Below are positions 1 to 64,000 of a DNA stretch of 64,000 nt, one piece after another. This DNA comes from Eublepharis macularius (taxonomy: Eukaryota; Chordata; Lepidosauria; Squamata; Eublepharidae). The stretch covers positions 190,440,311-190,504,310 of the forward strand of contig NC_072791.1 of the NCBI RefSeq assembly GCF_028583425.1. Direction: 5' to 3'. The position numbers and the translations under genes are program-made. Below the pieces are notes generated by a model, which had not been told where the DNA came from, made no database searches, and saw nothing but the letters and a program-made list of their open reading frames with translations. Every line of letters starts with the position of its first letter. The first letter of the stretch is position 1.

Positions 1-213
1 GAGCACTCGTGGTGGGAAACCCTCTTTGGTTGGAGCCCCACTGCCACTGGAATTTACAATTTGGCTTTGCACCCGATTATTGTTATTTTGGCTTTTCAAG
101 TTCTACTATGTGCCTCACTGCTTTATTTGGGCTGTTGGAGCCGCCGACAGCTCCAGCAACTCCAACTATCCTACCGTTTGGACCATTACAACCCCGACCT
201 CCTCCTGCCCTAA
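1..213 (+). pseudogene. C-terminal tail of a retroviral env (transmembrane subunit), cut by window edge
   Basis: Frame 1 is open from the window edge to a TAA at 211-213. It encodes a Trp-rich juxtamembrane stretch, a hydrophobic segment of about 25 residues (roughly residues 24-48) and a short cytoplasmic tail with paired Arg and many Gln/Leu. This is the layout of a retroviral TM protein C-terminus: membrane-proximal tryptophans, anchor, short tail. It is followed by non-coding DNA, a purine tract and a TG...CA long terminal repeat, which fits the 3' end of an endogenous retrovirus. Retroviral genus cannot be assigned from 70 residues. The upstream part is outside the window, so whether the whole env is intact is unknown; within the window there is no break. 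Confidence 0.6.
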
Positions 214-639
214 TGGTTATTCTTGGCGCCCTCCTTTAACCCTTGTTCGTTTTATTGCTTGTGCCGGTATGGACTATGATTATGTTTATTACTATGTGTA
301 CGGATCCTGCACCGGCCCCATGGACGCTCTGCTGCCGGACGCCGCTCCAAGGCCCTCTTGTGGACTAGGGGGGGACATGTTTCTCTGCCTCCCAGCCCAC
401 GGCCCGTCTCCAAACGACCGCCAGCAGCGCCACCTCCATGAGGACTAGAACTGTGTGCCTGAAGCCCTTCTCGCCGCTCACCGACCCTGCTCTGCGGATT
501 GTCGCAGACAGCAAGGGGGGGTGGAAGTGTGTTTTGGAACACATGGACTAAGTTTGCCTGTTTCTGTAAATATGCAACCCAGTCCAGCAGCTGTACTGCG
601 GACTGAGCCGTCTGTGATCTTTGTTGCTCTATTGTTTTT

Positions 640-1430
640 ATGAAGTTCTTTCCACTGCTTTTATGAATTTTAACTCCCATGAATTTAGCCCCGAACTAGT
701 CCCCCTCTCTATCTATTGCAAGTGCGCCCATGAACTTTATCCCTATGAATTTGATTTTAACCTTGAATTGCCTTTTTAACCTGACTCCCTCCGCCGAGGT
801 AATCCTAGCATATCTATTATTTTATGAATTTGGTTTTAACCGGGACCCCTTCTGAACGGTCCCTTTTAAAGGTTATTTTATTTCTGATTTTAAGCTCGAT
901 GAATTTGGTTTTAATCTGACTATATGAGTTGGTCTTTTAATTGCAGAGTGTATTTTTCTGGCCCCCATGAACCCTTCCGCCGCTTACCCCCCCCATGAAT
1001 TATTTCTCCGCACTTGCTTTTACTATCGCTGCTATCATCTATGAAATCGGTTTTAACTTCCTGAATTATCGTTTTAAACCCTATGTATCTATGTATTTAT
1101 GATTTTAACCATTTATGAATTAGCCTACCCTCAATGAATTATGCCTTGCTTGCACATTTCACTTTACCTTGTATGAATTGCTTTTAATCCTACATTCATG
1201 AATTGAACCATGAATTGTCTTTGCTTTTAAATCCTATGCTTATGAATTAATCCATGTATATGAATTACCCCTGGTTTTAATGCTTTTAACCCACCATGAA
1301 TTCCGTATGAATTACCTCCCGCCATGAATTGATCAATGTACCCAAACATGAATTGTTGTTGTTTATATGCATGAATTGATCATTGCTGCCTATTACTATG
1401 AATTACTATTGCTATGAATTATTACTATTT
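640..1430 (+). repeat. ATGAATT/TTTTAAC-rich non-coding stretch of the retroviral 3' region
   Basis: The word ATGAATT occurs about 20 times in under 800 bases, at irregular spacing, interleaved with TTTTAAC or TTTTAAT. No frame is usefully open. The stretch lies between the env stop and the polypurine tract of the endogenous retrovirus. It is not a simple microsatellite because spacing and intervening sequence vary. Function unknown. Confidence 0.6.
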
Positions 1431-1670
1431 ATTCTGACGGTTGCACTTAGCACACCCCCTGGTGTGAACCCAGAGACCTGCAGCCCATTGGCTGATCTAA
1501 ATTGCACTTATTCGGTTAGGTGGTTCTCCAAACTAAATTTTTGAGTGACGCCTCCGCCCCCTTCCCTTCCCACTCCTTCTTCGCTCGAAGCTCGACCACC
1601 GGACATTGCCGACCACCTCGCCTTTGAAGTCAAGTTCGGAGACCCGCGCGCCTGACGTCCCGGGGTCTCC

Positions 1671-1680
1671 GAGGGGGGGA
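1671..1680 (+). promoter_or_regulatory. Polypurine tract of the endogenous retrovirus
   Basis: GAGGGGGGGA sits two bases before a TGTTG that begins the LTR. In retroviruses a purine run at this position primes plus-strand DNA synthesis. Confidence 0.6.
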
Positions 1681-1682
1681 AT

Positions 1683-2991
1683 TGTTGCCAAGTAGGCCCC
1701 CTCCCCTGCTTTGAAGCCTGCTATGAACTGTGTTAAAGTTTCCTGCGTTGCTGTTTTACTGCTACACCCAAAGACTGCTTTGCATGTGTGTGTTCTGATA
1801 CACGTGTCAGTTTCCTGCCTGCGTGCCAATTACCCTGCTGCTGCAATAGACTGTGTAGTTTACTGACTCCATGTTTGGGTAACTGCACAAAAAGACTCTC
1901 TTTCTGGGCAGCCCTGCCCTGACCTATATCTGGAATTCCCAGTGTGCGTTTGGACTGTGTTACAAGTGTGCCCCGTGCCTGCATTGCCATCTGCCACGGA
2001 CCGTGCCTGTTCCCTGCCTTGGACTGTGTTTTAAAGTGTTGTTCCCGCTGCCTCCATGGAAGCCTGCCTCATATGGGCCCAAGCCGCTGCTAGCAGCCGG
2101 GCGCCTGCCGGAGAGACCTCCAGCGAGCCTGGCTAGGCGCTCCCTGGTCAGTTCCCGCCTGGAGCCTCCCGCGGGCCGGTCGCCGAGCTTGCCCTCGCTA
2201 CCGGGCAGCCTGCTATCCAGCCCCAGCTATGCCCAAGCCGGCATCCATGTTCTTAGGCAGCCAGAAGACCCTGGGAAGAAGACTGCTTTGAGAAGCCATT
2301 TCGGCGAAGCGGGCACACCACGTCCGCAGCGAGAGCCCCTCGCCCCGCTCTGCATATCTTAGGAGCCGCCCCGGAGAAGAACTAAGTGCCGACCATCCCA
2401 AGCACTTAGAGAATGCATCTCAAAGAAACCTCCGCATTCCAAAGCTGATGACATCAGGACAAGCCCTGTCCGCTGGAACATCCTTTCAGCCCACTTGGAT
2501 TTCCCCCTCCCTCTTTTGTCCCCTCTTCCTGAGGTGTCACTTATCACAATCTGATTACCAAAGTGGCCCATCCAAGCCATTCAGTAGCCCATTAGACCCT
2601 TTGTTTTAATCTGTGAGAACCACCAAGTACAGCACCAGCCCCAGGGTACGTTTTGGGGTATTTAAGCTGGTCTCTCAGACCACTCGGTGCTCAGGCCATT
2701 CCTATCCAGACTTCCTTGCTGTCCGTCTGTGGTCCCAGTGCTGGCATTGGGCCACCCTCGCTGCTGCGTCTCTGCTTCGCTCCAGGATAAGTGAGTATTC
2801 CCCCTATCATCGTTGGGAACCAGCTAATGCGAACGTCTCTGTATTTCCTACGCTATATTTCTTAGACCTTGTATGTTCTTCGTATGATTGTGCAAGCTAG
2901 GCTTACGCTACACTCAATACACGTGTTTGGACCTTACTCCTTGTCTGCCTCTTTTTCACTAGAGTGTCTGGGATCGGGACCTCCGTAAACA
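1683..2991 (+). mobile_element. 3' LTR of an endogenous retrovirus
   Basis: The block starts TGTTG directly after the purine tract and can be ended at ...GTAAACA, giving the expected TG...CA ends with a TGTT/AACA inverted match. A TATA-like TATTTAAG lies near 2658, so transcription would start near 2688; the upstream part would be U3 (about 1 kb). No convincing AATAAA was seen downstream of the TATA; AATACA near 2917 is the closest. The 5' partner LTR is outside the window, so the exact 3' boundary is inferred. Confidence 0.55.
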
Positions 2992-3632
2992 TAGGTTATG
3001 ATCCTCGCTTAATATTAATAGTTACAGACTGCTACAGCTAATTCCCCATTATAATAAAAGAGCAGTTCTGGTAACAGCAGCTTAAAACCTTCAAGTGAGA
3101 ACTGAAAACAGGTTTCTCTGTTTTAGAGAAACTGTTTGTCAGTACAAAATAAATGGGATGGACCTTTTTGTTGCACTCTCCCAACCAGGAGACAGAGACA
3201 TCTCCTAAGTGTTTAATGATTTCTTTCATTAATGAACACTAGTCTTTTTCACTGAGGTATCAAAATATAAAATAAAACGTACAAAAATAGATCTTTTTCA
3301 TGTGATAACATAGATAAATATCAAACCAATTATAATTTAAATAATTATTTTATTTCCAATCATGTGACTTTCTACCTAGCCAAAAGTGACATTATGTCCA
3401 GCTTCAAGATAAGAGATATGAATAGGAAAAATGACAGGAAAAGTTACATGACCAGGTCATCCTTGGTCCCTGCTAACAATTACAGAACATTTATTTGATA
3501 CTGTTCACTTTTTTTAATTGGCCATCAAAGATAAAGGAGCACCTGTTATACAACATACTAGGAAAAAAAAACTACAGTAAAGTTCATACAGAGTTATTTA
3601 GAATGCATATGTATCACTGTGTGTTCTAAACC

Positions 3633-4067
3633 AGGGGTCATTTCGTAGAAAAAGAGCTGGAGGAACTCATTAGCATAACTCATTAGCACATGCCACGCCC
3701 CTTGACATCATCAGAAGTGTGTCATTAGCATAACTGATTTGCATATACCACCACCCCTGACATCACCTATCCTGGCTGTTTTGGACCCAATCCTGGCCAT
3801 TCAGGGCTGAAATTGGGCCCAAAATGGCAAAAAGGGGCTGAAAATGGCCGAAAAGGGGCCCAAAATGGTCAGGAATGGGCCACTGCTGAGCGGCAGAGTG
3901 ATCCACCACTGTCAGAGGCCCAATCCAGGCCGTATCAGCCCCAAACTAGGCCAAAACGGGCCCAAATGGGTGAAAGTCAGGTGGGCGGGGCCACCTCACG
4001 TGACCTCTTTGGGGAAATGCCGGAACTGTGTTCCTGCACATTCCCCCTCAAAATGAGCCCTGAACCA
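3633..4067 (+). mobile_element. Short non-autonomous DNA transposon (MITE), private to copy A
   Basis: Arms B and C read continuously across this point (B near 27000: ...TTCTAAACCATAATC...), while copy A has about 435 extra bases. The insert begins (C)AGGGGTCATTTCGTAG and ends ...CTCAAAATGAGCCCT(G), an inverted match of about 14 bases. A 3-5 base direct repeat (AAC or RAACC) flanks it. It encodes nothing recognisable. Ends and size fit a cut-and-paste MITE; the superfamily is not certain. Confidence 0.7.
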
Positions 4068-4069
4068 TA

Positions 4070-4255
4070 ATCAGCACTCTACTGGTTCGAATCCCACTAC
4101 TGCCATGAGCTCAGTAGGTGGCCTTGGGTCAGCCACTCCTCTCAGTCCCAGCTCCATTGTGGGGATAAGAATAACACTAACTTGTTCACCACTCTGGGTG
4201 AGGCACTAATATGTCTAGAAGAGCAGTATATAAGCACAGTTATTAATATTCTTAT
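4070..4255 (+). mobile_element. Sauria-type SINE, 5'-truncated (copy A)
   Basis: It starts at a polymerase III B-box-like GGTTCGAATCCC. It continues through the conserved SINE body (GGCCTTGGGTCAGCCACTCC, then ...GTGGGGATAAGAATAACA), then a TATATAAGCACAG 3' part and an imperfect ATT tail. The same SINE is at the same relative place in arms B and C, so it predates the duplication. Confidence 0.7.
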
Positions 4256-5238
4256 TTATATTTCCGTGACACCATCCCTTGACCTGTGAACTTTAAGTAT
4301 TTTGATAAATATGAAAGTGATACAATATAAATGCATTGTACACTCACACATTATCCATATACAAACTTTAAAAATTTTATTGGATAATACTGCAAAGTAA
4401 GATTACTGAGAAAGCTGCTTTCAGTGTGGAGAGCTGCTTGTATATCAAAACAACCCGACGAGCTATCTTCATGCAGAGTGCATTTGATTCCCTTGGCTTT
4501 CAATTCTGCTTTCGTTCAGCATGGGTGAATCAATGTGTCAGCGGTAAACATTTTTATCACTCCCCTCTGAATGACCTTTTAAATTTTACTGCCTATAGTG
4601 TCAAAGCAATTAAAATTAACAATACAGTTACTAAGCTGCTAAGATCAATTAATGGCGCTTATGCTTTCTTATCTATTGACCTACTGACATCTTCAAAACC
4701 CACTGGTAACAGACTATACATACTTCTCTTCTATCCACAATGTATATACAAGGATTGATTACATATTCTTATCTTCTAAATTACATATTCTTATCTCCTA
4801 AATTAATTAGTCAAATTCTTACATCAAGCATTGGTGACAAATTGTGGACAGACTATGCTTGGACAGAATGTACACCGAGAATAAATGACATCAAACAAAC
4901 AGGAAACTAAATAAATCACTTTTATTTAACAAACAAATTTCTTCTGAAGTCTCTTTAGAAATTAAACAATGTTTAGAAACAAATAACTATGTGGCATTCC
5001 TCAAATCCACATACAGGATGCTATGGAAGTGGTGCTTAGAGGGAAATTAATCTCCATTGCCTCCTGTCATGAAAAGCAAAGAGAAAACATTAGAAATGAA
5101 ATGATGTCTAGAATAAGAAAACTAGAAGACAAACACAAATATACTTGTAGCAAAACAGTATATAAACAACTCCTAACAAAAAGAAAAATCCTGGAAAATT
5201 TAGAGATTTCTCAAATTCAAGAACATCTATTTTATAGA

Positions 5239-5391
5239 TGCTCTCCAAAAGCTACAGTTAGGACTAACAATGTACATTCGACAGATATCCATCTAGCAAG
5301 GGGAACTAGACAAGGCTGTCCCCTTTCCCCATTTCTGTTTGTCATAACTATAGACAGGGCCAGTGCTACCATTAGACCAACTAGGCTGCAG
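5239..5391 (+). repeat. Internal direct duplication, first copy
   Basis: Nearly identical to 6207-6359. Both run from CTCCAAAAGCTACAG through the RT GCPLSP motif into ACCAACTAGGC. Arms B (28799-28943) and C have it once, at the place corresponding to the second copy. Confidence 0.8.
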
Positions 5392-6206
5392 CCTAGGGCG
5401 CAAACAAAATTATTGGATGTGACCACCCAATCTATAAACTTACTTGCTTGAAAATTAAAGGAAAAAAACTCCTCACATTCTATACAAGCTATTAAAGGCG
5501 CCCAGGGGAAAACTTTAATTCTGAAAAATTAGCCAATGTATTTGCTGAATACTACCAAACTCTTTGTACATCAGATAATCCTGACACTAATTGTATTGTA
5601 AATTGTTTATCATCACAGGAAATTATTTGAAAAAAATCTCAAAAGAACATAAACAGTATCTGGACCAACCAAAACAACACAAGAAGTTACAGTCACCATC
5701 AAATCCCTGAAGCTCCAGACAGGGATAGATTCCATGCCAAATTTTACAAAAAAATACATTCACCTACTTTCAACTCCACTAACTGCCACGTGCAACTCTG
5801 TTATGATAGGAGGTAGCATTCCTCTATCTTGGTCAGAGGCTGAAATAGTAGTTATTCCAAAAAAGGACAACGATATTACAAATACTAAATCTTCCCAATC
5901 AATACCCTTACTGAATCAAGACCAAAAAGATCTTTACAAGCATATTTGCCAAAAGATTGTCTAAATTTAAATAACTAACTACATTCACCTTGACCAGACT
6001 GGCTTTATGCCAATAAGGAATCATACCCGTAACACTTTAACTATAATTAACTTCTGTGAAGCATACAAAACCCCTGCATTACTTCTGGCCTTTGATATAT
6101 AGAAGGCATTTGATGAGGTGGAAATACCATATCTAAAACTTTTACTTCAAAAAAATGGGTTTTGGCAACCGATTCTAAAATGCCATTAATGCTCTTTATC
6201 TTTCTC

Positions 6207-6359
6207 CAAAAGCTACAGTTAGGACTAACAATGTACATTCGACAGATATCCATCTAGCAAGGGGAACTAGACAAGGCTGTCCCCTTTCCCCATTTCTGTT
6301 TGTCATAACTATAGACAGGGCCAGTGCTACCATTAGACCAACTAGGCAGCAGCCTAGGG
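6207..6359 (+). repeat. Internal direct duplication, second copy
   Basis: Partner of 5239-5391, and the ancestral position, because arms B and C have the block only here. Confidence 0.8.
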
Positions 6360-6899
6360 CACAGACCTCAATGGGACACAGTTTGATACAGATTACTTTC
6401 TTGAAAAAATGCAACTGACAATATTTTTTATTTTAAGAAAAATACCACTATGCTATGGAATATAAGTCTTACAAAAATTTTCTATATACTTCTATCACTT
6501 GCAAAAGTCCCACTGGCACAAGCCACTATGGTCTGCCTCAGCAAACAAGACTAATGGGCAGGCAGCAGCAGGGGAGAAAACCTATTGAGCACCCCCCCCC
6601 AAATGGTCCTGTCAACAGACAGCAAGCAGCTTAAAAGCTCACCCTAACATTTTTAACAAGACATTTCCCAATATGTAAAACAAATATGAGAAACCTGTAC
6701 CATAAATAGGCCAGTTGAAGTAATTATTACGGTGAAAAAGATGCCAGCGATTTGTGTATATTGTTCTTTGAATAACAGCAGTGTGGTAAGGCTTTGGATA
6801 GGCAATATGAGATCATTAACACTCAAAAAAGGCAAACCTTATGAGTTATATCATCCTGGTTTGAGATAATAAAGCCAGTCATTGCTGCATCTCAAAATA

Positions 6900-7700
6900 G
6901 CCTAGGAGATTCAAAGTTATCTCAGAAGACTCAATCAACTTGAGAGGAACAATCCTTACTGAAACTACTCCTTTTTAGCTCTCCAGAGAGCCAGCTAAAA
7001 AGAAGAAAGCAAACAAAGTAACTGCAGACAAAAGTATCTCCTTTTCAAGTACAACATAATTCTCTCTCTCATTGTCTCACAGCAAACATGAGAAGGGGTG
7101 GGAGTAGAAGACACTCTGTTGTGCCAGGCAGGAAAAAAGGCAGGGAAATAGCTTCCAATGCTGCAAAAAGAAACGTTTCAGCAACTTGAGGAAGCCAAGC
7201 AAGAAGGGAGAAGGAAAACAAAGGGGAAAAGGTGGGAAACTGCCTCCAGAGCTCAGATAAGAAACCACTTCATAGAGCAAACTGTATCCCAGCAACACCC
7301 AGAGGAGAGGCAGAGTGGAAAACACTAAAATCTTCACAGCTATTCTGCTGTGTCTGGAAAGAAATGGGCAGAAAGTCAGCTTCATGGCTGCAATAAAAGG
7401 GAGGAAAGTAGGGAAATTCTGCTGTAGCAATGCGCAGAGCATACTTGCTGCAGTGGAACAAGTGCAGGGAAAAATACCTCTGCACTAAGAACTTTGCAAC
7501 TGATCCCATACCTTTCCCTAAAGCTATATGAATGCCCTACTTACAAGTCAGCAATAACAACCCCTGGGACTCAGCAACTATGGCTCCAGTATATGGTCTC
7601 AGCCACAAGCTAAATTAATAAACGGGAAGGGGCAGCAGAAGGCGTACTAATACTCAGGATACAATTGTGGTAAAGTTTTCAAGGATCCTCCAGTCCACTA
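6900..7700. repeat. Conserved non-coding block of the composite (copy A)
   Basis: This block is repeated in arm B (31660-32236) and inverted in arm C (about 40170-40910). The longest open frame, on the minus strand (7077-7442), is conserved between copies but low-complexity, Phe/Leu-rich and without a recognisable domain, so I do not call it a gene. Confidence 0.5.
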
Positions 7701-8379
7701 GTTGATCTGTTCCACCAGCAGCAAAGCCTGGAGTTAAGGGTCACATGACATGGGTTGTCATACTACTATAACCTCACTATTGCTCACCCCATGATTGGCT
7801 AGCTTCATTCCCATGCAACATGCTCCACCCTAAACTGAACTGTCTCCTTGTCTTGCGTGGCTTGGACTAAGTGGGTGTGTGCTAACTACAGTCCTGGCTT
7901 AATGCTGGACTGATCTTCAACTAACTTAGGAAATAGTTGTTTTTTATCAGCCATAGTTCCCTAGAAAAAAATGAGTATCTGGATCTCAGTTCTGAAAACG
8001 AAAGGCAGAAAGAACTAAGCAAGAGGGGTTCTTCCTGAAATACCTTTGTACACAGAAAGCAATTAAAGAACAAGAATATGCCTATGCTTTCGTTGAAACT
8101 ACCACTGAGGAAGCAGTATGCAGTTCTCCTGCTACAAATGATATAAACTCTAAGAAAGAAGTTTCACAATTTGGAGCTATTTCATTAAAGCACACAGAGG
8201 AAAAGCGGGGGGGGGGGGGGGTTTCAAGGAAAGTGTGAGTACTGTAAAAACTGCAAAAAAAAAAAGAGGGTATTGTGCCCTAGGAGAGACTTCACAGACA
8301 ATATATATAAATATTTAAACATATCATTCTGTACACAACAACACACTGAAGAAGCTTTTTTATCCTTGGATATGTAAAA

Positions 8380-9835
8380 GGCATTTGATTCTCTTGAAAA
8401 TTCATATTTACATAAAACAGATGGGATTTGGAAATAACTTCCTTCAAATAATTAAGACAATGTACTCACATCCTTCCACAGAAGTAAAAATCAATGGAGC
8501 AACATCAGAAAAAATATTCCTCCACAGGGGAACAAGGAAAGGATGTCCTCTTTCTCCGATACAATTTGCAATCGCTGTGGAATCATTGACAATAGCTATA
8601 AGAGAAACCAATTAGGTACAAGGAATAATTGATTCACACACTGATAAATTAAGCATGTTCGCAGATGACATGCTGTTATACATTTCAAAACCTGCATTAT
8701 CCTTTCCCTACCTCAAAAAAGTCCAGAGTTCAGGATTAGAAGTTGATTGGACTAAATCAAAGATTCTGCCTATATATTTTACAACTTATACTGAAACTCA
8801 AATTCATCAACAACATAATTTCCAATGATCGCCAACACACTTATATTTAGGAATCAAAATCCCATCAAATTTTAATAAACTTCTACAAGAAAAACACATT
8901 AAAACCACTACACAAATAACATCCGAGTTATTAAATGTGACAAATTACAACAATCATGGTATGATAGATATCATTTAATAAAATCTTTTGTACTCCCCAA
9001 ATTGATATTTCTTTTCCAAGCAATTCCTATAGCAATACCACCAAAACTCCTAAATCAATGGCAAACTACCTTAAACAAATTTCTGTGGCAATACAAACAC
9101 CCAAGAATTGCCTTTAGTGCATTAAGACTAAAGAATACACAGGGTGGGTTTAATTATCCAGATATAGAGTATCAAAAATCAATCTACCAAATATACTTCA
9201 TATGTTACAAATAGGAGTCCAAACAGATTGGACCAATTTTTTTCAACCACTACACTACCCTGTGTCTATCTAAGATTTCATACGGAACAAACAAAAATCT
9301 CAACCATCTTCTGTTAAGCAAAATGTCTCTCTTACAGCAATTTTAAAAACATGGGACCTTTATAGAAACAAACTCACCCTTGAAATTTCTAGATTCTCTT
9401 CTTTTTGTCACAGAGCTGGTTTCCTCCAGGTCAAATTTCTGCTTTCAGTAAAAACTGGAGACAATATAAAATAACTCACTTAGTGAATATTACTTAAAAA
9501 AAGAGGGATCTTAGACAAATCAGTGTTAGAAAACTCACCACAATATCCCATGGTATACCTACCTTTGACTTAACCATATGGCCTCTCACATAAACTTACA
9601 GGAAATCATAAACAACCCCAAAACAGAATTTGAATTACTATTAGACAATATGGGATCTACTCGAAAAGGCCTAATTTCAAAAGTATACAATATCCTTCTT
9701 CACTTTTTAAAACCCCAAATTGTAAACTTCAAAAAAAGTGGTATCCAGATAGTGACACACCAACAGATGAACAATGGAATGAAATATGGTCTTCAAGTTT
9801 ATTTGATTCCCCAATACTTAACATCAAACTTCCAA
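8380..9835 (+). pseudogene. L1-like LINE ORF2 fragment (RT palm to C-terminal region), copy A
   Basis: Pieces read in several frames: an RT segment with GTRKGCPLSP near 8530, an FADDMLLYIS catalytic-type motif near 8659, a 'YLGIKIP'-type motif near 8850, and the post-RT region (KFLWQ...GGFNYPD) near 9085-9165. Order matches L1 ORF2. Multiple stops and shifts make it non-functional. The matching fragment in arm C is at 38000-39560 on the minus strand; arm B has lost it. Confidence 0.75.
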
Positions 9836-9849
9836 TGCCACACAGCAAT

Positions 9850-10210
9850 TCCTGAGAGAGGAAGGCACAGAACACCAGACCACAGTGGCCTACACTCCTG
9901 AACAAAATGAAACAGCAGAAAGAAAGAACAGGACATTGCTAGACATGGTGAGATGTATGTTGTGTGATGCTCAACTACCAAAACAATTTTGGTGAGAAGC
10001 AGTGCCACATATACACAGAACAGACTGCTGACAAAAGCTACTGAAGCCACACCATTTGAACTTTGGCACAGCTATGTACCAAGTGTGAAACATCTGAGAG
10101 TCTTTGGAAGCAAGGCCTACTCCTACATTACAAAGGGGAAGAGAGGCAAACTACACAGAGCCTCACAAGGAATTCTTGTTGGATACTCAGCACAAAGCAA
10201 AGGATACAGG
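9850..10210 (+). pseudogene. Ty1/copia integrase fragment, 5' part (copy A)
   Basis: Translation gives the copia integrase stretch around the catalytic Glu (TPEQN...AERKNRTL near 9894-9935), then 'PKQFW', 'QNRLLTKATEATPFELW' (near 10012-10068), 'HLRVFGSKAY' and 'GILVGYS..SKGYR', the conserved end of copia IN. A TGA follows the PKQFW motif and a frame change occurs near 9995. The fragment is split by the chromovirus and resumes at 16969. Arm C holds the same fragment unsplit on the minus strand. Confidence 0.8.
10206..10210 (+). repeat. Target-site duplication (left) of the chromovirus
   Basis: ACAGG directly before the 5' LTR, repeated at 16969-16973. Arm C has a single copy (CCTGT at 37600-37604 on the + strand), i.e. 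the empty site. Confidence 0.95.
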
Positions 10211-10635
10211 TGTCAGGATCAGAATGCTGTCATATATACTTTTGCTTAACCGACTCCATATTTAATCCTTTCAGTGTTCAGTGCTTTCTTCCCCAGGTGC
10301 AGAGGTTCCCAGGCAGCTATCTCACAGACCTGCATTGTTTTGGCTACCGACGTTCCACCAAGAACCGGCCTTGGGGAAGCTTTCGCTCTTACAGCTTCAA
10401 AGGGAATGTTTTGAGAACTGTGGGGGGAGAATGGGTCAGCTTTGGTATTTACTATGTATCTCTTGCTCTGCTTGGCATTGGTAACAATGCACATGTACCA
10501 ACCTGAATATTGCATTCAGGCCAGTGGACTATAATAATCTTTTTCTTCATTAAATGCTTTTTGGAAACAATGGACTTTTGTCTAATTGCAGAAGGCAGAC
10601 TGGAGTAAGGATTTTATCTAGCCACAGTTCTGACA
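10211..10635 (+). repeat. 5' LTR of the chromovirus
   Basis: TGTCAGGATC...TTCTGACA, 425 bp. It contains a TATA-like TATTTA at 10446-10451. At 10477-10487 is ATTGGTAACAA, whose reverse complement is the putative primer site just past the LTR; this places the transcript start (U3/R border) near 10477, 31 bases after the TATA-like box. It differs from the 3' LTR at five positions. Confidence 0.95.
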
Positions 10636-10637
10636 TT

Positions 10638-10648
10638 TTGTTACCAAT
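10638..10648 (+). promoter_or_regulatory. Primer binding site for self-primed reverse transcription
   Basis: TTGTTACCAAT begins two bases after the 5' LTR and is the exact reverse complement of ATTGGTAACAA at 10477-10487 in the LTR. In Tf1 and related chromoviruses the 5' end of the mRNA folds back onto such a site and is cleaved to serve as primer in place of a tRNA. The predicted transcript start and TATA spacing agree with that model. I recognise no tRNA-complementary primer site here. Confidence 0.75.
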
Positions 10649-10658
10649 CCCCTTTCCA

Positions 10659-13088
10659 ATGCCTCAACCGGATCAGACGGACTCCAAAGCTGTCCCACCC
10701 CAGGACCCTTTGTTTGACCCGTATGCCTCTCCCGGTCCTCAAGGCTTGGATTCTTCTCAAGTTGTATCAAGGGGACAAGGATCCTCGGTCACGACCATTT
10801 TTACCCTCGTTCCCAGTACCGAGAGGAGGCCTGGCACAACAGCCGTTCCGCTATTCAGCGTGCCGACCCCAACGCAGTGGGGGGCTTGACCCAGAGAGAC
10901 GAGGGAGTGGAGGATAAGCGCGATGTTCACCCAAATACAGTTGGATAGCCGGCGTAGTTTGGGATCTATACCGGAGCATACCGTGGGCCGTCCGTGGCTA
11001 TTTTGGAATCGGACGGCCGAGCAAACGGAAGGAGATACTTCCCAGCGAAGTGCTCTGAGTTGGGATTATGCGGAAGTCACCCTGAGGACGGGGGAACCAG
11101 AGGTCGGAGAGCATCAATGGGCACAGCTCCAGAGCAGGACAATTGCCATTGATTCTGGAATTTCCGCAATCACTGGATTAACCAAAGGAGTACTTGCTGC
11201 GCGAACGCAGGAAGAACAGGGGGTAGAAGCCCCCCTGCCGTGGCAACAGACGCTGAGCACGGATCAACCGCCGACCCCTCCAATCAGTGGAGATACCGGG
11301 GATCCGCAGCAGTCCACGGATAGAGTTCAAAGGTTGGAAAGTAGACTACAGAATATGGAAGAAAGCCTAGCCAACGCCGTACATTTGCTTTCAGTTTTAG
11401 TGGCGGGGGACAGAGACAGGGCCCCGCCAACGGGCCTGACGGGCATTAGCCAGAGTCTGGCTAACCTGCAGGATGAGATGTGGCCGCAACAACCGTCGGA
11501 GACGGGTGTGGTGATCGGGGCCACTGGAGGGGGACCCCTCCAGGCGGGAGGAGGCGAGGAACCGTGCCCGGATGACCGGTACCCAGACCAGCCCGCAACC
11601 CCCGATACCAGCAGCAGCGAGGAGACGGAGGAGGAGGAGGAGGAAGAAACACCAGCCCAGCCACTCAGACCGGCTTCTCCTATAATTCTTCCGCCCACCA
11701 CCCAAGCGAGCCAGCCGACCACACCGATGGTGGTTCCAGGGACCCTACCGTTACAACCACCCTGGCCAGCTTCCCCAATAATCACACCCCCGATCACCCA
11801 ACCGAGCCAACCAATAACGCCACGAGTGGCTCAAGGGACTCAGACCTCACCGAGGTCAACTAGTTTGCCCACTTGACCAGCGCCAACCCGGCCGACACCG
11901 GGACGACCCCAGACAGCTCCTGGATCGATACCTCTAACGGGGCCTGTGGCCCCTCCACCTCTGCAACCTCTGCACCCGCAGCCGATTCCGGGGCCGATAC
12001 CGTTAACGGGACCGGTGGCCCCTCCACCGCTGGCTCCGCAGCACCCGCAGCCGACGCCAAGTCAACCTATTCCCCAGCCACAACCGTTTCCGCACCCGCG
12101 ACAGCCTCCGCTGCAATTGGGTCCCTTGGATGCCTATCCTCCGCCAACCCAAACACCCAGACAAGATCTACCCATGGGATGGGTTAAACTGGACGCAACT
12201 TTTGATGGAGACCCATCCAAATTGGGATTTTTTCTGGTTCAAGTCGTACAATTTTTTAATTGTTGGGGACACCTTTTTGGAAGCGAGGCCAGCCAGATAG
12301 AGCATCTGGGATCGCGTCTCCAAGGTAAAGCAGCGGATTGGTATGTGGGACTTTATAATGTGGGGGCCCCCGAATTAGAAACTCTCCAAGGACTAGTGGA
12401 TGCTATTCGGGCCCAATATGAGGATCCCTTAGAGGAAACCAGGGCCAGAACTGAGTTGCAAGCAATCAGGCAAGGCAGTATGTCGGCTAGAGACTATGCC
12501 ACACAATTCTGACAGCTAGCTGCCAAATGCCCGAGGTGCGAGGAATCCACCAAGATCATTTTGTATAAGCAAGGGTTGAATCCGAGATTACTAGACCGAG
12601 CTCTCATGCAAGACAACCCGCCTACACTGTTAGGATGGATACAGTTGACTTGCGAGGTCGAAAACCTAGAAGTTCGCTTAGCGGAACAACACCAGCAACC
12701 CCCGAGTCAAAGACGCTCCTCCACTCCGTTGTCTCTTAGAGGGAGCCGAGGGACTGGGTATGCCACTCGGGGAGTGAGAGATGCTAGATGGCAACAGGGA
12801 TTGCGCTTACAATGCGGCCAAGGTGGCCATTTCGCAGCGCAATGCCCATATCGGCCTGTGCAAAGACCTCCGCTCCAATTGCGACGCCCAGCTCCCCTAA
12901 CCAGCCCGGCGCTACCGCGCCCTACTCCGGTTCCCAGAGTTGCCCCAAGGAGTAGGGGGGCGCCAAGGAAGAGTTTCCCCGATAGAGGATTGGAATTGGA
13001 GGAGATCATCGAAGACGATCAAACAGCCCTGATCGGGGGAGGGAATCCCGAGAGCCCGGAGTCGGGAAATGAAATGGATCTGTCGTAA
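10659..13088 (+). pseudogene. gag: Chromovirus gag with three in-frame TGA stops
   Basis: One frame runs from an ATG at 10659 to a TAA at 13086-13088, interrupted by TGA at 10887, 11874 and 12510. The first half is Pro/Gln/Thr/Ser-rich with an acidic Glu run (near 11620-11650) and may include leader sequence; the true start could be the ATG at 10923 or later. The capsid-like region (about 12185-12710) resembles Sushi/PEG10-type gag. A CCHC zinc-knuckle remnant lies near 12804-12845 with the C-x4-H-x4-C part present but the first Cys replaced by Arg. Each TGA would be CGA before a C-to-T change, the pattern of methyl-CpG decay. Gag would form the particle shell and bind RNA; this copy cannot make it full length. 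Confidence 0.8.
13064..13070 (+). promoter_or_regulatory. Putative -1 ribosomal frameshift site between gag and pol
   Basis: G GGA AAT lies in the gag frame in the X XXY YYZ arrangement, 16 bases before the gag stop, and pol is in the -1 frame. It is one C-to-T transition from GGGAAAC, the heptamer known from PEG10, a domesticated Sushi-type gene. The same base produces a TGA at 13070-13072 in the -1 frame, so frameshifted ribosomes would stop at once in this copy. Confidence 0.65.
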
Positions 13089-16000
13089 AAGGACCCAAAC
13101 GGCAGATCACACGTCAGTCTGGTCCGGTTCTAAACCGACCTCCGGGGTCCATACTATTCATTCCTGTAACAATAGTAAATCCTGACAAGAGGATGCACAT
13201 CCGTGTGCAAGCCCTGATCGATTCGGGCTGCTCTAGAGACATTATTGCACCTGCTTTAGTGAATGGACTAGTGCTTCCAGTGAAAGATTTGGAGATACCT
13301 GTCATTTTCGAACAAATGGATGGCACTAACATGAACCCTGTTACCACAGAGACTGCTCCCATCATAACGGGCATGGGATCACATTGGGAAACCAGATCCT
13401 TTGTCATTAGTGCCACTGCTAAGTATCCCCTAATACTAGGAAGCAGATGGTTGTGCGATCACAACCCGTATATCAACTGGGCAGAAGGGAGTATTACCTT
13501 CACCCATGAATCTTGCAAAGATCATCGTTGGGATCAAAACTGGGGAAGAAATCCCACTATGAGTGATGCAGCTCTACTCACCCAAGAAGAAATTAATCAA
13601 ATACCTAAACAGTATAGAGCATTCACTCAAGCCTTCACAGAAGAAGAGGCCAATACGCTACCTCCGCATAGACGGACAGACTGTGCTGTGGAAATTTTAC
13701 CAGGGGCTTCGTTGCCTAAGGGACGATTATATCCTATGAGCCCCAACGAAAGGGACGAACTAAGGAAGTTCATCGATCTCAATCTACAAAGGGGGTTCAT
13801 CCGACCAGCTAATAGTCCCCATGCCGCCCCAGTACTATTCGTAAAAAAGAAGGACGGGGGCTTGAGACTGTGTACCGATTTTCGGGGACTAAACGCTGTG
13901 TCCGCTAGCAACGCCTACCCCATTCCGCTCATCAAAGATCTGCTCAACGTCGTGGCTCAAGGTAAGATCTTTACAAAATTGGATTTAAAAGATGCTTACT
14001 TCCATGTCCGTATTCGAGAAGGGGATGAGTGGAAAACCGCGTTCAATACCCCACTCGGACAGTATGAATATTTAGTAATGCCTTTCGGCTTGACTGGCGC
14101 CCCTTCGGTTTTCATGTCCATGATCAATGAAGTTCTACATGAATTCCTATACCAGGGTGTGGTAGTGTACCTTGATGATGTGTTGATTTATTCAGAAACG
14201 GAGGAAGAACATGTGGAGCTTGTACGAAAAGTACTAACCACACTCATGAATAACAAACTGCCCATTAAACTTTCGAAATGTGAGTTCCACAAAACTAAAC
14301 TTACTTATCTGGGCTATTGCATATCGTCAGAGGGCTTAAAAATTGACCCAGAAAAAATTCAAGCAGTGTTAAATTGGCAAGTCCCCTCAACCCGTAAAGA
14401 ACTGCAATCGTTTTTGGGGTTTGCCAATTTCTATAGAGAATTCATTGCAAATTTTGCCCAGACCACGCTCCCCCTAACAGAACTGTTAAAAACAAAAGAC
14501 AAGGGGGAGCAAGCAAAAAAGCCAAGTGCGAAATTATTATGGACACCGGAATGCGATGCGGCATTCAATCAACTAAAAGGGCAGTTTGTCTCAGAACCAA
14601 TCCTACAACATCCCGATGAAAACCGCCCCTTCATAGTACAGGTCGATGCCAGCGATACGGCAATTGGGGGCGTGTTACTGCAGCGAGGGGAGGACGGGAA
14701 TCTCAAACCTTGCGCCTTCCTTTCCCGAAAGTTTTCTGAAGCGGAGAGAAATTGGAATGTGTGGGGAAAGGAAGCCTTCGCTGTTAAGGCAGCACTCACA
14801 AATTGGAGACATTGGCTAGAGGGAGCCCGTCATCCGTTCGAAGTTTGGACGGATCATAAAAATTTAGAAGCCCTGCGCAGCCCTCGCAGACTAAACGCCA
14901 AGCAATTGCGATGGGCGGAGTTCTTCTCGAAATTCAATTTCACTTTAAACTTCCTCCCAGGCAAAACTAACTTCCTAGCTGACGCTTTATCACGCATGCC
15001 CCAACATAAAAGCAAAAGGGAGGAGACAATCAACACAGTGTTCTCACCTACGCAATTAGGGGGCGTGATGACTACGCGTAGCCGCGCTAAGCCCTCCCCT
15101 CCACCCGAGCAGGGGTGGAGAGAAAAGCTGAAAGCTGAAGTGGAGAAGGAGGGGGAGGAGGCGCCCAAAGACAAACTGCAACTATCTGCCAACGGGGAAT
15201 GGCTATGTGGAGACCGTTTTTATGTGCCCAAGTGTTTGAGAAAGGAAGTTTTGCAACGCTGTCATGATGCTCCCACAGTGGGACACTACGGTTACTTGAA
15301 AACGCTCCACTTGGTGCAACGCCAATTTTGGTGGCCAGGCATGCGCAAAGACATCTCCCAATACGTAGCCTCTTGCCCCATCTGTCTCAGCGCCAAATCC
15401 AGAAAGGGCAAACCTCCAGGGCTCTTGCAACCCTTAGAAACGCCAAATCGACCGTGGGAAATTATTTCTATGGACTTTATCACCGACCTACCCCCCTCGA
15501 AGGGACATAATTGTATTTTGGTCGTGGTCGATCTGTTTTCTAAGCAGGCACACTTCATACCGTGCTCCACCATTCCTTCCGCTAGAAAGCTAGCTGATAT
15601 TTTTATGAAAAACATTGTGAAAATACATTCTTTTCCATCAAAGGTGATCTCGGATCGCGGCGGGCAATTCGTTGCCAACTTCTGGCGGGAGCTTTTGCAA
15701 CTGTTGGGGATTGAACAAGGAATCAGCTCAAGCCATCACCCAGAAACAGACGGACAATCCGAAAAAACTAATCAGATATTAGAGCAATTTCTACGCTGTT
15801 ACATCAATTTCCAACAAGACAATTGGGTTGACTTACTCCCATTGGCAGAATTCTCCTATAATAATAGCGTACATGCCTCTACGGGAGAAACCCCTTTCAA
15901 AGTAATCTATGACTTCCACTTCAAGCCGTTCCCGTTTGAAGCGCTCCCCCCTTCAACCACAGCTTCTCCAGACGTCACCGAGTGGTTGGGGGAAGCAGCT

Positions 16001-16132
16001 CAACAATGGACTCAAATTAAAAACATCTCGACAAAGCCAAACAGGACTACAAAAAGTACGCCGACCGCCACCGTGCGGCGGAATGGGATTTACAACCTGG
16101 TGATCTTGTGTATCTTTCCACAAAAAACCTGA
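13073..16132 (+). pseudogene. pol: Chromovirus pol: protease, RT, RNase H, integrase (frame broken near its end)
   Basis: The frame is open from just after the TGA at 13070 to 16132; an internal Met is at 13193. Counting from that Met: protease with ALIDSG (D at residue 10); RT with KKKDGG, a LDLKDAYFH palm motif and YLDD near residues 325-328; RNase H with QVDAS near 480; integrase zinc finger H-H-C-C near 690-735; integrase catalytic core with D in SMDFITD (about 760), D in VISDRGGQF (about 817) and E in TDGQSEK (about 856). All visible catalytic residues are retained. The protein then leaves frame at an A5 run (16019-16023); the integrase C-terminus and chromodomain continue in the next frame. 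It could be one real indel or an assembly homopolymer error. Confidence 0.9.
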
Positions 16133-16515
16133 AACTGTCTCAAACCAGCCGGAAACTAGCATTGAAATATTTAGGACCTTTTCCAGTGCGCAAAGTGATC
16201 AACAAAGTGACTGTTGCTTTAGATTTGCCAAAAAACTTACGCTATGTGCATGATACCTTCCATGTCAGTCTACTAAAAAAAGCTCCAACAGATGACCAAT
16301 GGCATGTAAGAAGACCCCCAATCCCAACGTTAATTGATGACCAAACCCACTATGAAGTACAACAAATACTCGACTCGAAGGTTAAACGTAATCAGCTATT
16401 TTACCTAATTAGGTGGAAGGACTTTGATTCTGGGTTTGATGAATGGGTCAGTGCTGTCCATGTCCGTGCCCCTAGACTAGTAAAAGCGTTCCACTCTCGC
16501 TACCCTCATAAACCG
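16024..16515 (+). pseudogene. Integrase C-terminal part and chromodomain of the chromovirus, in shifted frame
   Basis: After the A5 run this frame gives the integrase C-terminal GPFPV-type (GPY/F) module near 16170 and the 'HDTFHVSLLKK' motif near 16249. A chromodomain follows (about 16348-16500; aromatic and Trp positions in YEVQQIL, FYLIRWKDF and DEWV). Chromodomains on integrases direct insertion to modified chromatin in chromoviruses. No stop occurs before the LTR: the frame runs through the G-rich tract into the 3' LTR as far as 16839, so the normal stop was probably lost in the G run at 16515-16524. Confidence 0.85.
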
Positions 16516-16530
16516 GGGGGGGGGCTTCTT

Positions 16531-16543
16531 AGGGGGGGCAGAA
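16531..16543 (+). promoter_or_regulatory. Polypurine tract of the chromovirus
   Basis: AGGGGGGGCAGAA sits directly before the 3' LTR. The C inside it makes it slightly impure. It is the expected plus-strand primer position. Confidence 0.7.
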
Positions 16544-16968
16544 TGTCAGGATCAGAAAGCTGTCATATATACTTTTGCTTAACCGACTCCATATTTAATC
16601 CTTTCAGTGTTCAGTGCTTTCTTCCCCAGGTGCAGAGGTTCCCAGGCAGCTATCTCACAGACCTGCATTGTTTTGGCTACCGACGTTCCACCAAGAACCG
16701 GCCTTGGGAAAGCTTTCGCTCTTACAGCTTCAAAGGGAATGTTTTGAGAACTGTGGGGGGAGGATGGGTCAGCTTTGGTATTTACTATGTATCTCTTGCT
16801 CTGCTTGGCATTGGTAACAACGCACATGTACCAACCTGAATATTGCATTCAGGCCAGTGGACTATAATAATCTTTTTCTTCATTAAATGCTTTTTGGAAT
16901 CAATGGACTTTTGTCTAATTGCAGAAGGCAGACTGGAGTAAGGATTTTATCTAGCCACAGTTCTGACA
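16544..16968 (+). repeat. 3' LTR of the chromovirus
   Basis: 425 bp, TGTCAGGATC...TTCTGACA. Same length as the 5' LTR with five substitutions and no indels by eye. Confidence 0.95.
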
Positions 16969-16973
16969 ACAGG
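16969..16973 (+). repeat. Target-site duplication (right) of the chromovirus
   Basis: ACAGG, directly after the 3' LTR, identical to 10206-10210. Confidence 0.95.
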
Positions 16974-17060
16974 ATCTATGATCCACAAACCAGAAGAACC
17001 ATTGAGAGCAGAGCTGTATACTTCAATGAAAGTGAGATGGCTATACCTGAAAAAAAAGGG
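16969..17060 (+). pseudogene. Ty1/copia integrase fragment, 3' part (copy A)
   Basis: It continues the split copia fragment: 'YDPQTRRTIESRAVYFNESE', the conserved end of the copia integrase linker, then a G/A-rich stretch. The frame matches the upstream half if the chromovirus and one target copy are removed. Confidence 0.8.
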
Positions 17061-17874
17061 GGGGACCACTTTCTATGTATAAACAAGTGTATACTTTGTT
17101 ACTTTCTCTCCTGCATACATGCCAGCCAGCAGAATCAGCTCACACCACCTATGATCACACTTTCACTGCAAACGATAGACCAATGAATAGAAATCTTAGA
17201 AACAAATTTCAGGAGCAACAGCCTAATAAAATTCTAAAACATACAAAGTTCATTAGAATACATGTGTATCACTAAGTGTAATGTGCTCTAAACCATATTT
17301 TCATGACAAACCAGCAGAAACAGCAGCAACATAATCTAAGGGTGTAACAGAGAGCAACAAATAGAAACAGAAGGATGAAAAGTGTCCTGCTCACCAGGTT
17401 GGAGGCAAGTTCTGACAACAACAGGGCCAGCAACAAAGATTCTCAGGTCAAACTCCATGGTCAAGTAACAGATTCCAAAATCAAAGACTGTGACCCTCCA
17501 AGGCTCAGGCAGCCAGAACCTAAGAGCTCACCAACAGCCAAGCCCAGAATACCACAATTGTGACTAGCTAATCCCATGCTGGCTGCAGCCTTATAAAGGG
17601 AGTTTCTCCTACAGGTGAGGCTGGGTTCATTAAGCTTCTTTCTTCAAGATGACTCATCTCTGCTACTCATAAGGAGTAGATCAGATCCACTACTGGCTCA
17701 AGGCTCTCCTGACATTTCCTCGGCAGGGGGAAAGCCATGGGCTGCCAGGCATGTGCTCCTGAGTTTGGTCCATGCCTCTGCCCTAACCCTCAGGCTTCAC
17801 TGCTCCTGGGGTGCTTTGGGAGACAGTGGCAGGTCTGGCAGCAGACAGGTCCATGCTAAGGCTGCCTGGCTTGA
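17061..17874. repeat. Non-coding block shared with arm B (35113-35760) and arm C (36700-37480)
   Basis: Includes a TTATAAAGGG promoter-like string near 17592 that is kept in all three copies. No coding frame is convincing. Origin unrecognised. Confidence 0.5.
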
Positions 17875-18285
17875 TGTGGCTGCCAACCCTCCTGGAGATC
17901 CCCACAAATTACAGCTGATCTCCAAATGACAGATTTTAACATTCTCAGAGACATGGCAGCTTCTTAGGATGGCCTATGTGGAATTATACCCCACATAGGT
18001 ACTACCTGACAATTGATGCCAACCCACCTAGAGAACTCCCAGAATTACAAATGACTTTCAAATGACAGGTTTTAATTATTTCAAACAGAACGGTGGCTTT
18101 GGAGTGTGGCTTCTGTGGAATTATACCTCGCTGAGGACCGTCCATATTATGGTTGCCATACCTGGAGATCTCCTTTCATTTCAGCTGAACTCCATATGTC
18201 CTATTTTACCTAAATTGGAGACAATGGTGGTATTGGGTATTGGCAACTGGGGTGTCTGAAACACCTCCTTACAGTAGCTGCCAAC
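17875..18285. repeat. Tandem pieces of a squamate palindromic repeat (CTGGAGATC family)
   Basis: Three diverged pieces of the family built on 'GCCAACC...CCTGGAGATC' and 'ATTATACC(C/T)C'. The same family is seen at 20997-21232 and 51728-51897. B keeps about a third of this block; C keeps nearly all of it. Confidence 0.5.
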
Positions 18286-19122
18286 CCACCTGAACTAAAA
18301 CATAAAGTATTTTTCCTTGTCTATCGTTTCAGACTCCAGTTGCAATTGAATATTTCTACTCCTAGGGGCTGTTGTTCTACTCAGGGACTGTCATTGTCTG
18401 GGGTCTGAGGCACAGCCTCCAGACTTGCCGGGAGGAAGCAACAGCAGGCATCTGGGAGACAGCTATCCAGCCACCCCAGCCGGCACCCTGGGGCCAGAAC
18501 CCGCCTCACCAGGGGGAAGAGATGAAGCTCCCAAGCCTCAGAGGGCTAGAAGGGGCAGGGAGAGGCCAGCTAGCTCCACCCTCCAGTAGGAAGATAGGGG
18601 GCTAAGCAGAGCAGAGGGAGGGGGCAAAGGCAGGGGGAATAGGGACCAGCAGCTGCCCAAGCACAGCCCTTACCAGACAAGGAGGAGAAGCAGCCACAGT
18701 AGCTCAGAGCCACGCCCCAGCCTATACACCAGCTAGAAGGCAATAACCTGGCTCAGGAGACACCAGGAACCAAGCAACTCCAGGTGGAGCTGCCACAGAC
18801 GTTCTGTTGGAGAAACTGGGCAGCCAGCCAAGAGGCCACAGCTGGGCCTGCCTTCAGCAATCAGCTTAGCCAGAGACGCTTGACAGCCACCCAGCAAGAC
18901 ACAGCTGTGGCTGACCAACACAGCCAAATCAGCTACCCCAGCTGCAGCTGCTTGAGGCAGCCCAGGACAATACAGGAAGGCAAAGGAGGGGTGTGGCCTG
19001 ACAGGTGGAGCTTGGAAGGAGGTGCCACAGGGAAGCATATCACTTTAACTTTTCACCATCAAAAGAGGGACTGAGGGCCAAGCTAGAAGTGACAAATTAC
19101 ACTTGAATGGCAAGTGAACAGA
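18286..19122. other. No gene recognised
   Basis: Moderately GC-rich, CAG-rich sequence (18400-19040) with short open frames on both strands that show no domain and no splice context. Confidence 0.5.
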
Positions 19123-19212
19123 CTCACATATATTCCTCCCTGTTCACTTGTGCGCCACTTGTGCTCCACGCAATTGTATGGAGTACAAGTGAACAGGGAG
19201 GAATACATGTGA
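19123..19212. mobile_element. Short palindromic MITE
   Basis: TATTCCTCCCTGTTCACTTG at 19131-19150 is matched in inverted orientation by CAAGTGAACAGGGAGGAATA at 19186-19205, and the outer ends TCACAT/ATGTGA also pair. About 90 bp, non-coding. Confidence 0.65.
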
Positions 19213-20644
<1,432 letters not shown>

Positions 20645-20996
20645 ACCAGAGCACAAGTATATTCTGTATGAAAATAATGTTTTTAAAACAATGCCATCAG
20701 TATAAATTGCTCTTTAGACAGAATCTTGTCCAAAGAAATTTGCAATCTAACATGAAGAGTTGATCCTATCTGTCCCATTATAGTTACCCTATATTCCATC
20801 CACTGTATAGAGACTGGATATTCTACTACAATGACAACAACGACATCCACAGGTTAAGAATAAAGCTGTGCCACCTGGAAAAGCCCTTCCTTACCAATGT
20901 TTTCTAGATACTGAATTTGTGTTACTCTGCACAATCAGTTGTTTCTATGGAAATGTAGACAAACAGTGCAACTATAACATTTAAAGATGTTGTAAT

Positions 20997-21232
20997 CAAT
21001 AGGGCTGCCAGATCCAGGTTGGGAAATTCCTGGAGATTTGGGGGGTGGAGCCTGAAGAGGGTGGGGTTTGGGGAGGGGAGTGGCCTCAGTGGGGTATAAT
21101 TCCATAGAGTTCACTCTTCAAAGCAGCCATTTTCTCCAGGGGAACTGATCTCTGTTGCCTGGAGATCAGTTGTAATTCCAGGAGATCTCCAGCTATCACC
21201 TGGAGGCTGGCCAGCCTATCAATATACATGTC
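20997..21232. mobile_element. Squamate palindromic repeat / MITE (CCAGGTTGGGAAATTCCTGG family)
   Basis: It begins AGGGCTGCCAGATCCAGG and ends ...CCTGGAGGCTGGCCAGCC, an inverted outer match. Inside are the typical GTGGGGTTTGGGGAGGGGAG and GGGGTATAATTCCATAGAGT segments. A second copy is at 51728-51897 and pieces lie in the composite arms. Confidence 0.65.
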
Positions 21233-21307
21233 TATTTTAAAAACACTGAAATAAAAAGATGCAACCCAGTTCAAAGGAATTTTTAGTCACAGTGTATTCT
21301 ACACTTA

Positions 21308-21482
21308 ATAAGGCTCAGGTCTGAATTCCCCCTCTGCCATCAGATTTTGCTGGGTGACCTTGAGCCAGTCACACACACCTTCCTAATCTACCTCACAGGA
21401 TTGTTGTGAAGATGAAATGGAGGATGAGAATTATGTAAGCTATTCTGGATTCCTACTAAGGAGAAAGGCAAAGCATAAATGG
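21308..21482 (+). mobile_element. Sauria-type SINE, 5'-truncated
   Basis: Carries the SINE core GCTGGGTGACCTTGAGCCAG, CTACCTCACAGGATTGTTGT and the GGAGAAAGGCAAAGCATAAA tail. The tRNA-like A box is missing. Confidence 0.75.
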
Positions 21483-21998
21483 AGTGAATGGAGCTAGTTT
21501 ATAGGAACTAACAACATGCTACAAGTAAATGTATTCTGGAAGAATAACTGGTTTTTGTTTTTAGAAAAATCGCTTTGAGGGGAGTTTCTTCACCTGTTAT
21601 TTCCCCCCTCCAATACCCACTTACCAACCCTAAGCAATGGAAACCATGTGGCAAAACTGCACAGGGAGAAAAAGTAGGGGAGACAGCAATCTGAGGTTAG
21701 GAAATGGAAAGTAGAAAGACTTAAGCATTCTTTTCCCACTAGTTATTTTCGTCTTTCAACTGCCCTCTTTTTAAAAAAATAAAGCATTGCTGATTTCTGA
21801 GAGGTATATAACAGTCTATTGGATCCTAACTACCAATGGAAGTGTGAAGCTTGTAGAGTGGGACTTCCCAACCTTCCAACATCTGTATCAGGCCCACTTA
21901 GCACCATAAAATTGTGCTCTTGTCCATCAAGGATCCCATGGGGGGGGGGAGGCAAAGTGAAAGAGTATCCAAGAGGATGGGGGAATGGGCAGACACCT

Positions 21999-22000
<2 letters not shown>

Positions 22001-22047
<47 letters not shown>
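22001..22047 (+). repeat. (CA)n microsatellite
   Basis: About 23 uninterrupted CA dinucleotides. Confidence 0.97.
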
Positions 22048-22048
<1 letters not shown>

Positions 22049-22609
22049 CAGAAGGGCAGCCTCAGGAGCTCCAGCACCTGCCTGCAATGCAGCTGCAGCC
22101 CATTACCTCCCAGCCTCCTTTCCCTGGGGAAACAAACTTGCTAGATCGACTAGTTCATCAGGTGCAAGCCTTTCAGTTTAAGCTCCAGGCCCACCAGCTT
22201 CGTACCACTTCAAGGAATCCTGACTGTGGAGTACAGGATAAGCTCTGCCTTTTGCATCTGCAAAATGGATGGAGAGGCTCATTGTAAATTTAGTTAACTG
22301 TTTTTGGTTTTAGCTGTTTTTAAAGGTGGGATATCTTATGTTCAGGGTCATCTTCCTTTTGGTAAGTATAGGGGTTAGCCTTTCATAACTGACCGGTATA
22401 AACAACAAATAACAATATAGGGTTAAGTAAGGGCTCTATCAGTCCAAACCTTTACTTGAAAACCAAGAAAATAATCCATGTAATATTTTCCTTAGGACAA
22501 ACCAAAGTGATACAAATCATTTTTGGATGGCTCTAATAAAAGATATTAGGTGGACTCTGTTCTTTTTAAATTTTGATTTTAGACCCACACAGCTACAAAC
22601 AACTTACTT

Positions 22610-22835
22610 TGGTACATCATCAGTATATCTAATTCCCAGCATGGTCCCATCTGTGGATAATTAAATCCAGGGACCGGAGCCATAGACAGACAAAACAGAT
22701 CTTTTCTACAAACCTGAGAAAAGCCTCATGTTTGCAGAAAATTCTGAAATCTAAAAAAAAAAATGACTTGGGGGGAGGGTTAACCCCTCTCAAATAATAG
22801 AAGCAGCACCTGTAGCTTTAAGAAACAAATGTCCT
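22610..22835 (+). repeat. Unclassified interspersed repeat, + copy
   Basis: Shares order and words with the reverse complement of 53720-53990: a CTGTGGATAATTAAATCCAG segment, GGAGCCATAGACAGACAA, CTACAAACCTGAGAAAAGCC and GCAGCACCTGTAGCTTTAAG. Non-coding; family not identified. Confidence 0.55.
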
Positions 22836-23409
22836 CAGTGGCCGTTGCTAAGCAACAACAAAAGTGTTGCCAGCCTGGTGGGTCTGCCCCTTGTACTCTC
22901 ATACAGTGTAAGAAAGTGAAATTTCTCTTCAGACAATAATTGTTTCCTCTCTACCTCATGCCTAACACGTGAACAAGATCAGGACCTCCAGAAACATAAT
23001 GAAGAAATCATAGGTTTTAAGGTGTTCAGATAATTGCTTGCCTCACACCAACAGTGCATACGCCTTATAATGCCATTCTAAACAGAAGTGTATCCTTCAA
23101 AGTTCATTGAGGTCAACTGATTTAAACATGTGTAACTATGTTTATGGTCACACTGTAAATCCCAGGGAAAGCCTGCAATGGCAAGAAAATTCCCCAAAGT
23201 TCATTTTGGAACACTTCCTTCAAAATCCAGGAGCATTTTGCATTCTTACATATGGTGGTTCTAAAGGCAATTTCTCCTGTAGCTGATAGCCCAAATCAAC
23301 ATCCTGTCTTCACCTACCAAGAGTCTGCAACACTTAGCTTGCCAGCTGCTGCAGAGTAGTTTACACATCTCCTAGAAGGCCCAAGAAAAGATTGAGAAAA
23401 GATATGCTC

Positions 23410-23418
23410 TATGATTAG
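23410..23418 (+). repeat. Target-site duplication (left) of the giant foldback element
   Basis: TATGATTAG directly precedes the left end. TATGCTTAG directly follows the right end (50157-50165); 8 of 9 bases match. Confidence 0.7.
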
Positions 23419-24225
23419 GGGACGGGGTAAAAGCCGGAACGGGCCGGAACGGGCACTAAAGAAACGCCAGTGCCACAAAAAACAGTGGGATGGGTTAGAG
23501 ACACTCCAGAACAATATTTTAGAAATGAAAACTCTGGACTGCCCCGCTTTTATTAACCCGTTCCATGCCAAAAAGCTCCTGGAACAGGACAAAATAGCCC
23601 GGAAAGGGCACTAAAGAAACGCCAGTGCCACAAAAAACAGTGGGATGGGTTAGAGCCGCTCCAGATCAATATTACAGAAATGAAAACTCTGGACTGCCCC
23701 GCTTTTATTAACCCGTTCCATGCCCAAAAGCTCCTGGAACAGCACAAAACAGCCCGGAACGGGCACTAAAGAAATGCCAGTGCCACAAAAAACAGTGGGA
23801 TGTGTTAGAGACACTCCAGAACAATATTTTAGAAATGAAAACTCTGGACTGGCACCCTTCAATTAAACCTTTCCATGCCAAAAAGCTCCTGGAACAGCAC
23901 AAAACAACCCAGAACGGGCACTAAAGAAACGCCAGTGCCACAAAAAACAGTGGGATGGGTTAGAGCCGCTCCAGATCAATATTACAGAAATGAAAACTCT
24001 GGACTGCCCCGCTTTTATTAACCCGTTCCATGCCAAAAAGCTCCTGGAACAGGACAAAATAGCCTGGAAAGGGCACTAAAGAAACGCCAATGCTACAAAA
24101 AACAGTGGGATGTGTTAGAGACACTCCAGAACAATATTTTAGAAATGAAAACTCTGGACTGGCACCCTTCAATTCACCCTTTCCATGCCAATATGCTCAC
24201 GGAACAGCACAAAACAGACTGCAGC
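23419..24225 (+). repeat. Left terminal inverted repeat: end sequence plus five 155-bp units
   Basis: Unit starts (GGGCACTAAA or equivalent) are at 23451, 23606, 23761, 23916 and 24071, exactly 155 apart. Two unit types alternate: one with ACACTCCAGAACAATATTTT (units 1, 3, 5) and one with GCCGCTCCAGATCAATATTA (units 2, 4), a 310-bp higher-order period. The fifth unit decays near 24200. The same five-unit design is inverted at the right end. Confidence 0.9.
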
Positions 24226-24640
24226 ATCTGTTGAAAGAGCTGAGTTCCAGAAAGAACTCAAACCAGTCAGGCATAGCACCAATGAGGCCCATCTCTGCCA
24301 CGTGGTTCTGAAAGATTGTTACCCAAAAGCTACCCATGTGGCTGTGGCTGTATCCCGTCCCTTAATGAAAGTACTTTGAACATGTCTAGGGTGCGGATCA
24401 GATACCAAAGAATTAACATAAAATGGGGCTTGGAGAATGGGAGGTGGAGGGGAGGGAGAAGCCTGGACTTGCTGTCTCCAGATAACTCTGCTAACACAGT
24501 GGGGAATTAACCAAACAAAAGCATTTTCGATGGGGAATTAACCAGACACAACACTTAAGGATCCCCTGGTGATGCAGCAGAGTTGTTGCTTGACAGCTGT
24601 GGCCAAATGGCTGAAACAAACTGAAATTGAATCCAGATAA
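24226..24640 (+). repeat. Left subterminal unique segment, inverted at 48950-49385
   Basis: The block with AGCCTGGACTTGCTGTCTCC, the GGGGAATTAACC pair and GGATCCCCTGGTGATGCAGC is present in inverted form at the right end. It ends in a short L2-like piece (codons for KLNPDK) shared by both ends. Confidence 0.85.
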
Positions 24641-25680
24641 GATGGAAGTGATGTTGGTTGGGAAGGGAGAGATTCTGCAGTGCTTTTAATGGTTCCCATC
24701 TGAGGAGGGGTACTAGCATTTATTTAGTGCCCCTTCTGTGGTGTTCCAGAAACATTTTGGCAGGGAAAGGGTTAATAAAAGTGTGCCAGTTCAATGTTTT
24801 CATTTCCTAACTATTGTTCTCGGGTGTCCTTAATGCTTTCCACTTTTTTATGGCACTAGCATTTCTTTAGGGGACAGGGTAAAAGCCGGAACGAGACGGA
24901 ACAGGCCGGAACGGGCACTAAAGAAATGCCAGTGCCACAAAAAAGAGGGGGATGTGTTAGAGAAACTCCAGAACAATATTTTAGAAATGAAAACTCTGGA
25001 CTGGCACCCTTTAATTAACCCGTTCCATGCCCAAAAGCTCCCGGAACAGCACAAAACAGCCCGGAACGGGCACTAAAGAAATGCCAGTACCACAAAAACC
25101 AGTGGGATGGGTTAGAGACACTCCAGATCAATATTTTAGAAATGAAAACTCTGGACTGCCCCGGTTTTATTAACCCTTTCCATGCCAAAAAGCTCCCGGA
25201 ACAGCACAAAACAGCCCGGAACGGGCACTAAAGAAATGCCAGTGGCACAAAAAACAGTGGGATGTGTTAGAGACACTCCAGATCAATATTTTAGAAATGA
25301 AAACTCTGGACTGCCCCGCTTTTATTAAGCCGTTCCATGCCAAAAAGCTCCCGGAACAGCACAAAACAGCCCGGAACGGGCACTAAAGAATCAGCCTGTG
25401 ATCTAGTGGTGCAGAAAAGCCTGGTGCTGCAGCTGCTGCCTATCCTCCTCACTTGGCTTGCCTTTGCCTCAGTTGCCCCATCAGTGATCCCTCTTGACCA
25501 GAGACACCAGCCACAGATGACCAATGATGAGGCAAGTGAGGCAAAGACGAGCCGAGGGAGACAGGCAGCAATAGTCCTTGGCTTCACTGTGGTGCTGCCT
25601 CCTGCTGGTGGCTTGTACTTGCATATTAGCCCATTATCTGTTGGATCTCCTCCAGATGAGGCAGTGTTGATGGAAGAGGG
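24641..25680 (+). mobile_element. Insertion private to the left arm, carrying a second copy of the element end
   Basis: The right arm lacks this roughly 1-kb segment. It holds a decayed inverted 155-bp unit (about 24734-24870), then a fresh end GGGACAGGGTAAAA beginning at 24871 followed by units starting at 24913, 25068, 25223 and a partial at 25378. About 290 bases with no repeat match follow (25391-25680). The second end abuts TTTCTTTAG inside the older unit. The other end of this nested copy was not found. Confidence 0.65.
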
Positions 25681-25817
25681 ATGGGACCAATGGTGAAGAA
25701 CCATTTTCCATGGCTTCTATGGCAACCCTGTCCACCCCCGTTGCCACGTCATAAAGATGAACTGAGTTTGATAACTGATGGGTAACTAGTGGAGTGATTG
25801 CAGAACGGGAGTAACAT

Positions 25818-25910
25818 GCCAGAGCCGCGACCCCCGGGGGCCCCCGGCCCGCCGCAGGCGGGGCGGGGGGCGTCGGGGGGAGCGGCGCAGCCATGACCCC
25901 CGGGGGCCCG
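25818..25910 (+). repeat. 66-bp GC-rich unit, about 1.3 copies (left arm)
   Basis: One full unit (CGACCCCCGGGGG...GGCGCAGCC) and the start of a second. It is the reverse complement of the unit expanded 17-fold at 47511-48632. Confidence 0.9.
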
Positions 25911-25960
25911 GCTGTCTGTGTCTCTGTGTGTCTCTGTGTGTCTCTGTGTGTGTCTGGGGA
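25911..25960 (+). repeat. (TGTGTCTC)n-type tandem repeat, left arm
   Basis: Short run of TGTCTCTG/TGTG units at the place where the right arm has the long GACGAA and GACAAA hexamer blocks. Confidence 0.85.
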
Positions 25961-27002
25961 TGTGGATGGGGATTTTTATTTTTGGCAACCTCTTCTACAT
26001 GCAAAAATTTGTTGGTACAAAGTTGTAATGTTATAAAATGGTAAACATTTCATAAAATTGTAATTTTACTAACAATCCAACTCAAATAAGTTTATAGACA
26101 ATTCAAACAGTATTGCTTCTATAATCATATTAGGCATAAATATTAAACATAACGTTTAACCATTAAGTAAAAAGTATTAAATACTCGGTAGAGATGGTTT
26201 GAAGGGTTTATCTTAAATCCTGAGCAGCTTGAAACCTTCAAGTGAGAACTGAAAACATGTTTCTCTGTTTTAGAGAAACTGCTTTTCAGTACAAAATAAA
26301 CGGGATGTATGTTTTTGTTGCACTCTCCCAACCAGGAGACAGACTCCTCCTAAGAGTTTAATGGCTTCTTTCATTAACAAACGCTAGTTGTTTTCATTAC
26401 GTGAGGTATCAAAATATAAATGTTTATTTAAATAAAACATAGAAAAATAGAACAGATGAACACAACAAGAATTAAGTTTCCTAGCATTTCTTAATGAAAT
26501 CTAACTCAGTCAGATTAACGATGAAATGCATTCAAGTTACCGTAGCACATATTACAAGGGTAAGTTTCCTGCCTAGATCTTCATGAGATTTCTTTTGGCC
26601 AAAACCCTGATCTGCTATTTGGATTACCATTTTTATATATTATCTTATGCAGAAATCTAAGATCTTTTCATATGATAACAAAGATAAATATCAAACCAAT
26701 CATAATTTAATTCTTTTTTACTATTTCCAATCATGTGACATTCTACCTAGCCAAAAGTACCACTGTGCCCAGCTGCAAGATAAGAGATATGGATAGTAAA
26801 AATGACAAGAAAAGTTACATGACCAGATCATCCTTGGTCTCTGCTAACAATTACACAACATGTATCTGATACTGTTCACTATTTTTAATTGGCTGTCAAA
26901 GATAAAGCACCAGTTATACACCATACTAGAAAAAGAACTACAGTGATGTTCATACAGCGTTATTTAGAATGCATATGTTTCACGAAGTATGTGTTCTAAA
27001 CC

Positions 27003-27190
27003 ATAATCAGCAGTCTACTGGTTTGAATCCCGCTACTGACATGAGCTCAGTAGGTGGCCTTGGGTCAGCCACTCCTCTCAGCCCCAGCTCCATTGTGGGG
27101 ATAAGAATAACACTAACTTGTTCACTGCTCTGGGTGAGGCACTAATATGTGTAGAAGAGCGGTATATAAGCACAGTTATTATTATTATTT
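27003..27190 (+). mobile_element. Sauria-type SINE, 5'-truncated (arm B)
   Basis: Same SINE as at 4070-4255, starting in the B-box and ending in an ATT-rich tail. Confidence 0.7.
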
Positions 27191-27964
27191 ATATTTCCAT
27201 GACACCATCCCTTGGCCTGTGAAATTAAGTATTTTGATAAATATGAAAGTGATACAAAATATAAATGCATTGCATAATGTGTGAGTGTACATATACAAAC
27301 TTTAAAAATTGTATTGGATAATACCGCAAAGCATGATTACTGAGAAAGCTGCTTTCACTGCTTTCAGTGTGGAGAGCTGCTTGTAGATCAAAACAACCTG
27401 ACGAGCTGTCTTCATACAGAGTACACTTGATTCTCTTGGCTTTCAATTCTGCTTTCGTTCAGCATGGGTAAATCAATGTGTCAGCAGTAAACATTTGTAT
27501 CACTCCTCTCTGAATGACCTTTCAAATTTTACTGCCTATCGTGTCAAAGCAATTAAAATTAACAATACAGTTACTAAGCTGCTAAGATCAATTAATGGCT
27601 CTTAGGCTTTATCTATTGATCTAGTGACATCTTCAAAACCCACAGGTAACAGACTATACATACTTCTCTTCTATCCACAATATATACACAACAATTGATT
27701 ACATATTCTTATCTTCTAAATTACATATTTAAATGACATATTCTTATCTCCTAAATTAATTAGTCAAACTCTTACATCAAGGATTGGTGACAAGTTGTGG
27801 ACAGACTATGCTTGGACAGAATGTACACTGAGAATAAATGACATCAAACAAATTGGAAACTAAATAAATCACTTTTATTTAACAAATAAATTTCTTCTGA
27901 AGTCTCTTTAGAAATTAAACAATAGAAACAAACTATGTGGCATTCCTCAAATCCACGTGTAGGA

Positions 27965-28910
27965 TGCTATGGAAGTGGTACTTAGAGGGAAATTAATCTC
28001 CGTTGCCTCTTGTCATGAAGAGCAAAAAGAAAACATTAGAAATGAAATGATATCTAGAATAAGAAAACTAGAAGATGAACACAAAAAAGGCCACCCAATC
28101 TATAAACTTGCTTGCATGAAAATTAGAGGAAAAAACCTCCTCACATTCTATGCAAGCTATTAAAGGCACCCAGGAAAAACTCAAACTAATTCTGTAAAAT
28201 TAGCCGATGTATTTGCTGAATACTACCAAACCATTTGTACATCAGACAATCCTGACACTAATCATATTTTAAATTATTTATCATCACAGGAAATTTGGAA
28301 AAAAACTCACAAGAACATAAACAATATCTGGACCAACCAGTCACAACAGAAGATGTTACAGTCACTATCAAATCCTTGAAAAAAATAACAAAGCTTCAGA
28401 CAGGGATGGATTCCCTGCCAAATTTTTACAAAAAAATACATTCGCCTACTTTCAACTCCACTAACTGCCACATGCAACTCTGTTATGTTAGGAGGTAGCA
28501 TCCCTCTATCTTGGTCAGAGGCTGAAATAGTAGTTACTCCAAAAAAGGAAAACCATATTACAAATACTAAATCTTCTCAACCAATACCCTTACTGAATCA
28601 AGACCAAAAGATCTTTACAAGCATATTTGCCAAAACATTGTCTAAATTTAAATAACCAACTACATTCACCTTGACCAGACAATACACGTAACACTTTAAC
28701 TATAATTTGATTAAGTGGAAATACCATATCTAAAACTTTTACTTCAAAAAATGGGTTTTGGCGACCAATTCTAAAATGCCATTAATGCTCTTTATCTTTC
28801 TCCAAAAGCTACAGTTAGGACTAACAATGTACATTCGATAGATATCCATATAGCAAGGGGAACTAGACAAGGCTGTCCCCTTTCCCCATTTCTGTTTGCC
28901 ATAACTATAG
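27965..28910 (+). pseudogene. L1-like ORF2 fragments (arm B)
   Basis: Same pieces as 5015-6410 but shorter: the pre-RT linker near 27969-28100, the RT SWSEAEIV region near 28510 and the GTRQGCPLSP motif near 28860. Frames are broken. Confidence 0.75.
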
Positions 28911-29090
28911 ACAGGGCCGGTGCTACCATTAGACCAACTAGGCAGCCGCCTTAGGCACAGACCTCAAGAGGGGCATAGTTTTATACAGATTACTTTCTTG
29001 AAAAAAATGCAACTGAGAAAACCTATCGAGCACCCCCTAAATGGTCCTGTCCACAGACATCAAGCAGCTCAAAAGCTCACCGTAACTTTT

Positions 29091-31652
29091 TTATTTATTT
29101 ATTTATTTATTTGATGTATACCCTGCCCTCCTCACAGATGGGCAAAGGGTGGCTAACAACATTAAAAAATACATTAAAATCACAGAAACATAAAATCAAT
29201 AATATTTTTTAAAAAATAATTAAAATAGTCCAGGAGCAGGCTATTTAAACAAATATTGGGAGTCCGTATACAGGCATGGCAGATGGCTGAGGGCAGCTCC
29301 GGAAGAAATGGTGGTCTTAGATGGAAGAAGAAGGACACTCGCTGGCACTCAGCCAAAGGCCCAGCAGAACATCTCCGTTTTACAAGCCCTGCAAACCTAT
29401 AACAGGTCCCACAGGGCCCAGATCTCCAGCGGGAGAGCATTCCACCAGGCCAGGGCCAGGGCAGAAAAAGCCCTCGCCCTGGTCAAGGCCAGATGGACGT
29501 CCTTTGGGCCAGGGACCACCAGGAGTTGCTTGTCTGCAGAGCGCAACACCCTGCAGGGGACGTAATGAAAGAGGCGGTCCCGCAGGTATGGAGGTCCCAG
29601 TCCATGAAAGGCTTTAAATACCAAGGTTAACACCTTGAACCAGATCTGGAACTCCACTGGAAGCCAGTGCAGCTAGCACAGCACATGATGAATGTGCGCT
29701 TGGATGGGCGTTCCGGTAAGGATGCATGCCGCTGAATTCTGGATCAGCTGTAACTTCCGGGTCAGACCCAAGGGCAGTCCAGGATAGAGTGAGTTGCAGT
29801 AGTCTAGCCTGGAGGTGACCGTTGCATGGATTACTGTGGCCAGGTCCTGTGGTGAAAGATAGGGCGCCAGTTGCCTGCCCTGTTGAAGATGAAAAAAGGC
29901 AGACCTGGCAACAGTCATGACCTGGGCCTCCATTGAAAGTGTAGCATCCAAGGTCACACCCAGACTCCTCACCATCAGGGAAGGTTTCAATTGTACCCCA
30001 TCAACAGCTGGGAGCCGGTTCCCAGCTCGATTGCCCCATGATCCAGACACAGAACCTCTGTCTTCAGGGGATTCAATTTCAGGCGACTCTGATGTAACCA
30101 TACCGTCACAGCCTCAAGACCCTTGACCAAGGAATCCAAAGCAAGATCGGACTGGCCATCTGTAATGATTCCAAGTAAATGTGTGCACGTATCTTTAAAT
30201 GCTTGATGAGATAGGTGAAGAGTGGGGGGTGAAGGAGACGGATGAGTGAGTGATAGGTGTCAGGCTATGGCATTCCAGACTTGATAGTCTGTTTCACTCC
30301 CTTCTGCAAGAAGACGAGGTCTTTTGATTTCAAAAGGTTTATTGTGAAAGACAGCATTCAAGCCCAGATGTGCATATTCCAGGATTAGAGATCCTGGCCG
30401 AGCAAAGCGTTGCTAGGAATGAATCATAGAGCAAAGGTTGTTACATTTCACACTCCCGGAGCCCAGCCTCCCCCCCGAGTTCATACAGCAAAACTTCTCA
30501 GAGGTGCGCTGAGCTGGCCAAGGTCGAAACAGCAGATAAGACAGGATCCTTTCCCATGGAATCGGCTCCTTGCAGGTGTTGCCTGGAGGGAAAGAAGTCT
30601 AAACACTACACGATTAAATATGGCGTTACTTAGGTTAAAACAGTTTCTGACAATATGATTGGTTGAGGACTGAGAGGGTGGGCGGAGTGAATGCAGTTTG
30701 AGACTGAGAGTAGAGAGAAAATTTTTAGTCAGAAGAAAGCAGGCTAGCTGTGTGCTGCCTGAATATGTTGAAGTGTTTATGAGAGAAATATGACCTGTGT
30801 GGAACCTGAACTGAGCATGTTTGTGAAAGGACACTCAGTCAGGGAAAGAGAGGCCAGCTGTGTGAATGAGAGTAAATGAAGTAACTTTAAGAACCGAGAA
30901 CTACGTTTATGAAACCGATACGCTTCTCGAATAAATAAAAGCTTATTTTTGTTTTGCTATATCCCAGTGTAGCTGTCATTGCTATATCCCATTCCTATCT
31001 TCAGGGCCACATAGAACCACGAAGGAGCCTGACGCTTAGGAACGTTACCAAAGGGAAAATTTAAATAAAATATCTTGGAATAAAATATTCCGGGTGGCAG
31101 CAGACTACCCAGAGGGTTAAGGGATAGATTAAAAGAAAAATCTACCCTAAAGAAAGTAAAGGTCATAACACCATCCATCAGCAGATAGAGCTGAGTTTCA
31201 TCCGCATACCAGTGACAACCTAGCCCAAAGCTGCGGGCTAACGGGGCAAGGGGGCACATATAGATGTTAAATAGCATCGGGGAAAGAATCGCCCCCTGAG
31301 GGATGCCACATACCAAAGAATGGTAAGCAGACATCTGTTCCCTGACTGCCACCCTCTGTCCTAGATTGTGAAGGAAGGAGTTCAGCCATTGCAGGGCTGT
31401 TCCACGAATCCCCACATCGGCAAGGCAATGGGTCAGAAGATTATGACTGACCATGTCAAATGCTGCTGTAAGATCTAAATGTATCAGCAGTGCCGACCCA
31501 CTCTGGTCCAGGTGTCGCCGCAGATCATCTGTGAGGGCAACCAGAGCCGTCTCTGTACCATGGCCAGGCCTGAAGCTGGACTGGAATGGATCCAGGATAG
31601 AGGCATCACCCAGGTATACCTGCAGCTGTTCCGCTACCCGCCCTCTCAATTG
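29091..31652 (-). pseudogene. L2/CR1-group LINE, 5'-truncated (arm B), split by an LTR
   Basis: Read on the minus strand: RT from a PFQSSFRPGHGTETAL region (near 31590) through LDLTAAFD, GIPQGAILSPMLFN and YADE, where the catalytic second Asp of YADD is replaced by Glu. After the LTR comes the C-terminal part: LKPSLMVRSLGVTLD, SRLDYCNSLYPGLP, LQLIQNSAA and VFKAFHGLGPPYL. The 3' end carries a (TTTA)n tail at 29091-29113. It is 5'-truncated and interrupted, so inactive. The same insertion is in arm C with about 1-2% difference. Confidence 0.85.
30258..31170 (+). mobile_element. Solo LTR-like insertion inside the L2 LINE (arm B)
   Basis: About 913 bases bounded by TGTCAGG... and ...CATAACA (TG...CA) interrupt the L2 frame exactly. 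An AATAAATAAA poly(A)-type signal near 30930 supports the + orientation. No clear target duplication (ATAGG left, CCATC right), so the ends are tentative. Arm C carries the same insertion at 41399-42316. Confidence 0.55.
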
Positions 31653-32238
31653 CTCAAAGTTATCTCAGAAGTCTCAGTCAACTTGAGAGGAACAATCCTT
31701 AGTGAAACTACTCCTTTTTAGCTCTCCAGAGAGCCAGCTAAAAAGAAGAAAGCAAACAAATTAAGTAACTGCAGACAAAAGTATCTCCTTTTCAAGTACA
31801 ACACAATTCTCTCTCTCATTGTCTCACAGCAAACATGAGAAGGGGGTGGGAGTAGAAGACACTCTGTTGTGCCAGCCAGGAAAAAGGTGGGGAAATAGCT
31901 TCCAATGCTACAAAAAGAAACTTTTCAGCAACTTGAGGAAGCCAAGCAAGAAGTGAGAAGGAAAACAAAAGGGAAAAGGTGGGAAACTGTCTCCAGAGCT
32001 AAGAAAAAAACCCACTTCATAGAGCAAACTGTATCCCAGCAACACCAAGAGAAGAGGCAGAGTGGAAAACACTAAAATCTTCACAGCTATTCTGCTGTGT
32101 CTGGAAAGAAATGGGCAGAAAGTCAGCTTCATGGCTGCAATAAAAGGGAGGAAAGTAGGGAAATTCTGCTGTAGCAATGCGCAGAGCATACTTGCTGCAG
32201 AGGAACAAGTGCAGGGAAAAATACCTCTGCACTAGAAC
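31653..32238. repeat. Conserved non-coding block of the composite (arm B)
   Basis: Matches copy A 6910-7490 and, inverted, C 40330-40910. It ends in the target duplication of the next LINE. Confidence 0.8.
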
Positions 32239-34789
32239 CTACAACTATATAGCCAAGCTTTTAAGGTTTCCTCAAAATCTGAAAATCCTTTAAAGAGTTA
32301 TGATGACCTTGCCCAATCCTTAAGGCCACTTTTGGTAGGTGCTCGAGAGGGAAAACTGGTCAAGACCAATTTGTCATCTAAACCTTGGTTTGATCAAAGC
32401 CGTATTTGTGCTAAAAATGCTTTAATCTATGCCTATAAGCTAGCACTGAGAGCTGATGAAAAGACCAGACAAGTTGCATATCGTTCTCTTTCATTTTTAA
32501 AAAAGAAATATAAATCACTGGTTGCCCGCTGTAAGAAAGAACATGCCAGAAAACTGTGGACCAATATAATTGAAGCAGCTACGAGCAAAAACTCAGTGGT
32601 GTTCTGGAAACTAGTGCCAAACCGCGCCTCCACAGCCGCCTCCCCCTTGGCTTCCTCTATCCCCCCAGATAAATGGACTTCTTTTTTCCAAAAAATGTAT
32701 GATGATCCTATTCCACCCCCTCCTGCCCTAACAATAGAAAATCTGGCCAAATGCCCCCCAGTTCATGCCAAAGAGGTAAAAGCTTATATTAGTCAGTTAA
32801 AGAATGCAAAAGCCCCTGGGCTTGATGGAATATCTCCAGAATTACTAAAAACAAATAAGGACTGGTGGGAAACTTTCCTAGCCTCCCTATTTACTTATAT
32901 TGATGAAACCGGCTACATCCCCAATGATTGGGGAATGGCTATAGTAGTCCCCTTCCATAAGAAGGGAAAGAAGGAGGATCCATCCAATTATAGACCAATC
33001 AGCTTACTAAGCATTGTAAGCAAGTTGTCTACAAAACATCTGCTGAAGAAATTTTTAGACTGGCTAGAACAGGAGGATATAATTGCTGATGAGCAAGCTG
33101 GGTTTAGAGCTGGCAGGTCAACAATAGATCACTGCCTAGTAATGCAACACCTTGTAGAGAAATACGCTACAGGAGACCAAGCATCACTTTACCGGGCATT
33201 TGTTGATTTAAAAGCAGCTTTTGACACAGTCTCTAGAAATAGACTTTGGAGGAAACTGCAGGGCTCCTCTATTGATAGGCGACTGCTGTCCCTTTGGGGG
33301 GCTATGCACAAGCAAACTGCCCTGAGTAAGGTGCAGCCGAATTGGGCATTTGACTGACCCCATTCAAACTTACAGGCAGGTGTACCTTCTAGCCCCCTTT
33401 CTGTTTATCTTCTACATCAACAATTTGGTAAACCTTTTGAATGCCCCTGGATTGCACCCTCCCAAATTAGCAAATAGGCACATTCACGTACTGGTCTATG
33501 CAGATGATGCTGTATTACTTTCTAGGACCCCCATAGGGCTGAAATGAGCCCTAAAAAAATTCTCCCAATTCTGTGATACTGAACACCTTCTAACTAATTA
33601 CCAAAAAACTAAGATCCTGGCTTTCGGTAAAAATCCAAAGATCAGACGATGGGAGCTTCAGGGGCATCAGTTAGAACAACTTACCAGCTTCAAATATTTG
33701 GGTGTAGTTTTGCAAGCCTCAGGTACCAAAACAACACATAGCAGCTTCATTGCTGATGTGGGAGAAAAAACAGCACACGGTATATTGAAATTCTATCAAT
33801 CACAAGGGGGGCAGTATGTACCGGCTGCACTCAGTTTGTTTAAAGCCAAACCATTGGCCCAATTAGTATACGGATCATTCTTGGGGCTGCCATCCTCCTC
33901 TTTCTCTCAACTTGAGAGAGTGCACGCCAAATTCCTTAGAGCTCTATTACAAGTGCCCAAATGCATGCCTAACTCATGGGTTAGACTGGAAACAGGAATG
34001 TTAAGGGTAGAGGCCAGAATCACCATCCTTTCAATTTTCAAATGGCTGTCAGGACGTCTAAACCCGCAAGGTCTGCTCCCTCTGTTATTCCAAGACAATC
34101 TAATTGGCAAAAGGCGACTCTGAAATCCCTGGGAAAATTGGGTCTTTCCCCTCAAAGTTTGCTAGTCATGGGGTTAGACCGAGCAAAATCACTCATTAAG
34201 CAGAGAATGACAGACATTGACAGACAAACATTTTCTTAGAGCACCAGGATTTATTTCTTCAGATACTACTAAATATATTGCCGCTCCTGCAGCCTATTTT
34301 TACTTTCTTGAATCCAGTAACTCCAGAAGGGCATTTGCTTTAGCTATAAGTTCAACTCTACCCTCTGCTGTTCTGGAAGGAAAGTTTAAAGCTGTCCATT
34401 ACTCTCTTAGGCCTTGCTCCTATCCCCTAAGAGAAATTGACTCAGTGGAGCACATCTTCTTCAACTGCTCAAGTCATAGTAAAATTAGAGCGGAAACCAT
34501 CAGTCCATCAGTAGAAAGATTCCCTGGAAGTTCAAATAAAATCAAACTTGATTATCTTTTGTCTGATCGGAATCACCAGACACCATGTCAAGTAGCAAGA
34601 TTCTGCGCCCAGGTCTACAAGCAACATAAATCACATAAGGCAGCTTAAACAACTAATTTATGATGATCTTATTTTTTTACTCTTATATTTATTCATCGTT
34701 CTTCCCCGGTATCCAGTCTCAACTGCTTTTAAACTGATTTGCAAATGGTTTTATATGTACTGGTCGCAGACTGTAATAATAAACTTGAC
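32239..34789 (+). mobile_element. Non-LTR LINE private to arm B
   Basis: Absent from A and C, which keep the empty site. It is flanked by TACCTCTGCACTAGAAC (32222-32238) and TACCTCTGCACTAAGAAC (34790-34807), a 17/18-base target duplication, and ends in AATAATAAACTTGACT. A truncated 5' end with a long duplication is typical of target-primed LINE insertion. Confidence 0.85.
32332..34648 (+). pseudogene. Reverse transcriptase of the arm-B LINE, frame-broken
   Basis: The first open part (32332-33357, 341 codons) has the RT entry motifs NAKAPGLDGIS, SNYRPISLLSI, EQAGFRAGRST and FVDLKAAFDTV. A frame change near 33340 leads to the second part with LAPFLFIFYINNL and an intact YADD near 33497. A TGA at 33546 and another frame change near 34120 follow, then a C-terminal stretch to 34648. 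It lacks the N-terminal endonuclease, as expected of a 5'-truncated copy. Clade is unsettled (R4/RTE-like or CR1-group); it is distinct from the L1 and L2 pieces here. Confidence 0.8.
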
Positions 34790-35024
34790 TACCTCTGCAC
34801 TAAGAACAGCAGAAATACCTGAACCTACTTCATGGGGTGAAATATCCTAGCTACCACCAGAAGAAGCTGAGAAATGGAGAAAAGCGGAGGGTGTGGTGTC
34901 GGTGTTGAAGAGAATGATAGCACATTGAAAGAGCTCCGTCTCTCCCATGCCTGAAATTTAAAATTTATGTTGAAAAGGTAAAGTAAAAATATTTACCCTT
35001 CCAACGTAAAGATACGCTAAGAGA

Positions 35025-35112
35025 TCCGAAAGGCAGATTCATATTTATTAAAGGCACTATAGAAAACCAAACTTACACATTTGCCTCAATTTATGCCCCA
35101 AACCAAGACAGC
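35025..35112 (+). pseudogene. L1 ORF2 endonuclease fragment (arm B)
   Basis: Encodes the DPKGRFIFIKG...YTFASIYAPNQD stretch, the L1 endonuclease segment with the conserved Y-A-P-N. It abuts the block shared with copy A at 17.22 kb, so a deletion junction lies here. Confidence 0.7.
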
Positions 35113-35910
35113 CTAATGAAATTCTAAAACAAAGTTCATTAGAATACACATGTATCACTTAGTATAATTTGCTCTAAACCATATTTTCATGACAAACCCA
35201 CAGAAACAGCAGCAACATAATCTAAGAGTATAATGGAGAGCAACAAATAGAAACAGAAGGATTAAAAGTATCCTGCTCACTAGGTTGGAGGCAAGTTCTG
35301 ACGACAACAGGGCCAACAACAAAGATTCTCAGGTCAAACTCCATGGTCAAGTAACAGATTACAAAATCAAAGACTGTGACCCACCAAGGCTCAGGCAGCC
35401 AGAACCAAAGAGCTCACCAACAGCCAAGTCCAGAATACCACAATTGTGACTAGCTAATCCCATGCTAGCTGCGGCCTTATAAAGGGAGTTTCTCCTACAG
35501 GTGAGGCTGGGTTCATTAAGCTTCTTTCTCCAAGCTGGCTCATCTCTGCTACTCAGGAGGAGTAGATCAGATCCTGTACTGGCTCTCCTGACATTTCCTC
35601 AGCAGGGGGAAGGCCGTGGGCTGCCAGGCATGCGCTCCTGTGCTTGGTCCATGCCTCTGCCCTTACCCTCAGCCTTCGCTGCTCCTGGGGTTCTTTGGGA
35701 GACAGTGGCAGTTCTGGAAGCAGGCAGGTCCATGCTAAGGCCGCCTGGCTTGATGACACTGTGGTTGTCAACCCTCCTGGAGATCCCCACAAATTACAAC
35801 TGATCTCCAAATGACAGGTTTTAACATTCTCCGAAACATGGAGGCTTCTTATGGTGGTATTGGGTATTGGCAACTGGGTGTCTGAAGCACCTCCTTACAG
35901 TAGTTGCCAA

Positions 35911-36385
35911 CTTGGGGTTTCAGGGGGCTTACATTTTCACCACTTCCTTATTCAAAGCCAAGTCTAATATAGGTGCTTGGAGGGAGACTGGATCAGCACC
36001 AGCACATGTCCTCTTTTAGGGGACAGTCTCTGGAGTTCAGGCATGTGTGATTTGGGGTGATCCTAAGATTATTTGGGTTTCAGGGGGCTTATATTTTCAC
36101 CACTTGCTTATTCAAAGCCATGTCTAATACAGGGTGTTTGGAAACAGGCCACATTCGAGGCCTTAGGTCCAGAACCAGAGACTGGATCAGCACCAGCACA
36201 TGTCCTCTTGTAGGGGACAGTCTCTGGAGTTCAGGGGTGTGTGATTTGGGGTGATCCAAAGATTGTTTTGGGTTTCAGAGGGCTTATATTTTCACCACTT
36301 CCTTATTCAAAGCCATGTCTAATACTGGGTGCTTGGAGACAGGCCACATTCGCAGCCAAAGATTGTGGCCTGACACCAGGCACAT
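35911..36385 (+). repeat. Central spacer of the giant element: about 2.6 copies of a 160-190-bp tandem repeat
   Basis: GGGTTTCAG(G/A)GGGCTTA(C/T)ATT recurs near 35915, 36076 and 36267, followed each time by TATTCAAAGCCA(A/T)GTCTAAT. The first two copies continue into AGGGGACAGTCTCTGGAGTT. It is not found in the other direction, so it is the loop between the arms. Confidence 0.8.
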
Positions 36386-37529
36386 GTGCTGGTGCCAATA
36401 CCACCATTGTCTCCAATTTAGGTAAAATAGGACATATGGAGTTCAGCTGAAATGGAAGGAGATCTCCAGGTACGGCAATCATAATATGGAGGGTCCTCAG
36501 TGGGGTATAATTTGTAACTCTCGGAGTTCTCTAGGTGGGTTGGCATCAATTGTCAGGTAGGACCTATGTGGGGTATAATTCCACATAGGCCAGCCTAAGA
36601 AGCCGCCATGCCTCTGAGAATGTTAAAATCTGTCATTTGGAGATCAGCTGTAATTTGTGGGGATCTCCAGGAGGGTTGGCAACCACAGTGCCATCAAGCC
36701 AGGCAGCCTTAGCATAGACCTGTCTGCTGCCAGACCTGCCACTGTCTCCCAAAGCACCCCAGGAGCAGTGAAGCCTGAGGGTAAGGGCAGAGGTATAGAC
36801 CAAGCTCAGGAGCACATGCCTGGCAGCACACGGCTTTCCCCCTGCTGAGGAAATGTCAGGAGAGCCTTGAGCCAGTAGTGGATCTGATCTACTCCTCATG
36901 AGTAGCAGAGATGAGTCAGCTTGAAGAAAGAAGCTTAATGAACCCAGCCTCACCTGTAGGGGAAACTCCCTTTATAAGGCTGCAGCCAGCATGGGATTAG
37001 CTAGTCACAGTTGTGGTATTCTGGACCTGCTTGTTGCTGAGCTCTTAGGTTCTGGCTGCCTGAGCCTTGGTGGGTCACAGTCTTTGATTTTGTAATCTGT
37101 TACTTGACCATGGAGTTTGACCTGAGAATCTTTGTTGCTGGCCCTGTTGTTGTCAGAACTTGCCTCCAACCTGGTGAGCAGGACACTTTTCATCCTTCTG
37201 TTTCTATTTGTTGCTGTTATACTCTTAGATTATGTTGCTGCTGTTTCTGCTGGTTTGTCATGAAAATATGGTTTAGAGCACATTACACTTAGTGATACAC
37301 ATGTATTCTAATGAACTTTGTATGTTTTAGAATTTTATTAGGCTGTTGCTCCTGAAATTTGTTTCTAAGATTTCTATTCATTGGTCTATCGTTTGCAGTG
37401 AAAGTGTGATCATAGGTGGTGTGAGCTGATTCTGCTGGCTGTATGTATGCTGTATGTATGCAGGAGAGAAAGTAACAAAGCATACACTTGTTTATACATA
37501 GAGAGTGGTCCCCCCCTTTTTTTCAGGTA

Positions 37530-37945
37530 TAGCCATCTCACTTTCATTGAAGTATACAGCTCTGCTCTCAATGGTTCTTCTGGTTTGTGGGTCATAGATC
37601 CTGTATCCTTTGCTTTGTGCTGAGTATCCAACAAGAATTCCTTGTGAGGCTCTGTGTAGTTTGCCTCTCTTCCCCTTTGTAATGTAGGAGTAGGCCTTGC
37701 TTCCAAAGACTCTCAGATGTTTCACACTTGGTACATAGCTGTGCCAAAGTTCAAATGGTGTGGCTTCAGTAGCTTTTGTCAGAAGTCTGTTCTTTGTATA
37801 TGAGGCACTGCTTCTCACCAAAATTGTTTTGGTAGTTGAGCATCACACAACATACATCTCACCATGTCTAGCAATGTCCTGTTCTTTCTTTCTGCTGTTT
37901 CATTTTGTTCAGGAGTGTAGGCCACTGTGGTCTGGTGTTCTGTGC
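37530..37945 (-). pseudogene. Ty1/copia integrase fragment, unsplit (arm C)
   Basis: Minus-strand reading gives the copia integrase segment through SSASYTKNRLLTKATEATPF, HLRVFGSKAY, GILVGYS and on to the ESRAVYFNESE end without the chromovirus. The frame from 37821 down to 37492 is open for 109 codons. It holds the empty site of the 10211 insertion. Confidence 0.85.
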
Positions 37946-37999
37946 CTTCCTCTCTCAGGAATTGCTGTGTGGCATTGGAAGTTTGATGTTAAGTATTGG

Positions 38000-39560
38000 G
38001 GAATCAAATAAACTTGAAGACCATATTTCATTCCATTGTTCATCTGTTGGTGTGTCACTATCTGGATACCACTTTTTTTGAAGTTTACAATTTGGGGTTT
38101 TAAAAAGTGAAGAAGGATATTGTATACTTTTGAAATTAGGCCTCTTTGAGTAGATCCCATATTGTCTAATAGTAATTCAAATTCTGTTTTGGGGTTGTTT
38201 ATGATTTCCTGTAAGTTTATGTGAGAGGCCATGTGAGAGGCCATATGGTTAAGTCAAAGGTAGGTATACCATGGGATATTGTGGTGAGTTTTCTAACACT
38301 GATTTGTCTAAGATCCCTCTTTTTTTTAAGTAATATTCACCAAGTGAGTTATTTTATATTGTCTCCAGTTTTTACTGAAAGCAGAAATTTGACCTGGAGG
38401 AAACCAGCTCTGTGACAAAAAGAAGAGAATCTAGAAATTTCAGGGGTGAGTTTGTTTCTATAAAGTTCCCATGTTTTTAAAATTGCTGTAAGAGAGACAT
38501 TTTGCTTAACAGAAGATGGTTGAGATTTTTGTTTGTTACGTATGAAATCTTAGATAGACACAGGGTAGTGTAGTGGTTGAAAAAAATTGGTCCAATCTGT
38601 TTGGACTCCTATTTGTAACATATGAAGTATATTTGGTAGATTGATTTTTGATACTCTATGTCTGGATAATTAAATCCACCCTGTGTATTCTTTAGTCTTA
38701 ATGCACTAAAGGCAATTCTTGGGTGTTTGGATTGCCACAGAAATTTGTTTAAGGTAGTTTGCCATTGATTTAGGAGTTTTGGTGGTATTGCTATAGGAAT
38801 TGCTTGGAAAAGAAATATCAATTTGGGGAGTACAAAAGATTTTATTAAATGATATCTATCATACCATGATTGTTGTAATTTGTCACATTTAATAACTCGG
38901 ATGTTATTTGTGTAGTGGTTTTAATGTGTTTTTCTTGTAGAAGTTTATTAAAATCTGATGGGATTTTGATTCCTAAATATAAATGTGTTGGTGATCATTG
39001 GAAATTATGTTGTTGATGAATTTGAGTTTCAGTATAAGTTGTAAAATATATAGGCAGAATCTGTGATTTAGTCCAGTCAACTTCTAATCCTGAAATCTGG
39101 ACTTTTTTGAGGTAGGGAAAGGATAATGCAGGTTTTGAAATGTATAACAGCATGTCATCTGCGAACATGCTTAATTTATCAGTGTGTGAATCAATTATCC
39201 CTTGTATCTAATTGGTTTCTCTTATAGCTATTGTCAATGATTCCACAGCGATTGCAAATTGTATCAGGGAAAGAGGACATCCTTTCCTTGTTCCCCTGTG
39301 GAGGGATATTTTTTCTGATGTTGCTCCATTGATTTTTACTTCTGTGGAAGGATGTGAGTACATTGTCTTAATTATTTGAAGGAAGATATTTCCAAATCCC
39401 ATCTGTTGTTTTATGTAAATATGAATTTTCAACAGAATCAAATGCCTTTTCCATATCCAAGGATAAAAAAGCTTCTTCAGTGTGTTGTTGTGTGCAGAAT
39501 GATATGTTTAAATATTTATATATATTGTCTGTGAAGTCTCTTCTAGGGCACAACACCCTC
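38000..39560 (-). pseudogene. L1-like ORF2 fragment (arm C)
   Basis: Counterpart of 8380-9835: RT motif GTRKGCPLS near 39290, FADDMLLYIS region near 39160 and post-RT KFLWQ near 38740, with stops between. Confidence 0.75.
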
Positions 39561-40904
39561 TTTTTTTTTTGCAGTTTTTACAGTACTCACACTTTCCTTG
39601 AACACCCCCCCCCCGCTTTTCCTCTGTGTGCTTTAATGAAATAGCTCCAAATTGTGAAACTTCTTTCTTAGAGTTTATATCATTTGTAGCAGGAGAACGG
39701 CATACTGCTTCCTCAGTGGTAGTTTCAACAAAAGCATAGGCATATTCTTGTTCTTTAATTGCTTTCTGTGTACAAAGGTATTTCAGGAAGAACCCCTCTT
39801 GCTTAGTTCTTTCTGCCTTTCGTTTTCAGAACTGAGATCCAGATAGTTGTTTTTTATCAGCCATAGTTCCCTAGAAAAAAAATGACTATTTCCTAAGTTA
39901 GTTGAAGATCAGTCCAGCATTAAGCCAGGACTGTAGTTAGCACACACCCACTTAGTCCAAGCCACGCAAGACAAGGAGACAGTTCAGTTTAGGGTGGAGC
40001 ATGTTGCATGGGAATGAAGCTAGCCAATCATGGGGTGAGCAATAGTGAGGTTATAGTAGTATGACAACCCATGTCATGTGACCCTTAACTCCAGCCTTTG
40101 CTGCTGGTGGAACAGATCAACTAGTGGACTGGAGGATCCTTGAAAACTTTACCACAATTGTATCCTGAGTATTAGTCCGCCTTCTGCTGCCCCTTCCCGT
40201 TTATTAATTTAGCTTGTGGCTGAGACCATATACTGGAGCCATAGTTGCTGAGTCCCAGGGGTTGTTATTGCTGACTTGTAAGTAGGGCATTCATATAGCT
40301 TTAGGGAAAGGTATGGGATCAGTTGCAAAGTTCTTAGTGCAGAGGTATTTTTCCCTGCACTTGTTCCACTGCAGCAAGTATGCTCTGCGCATTGCTACAG
40401 CAGAATTTCCCTACTTTCCTCCCTTTTATTGCAGCCATGAAGCTGACTTTCTGCCCATTTCTTTCCAGACACAGCAGAATAGCTGTGAAGATTTTAGTGT
40501 TTTCCACTCTGCCTCTTCTCTTGGAGTTGCTGGGATACAGTTTGCTCTATAAAGTGGTTTCTTATCTGAGCTCTGGAGGCAGTTTCCCACCTTTTCCCCT
40601 TTGTTTTCCTTCTCCCTTCTTGCTTGGCTTCCTCAAGTTGCTGAAACGTTTCTTTTTGCAGCATTGGAAGCTATTTCCCCGCCTTTTTTCCTGGCTGGCA
40701 CAACAGAGTGTCTTCTACTCCCACCCCCTTCTCATGTTTGCTGTGAGACAATGAGAGAGAGAATTGTGTTGTACTTGAAAAGGAGATACTTTTGTTTGCA
40801 GTTACTTAATTTGTTTGCTTTCTTCTTTTTAGCTGGCTCTCTGGAGAGCTAAAAAGGAGTAGTTTCACTAAGGATTGTTCCTCTCAAGTTGACTGAGACT
40901 TCTG

Positions 40905-43460
40905 AGATAACTTTGAGCAATTGAGAGGGCGGTAGCGGAACAGCTGCAGGTATACCTGGGTGATGCCTCTATCCTGGATCCATTCCAGTCCAGCTTCAGG
41001 CCTGGCCATGGTACAGAGACGGCTCTGGTTGCCCTCACAGATGATCTGCAGCGACACCTGGACCGGAGTGGGTCGGCACTGCTGATACTTTTAGATCTTA
41101 CAGCAGCATTTGACATGGTCAGTCATAATCTTCTGACCCATTGCCTTGCCGATGTGGGGATTCGTGGAACAGCCCTGCAATGGCTGAACTCCTTCCTTCA
41201 CAATCTAGGACAGAGGGTGGCAGTCAGGGAACAGATGTCTGCTTACCATTCTTTGGTATGTGGCATCCCTCAGGGGGCGATTCTTTCCCCGATGCTATTT
41301 AACATCTGTATGTGCCCCCTTGCCCTGTTAGCCCGCAGCTTTGGGCTAGGTTGTCACTGGTATGCGGATGAAACTCAGCTCTATCTGCTGATGGATGGTG
41401 TTATGACCTTTACTTTCTTTAGGGTAGATTTTTCTTTTAATCTATCCCTTAACCCTCTGGGTAGTCTGCTGCCACCCGGAATATTTTATTCCAAGATATT
41501 TCATTTAAATTTTCCCTTTGGTAACATTCCTAAGCGTCAGGCTCCTTCGTGGTTCTATGTGGCCCTGAAGATAGGAATGGGATATAGCAATGACAGCTAC
41601 ACTGGGATATAGCAAAACAAAAATAAGCTTTTATTTATTCGAGAAGCGTATCGGTTTCATAAACGTAGTTCTCGGTTCTTAAAGTTACTTCATTTACTCT
41701 CATTCACACAGCTGGCCTCTCTTTCCCTGACTGAGTGTCCTTTCACAAACATGCTCAGTTCAGGTTCCACACAGGTCATATTTCTCTCATAAACACTTCA
41801 ACATATTCAGGCAGCACACAGCTAGCCTGCTTTCTTCTGACTAAAAATTTTCTCTCTACTCTCAGTCTCAAACTGCATTCACTCCGCCCCGCCCACCCTC
41901 TCAGTCCTCAACCAATCATATTGTCAGAAACTGTTTTAACCTAAGTAACGCCATATTTAATTGTGTAGTGTTTAGACTTCTTTCCCTCCAGGCAACACCT
42001 GCAAGGAGCCGATTCCATGGGAAAGGATCCTGTCTTATCTGCTGTTTCGACCTTGGCCAGCTCAGCGCACCTCTGAGAAGTTTTGCTGTATGAACTTGGG
42101 GGGGAGGCTGGGCTCCGGGAGTGTGAAATGTAACACCCTTTGCTCTATGATTCATTCCTAGCAACGCTTTGCTCGGCCAGGATCTCTAATCCTGGAATAT
42201 GCACATCTGGGCTTGAATGCTGTCTTTCACAATAAACCTTTTGAAATCAGAAGACCTCGTCTTCTTGCAGAAGGGAGTGAAACAAACTATCAAGTCTGGA
42301 ATGCCATAGCCTGACACCTATCACTCACTCATCTGTCTCCTTCACCCCCGACTCTTCACCTATCTCATCAAGCATTTAAAGATACGTGCACACATTTACT
42401 TGGAATCATTACAGATGGCCAGTCCGATCTTGCTTTGGATTCCTTGGTCAAGGGTCTTGAGGCTGTGACGGTATGGTTACATCAGAGTCGCCTGAAATTG
42501 AATCCCCTGAAGACAGAGGTTCTGTGTCTGGATCATGGGGCAATCGAGCTGGGAACCGGCTCCCAGCTGTTGATGGGGTACAATTGAAACCTTCCCTGAT
42601 GGTGAGGAGTCTGGGTGTGACTTTGGATGCTACACTTTCAATGGAGGCCCAGGTCATGACTGTTGCCAGGTCTGCCTTTTTTCATCTTCGACAGGGCAGG
42701 CAACTGGCGCCCTATCTTTCACCACAGGACCTGGCCACAGTAATCCATGCAACGGTCACCTCCAGGCTAGACTACTGCAACTCACTCTATCCTGGACTGC
42801 CCTTGGGTCTGACCCGGAAGTTACAGCTGATCCAGAATTCAGCGGCACGCATCCTTACCGGAACGCCCATCCAAGCGCACATTCATCATGTGCTGTGCTA
42901 GCTGCACTGGCTTCCAGTGGAGTTCCAGATCTGGTTCAAGGTGTTAACCTTGGTATTTAAAGCCTTTCATGGACTGGGACCTCCATACCTGCGGGACCGC
43001 CTCTTTCATTACGTCCCCTGCAGGGTGTTGCGCTCTGCAGACAAGCAACTCCTGGTGGTCCCTGGCCCAAAGGACGTCCATCTGGCCTCGACCGGGGCGA
43101 GGGCTTTTTCTGCCCTGGCCCTGGCCTGGTGGAATGCTCTCCCGCTGGAGATCTGGGCCCTGTGGGACCTGTTACAGTTTTGCAGGGCTTGTAAAACGGA
43201 GATGTTCTGCTGGGCCTTTGGCTGAGTGCCAGCGAGTGTCCTTCTTCTTCCATCTAAGACCACCATTTCTTCCAGAGCTGCCCTCAGCCATCTGCCATGC
43301 CTGTATACGGACTCCCAATATTTGTTTAAATAGCCTGCTCCTGGGCTATTTTAATCATTTTAAAAAAATATTATTGATTTTATGTATTTTTTAATGTTGT
43401 TAGCCACCCTTAGCCCATCTGTGGGGAGGGCAGGGTATACATCAAATAAATAAATAAATA
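40905..43460 (+). pseudogene. L2/CR1-group LINE, 5'-truncated (arm C), split by an LTR
   Basis: Same insertion as arm B 29091-31652 in opposite orientation, with the same truncation point, the same YADE change and the same LTR. Its 142-codon segment at 42473-42901 differs from arm B at only two residues. Confidence 0.85.
41399..42316 (-). mobile_element. Solo LTR-like insertion inside the L2 LINE (arm C)
   Basis: TGTTATGACC...GCCTGACA, the inverted counterpart of 30258-31170, five bases longer. Confidence 0.55.
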
Positions 43461-43639
43461 CATAAAGTTACGGTGAGCTTTTGAGCTGCTTGATGTCTGT
43501 GGACAGGACCATTTAGGGGGTGCTCGATAGGTTTTCTCAGTTGCATTTTTTTCAAGAAAGTAATCTGTATAAAACTATGCCCCTCTTGAGGTCTGTGCCT
43601 AAGGTGGCTGCCTAGTTGGTCTAATGGTAGCACTGGCCC

Positions 43640-44690
43640 TGTCTATAGTTATGGCAAACAGAAATGGGGAAAGGGGACAGCCTTGTCTAGTTCCCCTTGC
43701 TATATGGATATCTATCGAATGTACATTGTTAGTCCTAACTGTAGCTTTTGGAGAAAGATAAAGAGCATTAATGGCATTTTAGAATTGGTCGCCAAAACCC
43801 ATTTTTTGAAGTAAAAGTTTTAGATATGGTATTTCCACTTAATCAAATGCCTTCTCTATATCAAAGGTCAGAAGTAATGCAGGGGTTTTGTATGCTACAC
43901 AGAAATTAATTATAGTTAAAGTGTTACGTTTATTGTCAAAAAGATTCCTTATTGGCATAAAGCCAGTCTGGTCAAGGTGAATGTAGTTGGTTATTTAAAT
44001 TTAGACAATGTTTTGGCAAATATGCTTGTAAAGATCTTTTGGTCTTGATTCAGTAAGGGTATTAGTTGAGAAGATTTTGTATTTGTAATATGGTTGTCCT
44101 TTTTTGGAGTAACTACTATTTCAGCCTCTGACCAAGATAGAGGGATGCTACCTCCTATCATAACAGAGCTGCATGTGGCAGTTAATGGAGTTGAAAGTAG
44201 GCGAATGTATTTTTTTGTAAAAATTTGGCAGGGAATCCATCCCTGTCTGAAGCTTTGTTATTTTTTTCAAGGATTTGATAGTGACTGTAACATCTTCTGT
44301 TGTGACTGGCTGGTCCAGATATTGTTTATGTTCTTGTGAGTTTCTTTCCAAATTTCCTGTGACGATAAAAAATTTAAAATATGATTAGTGTCAGGATTGT
44401 CTGATGTACAAATGGTTTGGTAGTATTCAGCAAATACATCGGCTAATTTTACAGAATTAGTTTGAGTTTTTCCTGGGTGCCTTTAATAGCTTGTATAGAA
44501 TGTGAGGAGGTTTTTCCCTCTAATTTTCATGCAAGCAAGTTTATAGATTGAGTGGCCTTTTTGTGTTCATCTTCTAGTTTTCTTATTCTAGATATCATTT
44601 CATTTCTAATGTTTTCTTTTTGCTCTTCATGACAGGAGGCAATGGAGATTAATTTCCCTCTAAGTACCACTTTCGTAGCACATGGAAAGA
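43640..44690 (-). pseudogene. L1-like ORF2 fragments (arm C)
   Basis: Counterpart of 27965-28910: RT GTRQGCPLSP near 43690, SWSEAEIV region near 44120 and pre-RT linker near 44600, frames broken. Confidence 0.75.
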
Positions 44691-45399
44691 GACTTCAGAA
44701 GAAATTTATTTGTTATATAAAAGTGATTTATTTAGTTTCCAATTTGTTTGATGTCATTTATTCTCAGTGTACATTCTGTCCAAGCATAGTCTGTCCACAA
44801 CTTGTCACCAATCCTTGATGTAAGAGTTTGACTAATTAATTTAGGAGATAAGAATATGTCATTTAAATATGTAATTTAGAAGATAAGAATATGTAATCAA
44901 TCGTTGTGTATATATTGTGGATAGAAGAGAAGTATGTATAGTCTGTTACCTGTGGGTTTTGAAGATGTCACTAGATCAATAAATAAAGCCTAAGAGCCAT
45001 TAATTGATCTTAGCAGCTTAGTAACTGTATTGTTAATTTTAATTGCTTTGACACGATAGGCAGTAAAATTTAAAAGGTCATTCAGAGAGGAGTGATACAA
45101 ATGTTTACTGCTGACACATTGATTTACCCATGCTGAACGAAAGCAGAATTGAAAGGCAAGAGAATCAAGAGCACTCTACATGAAGACAGCTCGCCAGGTT
45201 GTTTTGATCTACAAGCAGCTCTCCACACTGAAAGCAGTGAAAGCAGCTTTCTCAGTAATTATGCTTTGCGGTATTATCCAATACAATTTTTAAAGTTTGT
45301 ATATGTACACTCAAACATTATGCAATGCATTTATATTTTGTATCACTTTCATATTTATCAAAATACTTAATTTCACAGGTCAAGGGATGGTGTCGTGGA

Positions 45400-45597
45400 A
45401 ATATAAATAATAATAACTGTGCTTATATACCGCTATTTTACACATATTAGCGCCTCACCCAGAGCAGTGAACAAGTTAGTGTTATTCTTATCCCCACAAT
45501 GGAGCTGGGGCTGAGAGGAGTGGCTGACCCAAGGCCACCTACTGAGCTCATGTCAGTAGTGGGATTCAAACCAGTAGACTGCTGATTATGGTTTAGA
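45400..45597 (-). mobile_element. Sauria-type SINE, 5'-truncated (arm C)
   Basis: Reverse complement of the SINE at 27003-27190. Confidence 0.7.
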
Positions 45598-46353
45598 ACA
45601 CATACTTAGTGAAACATATGCATTCTAAATAACGCTGTATGAACTTCACTGCAGTTCTTTTTCTAGTATGGTGTATAACTGGTGCTTTATCTTTGACAGC
45701 CAATTAAAAATAGTGAACAGTATCAAATACATGTTCTTTAATTGTTAGCAGACCAAGGATGATCTGGTCATGTAACTTTTCCTGTCATTTTTACTATCCA
45801 TATCTCTTATCTTGCAGCTAGGCATAGTGGTACTTTTGGCTAGGAAGAATGTCACATGATTGGAAATAGTAAATAGTGGTTTGATATTTATCTATGTTAT
45901 CATATGAAAAGATGTTAGATTTCTGCATAAGATAATATATAAAAATGGTAATCCAAATAGCAGATCAGGGTTTTGGCCAAAAGAAATCTCATGAAGATCT
46001 AGGCAGGAAACTTACCCTTGTAATATGTGCTACGGAAACTTGAATGCATTTCATCGTTAATCTGAGTTAGATTTCATTAAGAAATGTTAGGAAAGCTGCT
46101 CAGGATTTAAGATAAAACCTTCAACCCATCTCTACCGAGTATTTAATACTTTTTAGTTAACGTTGAAAAGTTATGTTTAATATTTATGCCTAATATGATT
46201 ATAGAAGCAATACTGTTTAAATTATCTATATACTTATTTGAGATGGATTGTTTGTAAATTTACAATTTTATGAAATTTTTACCATTTTATAACATTATAT
46301 CTTTGTAACACAAAAGTTTTGCTTGTAGAAGAGGTTGCCAAAAATAAAATCCC

Positions 46354-46407
46354 ACTCCCCCCACTCCCCCCACTCCCCCCACTCCCCCCACTCCCCCCAC
46401 TCCCCCC
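46354..46407 (+). repeat. (ACTCCCCCC)6
   Basis: Six perfect 9-base units. The left arm has only GGGGATGTGGATGGGGAT at the equivalent place. Confidence 0.97.
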
Positions 46408-47106
46408 AAGACGAAGACGAAGACGAAGACGAAGACGAAGACGAAGACGAAGACGAAGACGAAGACGAAGACGAAGACGAAGACGAAGACGAAGACGAAG
46501 ACGAAGACGAAGACGAAGACGAAGACGAAGACGAAGACGAAGACGAAGACGAAGACGAAGACGAAGACGAAGACGAAGACGAAGACGAAGACGAAGACGA
46601 AGACGAAGACGAAGACGAAGACGAAGACGAAGACGAAGACGAAGACGAAGACGAAGACGAAGACGAAGACGAAGACGAAGACGAAGACGAAGACGAAGAC
46701 GAAGACGAAGACGAAGACGAAGACGAAGACGAAGACGAAGACGAAGACGAAGACGAAGACGAAGACGAAGACGAAGACGAAGACGAAGACGAAGACGAAG
46801 ACGAAGACGAAGACGAAGACGAAGACGAAGACGAAGACGAAGACGAAGACGAAGACGAAGACGAAGACGAAGACGAAGACGAAGACGAAGACGAAGACGA
46901 AGACGAAGACGAAGACGAAGACGAAGACGAAGACGAAGACGAAGACGAAGACGAAGACGAAGACGAAGACGAAGACGAAGACGAAGACGAAGACGAAGAC
47001 GAAGACGAAGACGAAGACGAAGACGAAGACGAAGACGAAGACGAAGACGAAGACGAAGACGAAGACGAAGACGAAGACGAAGACGAAGACGAAGACGAAG
47101 ACGAAG
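46408..47106 (+). repeat. (AAGACG)n hexamer block, about 116 copies
   Basis: Uninterrupted 6-base repeat over about 699 bases. All frames are open through it, giving Glu-Asp, Arg-Arg and (minus) Ser-Ser runs; these are products of the repeat, not genes. Confidence 0.98.
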
Positions 47107-47498
47107 ACAAAGACAAAGACAAAGACAAAGACAAAGACAAAGACAAAGACAAAGACAAAGACAAAGACAAAGACAAAGACAAAGACAAAGACAAAGACAA
47201 AGACAAAGACAAAGACAAAGACAAAGACAAAGACAAAGACAAAGACAAAGACAAAGACAAAGACAAAGACAAAGACAAAGACAAAGACAAAGACAAAGAC
47301 AAAGACAAAGACAAAGACAAAGACAAAGACAAAGACAAAGACAAAGACAAAGACAAAGACAAAGACAAAGACAAAGACAAAGACAAAGACAAAGACAAAG
47401 ACAAAGACAAAGACAAAGACAAAGACAAAGACAAAGACAAAGACAAAGACAAAGACAAAGACAAAGACAAAGACAAAGACAAAGACAAAGACAAAGAC
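47107..47498 (+). repeat. (ACAAAG)n hexamer block, about 65 copies
   Basis: Uninterrupted repeat differing from the previous block by one G-to-A change per unit, with a single sharp boundary at 47106/47107. Confidence 0.98.
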
Positions 47499-47510
47499 AG
47501 CCAGGCCCCC

Positions 47511-48650
47511 GGGGGTCGCGGCTGCGCCGCTCCCCCCGACGCCCCCCGCCCCGCCTGCGGCGGGCCGGGGGCCCCCGGGGGTCGCGGCTGCGCCGCTCCC
47601 CCCGACGCCCCCCGCCCCGCCTGCGGCGGGCCGGGGGCCCCCGGGGGTCGCGGCTGCGCCGCTCCCCCCGACGCCCCCCGCCCCGCCTGCGGCGGGCCGG
47701 GGGCCCCCGGGGGTCGCGGCTGCGCCGCTCCCCCCGACGCCCCCCGCCCCGCCTGCGGCGGGCCGGGGGCCCCCGGGGGTCGCGGCTGCGCCGCTCCCCC
47801 CGACGCCCCCCGCCCCGCCTGCGGCGGGCCGGGGGCCCCCGGGGGTCGCGGCTGCGCCGCTCCCCCCGACGCCCCCCGCCCCGCCTGCGGCGGGCCGGGG
47901 GCCCCCGGGGGTCGCGGCTGCGCCGCTCCCCCCGACGCCCCCCGCCCCGCCTGCGGCGGGCCGGGGGCCCCCGGGGGTCGCGGCTGCGCCGCTCCCCCCG
48001 ACGCCCCCCGCCCCGCCTGCGGCGGGCCGGGGGCCCCCGGGGGTCGCGGCTGCGCCGCTCCCCCCGACGCCCCCCGCCCCGCCTGCGGCGGGCCGGGGGC
48101 CCCCGGGGGTCGCGGCTGCGCCGCTCCCCCCGACGCCCCCCGCCCCGCCTGCGGCGGGCCGGGGGCCCCCGGGGGTCGCGGCTGCGCCGCTCCCCCCGAC
48201 GCCCCCCGCCCCGCCTGCGGCGGGCCGGGGGCCCCCGGGGGTCGCGGCTGCGCCGCTCCCCCCGACGCCCCCCGCCCCGCCTGCGGCGGGCCGGGGGCCC
48301 CCGGGGGTCGCGGCTGCGCCGCTCCCCCCGACGCCCCCCGCCCCGCCTGCGGCGGGCCGGGGGCCCCCGGGGGTCGCGGCTGCGCCGCTCCCCCCGACGC
48401 CCCCCGCCCCGCCTGCGGCGGGCCGGGGGCCCCCGGGGGTCGCGGCTGCGCCGCTCCCCCCGACGCCCCCCGCCCCGCCTGCGGCGGGCCGGGGGCCCCC
48501 GGGGGTCGCGGCTGCGCCGCTCCCCCCGACGCCCCCCGCCCCGCCTGCGGCGGGCCGGGGGCCCCCGGGGGTCGCGGCTGCGCCGCTCCCCCCGACGCCC
48601 CCCGCCCCGCCTGCGGCGGGCCGGGGGCCCCCGGGGGTCGCGGCTCTGGC
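47511..48650 (+). repeat. 66-bp GC-rich minisatellite, 17 full units plus a partial
   Basis: Units recur exactly every 66 bases from 47511 (GGGGGTCGCGGCTGCGCCGC start) to a partial 18th at 48633. The unit is mostly G/C, CpG-rich, and contains a CCCCCGGGGG self-complementary core and GCCTGCGGCGGGC. All frames are open across it because 66 is a multiple of three. The left arm has about one unit. Confidence 0.98.
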
Positions 48651-49385
48651 ATGTTACTCCCGTTCTGCAATCACTCCACTAGTTACCCTTCAGTTATCAA
48701 ACTCAGTTCAAGGTCTTTACTGTGACATGGCTTTGGCCTGGCATGTCGGTAGGACAACCTCTTCCTCTATGTTACTCCCATTCTGCAATCACTCCACTAG
48801 TTACCCATCAGTTATCAAACTCAGTTCATCTTTATGATGTGGCAACGGGGGTGGACAGGGTTGCCATAGAAGCCATGGAAAATGGCTTCAACATGGAAAA
48901 TGGTTCTTCAACATCACTTCCATCTTATCTGGATTCAATTTCAGTTTGTTTCAGCCATTTGGCCACAGCTGTCAAGCAACAACTCTGCTGCATCACCAGG
49001 GGATCCTTAAGTGTTGTTTCTGGTTAATTCCCCATCGAAAATGCTTTTGTTTGGTTAATTCCCCACTGTGTTAGCAGAGTTATCTGGAAACAGCAAGTCC
49101 AGGCTTCTCCCTCCCCTCCACCTCCCATTCTCCAAGCCCCATTTTATGTTAATTCTTTGGTATCTGATCCGCACCCTAGACATGTTCAAAGTACTTTCAT
49201 TAAGGGACGGGATACAGCCACAGCCACATGGGTAGCTTTTGGGTAACAATCTTTCAGAACCACGTGGCAGAGATGGGCCTCATTGGTGCTATGCCTGACT
49301 GGTTTGAGTTCTTTCTGGAACTCAGCTCTTTCAACAGATGCTGCAGTCTGTTTTATGCTGTTCCGTGAGCATATTGGCATGGAAA
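48651..49385 (-). repeat. Right subterminal unique segment
   Basis: Inverted counterpart of left 24226-24640 plus 25690-25817. It contains its own near-repeat: the ATGTTACTCCC(G/A)TTCTGCAATC...CAGTTATCAAACTCAGTTC stretch occurs at 48651-48710 and again at 48769-48830. Confidence 0.8.
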
Positions 49386-50156
49386 GGGTGAATTGAAGGG
49401 TGCCAGTCCAGAGTTTTCATTTCTAAAATATTGTTCTGGAGTGTCTCTAACACATCCCACTGTTTTTTGTAGCATTGGCGTTTCTTTAGTGCCCTTTCCA
49501 GGCTATTTTGTCCTGTTCCAGGAGCTTTTTGGCATGGAACGGGTTAATAAAAGCGGGGCAGTCCAGAGTTTTCATTTCTAAAATATTGTTCTGGGGTGTC
49601 TCTAACCCATCCCACTGTTTTTTGTGGCACTGGCGTTTCTTTAGTGCCCGTTCTGGCCTGCTTTGTGCTGTTCCGGGAGCTTTTTGGCATGGAACAGGTT
49701 AATAAAAGCGGGGCAGTCCAGAGTTTTCATTTCTAAAATATTGATCTGGAGTGTCTCTAACCCATCCCACTGTTTTTTGTAGCACTGGCATTTCTTTAGT
49801 GCCCGTTCCGGGCTACTTTGTGCTGTTCCGGGAGCTTTTGGGCATGGAACGGGTTAATAAAAGTGGGGCACTCCAGAGTTTTCATTTCTGTAGTATTGAT
49901 CTGGAGTGTCTCTAACCCATCCCACTGTTTTTTGTGGTACTGGCATTTCTTTAGTGCCCGTTCCGGGCTGTTTTGTGCTGTTCCGGGAGCTTTTGGGCAT
50001 GGAACGGGTTAATTAAAGGGTGCCAGTCCAGAGTTTTCATTTCTAAAATATTGTTCTGGAGTGTCTCTAACACATCCCCCTCTTTTTTGTGGCACTGGCA
50101 TTTCTTTAGTGCCCGTTCCGGCCTGTCCCGTCTCGTTCCGGATTTTACCCTGTCCC
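49386..50156 (-). repeat. Right terminal inverted repeat: five 155-bp units plus end sequence
   Basis: TTTAGTGCCC or equivalent marks units at 49485, 49640, 49795, 49950 and 50105, exactly 155 apart, the same number as on the left. The end reads ...TTTTACCCTGTCCC at 50143-50156, the inverse of the left end with one mismatch in 14. Confidence 0.9.
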
Positions 50157-50165
50157 TATGCTTAG
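50157..50165 (+). repeat. Target-site duplication (right) of the giant foldback element
   Basis: TATGCTTAG, compared with TATGATTAG at 23410-23418. Confidence 0.7.
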
Positions 50166-51050
50166 CTGACAGTTACATATCTAATGCTCTTCCTAGTCCA
50201 TGTTGTTTCCTAATCCATGTTGTATTCTGGAAACATGGTAACGTGCCGGGGAAGTGGGAGTAGCTCATGAAATTTTTTTTCATTATTCATATGTAGCCTA
50301 TTGTAATATATTGAAGTTAATATTACTAACTTTTGCTTTTAAAATGTTAACTTTATGGGCTAAATGCTTCTGATGATCTGACTCTGTGAAAGCAATTCAG
50401 TTCTATTTAAAAGTAAACTGTATCAAAGGACATGGTACCTCTGAGACTGTGCAGTTTTTTGGGCCACTGATAGAAAACCGTAGCTAGAACTGAGCAAACA
50501 CTGAATGTCTATCTCCAGATCATGCAGTTTTATAAAAAGTAATCACAAAAACAAACCCGTGTTTTTGTACTGGCCTTACAGACTCTGTATCTGGCGATTG
50601 GCCAAAACGTCGAAAGTACACAAGCAGTTGACAACTCTCATTAAAGCACAGGGTCTCAGTTTTAAATTTTATAATATATATTTGGTATTTATTGTCTGCC
50701 TTTCTTACTGTGACTCAATGCAGATTACACTGTGTAAGACCAACTGCTGGGACATCCAATAACGATACAATAAGGTAAGGATGGCAGTTTAACTGCAGTA
50801 CTTTATTTCCATAAAAAGAGGCGAAACTCGCCCGAAAACCAAAGCTTCTAAACCTGGATGCTCTTTCCTCGGGGCCCCCCAAATTGAATTCCGATACTGG
50901 TTTGTGAGGGAAATGAATTCTGCTCATTCTCAGAGCCACTCATTTGTGCTGAGGGGAAGTCATTCTGAACTTGCCCTCTGACTGCATTTCCAAGAGGTAT
51001 GCTTCAGCACTGGCAACAAATCCTTCGGCTCAATGCAAGGAAGGCCCAGC
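50166..51050. other. Intergenic DNA between the giant element and the DAPL1 promoter
   Basis: AT-rich, no recognised gene. Short open frames at 50505-50762 and 50715-50939 show no domain. Confidence 0.5.
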
Positions 51051-51054
51051 TTCA

Positions 51055-51228
51055 GGCCCCTCCTGACACGCCCCTTGCCCGCCCGTTTCACTGAATCCTT
51101 CCCCGCCTCTTTCACTGGGCAGTACCGCCCCTTGCTCCGAGGAGCCATAAAGGAACGAAGCTCAGCTCCCGACAGAGCAGCAGCAGTAGTACGTAGGGAG
51201 CAGAGGTGCGTTTTCTCCCATCGTAGCA
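51055..51228 (+). promoter_or_regulatory. DAPL1: DAPL1 promoter and 5' UTR region
   Basis: A GC/CpG-rich patch with GC-box-like CACGCCCC and GCCCGCCCG (51064-51084) and CCGCCCC near 51125. A TATA-like CATAAAG lies at 51145-51151, about 80 bases before the start codon. A transcription start near 51175 is inferred from that spacing. It is the only CpG-rich promoter-like patch outside the repeats in the window. Confidence 0.6.
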
Positions 51229-51292
51229 ATGCTGGCAAAGCCCGACGTCCCCGCGCCCGCCTCCCCCTTGAAAGGAGGGCGCTCCCCCGCAG
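51229..51292 (+). CDS. DAPL1: DAPL1 exon 1 (coding part)
   Basis: ATG at 51229 opens 21 codons plus one base, ending at a strong splice donor (GCAG^GTAAAG). The last residues (SPLKGGRSPA) lead into exon 2 to give SPAVKAGGMRVSKK, matching the signature of death-associated protein-like 1, where vertebrate proteins read '..P-AVKAGGMR(I/V)SKK'. The split codon (G + TC = Val) joins exactly. DAPL1 is a small, largely disordered protein; family work links it to epithelial differentiation, to MITF regulation in retinal pigment epithelium, and, for the Dap1b/Dapl1 form, to plugging the exit tunnel of dormant ribosomes in eggs. A separate in-frame ATG upstream was not found. Confidence 0.9.
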
Positions 51293-51727
51293 GTAAAGTC
51301 AGCGCGCAGGTAGTGTGAGAGGGCGGGAGGGCGCTGCCAGGACTGCGGCACGTTTGGGACGATGGCGGTGGAAGCGGCAGTGGCTCTCTTTCCTGACGCT
51401 TGAAGGAGGGGGCTCGGGCCGGAGAGAGTGGATGTTATCCTCCCACCCGTGACGCACTCGTTTTGTGTTTTCGTATCTTTCAACCGCCTGGTGTCTAATA
51501 AGTCCCAAGTTCTGTAACAGTTCTGGGGAACTGAGGCTGAGGGGAGGGGGTTTATTGGCTCTCTCCTTGTTTGCGTGAGACTCCATTTCCCATTTGGTTA
51601 ACAGCGGGCTCTTTTTTCCCCTCCTATGTCGTAATGCTCATTGGTCACGCTTAAGTCACTTTCTCGCACCGTTTGTTATGAGGCATTTCTGCAGGCTTAC
51701 TAGAAACCTGCGTCCCAATTTTGGCTT

Positions 51728-51897
51728 GCCACCCCCAGGTTGGGAAATTCCTGGAGATTTGTGGGGGTGGAGCCTGGAGAGGGTGCTCAGTAGGGCGTAG
51801 TGCCATATAATACACCTTCCAAAGCAGCTGTTTTCTCCAGGGGGAGAAACTGATCTCTGTGGCTTGGAGATCTTATGGAGGCTGGCAACTCTTTCAA
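51728..51897. mobile_element. Squamate palindromic repeat / MITE, diverged copy
   Basis: Carries CCAGGTTGGGAAATTCCTGG, GTGGAGCCTGGAGAGGGT, TTTTCTCCAGGGGGAGAAAC and GGAGGCTGGCAACTC, the same family as 20997-21232, with internal deletions. Confidence 0.6.
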
Positions 51898-53159
51898 TAC
51901 CTGTTTTCATTTAGTGGTGCGTGTTGTTTATCATCGACTCTTGTGACGGGCTGGTTTTGGCAAAGACCATTCTGCTCCTCCAGAAGTTTAGAAGTTTCTC
52001 AAGTGTCTTGTTAATGGGGCTTCAACCACAAATCTTTCCTGCAAATACCTTCTGGCTTCGAAAACATTAACACGTGGTTGTTCATGTATTTGAGAAGATG
52101 TCCATAGTTCTAGCTGGTTAGAAGTGAACAACTCCTGACATTTTTCCAAGCACTGTGGTTTAGATGTTTTAGGTCTGCGGAATAGAGTGATAAATCAAGT
52201 TCACTCACAATAAAATCCTACATTAGCAATGTCGAACAGTGGGATTAACCAAATCACAATGTGGAAAAATTTGTTCTGGCTCATGGAGCAAGCACAGGAG
52301 GAGGGGTACTCCTTGGCCTTTATGTTGGCAAGACCGAAACTTGCCCGTGCCAAAATGCATGTTCATTTCTCAGGGGTTCATTTTGTGTGTGTGTGAAATT
52401 CCACTGTAAAATGCATGGTGGGTTTTCGTTCCTATCCATTCCTACTACTGTGCTTGAAAAGACAAAAGCAGTTGTCTGAACCTGAATTCTTATTTATCTA
52501 AAATATTTTTCTCCTGCTTTTCTCTTGCAATGCAGGACTCAAATTAACGTTACAAATATGAATACACAGACACTTAAAATTCTTGGTGCAACTTTATCTT
52601 CCAGCTTCAGATTTCAATTCAGGAAAATTCTGGTAGTCATAGATTTGCCTGTACAATTTGGCTTTGCACTGGTTACTAAATCTCTGGATGATATAAAACA
52701 CAGCACAAGACAGTAATTCCTGTTGAGAACTGATCAACCAGAAGTGGGGCTGAGGAGAAGAAGAAAAGCTCAGGCCATAGTGAAATTAGAGATTGATTTA
52801 GTTTTTAATCAATTAATAGGTTAACTAAGGATGCAGTAGTAAGTATACGTCCTTGGAAGCAGCTGCTACAAAATTTGTGTCAATGGCTTCCAAGTATAGT
52901 TAATTAGACAGTTGTGCAGAGCATCTCATTTTCCTTTCCCCCATTATTTCCCCCACCATTTCCCCTCTTTCCCTTCTCTGAAAGCCCCCAGTTGTACAGA
53001 TCTGGCCACCAACCCAGTTGCGTAATGCAGAACCCAAAAGGACTTGCAGGAGCAACCCACTTTCTCCGGTATCCTCTTTTCTACATTTCCCTCTTCCTAG
53101 CTCCCACTTCCATATCCTCACCTTCGCACTCGCCAACTAAACTTTTATCTGCCTCTCCA

Positions 53160-53395
53160 TCTTCAGCTTTATTTATTTCATTTATACCCCACCTTTCTCC
53201 ACAATGGGGCCCAAAGCAGCTTACAGCATTTTCCATTTTATCCTCACAACAACCTTGTAAGGTAAGTTAGCCTCAAAAAATATAATGGGTCCAAGGACAC
53301 CCTGTGAGCTTTCACTGTAGAGTGTTGATTCAAGCCTGCATCTCCCAGATCCTAGTCTGAAACACTAACTACTACACCATACTGGCTTTCATTTG
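53160..53395 (-). mobile_element. Sauria-type SINE
   Basis: Minus strand: AAAGCCAGTATGGTGTAGTA (A-box region), tRNA-like B box, CTGTGAAAGC..., a TTACCTTACAAGGTTGTTGT core and a GAAATAAATAAA tail. Confidence 0.85.
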
Positions 53396-53420
53396 GTGTC
53401 TTTTGCTGAACAGTAGTAAG

Positions 53421-53626
53421 CCAGTTTGGTGTAGCGGTTAAGAGTGCGGGACTCTAGAGAACCAGGTTTGATTCCCCACTCCTCCTCTTGAAGCCAGCCG
53501 GGTGACCTTGGGTAAGTCACAGCTTCTTGGAGCTATCTCAGCCCCACCCATCTCACAGGGTGTTTTGTTGTGGGGATAATAACAACATACTTGGTTGTCC
53601 TGAAGGGCGGTATATAAATCGAATAT
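53421..53626 (+). mobile_element. Sauria-type SINE, well preserved head
   Basis: GCCAGTTTGGTGTAGCGGTT (A box) and GGTTTGATTCC (B box) form a tRNA-like polymerase III promoter, followed by GGGTGACCTTGGGTAAGTCA, CTCACAGGGTGTTTTGTTGT and a TATATAAATCGAATATAATC tail. It lies head to head with the SINE at 53160-53395. Confidence 0.9.
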
Positions 53627-53719
53627 AATCTTAGGAAAGTCATGTAAGTTAGGTGGTAGTGACTCAGTCACATACTGGCTGCTACTCACCCATGAGTCCT
53701 CTCTTAGAGACTGAAATAG

Positions 53720-53990
53720 CCCTTGAAAGGGCCCTGATCACTCCAGAAACTAAGGCTGGAAGACTGGCAATACTGTTGTGGGTGCCTAGCTGTGTCTACT
53801 GAAGACGTTTGTTTCTCAAAGCTACAGGTGCTGCTTATATTATTTTGGCGGTTTTTAACCTCCCCAATGTAATGTTTTAACACGTCAGATTTTTCTGTAG
53901 ATATGGGGCTTTTCTCAGGTTTGTAGAAAGATACGTCTTGTCTGTTCGTGGCTCCAGTCTCTGAATTTAAGTATCCACAGACAGCCACGT
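53720..53990 (-). repeat. Unclassified interspersed repeat, minus copy
   Basis: Reverse complement shares GTGGATACTTAAATTCAGAG, CTACAAACCTGAGAAAAGCC and GCAGCACCTGTAGCTTTGAG with 22610-22835. A related piece is at 54330-54460. Confidence 0.55.
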
Positions 53991-54064
53991 TCAGAATTAA
54001 ATATATTGATTATTCAACCCTACAAAACAACTTATCTTTCATATGCCTCTCATCTTCACCTATA

Positions 54065-54277
54065 TTTCTTAATTTACTTCATTTATAAACTGCCTTTCTC
54101 TGCATTCTCCTTGCCTCTATATTATCTTCACAACAACCCTGAGAGTTAGGTTAGGCTGAGAATGTGTAGCTGGATCAAAGTCTCACAGTGAGCTTCTATA
54201 GCAGAGTGGTGATTTGAACCTGGGTCTCTCACATCTTACTCTGAAAACTCGAACCACAACAGTACACTGGCTTTTGT
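54065..54277 (-). mobile_element. Sauria-type SINE
   Basis: Minus strand: AAGCCAGTGTACTGTTGTGG head, B box GGTTCAAATCACC and core CCTAACTCTCAGGGTTGTTG. Confidence 0.8.
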
Positions 54278-55504
54278 GGGGATGCGGGGTCTGTTGTTGA
54301 ACAGTAGCAAGTAGCCAGGCCTGGGCGATGCAAGTCACGTGGTATCAAGTTGCCCAGTGGTTGCTTCTGGGCCTGGGCCTAATGAGTCCTCCCTCAAAGG
54401 CCAAAACAGCCCTGATAAGGACCCTAGCAATAGCCGCTGGTTAAAACTACAGGTGCTCTTTTTATCATTTAAGTATCCTCTAATCTTTGCCACTTGGCTA
54501 TTAGTATATAAGATTATGGCTACTCATGTTAAAAATCTTTTAATACTCTTTAAAAAAAAAGTTCAAGGACCATCAGTATTTTTATATTATTTTACTTGAA
54601 AAGAAAAAAATAAGAGTAAGCCTTATACACAATATAAAAAAACATGACAACAATAGTGAGAAATTTGTATATAAGCATCCCTTTCCACTCCATCTGTAGT
54701 TGTCATCTATACGCCATTACATTGGAATATTGGTAAAGTTAAGGTCCTCCATCGAATTATGAGCATTTTTCTTTCCAGTGTTGTAATATAAGTCTTTTAG
54801 CTACAGTAAAGGCACAGAGGGTCCGTTTTTATTGATAGTTGGTTAAGTTCCAGGTTACGGGCAGGTAGTTTAAAGGTACATAAACATTCTTGAAAATTAG
54901 TGGGTATTCTAATACAAAATAACTTTCTTCCAAAAAGACTGAATAACTGGACATGCCCAAAGCATATGCCTAACAAATGTGTCCTGCAAGCTATAGCGTC
55001 AGCAATTAGATGCTGTACTTAGTCCAACTATTGTTGAAGTTCGGGGTTATAAAATGTGTTGACGCTGATTTCAGTGCTGCACTGTGAGTTTCAGAGGCCT
55101 GCAATGTCAGCTAAGAAGACTGCTTTAGAATTGGATTTTTATTTAAAGCTGGTATATAGTAGTGGCTTAGCTCAGAAATGCAATCTTTATTATCAAATTT
55201 TGCAGAGGGAACAAAGTTGATGTGTTATGTAGCAATTGTAGCAGTGGAATAAAGCATAATAGCTGATATTTATATGAAACTTTAAAATGTTCAAAGGACT
55301 CTAGTTACATTAATGTGCTGTAATTCTTCAAGCTACCCTGCAAAACAGGTCAATATTATCTCTGTATTGAAAAGAAGGGAAGACTAAGACAGAATGACAT
55401 GCTTGGGGGTGGAATCACATGTTACATCTATTTCTGTGATCCTTCTATCAACATTATTGTTACATGGTGTGGTTGATGGGACCACAGTTTAATGTGGAGA
55501 AAAT

Positions 55505-55722
55505 AAAGAGTGGTGTTGTATAGTGGTTAGAACACTGGACTGGGATCTGGGAGACCTAGATTCCCAGGTTTCTAACTCTTACCTGCAAGATTTCATGTCA
55601 CCTTGGGCATAGACTAACCTCACTCACAAAGTCTTGTGACAATTAAATAGAGGAGAGGAAAACTATGTAAGCTGCTTTGGGCCTATGTTGGGGAGAAAGG
55701 CCAGCTATAAATGAAGGCAATA
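55505..55722 (+). mobile_element. Sauria-type SINE
   Basis: GTGGTGTTGTATAGTGGTTA head, CTGGGATCTGGGAGACC, core with CACCTTGGGCATAGA and the GGGGAGAAAGGCCAGCTATA tail. Confidence 0.85.
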
Positions 55723-56756
55723 AACAAGCTTAATCTTTAAAGGTTTGCTCTACCCTATTCCTCTGTGCATTTATAGCAACTGCATAATATTTTTTAAGTC
55801 TGTAGAAAGGATCTCAGACCCTCAGGCCATTGGTTGAAGCCATGGCAGAGAAAAGACTCAGACGAAGGAGTATGTTTGATACTACAGGAGGACTTTTAAA
55901 ATAAATTATCATCATTAACATGCTTATGCCACTTCTACAGGTTTTGCTGTTTCCAAAGCTGCAAAACAATATCTAAAAATAGGTATATCTAAAAATAGAT
56001 ATACCAAATGTCCGATGGAAAAATTGATTAGATGCTCCTTGGAAAGATCACTTTTGGAACCTCACAAGAGATGTGGGTTTACAGACGTCTTGGGGAGAAG
56101 GTTCCTGAGCTTAAAAGTAAAAGACCCCCCCCTTTGCTTTTGATATCCACACCTCCTGATGGTTCAGTGAACAGTAATTGCAGTCCTGATTTTAAATGGT
56201 CTTTCATGTTTGTCCTTCTAAAACCCTAAAGGAGTTACTTGCTCTCAGTTGCACCGATTAATTTTAATCTTGATTAAGACATTAGTTGACTAATTAATAC
56301 CATTAATAGATTAAAGCTGGAAAGAACTGTGGATTTTAACACAAGAGGAATACTAAAAAGAAGCCTTGCCATATTTAATGTGCAATGCTAAACAAAGTTA
56401 TGCCCTTCTAAGTTTTCTGACTTCAATGAAAGCTGAATGGCTAATGAAATAGGCATTCAGTCATCTTTACTCACCTGACTTCTACATCTAGAACTTTCTC
56501 TAATAGAAGTTACGTAGCGCAGTTTTGGCTCAAAATCTCTGTTCTGAGAAACTTTGCTTTAACTATTTAGTACTTGTCCCAGCTAAAATAAAACTAAAGT
56601 ACATAGACATTTCCACAGATGTATCCTCTGTTCTCATGACCTCTGTATTCCCCACTAAAATTTCTACCAATCCATCCAAAATCTAACCTGTAACCCTACT
56701 CCCTGCTTACTGTGCTGTGCATCATGTACCTTGATGATGCTGTAAAATCCTATTAA

Positions 56757-56967
56757 TTTATTTACGACATTTATACTCTGCCTTTCCCCCCAGCAGCTTA
56801 AATCATTCTCCTTTCCTCTATTTTACCCTCCCAACAGCCCTGTGTGGTAGATTAGGCTGAACATGTGTGAGTGGCCCAAGGTCACCCAGTGAGCTTTCGT
56901 GGCAAAGATCTGGCTCTCCCAGATCTAGTCCTACACTCTAGCCCCTCCATCACACTGGTTCTCCTAA
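56757..56967 (-). mobile_element. Sauria-type SINE
   Basis: Minus strand: ACCAGTGTGATGGAGGGGCT head, core AAGGTCACCCAGTGAGC inverted, and a TTTATTTACGACATTTATAC tail end. Confidence 0.8.
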
Positions 56968-59170
56968 ATCCATTATGATCACTGTACATGAGAGAAGTTC
57001 TTATATTATATTAAGAACTTCTCTCATCTACATTAATATGGATTAATATGGAATTAATTGCCTTGCCACCATAAAGTTTAACTTAGGCTATTCTGCACTT
57101 TTCACCCTCATTTTAAGGGAACATTATTGCCTTTGCACAGATTGAAGCTGGTTACAACCATGCGTCAAATGCCATAATGTGACCCCAGCCCTATTCTACC
57201 CTAGTTTGACAATTCAAAAATCTAGTAATATTTACACAATTTTATCTGAAGTTAACATGCTCTTAATGTGGAATGTATTTGACAGTGTTCAGCATTTAAA
57301 TTGTTGTTGCTAGGTCATCTGTACCTTAATTGGTGCTGATTGGTTTATGATTGACAGGCATGTTAATAGAACCTAATTGATAATTAATAGAATGCAAATG
57401 TATGATAGCACATATATGACTCTTGTATACATCTTTAGGGAGACATTTATTCTGGTCTTCTTTGAGTAGATAAATTCTGTGCAGAATATTCAAAACTAAA
57501 ATGGTAACAAGTTGAAGGCATCACCCAACAAAGTGCTCGTAGAAACCCTGAGTATCTCAGATGACCTTTTAATGTTCATATGCTTCTTGCCTTTACACTT
57601 ACAAAGAAATTTCAAAATTGGTGTCCAAAAACTATCACGGCCCAGGATATTCCAAAGGGAACTAAACATTTTCCATATCTCTTGGAATCTTAACCACATC
57701 AAACTTTTTTTTCCAAGAAGCTGATCTCAAATTTTCATGCTTAGGAGTACAATTAAAGCTTTTAATAAGGCTGCCTCCACACATGATAAATAATGTACTT
57801 TGCCACTATTTTACTGTGTGAAATGGGAAAATCCACTTGTAAATGGTTGCTAATGTGCATTGAAAGTGGATCAAAAGTGCAATATTCAGTGTTTCAATGG
57901 TCTTTTCAGCATGGGGCTTTTTCATTATTTCTGGCCCCATACTGTATCAATTTCTTGCTAAACTTCTGCATACACAGTCAAAACATCCTGATTCAGTCTC
58001 CAAAATGCTTTCCACACTTTTTTGCATTCCACACAGAGAAAGGCTGCAACTGCCGTAGAATTGATCTTTCCCTGACTTTTCTGCAGTTCTTCTCCCTACA
58101 CACATACCCCGATTTTTCCCCCCCAGCAAAGTCAACATGGGGCTTTTTTTAAAGTGCAGAATGCTTTCTTCAGTGTGAGGCCTGGCTTTGGCCCTGCTTT
58201 TTGCCCGCCACTTATTCCCCTGCATCTTGATTGGTTGAACAGCAACCAATCAAGGGTTTTCCTGATTTTTAAAAAAAATTAAATTGCAAGACTGCAACAT
58301 TGGTGCCATTTAAAAAAGACCCCCCCCCTTTTTTTAAGTATCCTCATATATCAGCTGAGGAAACTGACCAGTCTTCAGCCCATTGACTGGGGAAACTGAC
58401 AAGTCCTCAAAGCCCACAACAGAATCTGGGCATTTTTCTAGTGCAGAAATAAAAACGAGACGCCACTTTAGGTCAATTCCCTCAAAGTGTAGAATTAAAG
58501 AATCGAAGCAGTATGCGACCAGAACCAGTGAATAAAGTGGATCCACTCCTAATGGGCTGAATTTGCAGAAAGTCCAATGTAAAGCTCTTCATGCGGAAGA
58601 GGCCGAGGAGATGATAATATTGATACTCTCAATAATTCAAGTCTTCACACACTATCAAGGTGCTTGGAAGTGACTGCAACCTTGTAGGATAGATCTGTGG
58701 GGTGTTTGTGTGTAAATGCCACAATTGCATGGATCTTTTACACCTGATGCACCCCACCAGGGAGCATTCCCCAACATGATATGTCCTGGATCTTTGGTTG
58801 TGAAGGCAGTGTGTAGAGCCACATTAGATAGTTTCACAGGGAAATGGCTTCCAGTGGTTTTGAGAAGGGCCTACATTAATAGATAAATGAATTGCGAAAA
58901 GCACAACCAGCACAAACTGATACGTGAATGTCCTTGTTAACATAGTAAAGGGATATTGTTGGACTGCTTTAAAACTGTACCTTGACATTTGATGTGCACC
59001 AGAATAACGGGTATGAAAAGGTGTTAAAATTCTGTACAGTAGAAGACTTTCACATTATGCTCTATATTGTATGTGTCTTTCTGAGTAGTTGGCTGACTCT
59101 GTTACATAACTTGCAAAAGACCAATTGCTTGTGAAACGCCTCATCCTATTTGCATATCTCTCTCCTACAG

Positions 59171-59258
59171 TCAAAGCTGGAGGTATGAGAGTTTCTAAGA
59201 AGCTGGAGAATGCACCTGTTGAAAGGAATCCCAAAGTTCATGGGAAAGAAAAGACCAG
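59171..59258 (+). CDS. DAPL1: DAPL1 exon 2
   Basis: 88 bases between CTCCTACAG^ and ^GTATGT. With the last base of exon 1 it encodes VKAGGMRVSKKLENAPVERN and then a Lys-rich stretch ending in KEKT plus two bases. The KAGGMR core is the most conserved part of the DAP/DAPL1 family. The basic, charged composition fits a disordered protein. Phase in and out agrees with exons 1 and 3. Confidence 0.93.
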
Positions 59259-61107
59259 GTATGTGCTTTGTTGAGACTTGTATGCTTGTGGCGTTGTTAG
59301 TGTTCAAGAAGAAAGCACTTCTTCAGCTGCTATACTACTGCAGCAAGTAAATGAAAGGAGAAAAAGGTAAAGAGTACCTTTTAGTACTAGAAAATCGTCC
59401 ATGGGAAGGTCTTTTTAAAAAAGTCTGTAAAAATGTAAATCTGGCTTCTACTTCCTTTAGTGCGAATCCTCTGTGGGTGTAGAGGTAGCCAAAGATTTAA
59501 GTTGTTCAGCAAGGAAAAAAAACACTGTTCTACCACAATCAGATTCCCAATTGGCTGTCAGTTTGCCCTGCTGACTCCTGTGTTCTCATGTCTTTCTTGG
59601 TATTCTAGCAACTCCTGCCACAGATGTTCTGTCTTGCTTGCTGCCTGCATAGCATCACTTGTTCCTTGACCTATGTGAAGGTTCAAATCCAATCAAATTG
59701 ACCCTTCACAAATTGTGTTGTGACGGTGTTACCAGTTTAATTTGTCCTGTAGCTAGAATGTTCTATGGTATCACAGCAGCTCAGCTACTGATAAAGTTGA
59801 TAACAGGTCTATAAAAAAATGTCTTGTCTCTTTAACAGGGCCTTAAAGTGTGGATATGGGAAGCTGAAGCTCTTCATAGCATGGAGTAAATAACATCACC
59901 TATTAAATACTCCATTAAGCTTCTATGAAAGAGACAGGGCACTTTTTTCTTTAGGTGGTTGGCAGCCCTAGGCAATGACTGACCTGTAGGGGTTTAGAAC
60001 TTTGGTGTAAAGTGCTGAATTATTCTGTAGTTGCCCCAAATTTTGGTTACTGACATTGCAGTTGTAAATATGTATATTCAGAAGTAAATCCCATTGTGTT
60101 CCATGGGATATACTTCCTAGTAAGTATGCCTAGAATTGCAAACTTAGTTTTTTTTTGTATTCCATCTCTTAGCAGAGTAAGTGAATAGTAATTACTGTTG
60201 CAGAGTGTTGTAGCAAGAGTAAAACATTTAGGGCACAACTAGTAAGCAAAAGACCCAAAAACCAGTTTAAGCTACACAGTCAAGCCACTGATGGATTTAA
60301 ATTGGTATATCTTAAAATACTTGCCTGTTTTAATTGCCACCTAGTAGAAGTAATCTTTGGTCCCCATATCAGTTCGCTAGTTACAAAACTGTTCATTATC
60401 TTAGGATAACCATCTCAGTTTTTTTTAGTTCTGATATGCATGCATCTTTAATAGGTGAAGCAAAACATTGAGTCAAACACATATAAAGCTTTTCTCCCAG
60501 AATAGGTAAGAACAAGTTAATGTACGCTAATGTTAATACAATATGTTATGTAGTAATGGTGAGGAGAGTGGAAGAGTCTATGCGTGTAACTTGGGCTTCT
60601 TCCCCATTTCAGCTGCAAATGTGAAGAAGGATGGCTTTTTTTAATCTCTTCAGAACTCAGTATTGTACTTAACAGAGAGCCTGAATTACCCAGTGGCTTT
60701 TCTTCTCGCTTTTAACTTGTTGCATTATTGGTTTTAGACATTGGTTTGAACCCCATGGTAAATCTCTAACACAAGTTGCTTCCATCAACAGAACAGTAAT
60801 GCCTTGCCTCCCGTCGCAGGCCAAAATGTTCTAAACACCGCCGCCCCCCCCCCCCCCCCCGGGAATTTATTAGAGGGTCAAGATGCTTGATTTGGAGGGA
60901 GGAAATTTTACACCTCCCATAACTTTTGTATCATTGATACGGCGCCTCTGTAACAAACCTGTATGGTTGACTGAATATATTGCACAACCAGAACTGTACT
61001 GCAGATTCTGTGGGGAGCATTTGTCAGCAAATATGAAGGATCTCTATTTGGTATTTTTTAAAAATGCCGGACTGCTGGCTAACCCTTTTTTTTTTCATCT
61101 TTCACAG
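59259..61107 (+). other. DAPL1: DAPL1 intron 2
   Basis: 1.85 kb, GTATGT to TTTCACAG after a T-rich tract. Contains a C-run (60842-60860) and a decayed palindromic repeat near 60058-60142. No other gene seen. Confidence 0.85.
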
Positions 61108-61168
61108 CACAATCAGCATTGCAAAAATGCAAAGCATGAGTGCCTTGCTAGCAGATGCCTTGGAGAAA
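61108..61168 (+). CDS. DAPL1: DAPL1 exon 3
   Basis: 61 bases between CATCTTTCACAG^ and ^GTAAGTA. Completing the split Ser codon (AG + C), it encodes STISIAK then MQSMSALLADALEK, aligning with the family's 'S-IA--AK-Q---AL-DALEK' segment. Exons 1-3 sum to 213 bases, exactly 71 codons, so exon 3 ends in phase 0. The remaining C-terminal exon (family motif region with HMAHQKP and the QQPRK end) is not in the window. Confidence 0.9.
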
Positions 61169-61945
61169 GTAAGTACATATAAGCGGACCAACACCTGATT
61201 ATGAATTTGAACATATCATGCATACACACTGTATCTGAACAGGTGCTAAAAGGAATGTGTAGCATGCATTTGGAACTATCGACAATTTCCCCTTTATCCT
61301 CCCCTCCTGTTTTTCATGTGAGAAGGGACAAGCATAAAGCTGTCTTGGCCTGAAAAGCAGTGGAATGCTGTTTTATCCTTTGCAGAACATGCCGGAACAT
61401 GACTTGTAATCATTCTGGCACCTCTCAAGCTGTGCTCTACATTTAAGACCTCCACAGGATGTTTCCTGCCTGTTCAATATGAATAAATAGGACTAATCCT
61501 TATGTGTGCGCACCTGAAGTATTGAGATGTTGCAACAGGAATTAATTTGTTGTTCTACTAAATATGCCTTCCCCATTTCTCCCATCGAGCTGACTCCTCC
61601 TTTCCTCCCGCCCCATCTTTTTGGCTTTCTTTTATATATGCAGCGATCCCAGAAAGGCAGGAAGAATGTGGATTCCACAATAAGTGACCGTTTAAGACTG
61701 CTTGAAGGCTAATATTTCAGAAGCAGCTGCTGTTACTGCTTTGGGATTGACCAGAGGCACAGAACCTTAAGTAATAGGATAAATAGATGGTCTGAATTCA
61801 AAGGGTGATGTTGCCACTCAAAGTAAAGGTTCTGGCCTTAAGGCATAACTCATGTATGTCTTTAGGTGGGGGGTGGAGTGCATATGACTGTTCTTCTGTG
61901 TGTCAGTCATCTTTATAATGAATTCTTAGGCCTAGTCGACCAAAA

Positions 61946-62029
61946 GTGCAATCCTAAGCAGAGCTGCCCCAGTCTAAGCCCATTCACTTCAGTGGGCTTC
62001 GACTGGAGTGACTCTGTTTAGGATTGCAC
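61946..62029. mobile_element. 84-bp near-perfect palindromic MITE
   Basis: GTGCAATCCTAAGCAGAG at the left pairs with CTCTGTTTAGGATTGCAC at the right, and CCAGTCTAAGCCCA with TGGGCTTCGACTGG. A very common repeat type in squamate genomes. Confidence 0.75.
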
Positions 62030-62162
62030 TGCAAATGGTGTAATAAAATCTTGAGGTCGTTGAATGGAACACTTCAGAGTTCAGGTGGTGGCATGTAACA
62101 CTTCAGTATTTAGTGTAAAAGCTTCCTGCAGGAAGAAGTCATCACAGCTTATCTAGCGTTGA

Positions 62163-62905
62163 GAGTTGAGAGCCAGCGCAGCATAGAGTCAGAACACACG
62201 AGACAAAATACCTAGATTCAACTCGTGTTCTCTTACCTAAAGGTTTGCCGGGAAGTGTAGGCGTCCTTGCAGCTTAAAGTTTAGCATTTACAGTGCAGGC
62301 GTCCTTGCAGCTTAAAGTTTAGCACTTACAGTGCAGGCGTCCTTGCAGCTTAAAGTTTAGCATTTACAGAGCAGCGAGGAGGGAAGTGCAGGCGTGGGGC
62401 GCCTTTCCTCCCACTCTCAAGGTGCATCACGGCATTTTCCCTTCCCCTCACCCGGCCTGGCCCTGCAGAGCGACGCCTGGCTGCACCGGGAGACTAAGCT
62501 GCAAGGACCCCCGCACATCCCTCTCTGCTGCTCTGTAAATGCTAAACTTTAAGCTGCAAGGACACCTGCACTTCTCCCTGCTGCTCTGTAAATGCTAAAC
62601 TTTAAGCTGCAAGGACGCCTACACTTCCTGACAAACCTTTAGGTAAGAGAACACGCGTTGAACCTAGGTATTTCATCTCATGTGTTTCGACTGATAGTTA
62701 GCGGTCCAAGAGTTATATACTAGGTTCTTGGGATCTCAGGTTTGAACCCCCACTCTGCCATGGAAACTTGCTGGGTGACCTTTGGCCAGTCACTGTCCCT
62801 TGGTCTAACCTACCTCACATGATCGTCATTGTGAGAATAAAATGGAGGACCTCAAGCTTGTAACGTGCTTTGGCTCCCCATTGGGGAGAAAAGTATGGTA
62901 TAAAT
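62163..62905 (+). mobile_element. Sauria-type SINE split by a foldback MITE
   Basis: Head GAGAGCCAGCGCAGCATAG at 62163-62181; the rest resumes near 62692 with TAGTTAGCGGTCC, GTTTGAACCCCCACTCTGCC, GCTGGGTGACCTTTGGCCAG and a GGTATAAATAAA tail at about 62890-62905. The insert in between is the MITE at 62184-62692. Confidence 0.8.
62184..62692. mobile_element. Foldback-type MITE with 38-bp subterminal repeats
   Basis: Left end TCAG-AACACACGAGAC... and right end, reverse-complemented, TCAGTCGAAACACATGAGAT... match over about 90 bases, including GTGTTCTCTTACCTAAAGG. On the left, three 38-bp units start at 62255, 62293 and 62331 (GCGTCCTTGCAGCTTAAAGT core). Inverted copies of the same core lie at about 62485-62630. 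The roughly 110-base GC-rich centre is non-coding. Confidence 0.8.
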
Positions 62906-63742
62906 AAAAAGGCCTATAGTAATTTTGGTGCTGGGCCTGAGTCTAGGATCGAACTATTGGTTCAAATCTAGAATGGATCGTTTCAGATTTCAGGTGGTGG
63001 CATGTAACACCTAGCAAATCTAAGACTATTGTCTGTCTTGGCTTATTCATACTTCTCTTTAGTTGTAATCTGCTTTGTGATCCTTAGGGATATAAATATT
63101 CTAAATAAATTGCGCTGCATATGTAGATCAGGTCTAAAAAGAGATCCTATAATACACTTCCAGGCAGCCTATTTGCAGTTCAGTAAATTCACGGAATCTG
63201 TTTTATTGCTTGCAGTCATCTCAGGGAAGTTTTTCTGTGCTGGGCAAACTGACGTTTCGAAGCCCTAAGCAGCATTTTCTGGGGAAAATGCAATTCTTGT
63301 CCATAGTCAGAAGTGCCATTCTTATTCTGGGGGGATGTCTGGAATGCAGCTGTGCGGATAGTAAGGGTAATTCCTGAAACGTTAGTAGGTGTGATGTACC
63401 TTCTCGCTTTCCACTCCTTCGATGGCTAAGTTTTGTTGTGCCGGCACATGTATTTGGTCTGCAAAGAGAGACCCTGTAAGGGAGTTTAAATGAATTAGGG
63501 TTTCTCCACACTACCATTTTAGTTGGATTTCTGTGGTTTTGAGGCTAAATCTGGCAAGGCTTGTCATGGGATATGAGGCACAATATTCACTTGAGAGGGG
63601 TGGTGGTCCTGGACTGCTGTTTCAGTCATGGATGGATTGCTATCCATCTACAGGAAAGACCTCTGGCCAGTCAGGCACTCTGTTGCTAGTGCAGTTGGGA
63701 AGTGTGAGAACAGAAAAATAAATGGCTGCTTGCTATAGAATC

Positions 63743-63845
63743 TCAAAAAGAGTCCAGTAGCACCTTTAAGACTAACCAATTTTATTATAGCATAAGCTTT
63801 CGAATCTGTTGCTAATAATCTAGTCATGAAACATAGGAATAAGTA
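63743..63845 (+). repeat. Interspersed repeat (AGAGTCCAGTAGCACCTTTA family)
   Basis: Carries the widespread sauropsid repeat words AGTCCAGTAGCACCTTTAAG, ACTAACCAATTTTATTATAG and CATAAGCTTTCGAATC. Non-coding; class not asserted. Confidence 0.6.
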
Positions 63846-64000
63846 AATAGAGTGCAAGCCTGCAGCATCTTCCTCCTCTTTTTTTTTAAACTTGTCAGCA
63901 TTTGTTTTTAGGTGTAGTGGTAGAGAGGAGGGAAAATTGTTTTATAATGGGCGAAGCTAGAATAACTCTTAATCTACAGGTCAGAGGCGTTACCTGTCCA

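Follow-up and report, generated by a model that had tools for sequence, protein, structure and literature searches.

How foldback transposons come by their long mirror-image arms is, to our knowledge, unsettled. The question is raised here by an element of 26,738 bp in a 64,000-nucleotide stretch of Eublepharis macularius DNA (the window), which a preliminary description had proposed to be a foldback transposon. Its boundaries, 23419-50156, proved right to the base: GGGACGGGG begins at 23419 and CCCTGTCCC finishes at 50156. The 9-bp flanks, TATGATTAG and TATGCTTAG, agree at 8/9 positions in direct orientation (chance of a match of at least 8/9 about 1e-4 per pair), bearing out the near-identical duplication already described. 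The layers at the two ends had been taken to be the same, which holds for the end motif, the five 155-bp units (5.0 at either end in the tandem-repeat scan) and the subterminal segment, but not further in: only the left arm carries a nested second end, the GC-rich 66-bp unit is present in 17.3 copies on the right (47504-48645), where the left side has a 152-bp match, and it adjoins short tandem repeats whose sequence differs between the sides. Scanning the window for Rfam families and tRNAs returned nothing.

Table 1. Features of the window element and inverted matches between its arms.
Feature	Position	Strand	Basis or identity
Left target-site duplication TATGATTAG	23410..23418	+	flank read
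Left terminal motif GGGACGGGGTAAAAGCCGGAACGGG	23419..23443	+	family motif, 457 ends
Left array, 5.0 x 155 bp	23444..24217	+	tandem repeats
Left subterminal segment, counterpart at right end 48909-49343	24218..24656	+	inverted match
Nested second end copy, GGGACAGGG + 3.2 x 155 bp, only in left arm	24871..25390	+	end-motif and repeat scans
GC-rich stretch, counterpart 48559-48710 at right end	25758..25909	+	inverted match
Tandem repeat of TGTGTCTCTG	25917..25956	+	tandem repeats
Left inverted arm; E3 body reversed (18928 to 2330, minus E3's inserted LINE); RVT_1 pieces	25955..35857	+	
Central loop, 595 bp; centre common with C5:49875500-49876950 and C7:53237960-53239260	35858..36452	.	
Right inverted arm; E3 2193-3047 + 5922-18905	36453..46353	-	alignment
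Tandem repeats of CCCACTCCC and AAGACG	46351..47498	+	tandem repeats
66-bp GC-rich units, 17.3 copies	47504..48645	+	tandem repeats
Right subterminal segment, counterpart of left one	48909..49343	-	inverted match
Right array, 5.0 x 155 bp	49348..50126	-	tandem repeats
Right terminal motif GGGACAGGGTAAAATCCGG (minus strand)	50127..50156	-	end-motif scan
Right target-site duplication TATGCTTAG	50157..50165	+	flank read
Same-body fragment outside element	3076..18055	+	87-95% to E3; 97.4% to right arm over 3.3 kb
Inverted match	23435-24656/50130-48909		96.1%
Inverted match	25758-25909/48710-48559		98.0%
Inverted match	25969-26230/46353-46093		91.6%
Inverted match	26477-27909/46094-44686		96.1%
Inverted match	27965-28680/44680-43966		97.5%
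Inverted match	28705-32238/43848-40330		98.0%
Inner inverted match	35108-35857/37346-36590		91.2% over 761 columns

The arms, described as inverted over roughly 10 kb, are indeed inverted, with 96-97% identity where they match (weighted mean 97.0% over the 7,327 columns of the six outer blocks, 96.5% with the inner block added). They are nevertheless not full mirrors: about 3 kb on either side (left 32239-35107, right 37347-40329) has no match to the other. Alignment with E3, another family copy, covers the left arm throughout, including 32239-35107, and most of the right arm. The right stretch has no E3 counterpart, and its sole match is a fragment of the same body elsewhere in the window, where 6911-10210 aligns with right-arm 37600-40916 at 97.4%. 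The body fragment is split by an LTR element (10211-16968), and the motif scan of the window, which found three ends in total, placed none on it. Because this fragment lies 5 kb from the element, local exchange is possible, as would suit an alternative that we consider unlikely, namely that arm formation took place on site: an initially smaller insertion at 23418/50157 would have been inflated by inverted duplication inside fixed ends, and the 26.7-kb form would never have been mobile. The flanks of the window element are, however, direct rather than inverted.

With up to two mismatches (<=2), the family end sequence (GGGACAGGGTAAAAKCC, GGGACAGGGTAAAA) occurred 457 times in the window's own 2.24-Gb assembly and its reversed control 0 times. 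Among the 157 ends listed of about 457, neighbours within 45 kb faced each other ('+-') in 16 cases, against 0 of the '-+' arrangement. Both outer ends were read at 16 loci. A direct 9-bp duplication was present at 13 of them (8/10, 3/4 and 2/2 in three batches), 7 exact and 6 with one mismatch, bounding elements of 3.0-38 kb; the remaining three loci (E2, E7 and C5:101.7) show just inverted flanks. C4:108.2, C4:126.96, C5:101.7, C5:120.1 and C9:38.2 were read at their ends, and C3:89.03 mostly so. For the eight direct loci of the first batch, comparison across loci gave 0/56 matches at <=2 mismatches, and a register of 9 bp fits where 7 and 8 bp fail. The paired inverted ends with short direct repeats that the preliminary description had suggested looking for in the host assembly were thus found, and its assignment to the foldback class stands: long, partly tandem-built inverted repeats surround a central segment, and fixed termini with target duplication recur at many sites. 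Since the ends face in pairs and carry these duplications, the 155-bp repeat is not a plain, end-less satellite. It additionally builds longer arrays.

Two other candidates were rejected: a retroelement as the mobile unit, from reading of the termini, because the reverse-transcriptase pieces are internal, and the P superfamily (Galileo), which needs a 7-8-bp duplication where 9 bp was found. Ends are clustered at other loci, for example C2:19982088-19986684. Such clusters, together with the nested end at 24871, whose 9 preceding bases match each outer flank at 6/9, would fit two elements or a nested pair that inserted head-to-head and merged later, rather than a single foldback element. We regard this as improbable, given that a single 9-bp duplication (8/9) spans both outer ends and that both arms copy the same body, meeting across the 595-bp loop.

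The palindromic centre of the window element recurs, colinear, on two other chromosomes, C5 and C7, both read at their centres. These copies are 92% identical over 1,290 columns, and at C5 the arms beside the centre are just 81% alike. Its colinearity with these copies makes the window centre probably older than the window insertion, which argues against arms formed in place. From sequence comparison, this sharing suggests that the centre may have been carried along within a mobile unit. Assemblies are known to fail at large inverted repeats, and one further locus, E8, contains inverted copies that are 99.87% identical. It is nonetheless scarcely credible that the structure is an inverted segmental duplication, or an artefact of assembly, in which repeats chanced to be included: the inverted centre is present at two other loci, the window arms are 3-4% divergent, and the same ends and 9-bp footprints occur at many loci (13/16), on which grounds we rejected it.

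Four of the 13 loci with direct duplications have a third, inner end, and the host sequence adjoining it repeats the flank of the opposite side in inverted form. At E8, 5.2 kb of left host flank and 5.7 kb of arm have been copied in inverted orientation, with the identity given above extending over 10,918 columns. The inverted copy stops 384 bp short of the right end. There is a 3.56-kb loop at the fold tip, and the outer join lies within a T-run, without clear microhomology. E8 demonstrates that growth inside a fixed 9-bp duplication occurs, as formation of the window arms in place would demand; its palindrome comes so close to perfection that an artefact of the library or of the assembly is conceivable at this locus. 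At C3:89.03, C4:108.2 and C4:126.96 Mb, the third ends sit inside 9-bp-bounded elements and the inverted opposite flank agrees at 20/20 bases each (20 compared). The pattern at L013 and L015, judged from one side, is consistent with fold-back. We read the third-end loci as products of fold-back repair, in which an arm would have been copied outward, past its end and on into the host sequence, and then attached to a terminal stub. The inverted flanks of E2, E7 and C5:101.7 count in favour of the same reading.

No transposase had been visible in the element, and we likewise saw none. Pfam searches of ten open frames (eight of E3, two of the window) identified reverse transcriptase only. As for the L1, L2, copia and SINE debris from which the arms were said to be assembled, the interior contains reverse-transcriptase (RVT_1) pieces, and no L1-type element was seen in the window copy. 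A search with a LINE ORF gave at least 120 matches, those listed being mostly from Podarcis and Anolis at 30-48% identity, as befits squamate DNA. A search of 65 records found no MULE sequence (best match E 0.11 besides the MULE gene itself). The genome contains 17 PF10551 (MULE) matches, the closest listed end being 43.6 kb away (157 of about 457 ends checked), and 8.2 kb around one MULE gene held three weak motif matches, without a 155-bp array. With regard to Rehavkus, whose transposase carries a PHD finger, the host protein L064 has a MULE match, with Transposase_mut below cut-off; a relative, P0008, has MULE, CG-1, Ulp1 and PHD above cut-off; and Sceloporus P0001 has MULE, SWIM and CG-1, all below cut-off. 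None of these three was linked to family ends. In their long TIRs and their target duplications, which fall within the 9-11 bp of the MULE superfamily, the elements resemble MULEs and may belong with them, and by analogy their 9-bp footprint and tandem-repeat ends suggest that they work like Foldback/Mutator elements.

Taken together, we think it probable that the window holds a non-autonomous cut-and-paste foldback transposon served by a transposase in trans, whose long arms arose through breakage and fold-back and whose palindromes may then have become mobile. The enzyme, most likely Mutator-like, would recognise GGGACAGGGTAAAAKCC ends, perhaps together with the 155-bp subterminal units, and insertion would generate the 9-bp target duplication seen as footprints. 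Judging from E3, the parent form was probably composite and about 15 kb long, its inverted ends of 155-bp arrays enclosing LINE pieces. An inserted copy would break, and one broken strand would fold back on itself and copy its own arm outward, through the end, the target duplication and the host flank, before being attached to a short remnant of the other end. Such an order of steps would yield the palindromes with a third, inner end that we observe. The inner palindrome, with its two facing ends, could then move as a unit, and foldbacks like the window element, whose centre is found elsewhere, would be the outcome. Weighing against this reading are the imperfect window duplication (8/9), the 3-kb difference between the window arms, the low similarity of the arms beside the C5 centre, the near-perfect palindrome, the fold-tip loop and the T-run join at E8, and the failure to find a transposase in the elements searched or a MULE match within 43 kb of the 157 listed ends. 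Going further, we tentatively entertain, as possible though short of probable, a vertebrate foldback family with a Mutator/Rehavkus-like transposase, in which cutting and fold-back repair repeatedly build through-end palindromes reaching host DNA, which then turn into mobile units as large as about 38 kb. If true, the birth mechanism of foldback transposons would be visible as intermediates within one genome. Three-end loci with a mirrored host flank beside the inner end provide a mark by which such cases can be tallied in any genome sequenced with long reads.

Among the matches listed from the open-licence literature (titles and abstract openings), none concerned such a foldback family in a vertebrate. 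To call the system undescribed was still an overstatement: tandem-repeat TIRs, non-autonomy and shuffled modules are features of known foldbacks such as Tetris and Tm1, as far as the portions of the papers cited here go. Tetris of Drosophila virilis (PMC4079207, in part) is likewise non-autonomous, modular and rearranged, with its transposase not found, and its TIRs contain tandem repeats of about 220 bp, units that have also expanded into satellite-like arrays. It has only three structurally complete copies, whereas here end motifs number in the hundreds, elements reach 38 kb and third ends adjoin inverted host flank. The Tm1 Mutator/Foldback elements of root-knot nematodes (PMC3169594, in part) share composite, variable-length TIRs with tandem motifs, 9-bp duplications and mostly non-autonomous members; they comprise 61 elements of 0.17-2.5 kb with one putative autonomous member, whereas our elements span 3-38 kb and none with coding capacity was found. 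FB/FB4 of Drosophila (for FB4, PMC8277862 in part) resembles our family in its repetitive TIRs, frequent structural change and template switching at the element, but there switching captures nearby genes, whereas here it apparently makes a mirror copy of the arm and flank of the element itself.

Rehavkus and the MULE superfamily (PMC6446971, in part) also make 9-bp duplications, Rehavkus has a minisatellite before its 3' TIR, and MULE-domain proteins occur in the host genome, although a transposase of that type is not tied to the ends here. The same source, in the part drawn on, found no confirmed vertebrate MULE. With MULE-like proteins encoded in the host genome and in those of other squamates, our results bear on its question of whether MULEs are truly absent from vertebrates. 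Galileo of the P superfamily (PMC4168063, in part) has TIRs similarly extended by tandem repeats and recruited internal sequence; its longest copy, 9.0 kb, consists of two long TIRs, and its duplications are 7-8 bp rather than 9 bp. Teratorn of fish (PMC6431247, in part) is a giant vertebrate DNA transposon that, as here, has long inverted repeats and extra internal TIRs, but it carries a piggyBac-type transposase and herpesvirus genes, none of which appeared in the frames tested here. At 41-182 kb, this virus-derived element also shows that placing the window element's size far outside vertebrate knowledge went too far. Bounded by 9-bp footprints, elements here reach 35-38 kb, which on these partial sources is smaller than Teratorn and far above both Tm1 (up to 2.5 kb) and the longest Galileo.

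Self-comparison of the sequence bore out the element proposed in the preliminary description, with ends, 155-bp arrays and inverted arms all present; the host assembly comprises 2.24 Gb in 72 contigs. Across six blocks of the arms (7,327 columns) the mean identity is 97.0%; with the innermost (seventh) block, at 91.2% over 761 columns, it is 96.5%. A central loop of 595 bp separates the arms, which are incomplete mirrors, a stretch in one failing to match its counterpart in the other. This incompleteness and the mismatch in the 9-bp footprint of the window copy count against the foldback reading.

E3, a 20.9-kb family member elsewhere in the assembly, runs in the order end, array, subterminal segment, body, GC-rich units, subterminal segment, array, end, and contains a 6.1-kb LINE that we take for an L1. 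In the window copy, the left arm aligns with E3 body positions 18928 to 2330, this LINE excepted. The right arm aligns with E3 2193-3047 and 5922-18905; the 3-kb stretch separating these two parts of the arm is different, and recurs at 97.4% identity in a fragment elsewhere in the window. Loci E1, E2, E4, E5 and E8 are likewise partly palindromic, with differing junctions. Reverse transcriptase was the sole Pfam domain in ten open frames (eight from E3, two from the window). The 6.1-kb LINE, which has long open frames, has probably been active recently, because it is 99.6% identical in E3 (L044/L045) and E4 (L047/L048) at different body positions. A body fragment in the window houses an LTR element, presumably Gypsy, with 98.8% identical LTRs and a 5-bp duplication, ACAGG.

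The pattern GGGACAGGGTAAAAKCCGGAACG, allowing two mismatches or fewer, occurs at 226 + 231 places in the assembly and, read backwards, at none. Exact searches found 61 A-prefixed and 40 T-prefixed ends; these, 100 places from the two-mismatch search and the window's own end at 23419 make up 157 distinct ends. Among these 157, beyond which lie about 300 further ends, neighbours less than 45 kb apart comprised 16 facing ('+-'), 8 '--', 4 '++' and 0 '-+' pairs. Outer flanks were examined at E9 and at 15 of the 16 loci with facing pairs (C6:69.32 Mb left out), and direct 9-bp repeats were present at 13 of these 16 loci. Pairing flanks across loci for eight of the direct cases (all except C4:126.96, C3:89.03, C4:108.20, C5:120.13 and C9:38.23) gave 0/56 at two mismatches or fewer. 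E6, at 3.0 kb, is the smallest of these elements, and C5:120.13 (35.5 kb) and C3:89.03 (38.2 kb) are the largest. This family reading draws on part of the family in one species.

Six of 30 loci (L009, L014, L021, L025, L030 and L031) have in common roughly 1.5 kb of flank beyond the end, with joint blocks 93-98% alike; it seems that an element landed in a GC-rich repeat, which then spread. This flank contains a reverse-transcriptase-like stretch that we take to be CR1.

Positions and 9-bp flanks of family loci and related features (E and contig:Mb labels, family loci; C, contig or chromosome)
Feature	Position	Observation
Window	C2:190440311-190504310	
Window copy	window 23419-50156	direct repeat, one mismatch
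Third end	window 24871	
Left-arm stretch	window 32239-35107	no match to right-arm stretch
Right-arm stretch	window 37347-40329	no match to left-arm stretch
Copy of 3-kb stretch	window 6911-10210	
Body fragment	window 3076-18055	
LTR element	window 10211-16968	
Two short tandem arrays	window 62254-62627	38 and 53 bp; units look partly reverse-complementary by eye
E3	C2:124809612-124830518	direct repeat, one mismatch
E8	C4:119.93 Mb	exact direct repeat
E1, E4, E5, E6, C4:126.96, C5:120.13		exact direct repeat
E9, C3:89.03, C4:108.20, C9:38.23		direct repeat, one mismatch
E2, E7, C5:101.7		no direct repeat; exact inverted repeat
C5 centre	C5:49875500-49876950	
C7 centre	C7:53237960-53239260	
Loop sequence	window 35912-36352	elsewhere tandem, period about 390 bp, e.g. 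C2:121219687-121224014, C1:85784280-85787165
155-bp units	C12:33969899-33975458, C2:92397650-92403181, C65:11399-17655	satellite-like arrays, several kb
Four same-strand ends in a row	C2:19982088-19986706	spacing about 1.5 kb; tandem amplification of an end
MULE gene (L064)	C9:105210200-105212400	577-residue open frame

Several loci carry a third end within the outer pair. Past the inner end of E8, 5.2 kb of left host flank recur in inverted orientation; flank and arm together form a 10.9-kb mirror copy, 99.87% identical, that stops at a 384-bp right-end stub, and the fold tip encloses 3.56 kb. The outer join falls within a T-run, where no clear microhomology was found. C4:108.20 has its inner end and inverted flank on the same side, and C3:89.03 and C4:126.96 are the mirror case, an inverted right flank preceding an inner left end; at each of these three the inverted flank matches at 20/20 bases, the length compared. 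E7 and E2 contain 1.1 kb and about 0.24 kb of inverted flank, both without a stub. L013 and L015 each have a short left end and, 1.4 kb and 0.7 kb farther along respectively, a second end; the 9 bases ahead of this second end exactly reverse-complement the 9 ahead of the first, and the intervening DNA is presumed to be right flank. At the E8 locus the near-perfect mirror could be artefactual; E2 speaks against such an origin for E8-type mirrors, because its inverted copy is more diverged (96.3% over 734 columns, flank included). Fold-back synthesis after breakage within or next to the element, perhaps by a transposase, would be predicted to yield E8-type loci. PMC7467729 reports hairpin-mediated foldback inversions in yeast, including large-loop ones, and PMC8277862 argues that template switching occurs at animal TIR transposons. 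The third end of the window copy does not fit the E8-type inverted-flank pattern: the 9 bases ahead of it agree with both outer flanks in direct orientation, at 6/9 each.

A 1-kb query from the window centre found many related places among the matches listed. Arm pieces flank the loop on both sides in 6 of 25 clusters, window included, as counted by eye in clusters hand-picked from those matches. Two centres, on C5 and C7, are colinear with each other (92% over 1,290 columns). Across the loop and the right junction they are also colinear with the window centre, which is missing some 180 bp at its left tip. Their arms are 81.0% (C5, 458 columns) and 97.2% (C7, 289 bp) alike. Because the three centres are colinear, we take the palindrome, as judged from centres, to have had a single origin and then spread. 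The palindromes could also have folded independently at one shared point, C5 and C7 being known here from their centres.

The 9-bp duplication and GG-starting ends, which we take to point to the Mutator superfamily, suggest that the window family belongs there. The host genome contains 17 matches to the MULE transposase domain (PF10551), all above the curated cut-off. The protein of one, L064, scores just above the cut-off for MULE and below it for Transposase_mut, and has named relatives in Sceloporus, Gekko, Heteronotia, Paroedura, Ptychodera and Ciona. When 65 sequence records (elements among them) were searched with fourteen MULE proteins, nothing but the MULE gene itself matched at E<0.1, and none of the 157 listed ends lies within 43.6 kb of the 17 hits. 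The 8.2 kb around L064 holds three weak motif matches and no 155-bp array. Similar copies of an approximately 61-bp tandem repeat occur upstream of this gene (L065 1-1459) and beside E1 (L008, L010). In a table of PMC6446971 several groups are listed with target duplications of 9 or 9-11 bp, and that paper reports finding no confirmed vertebrate MULE. The missing enzyme counts against the foldback/transposase reading. On these results the element works like a Foldback/Mutator element and is a candidate member of that group.
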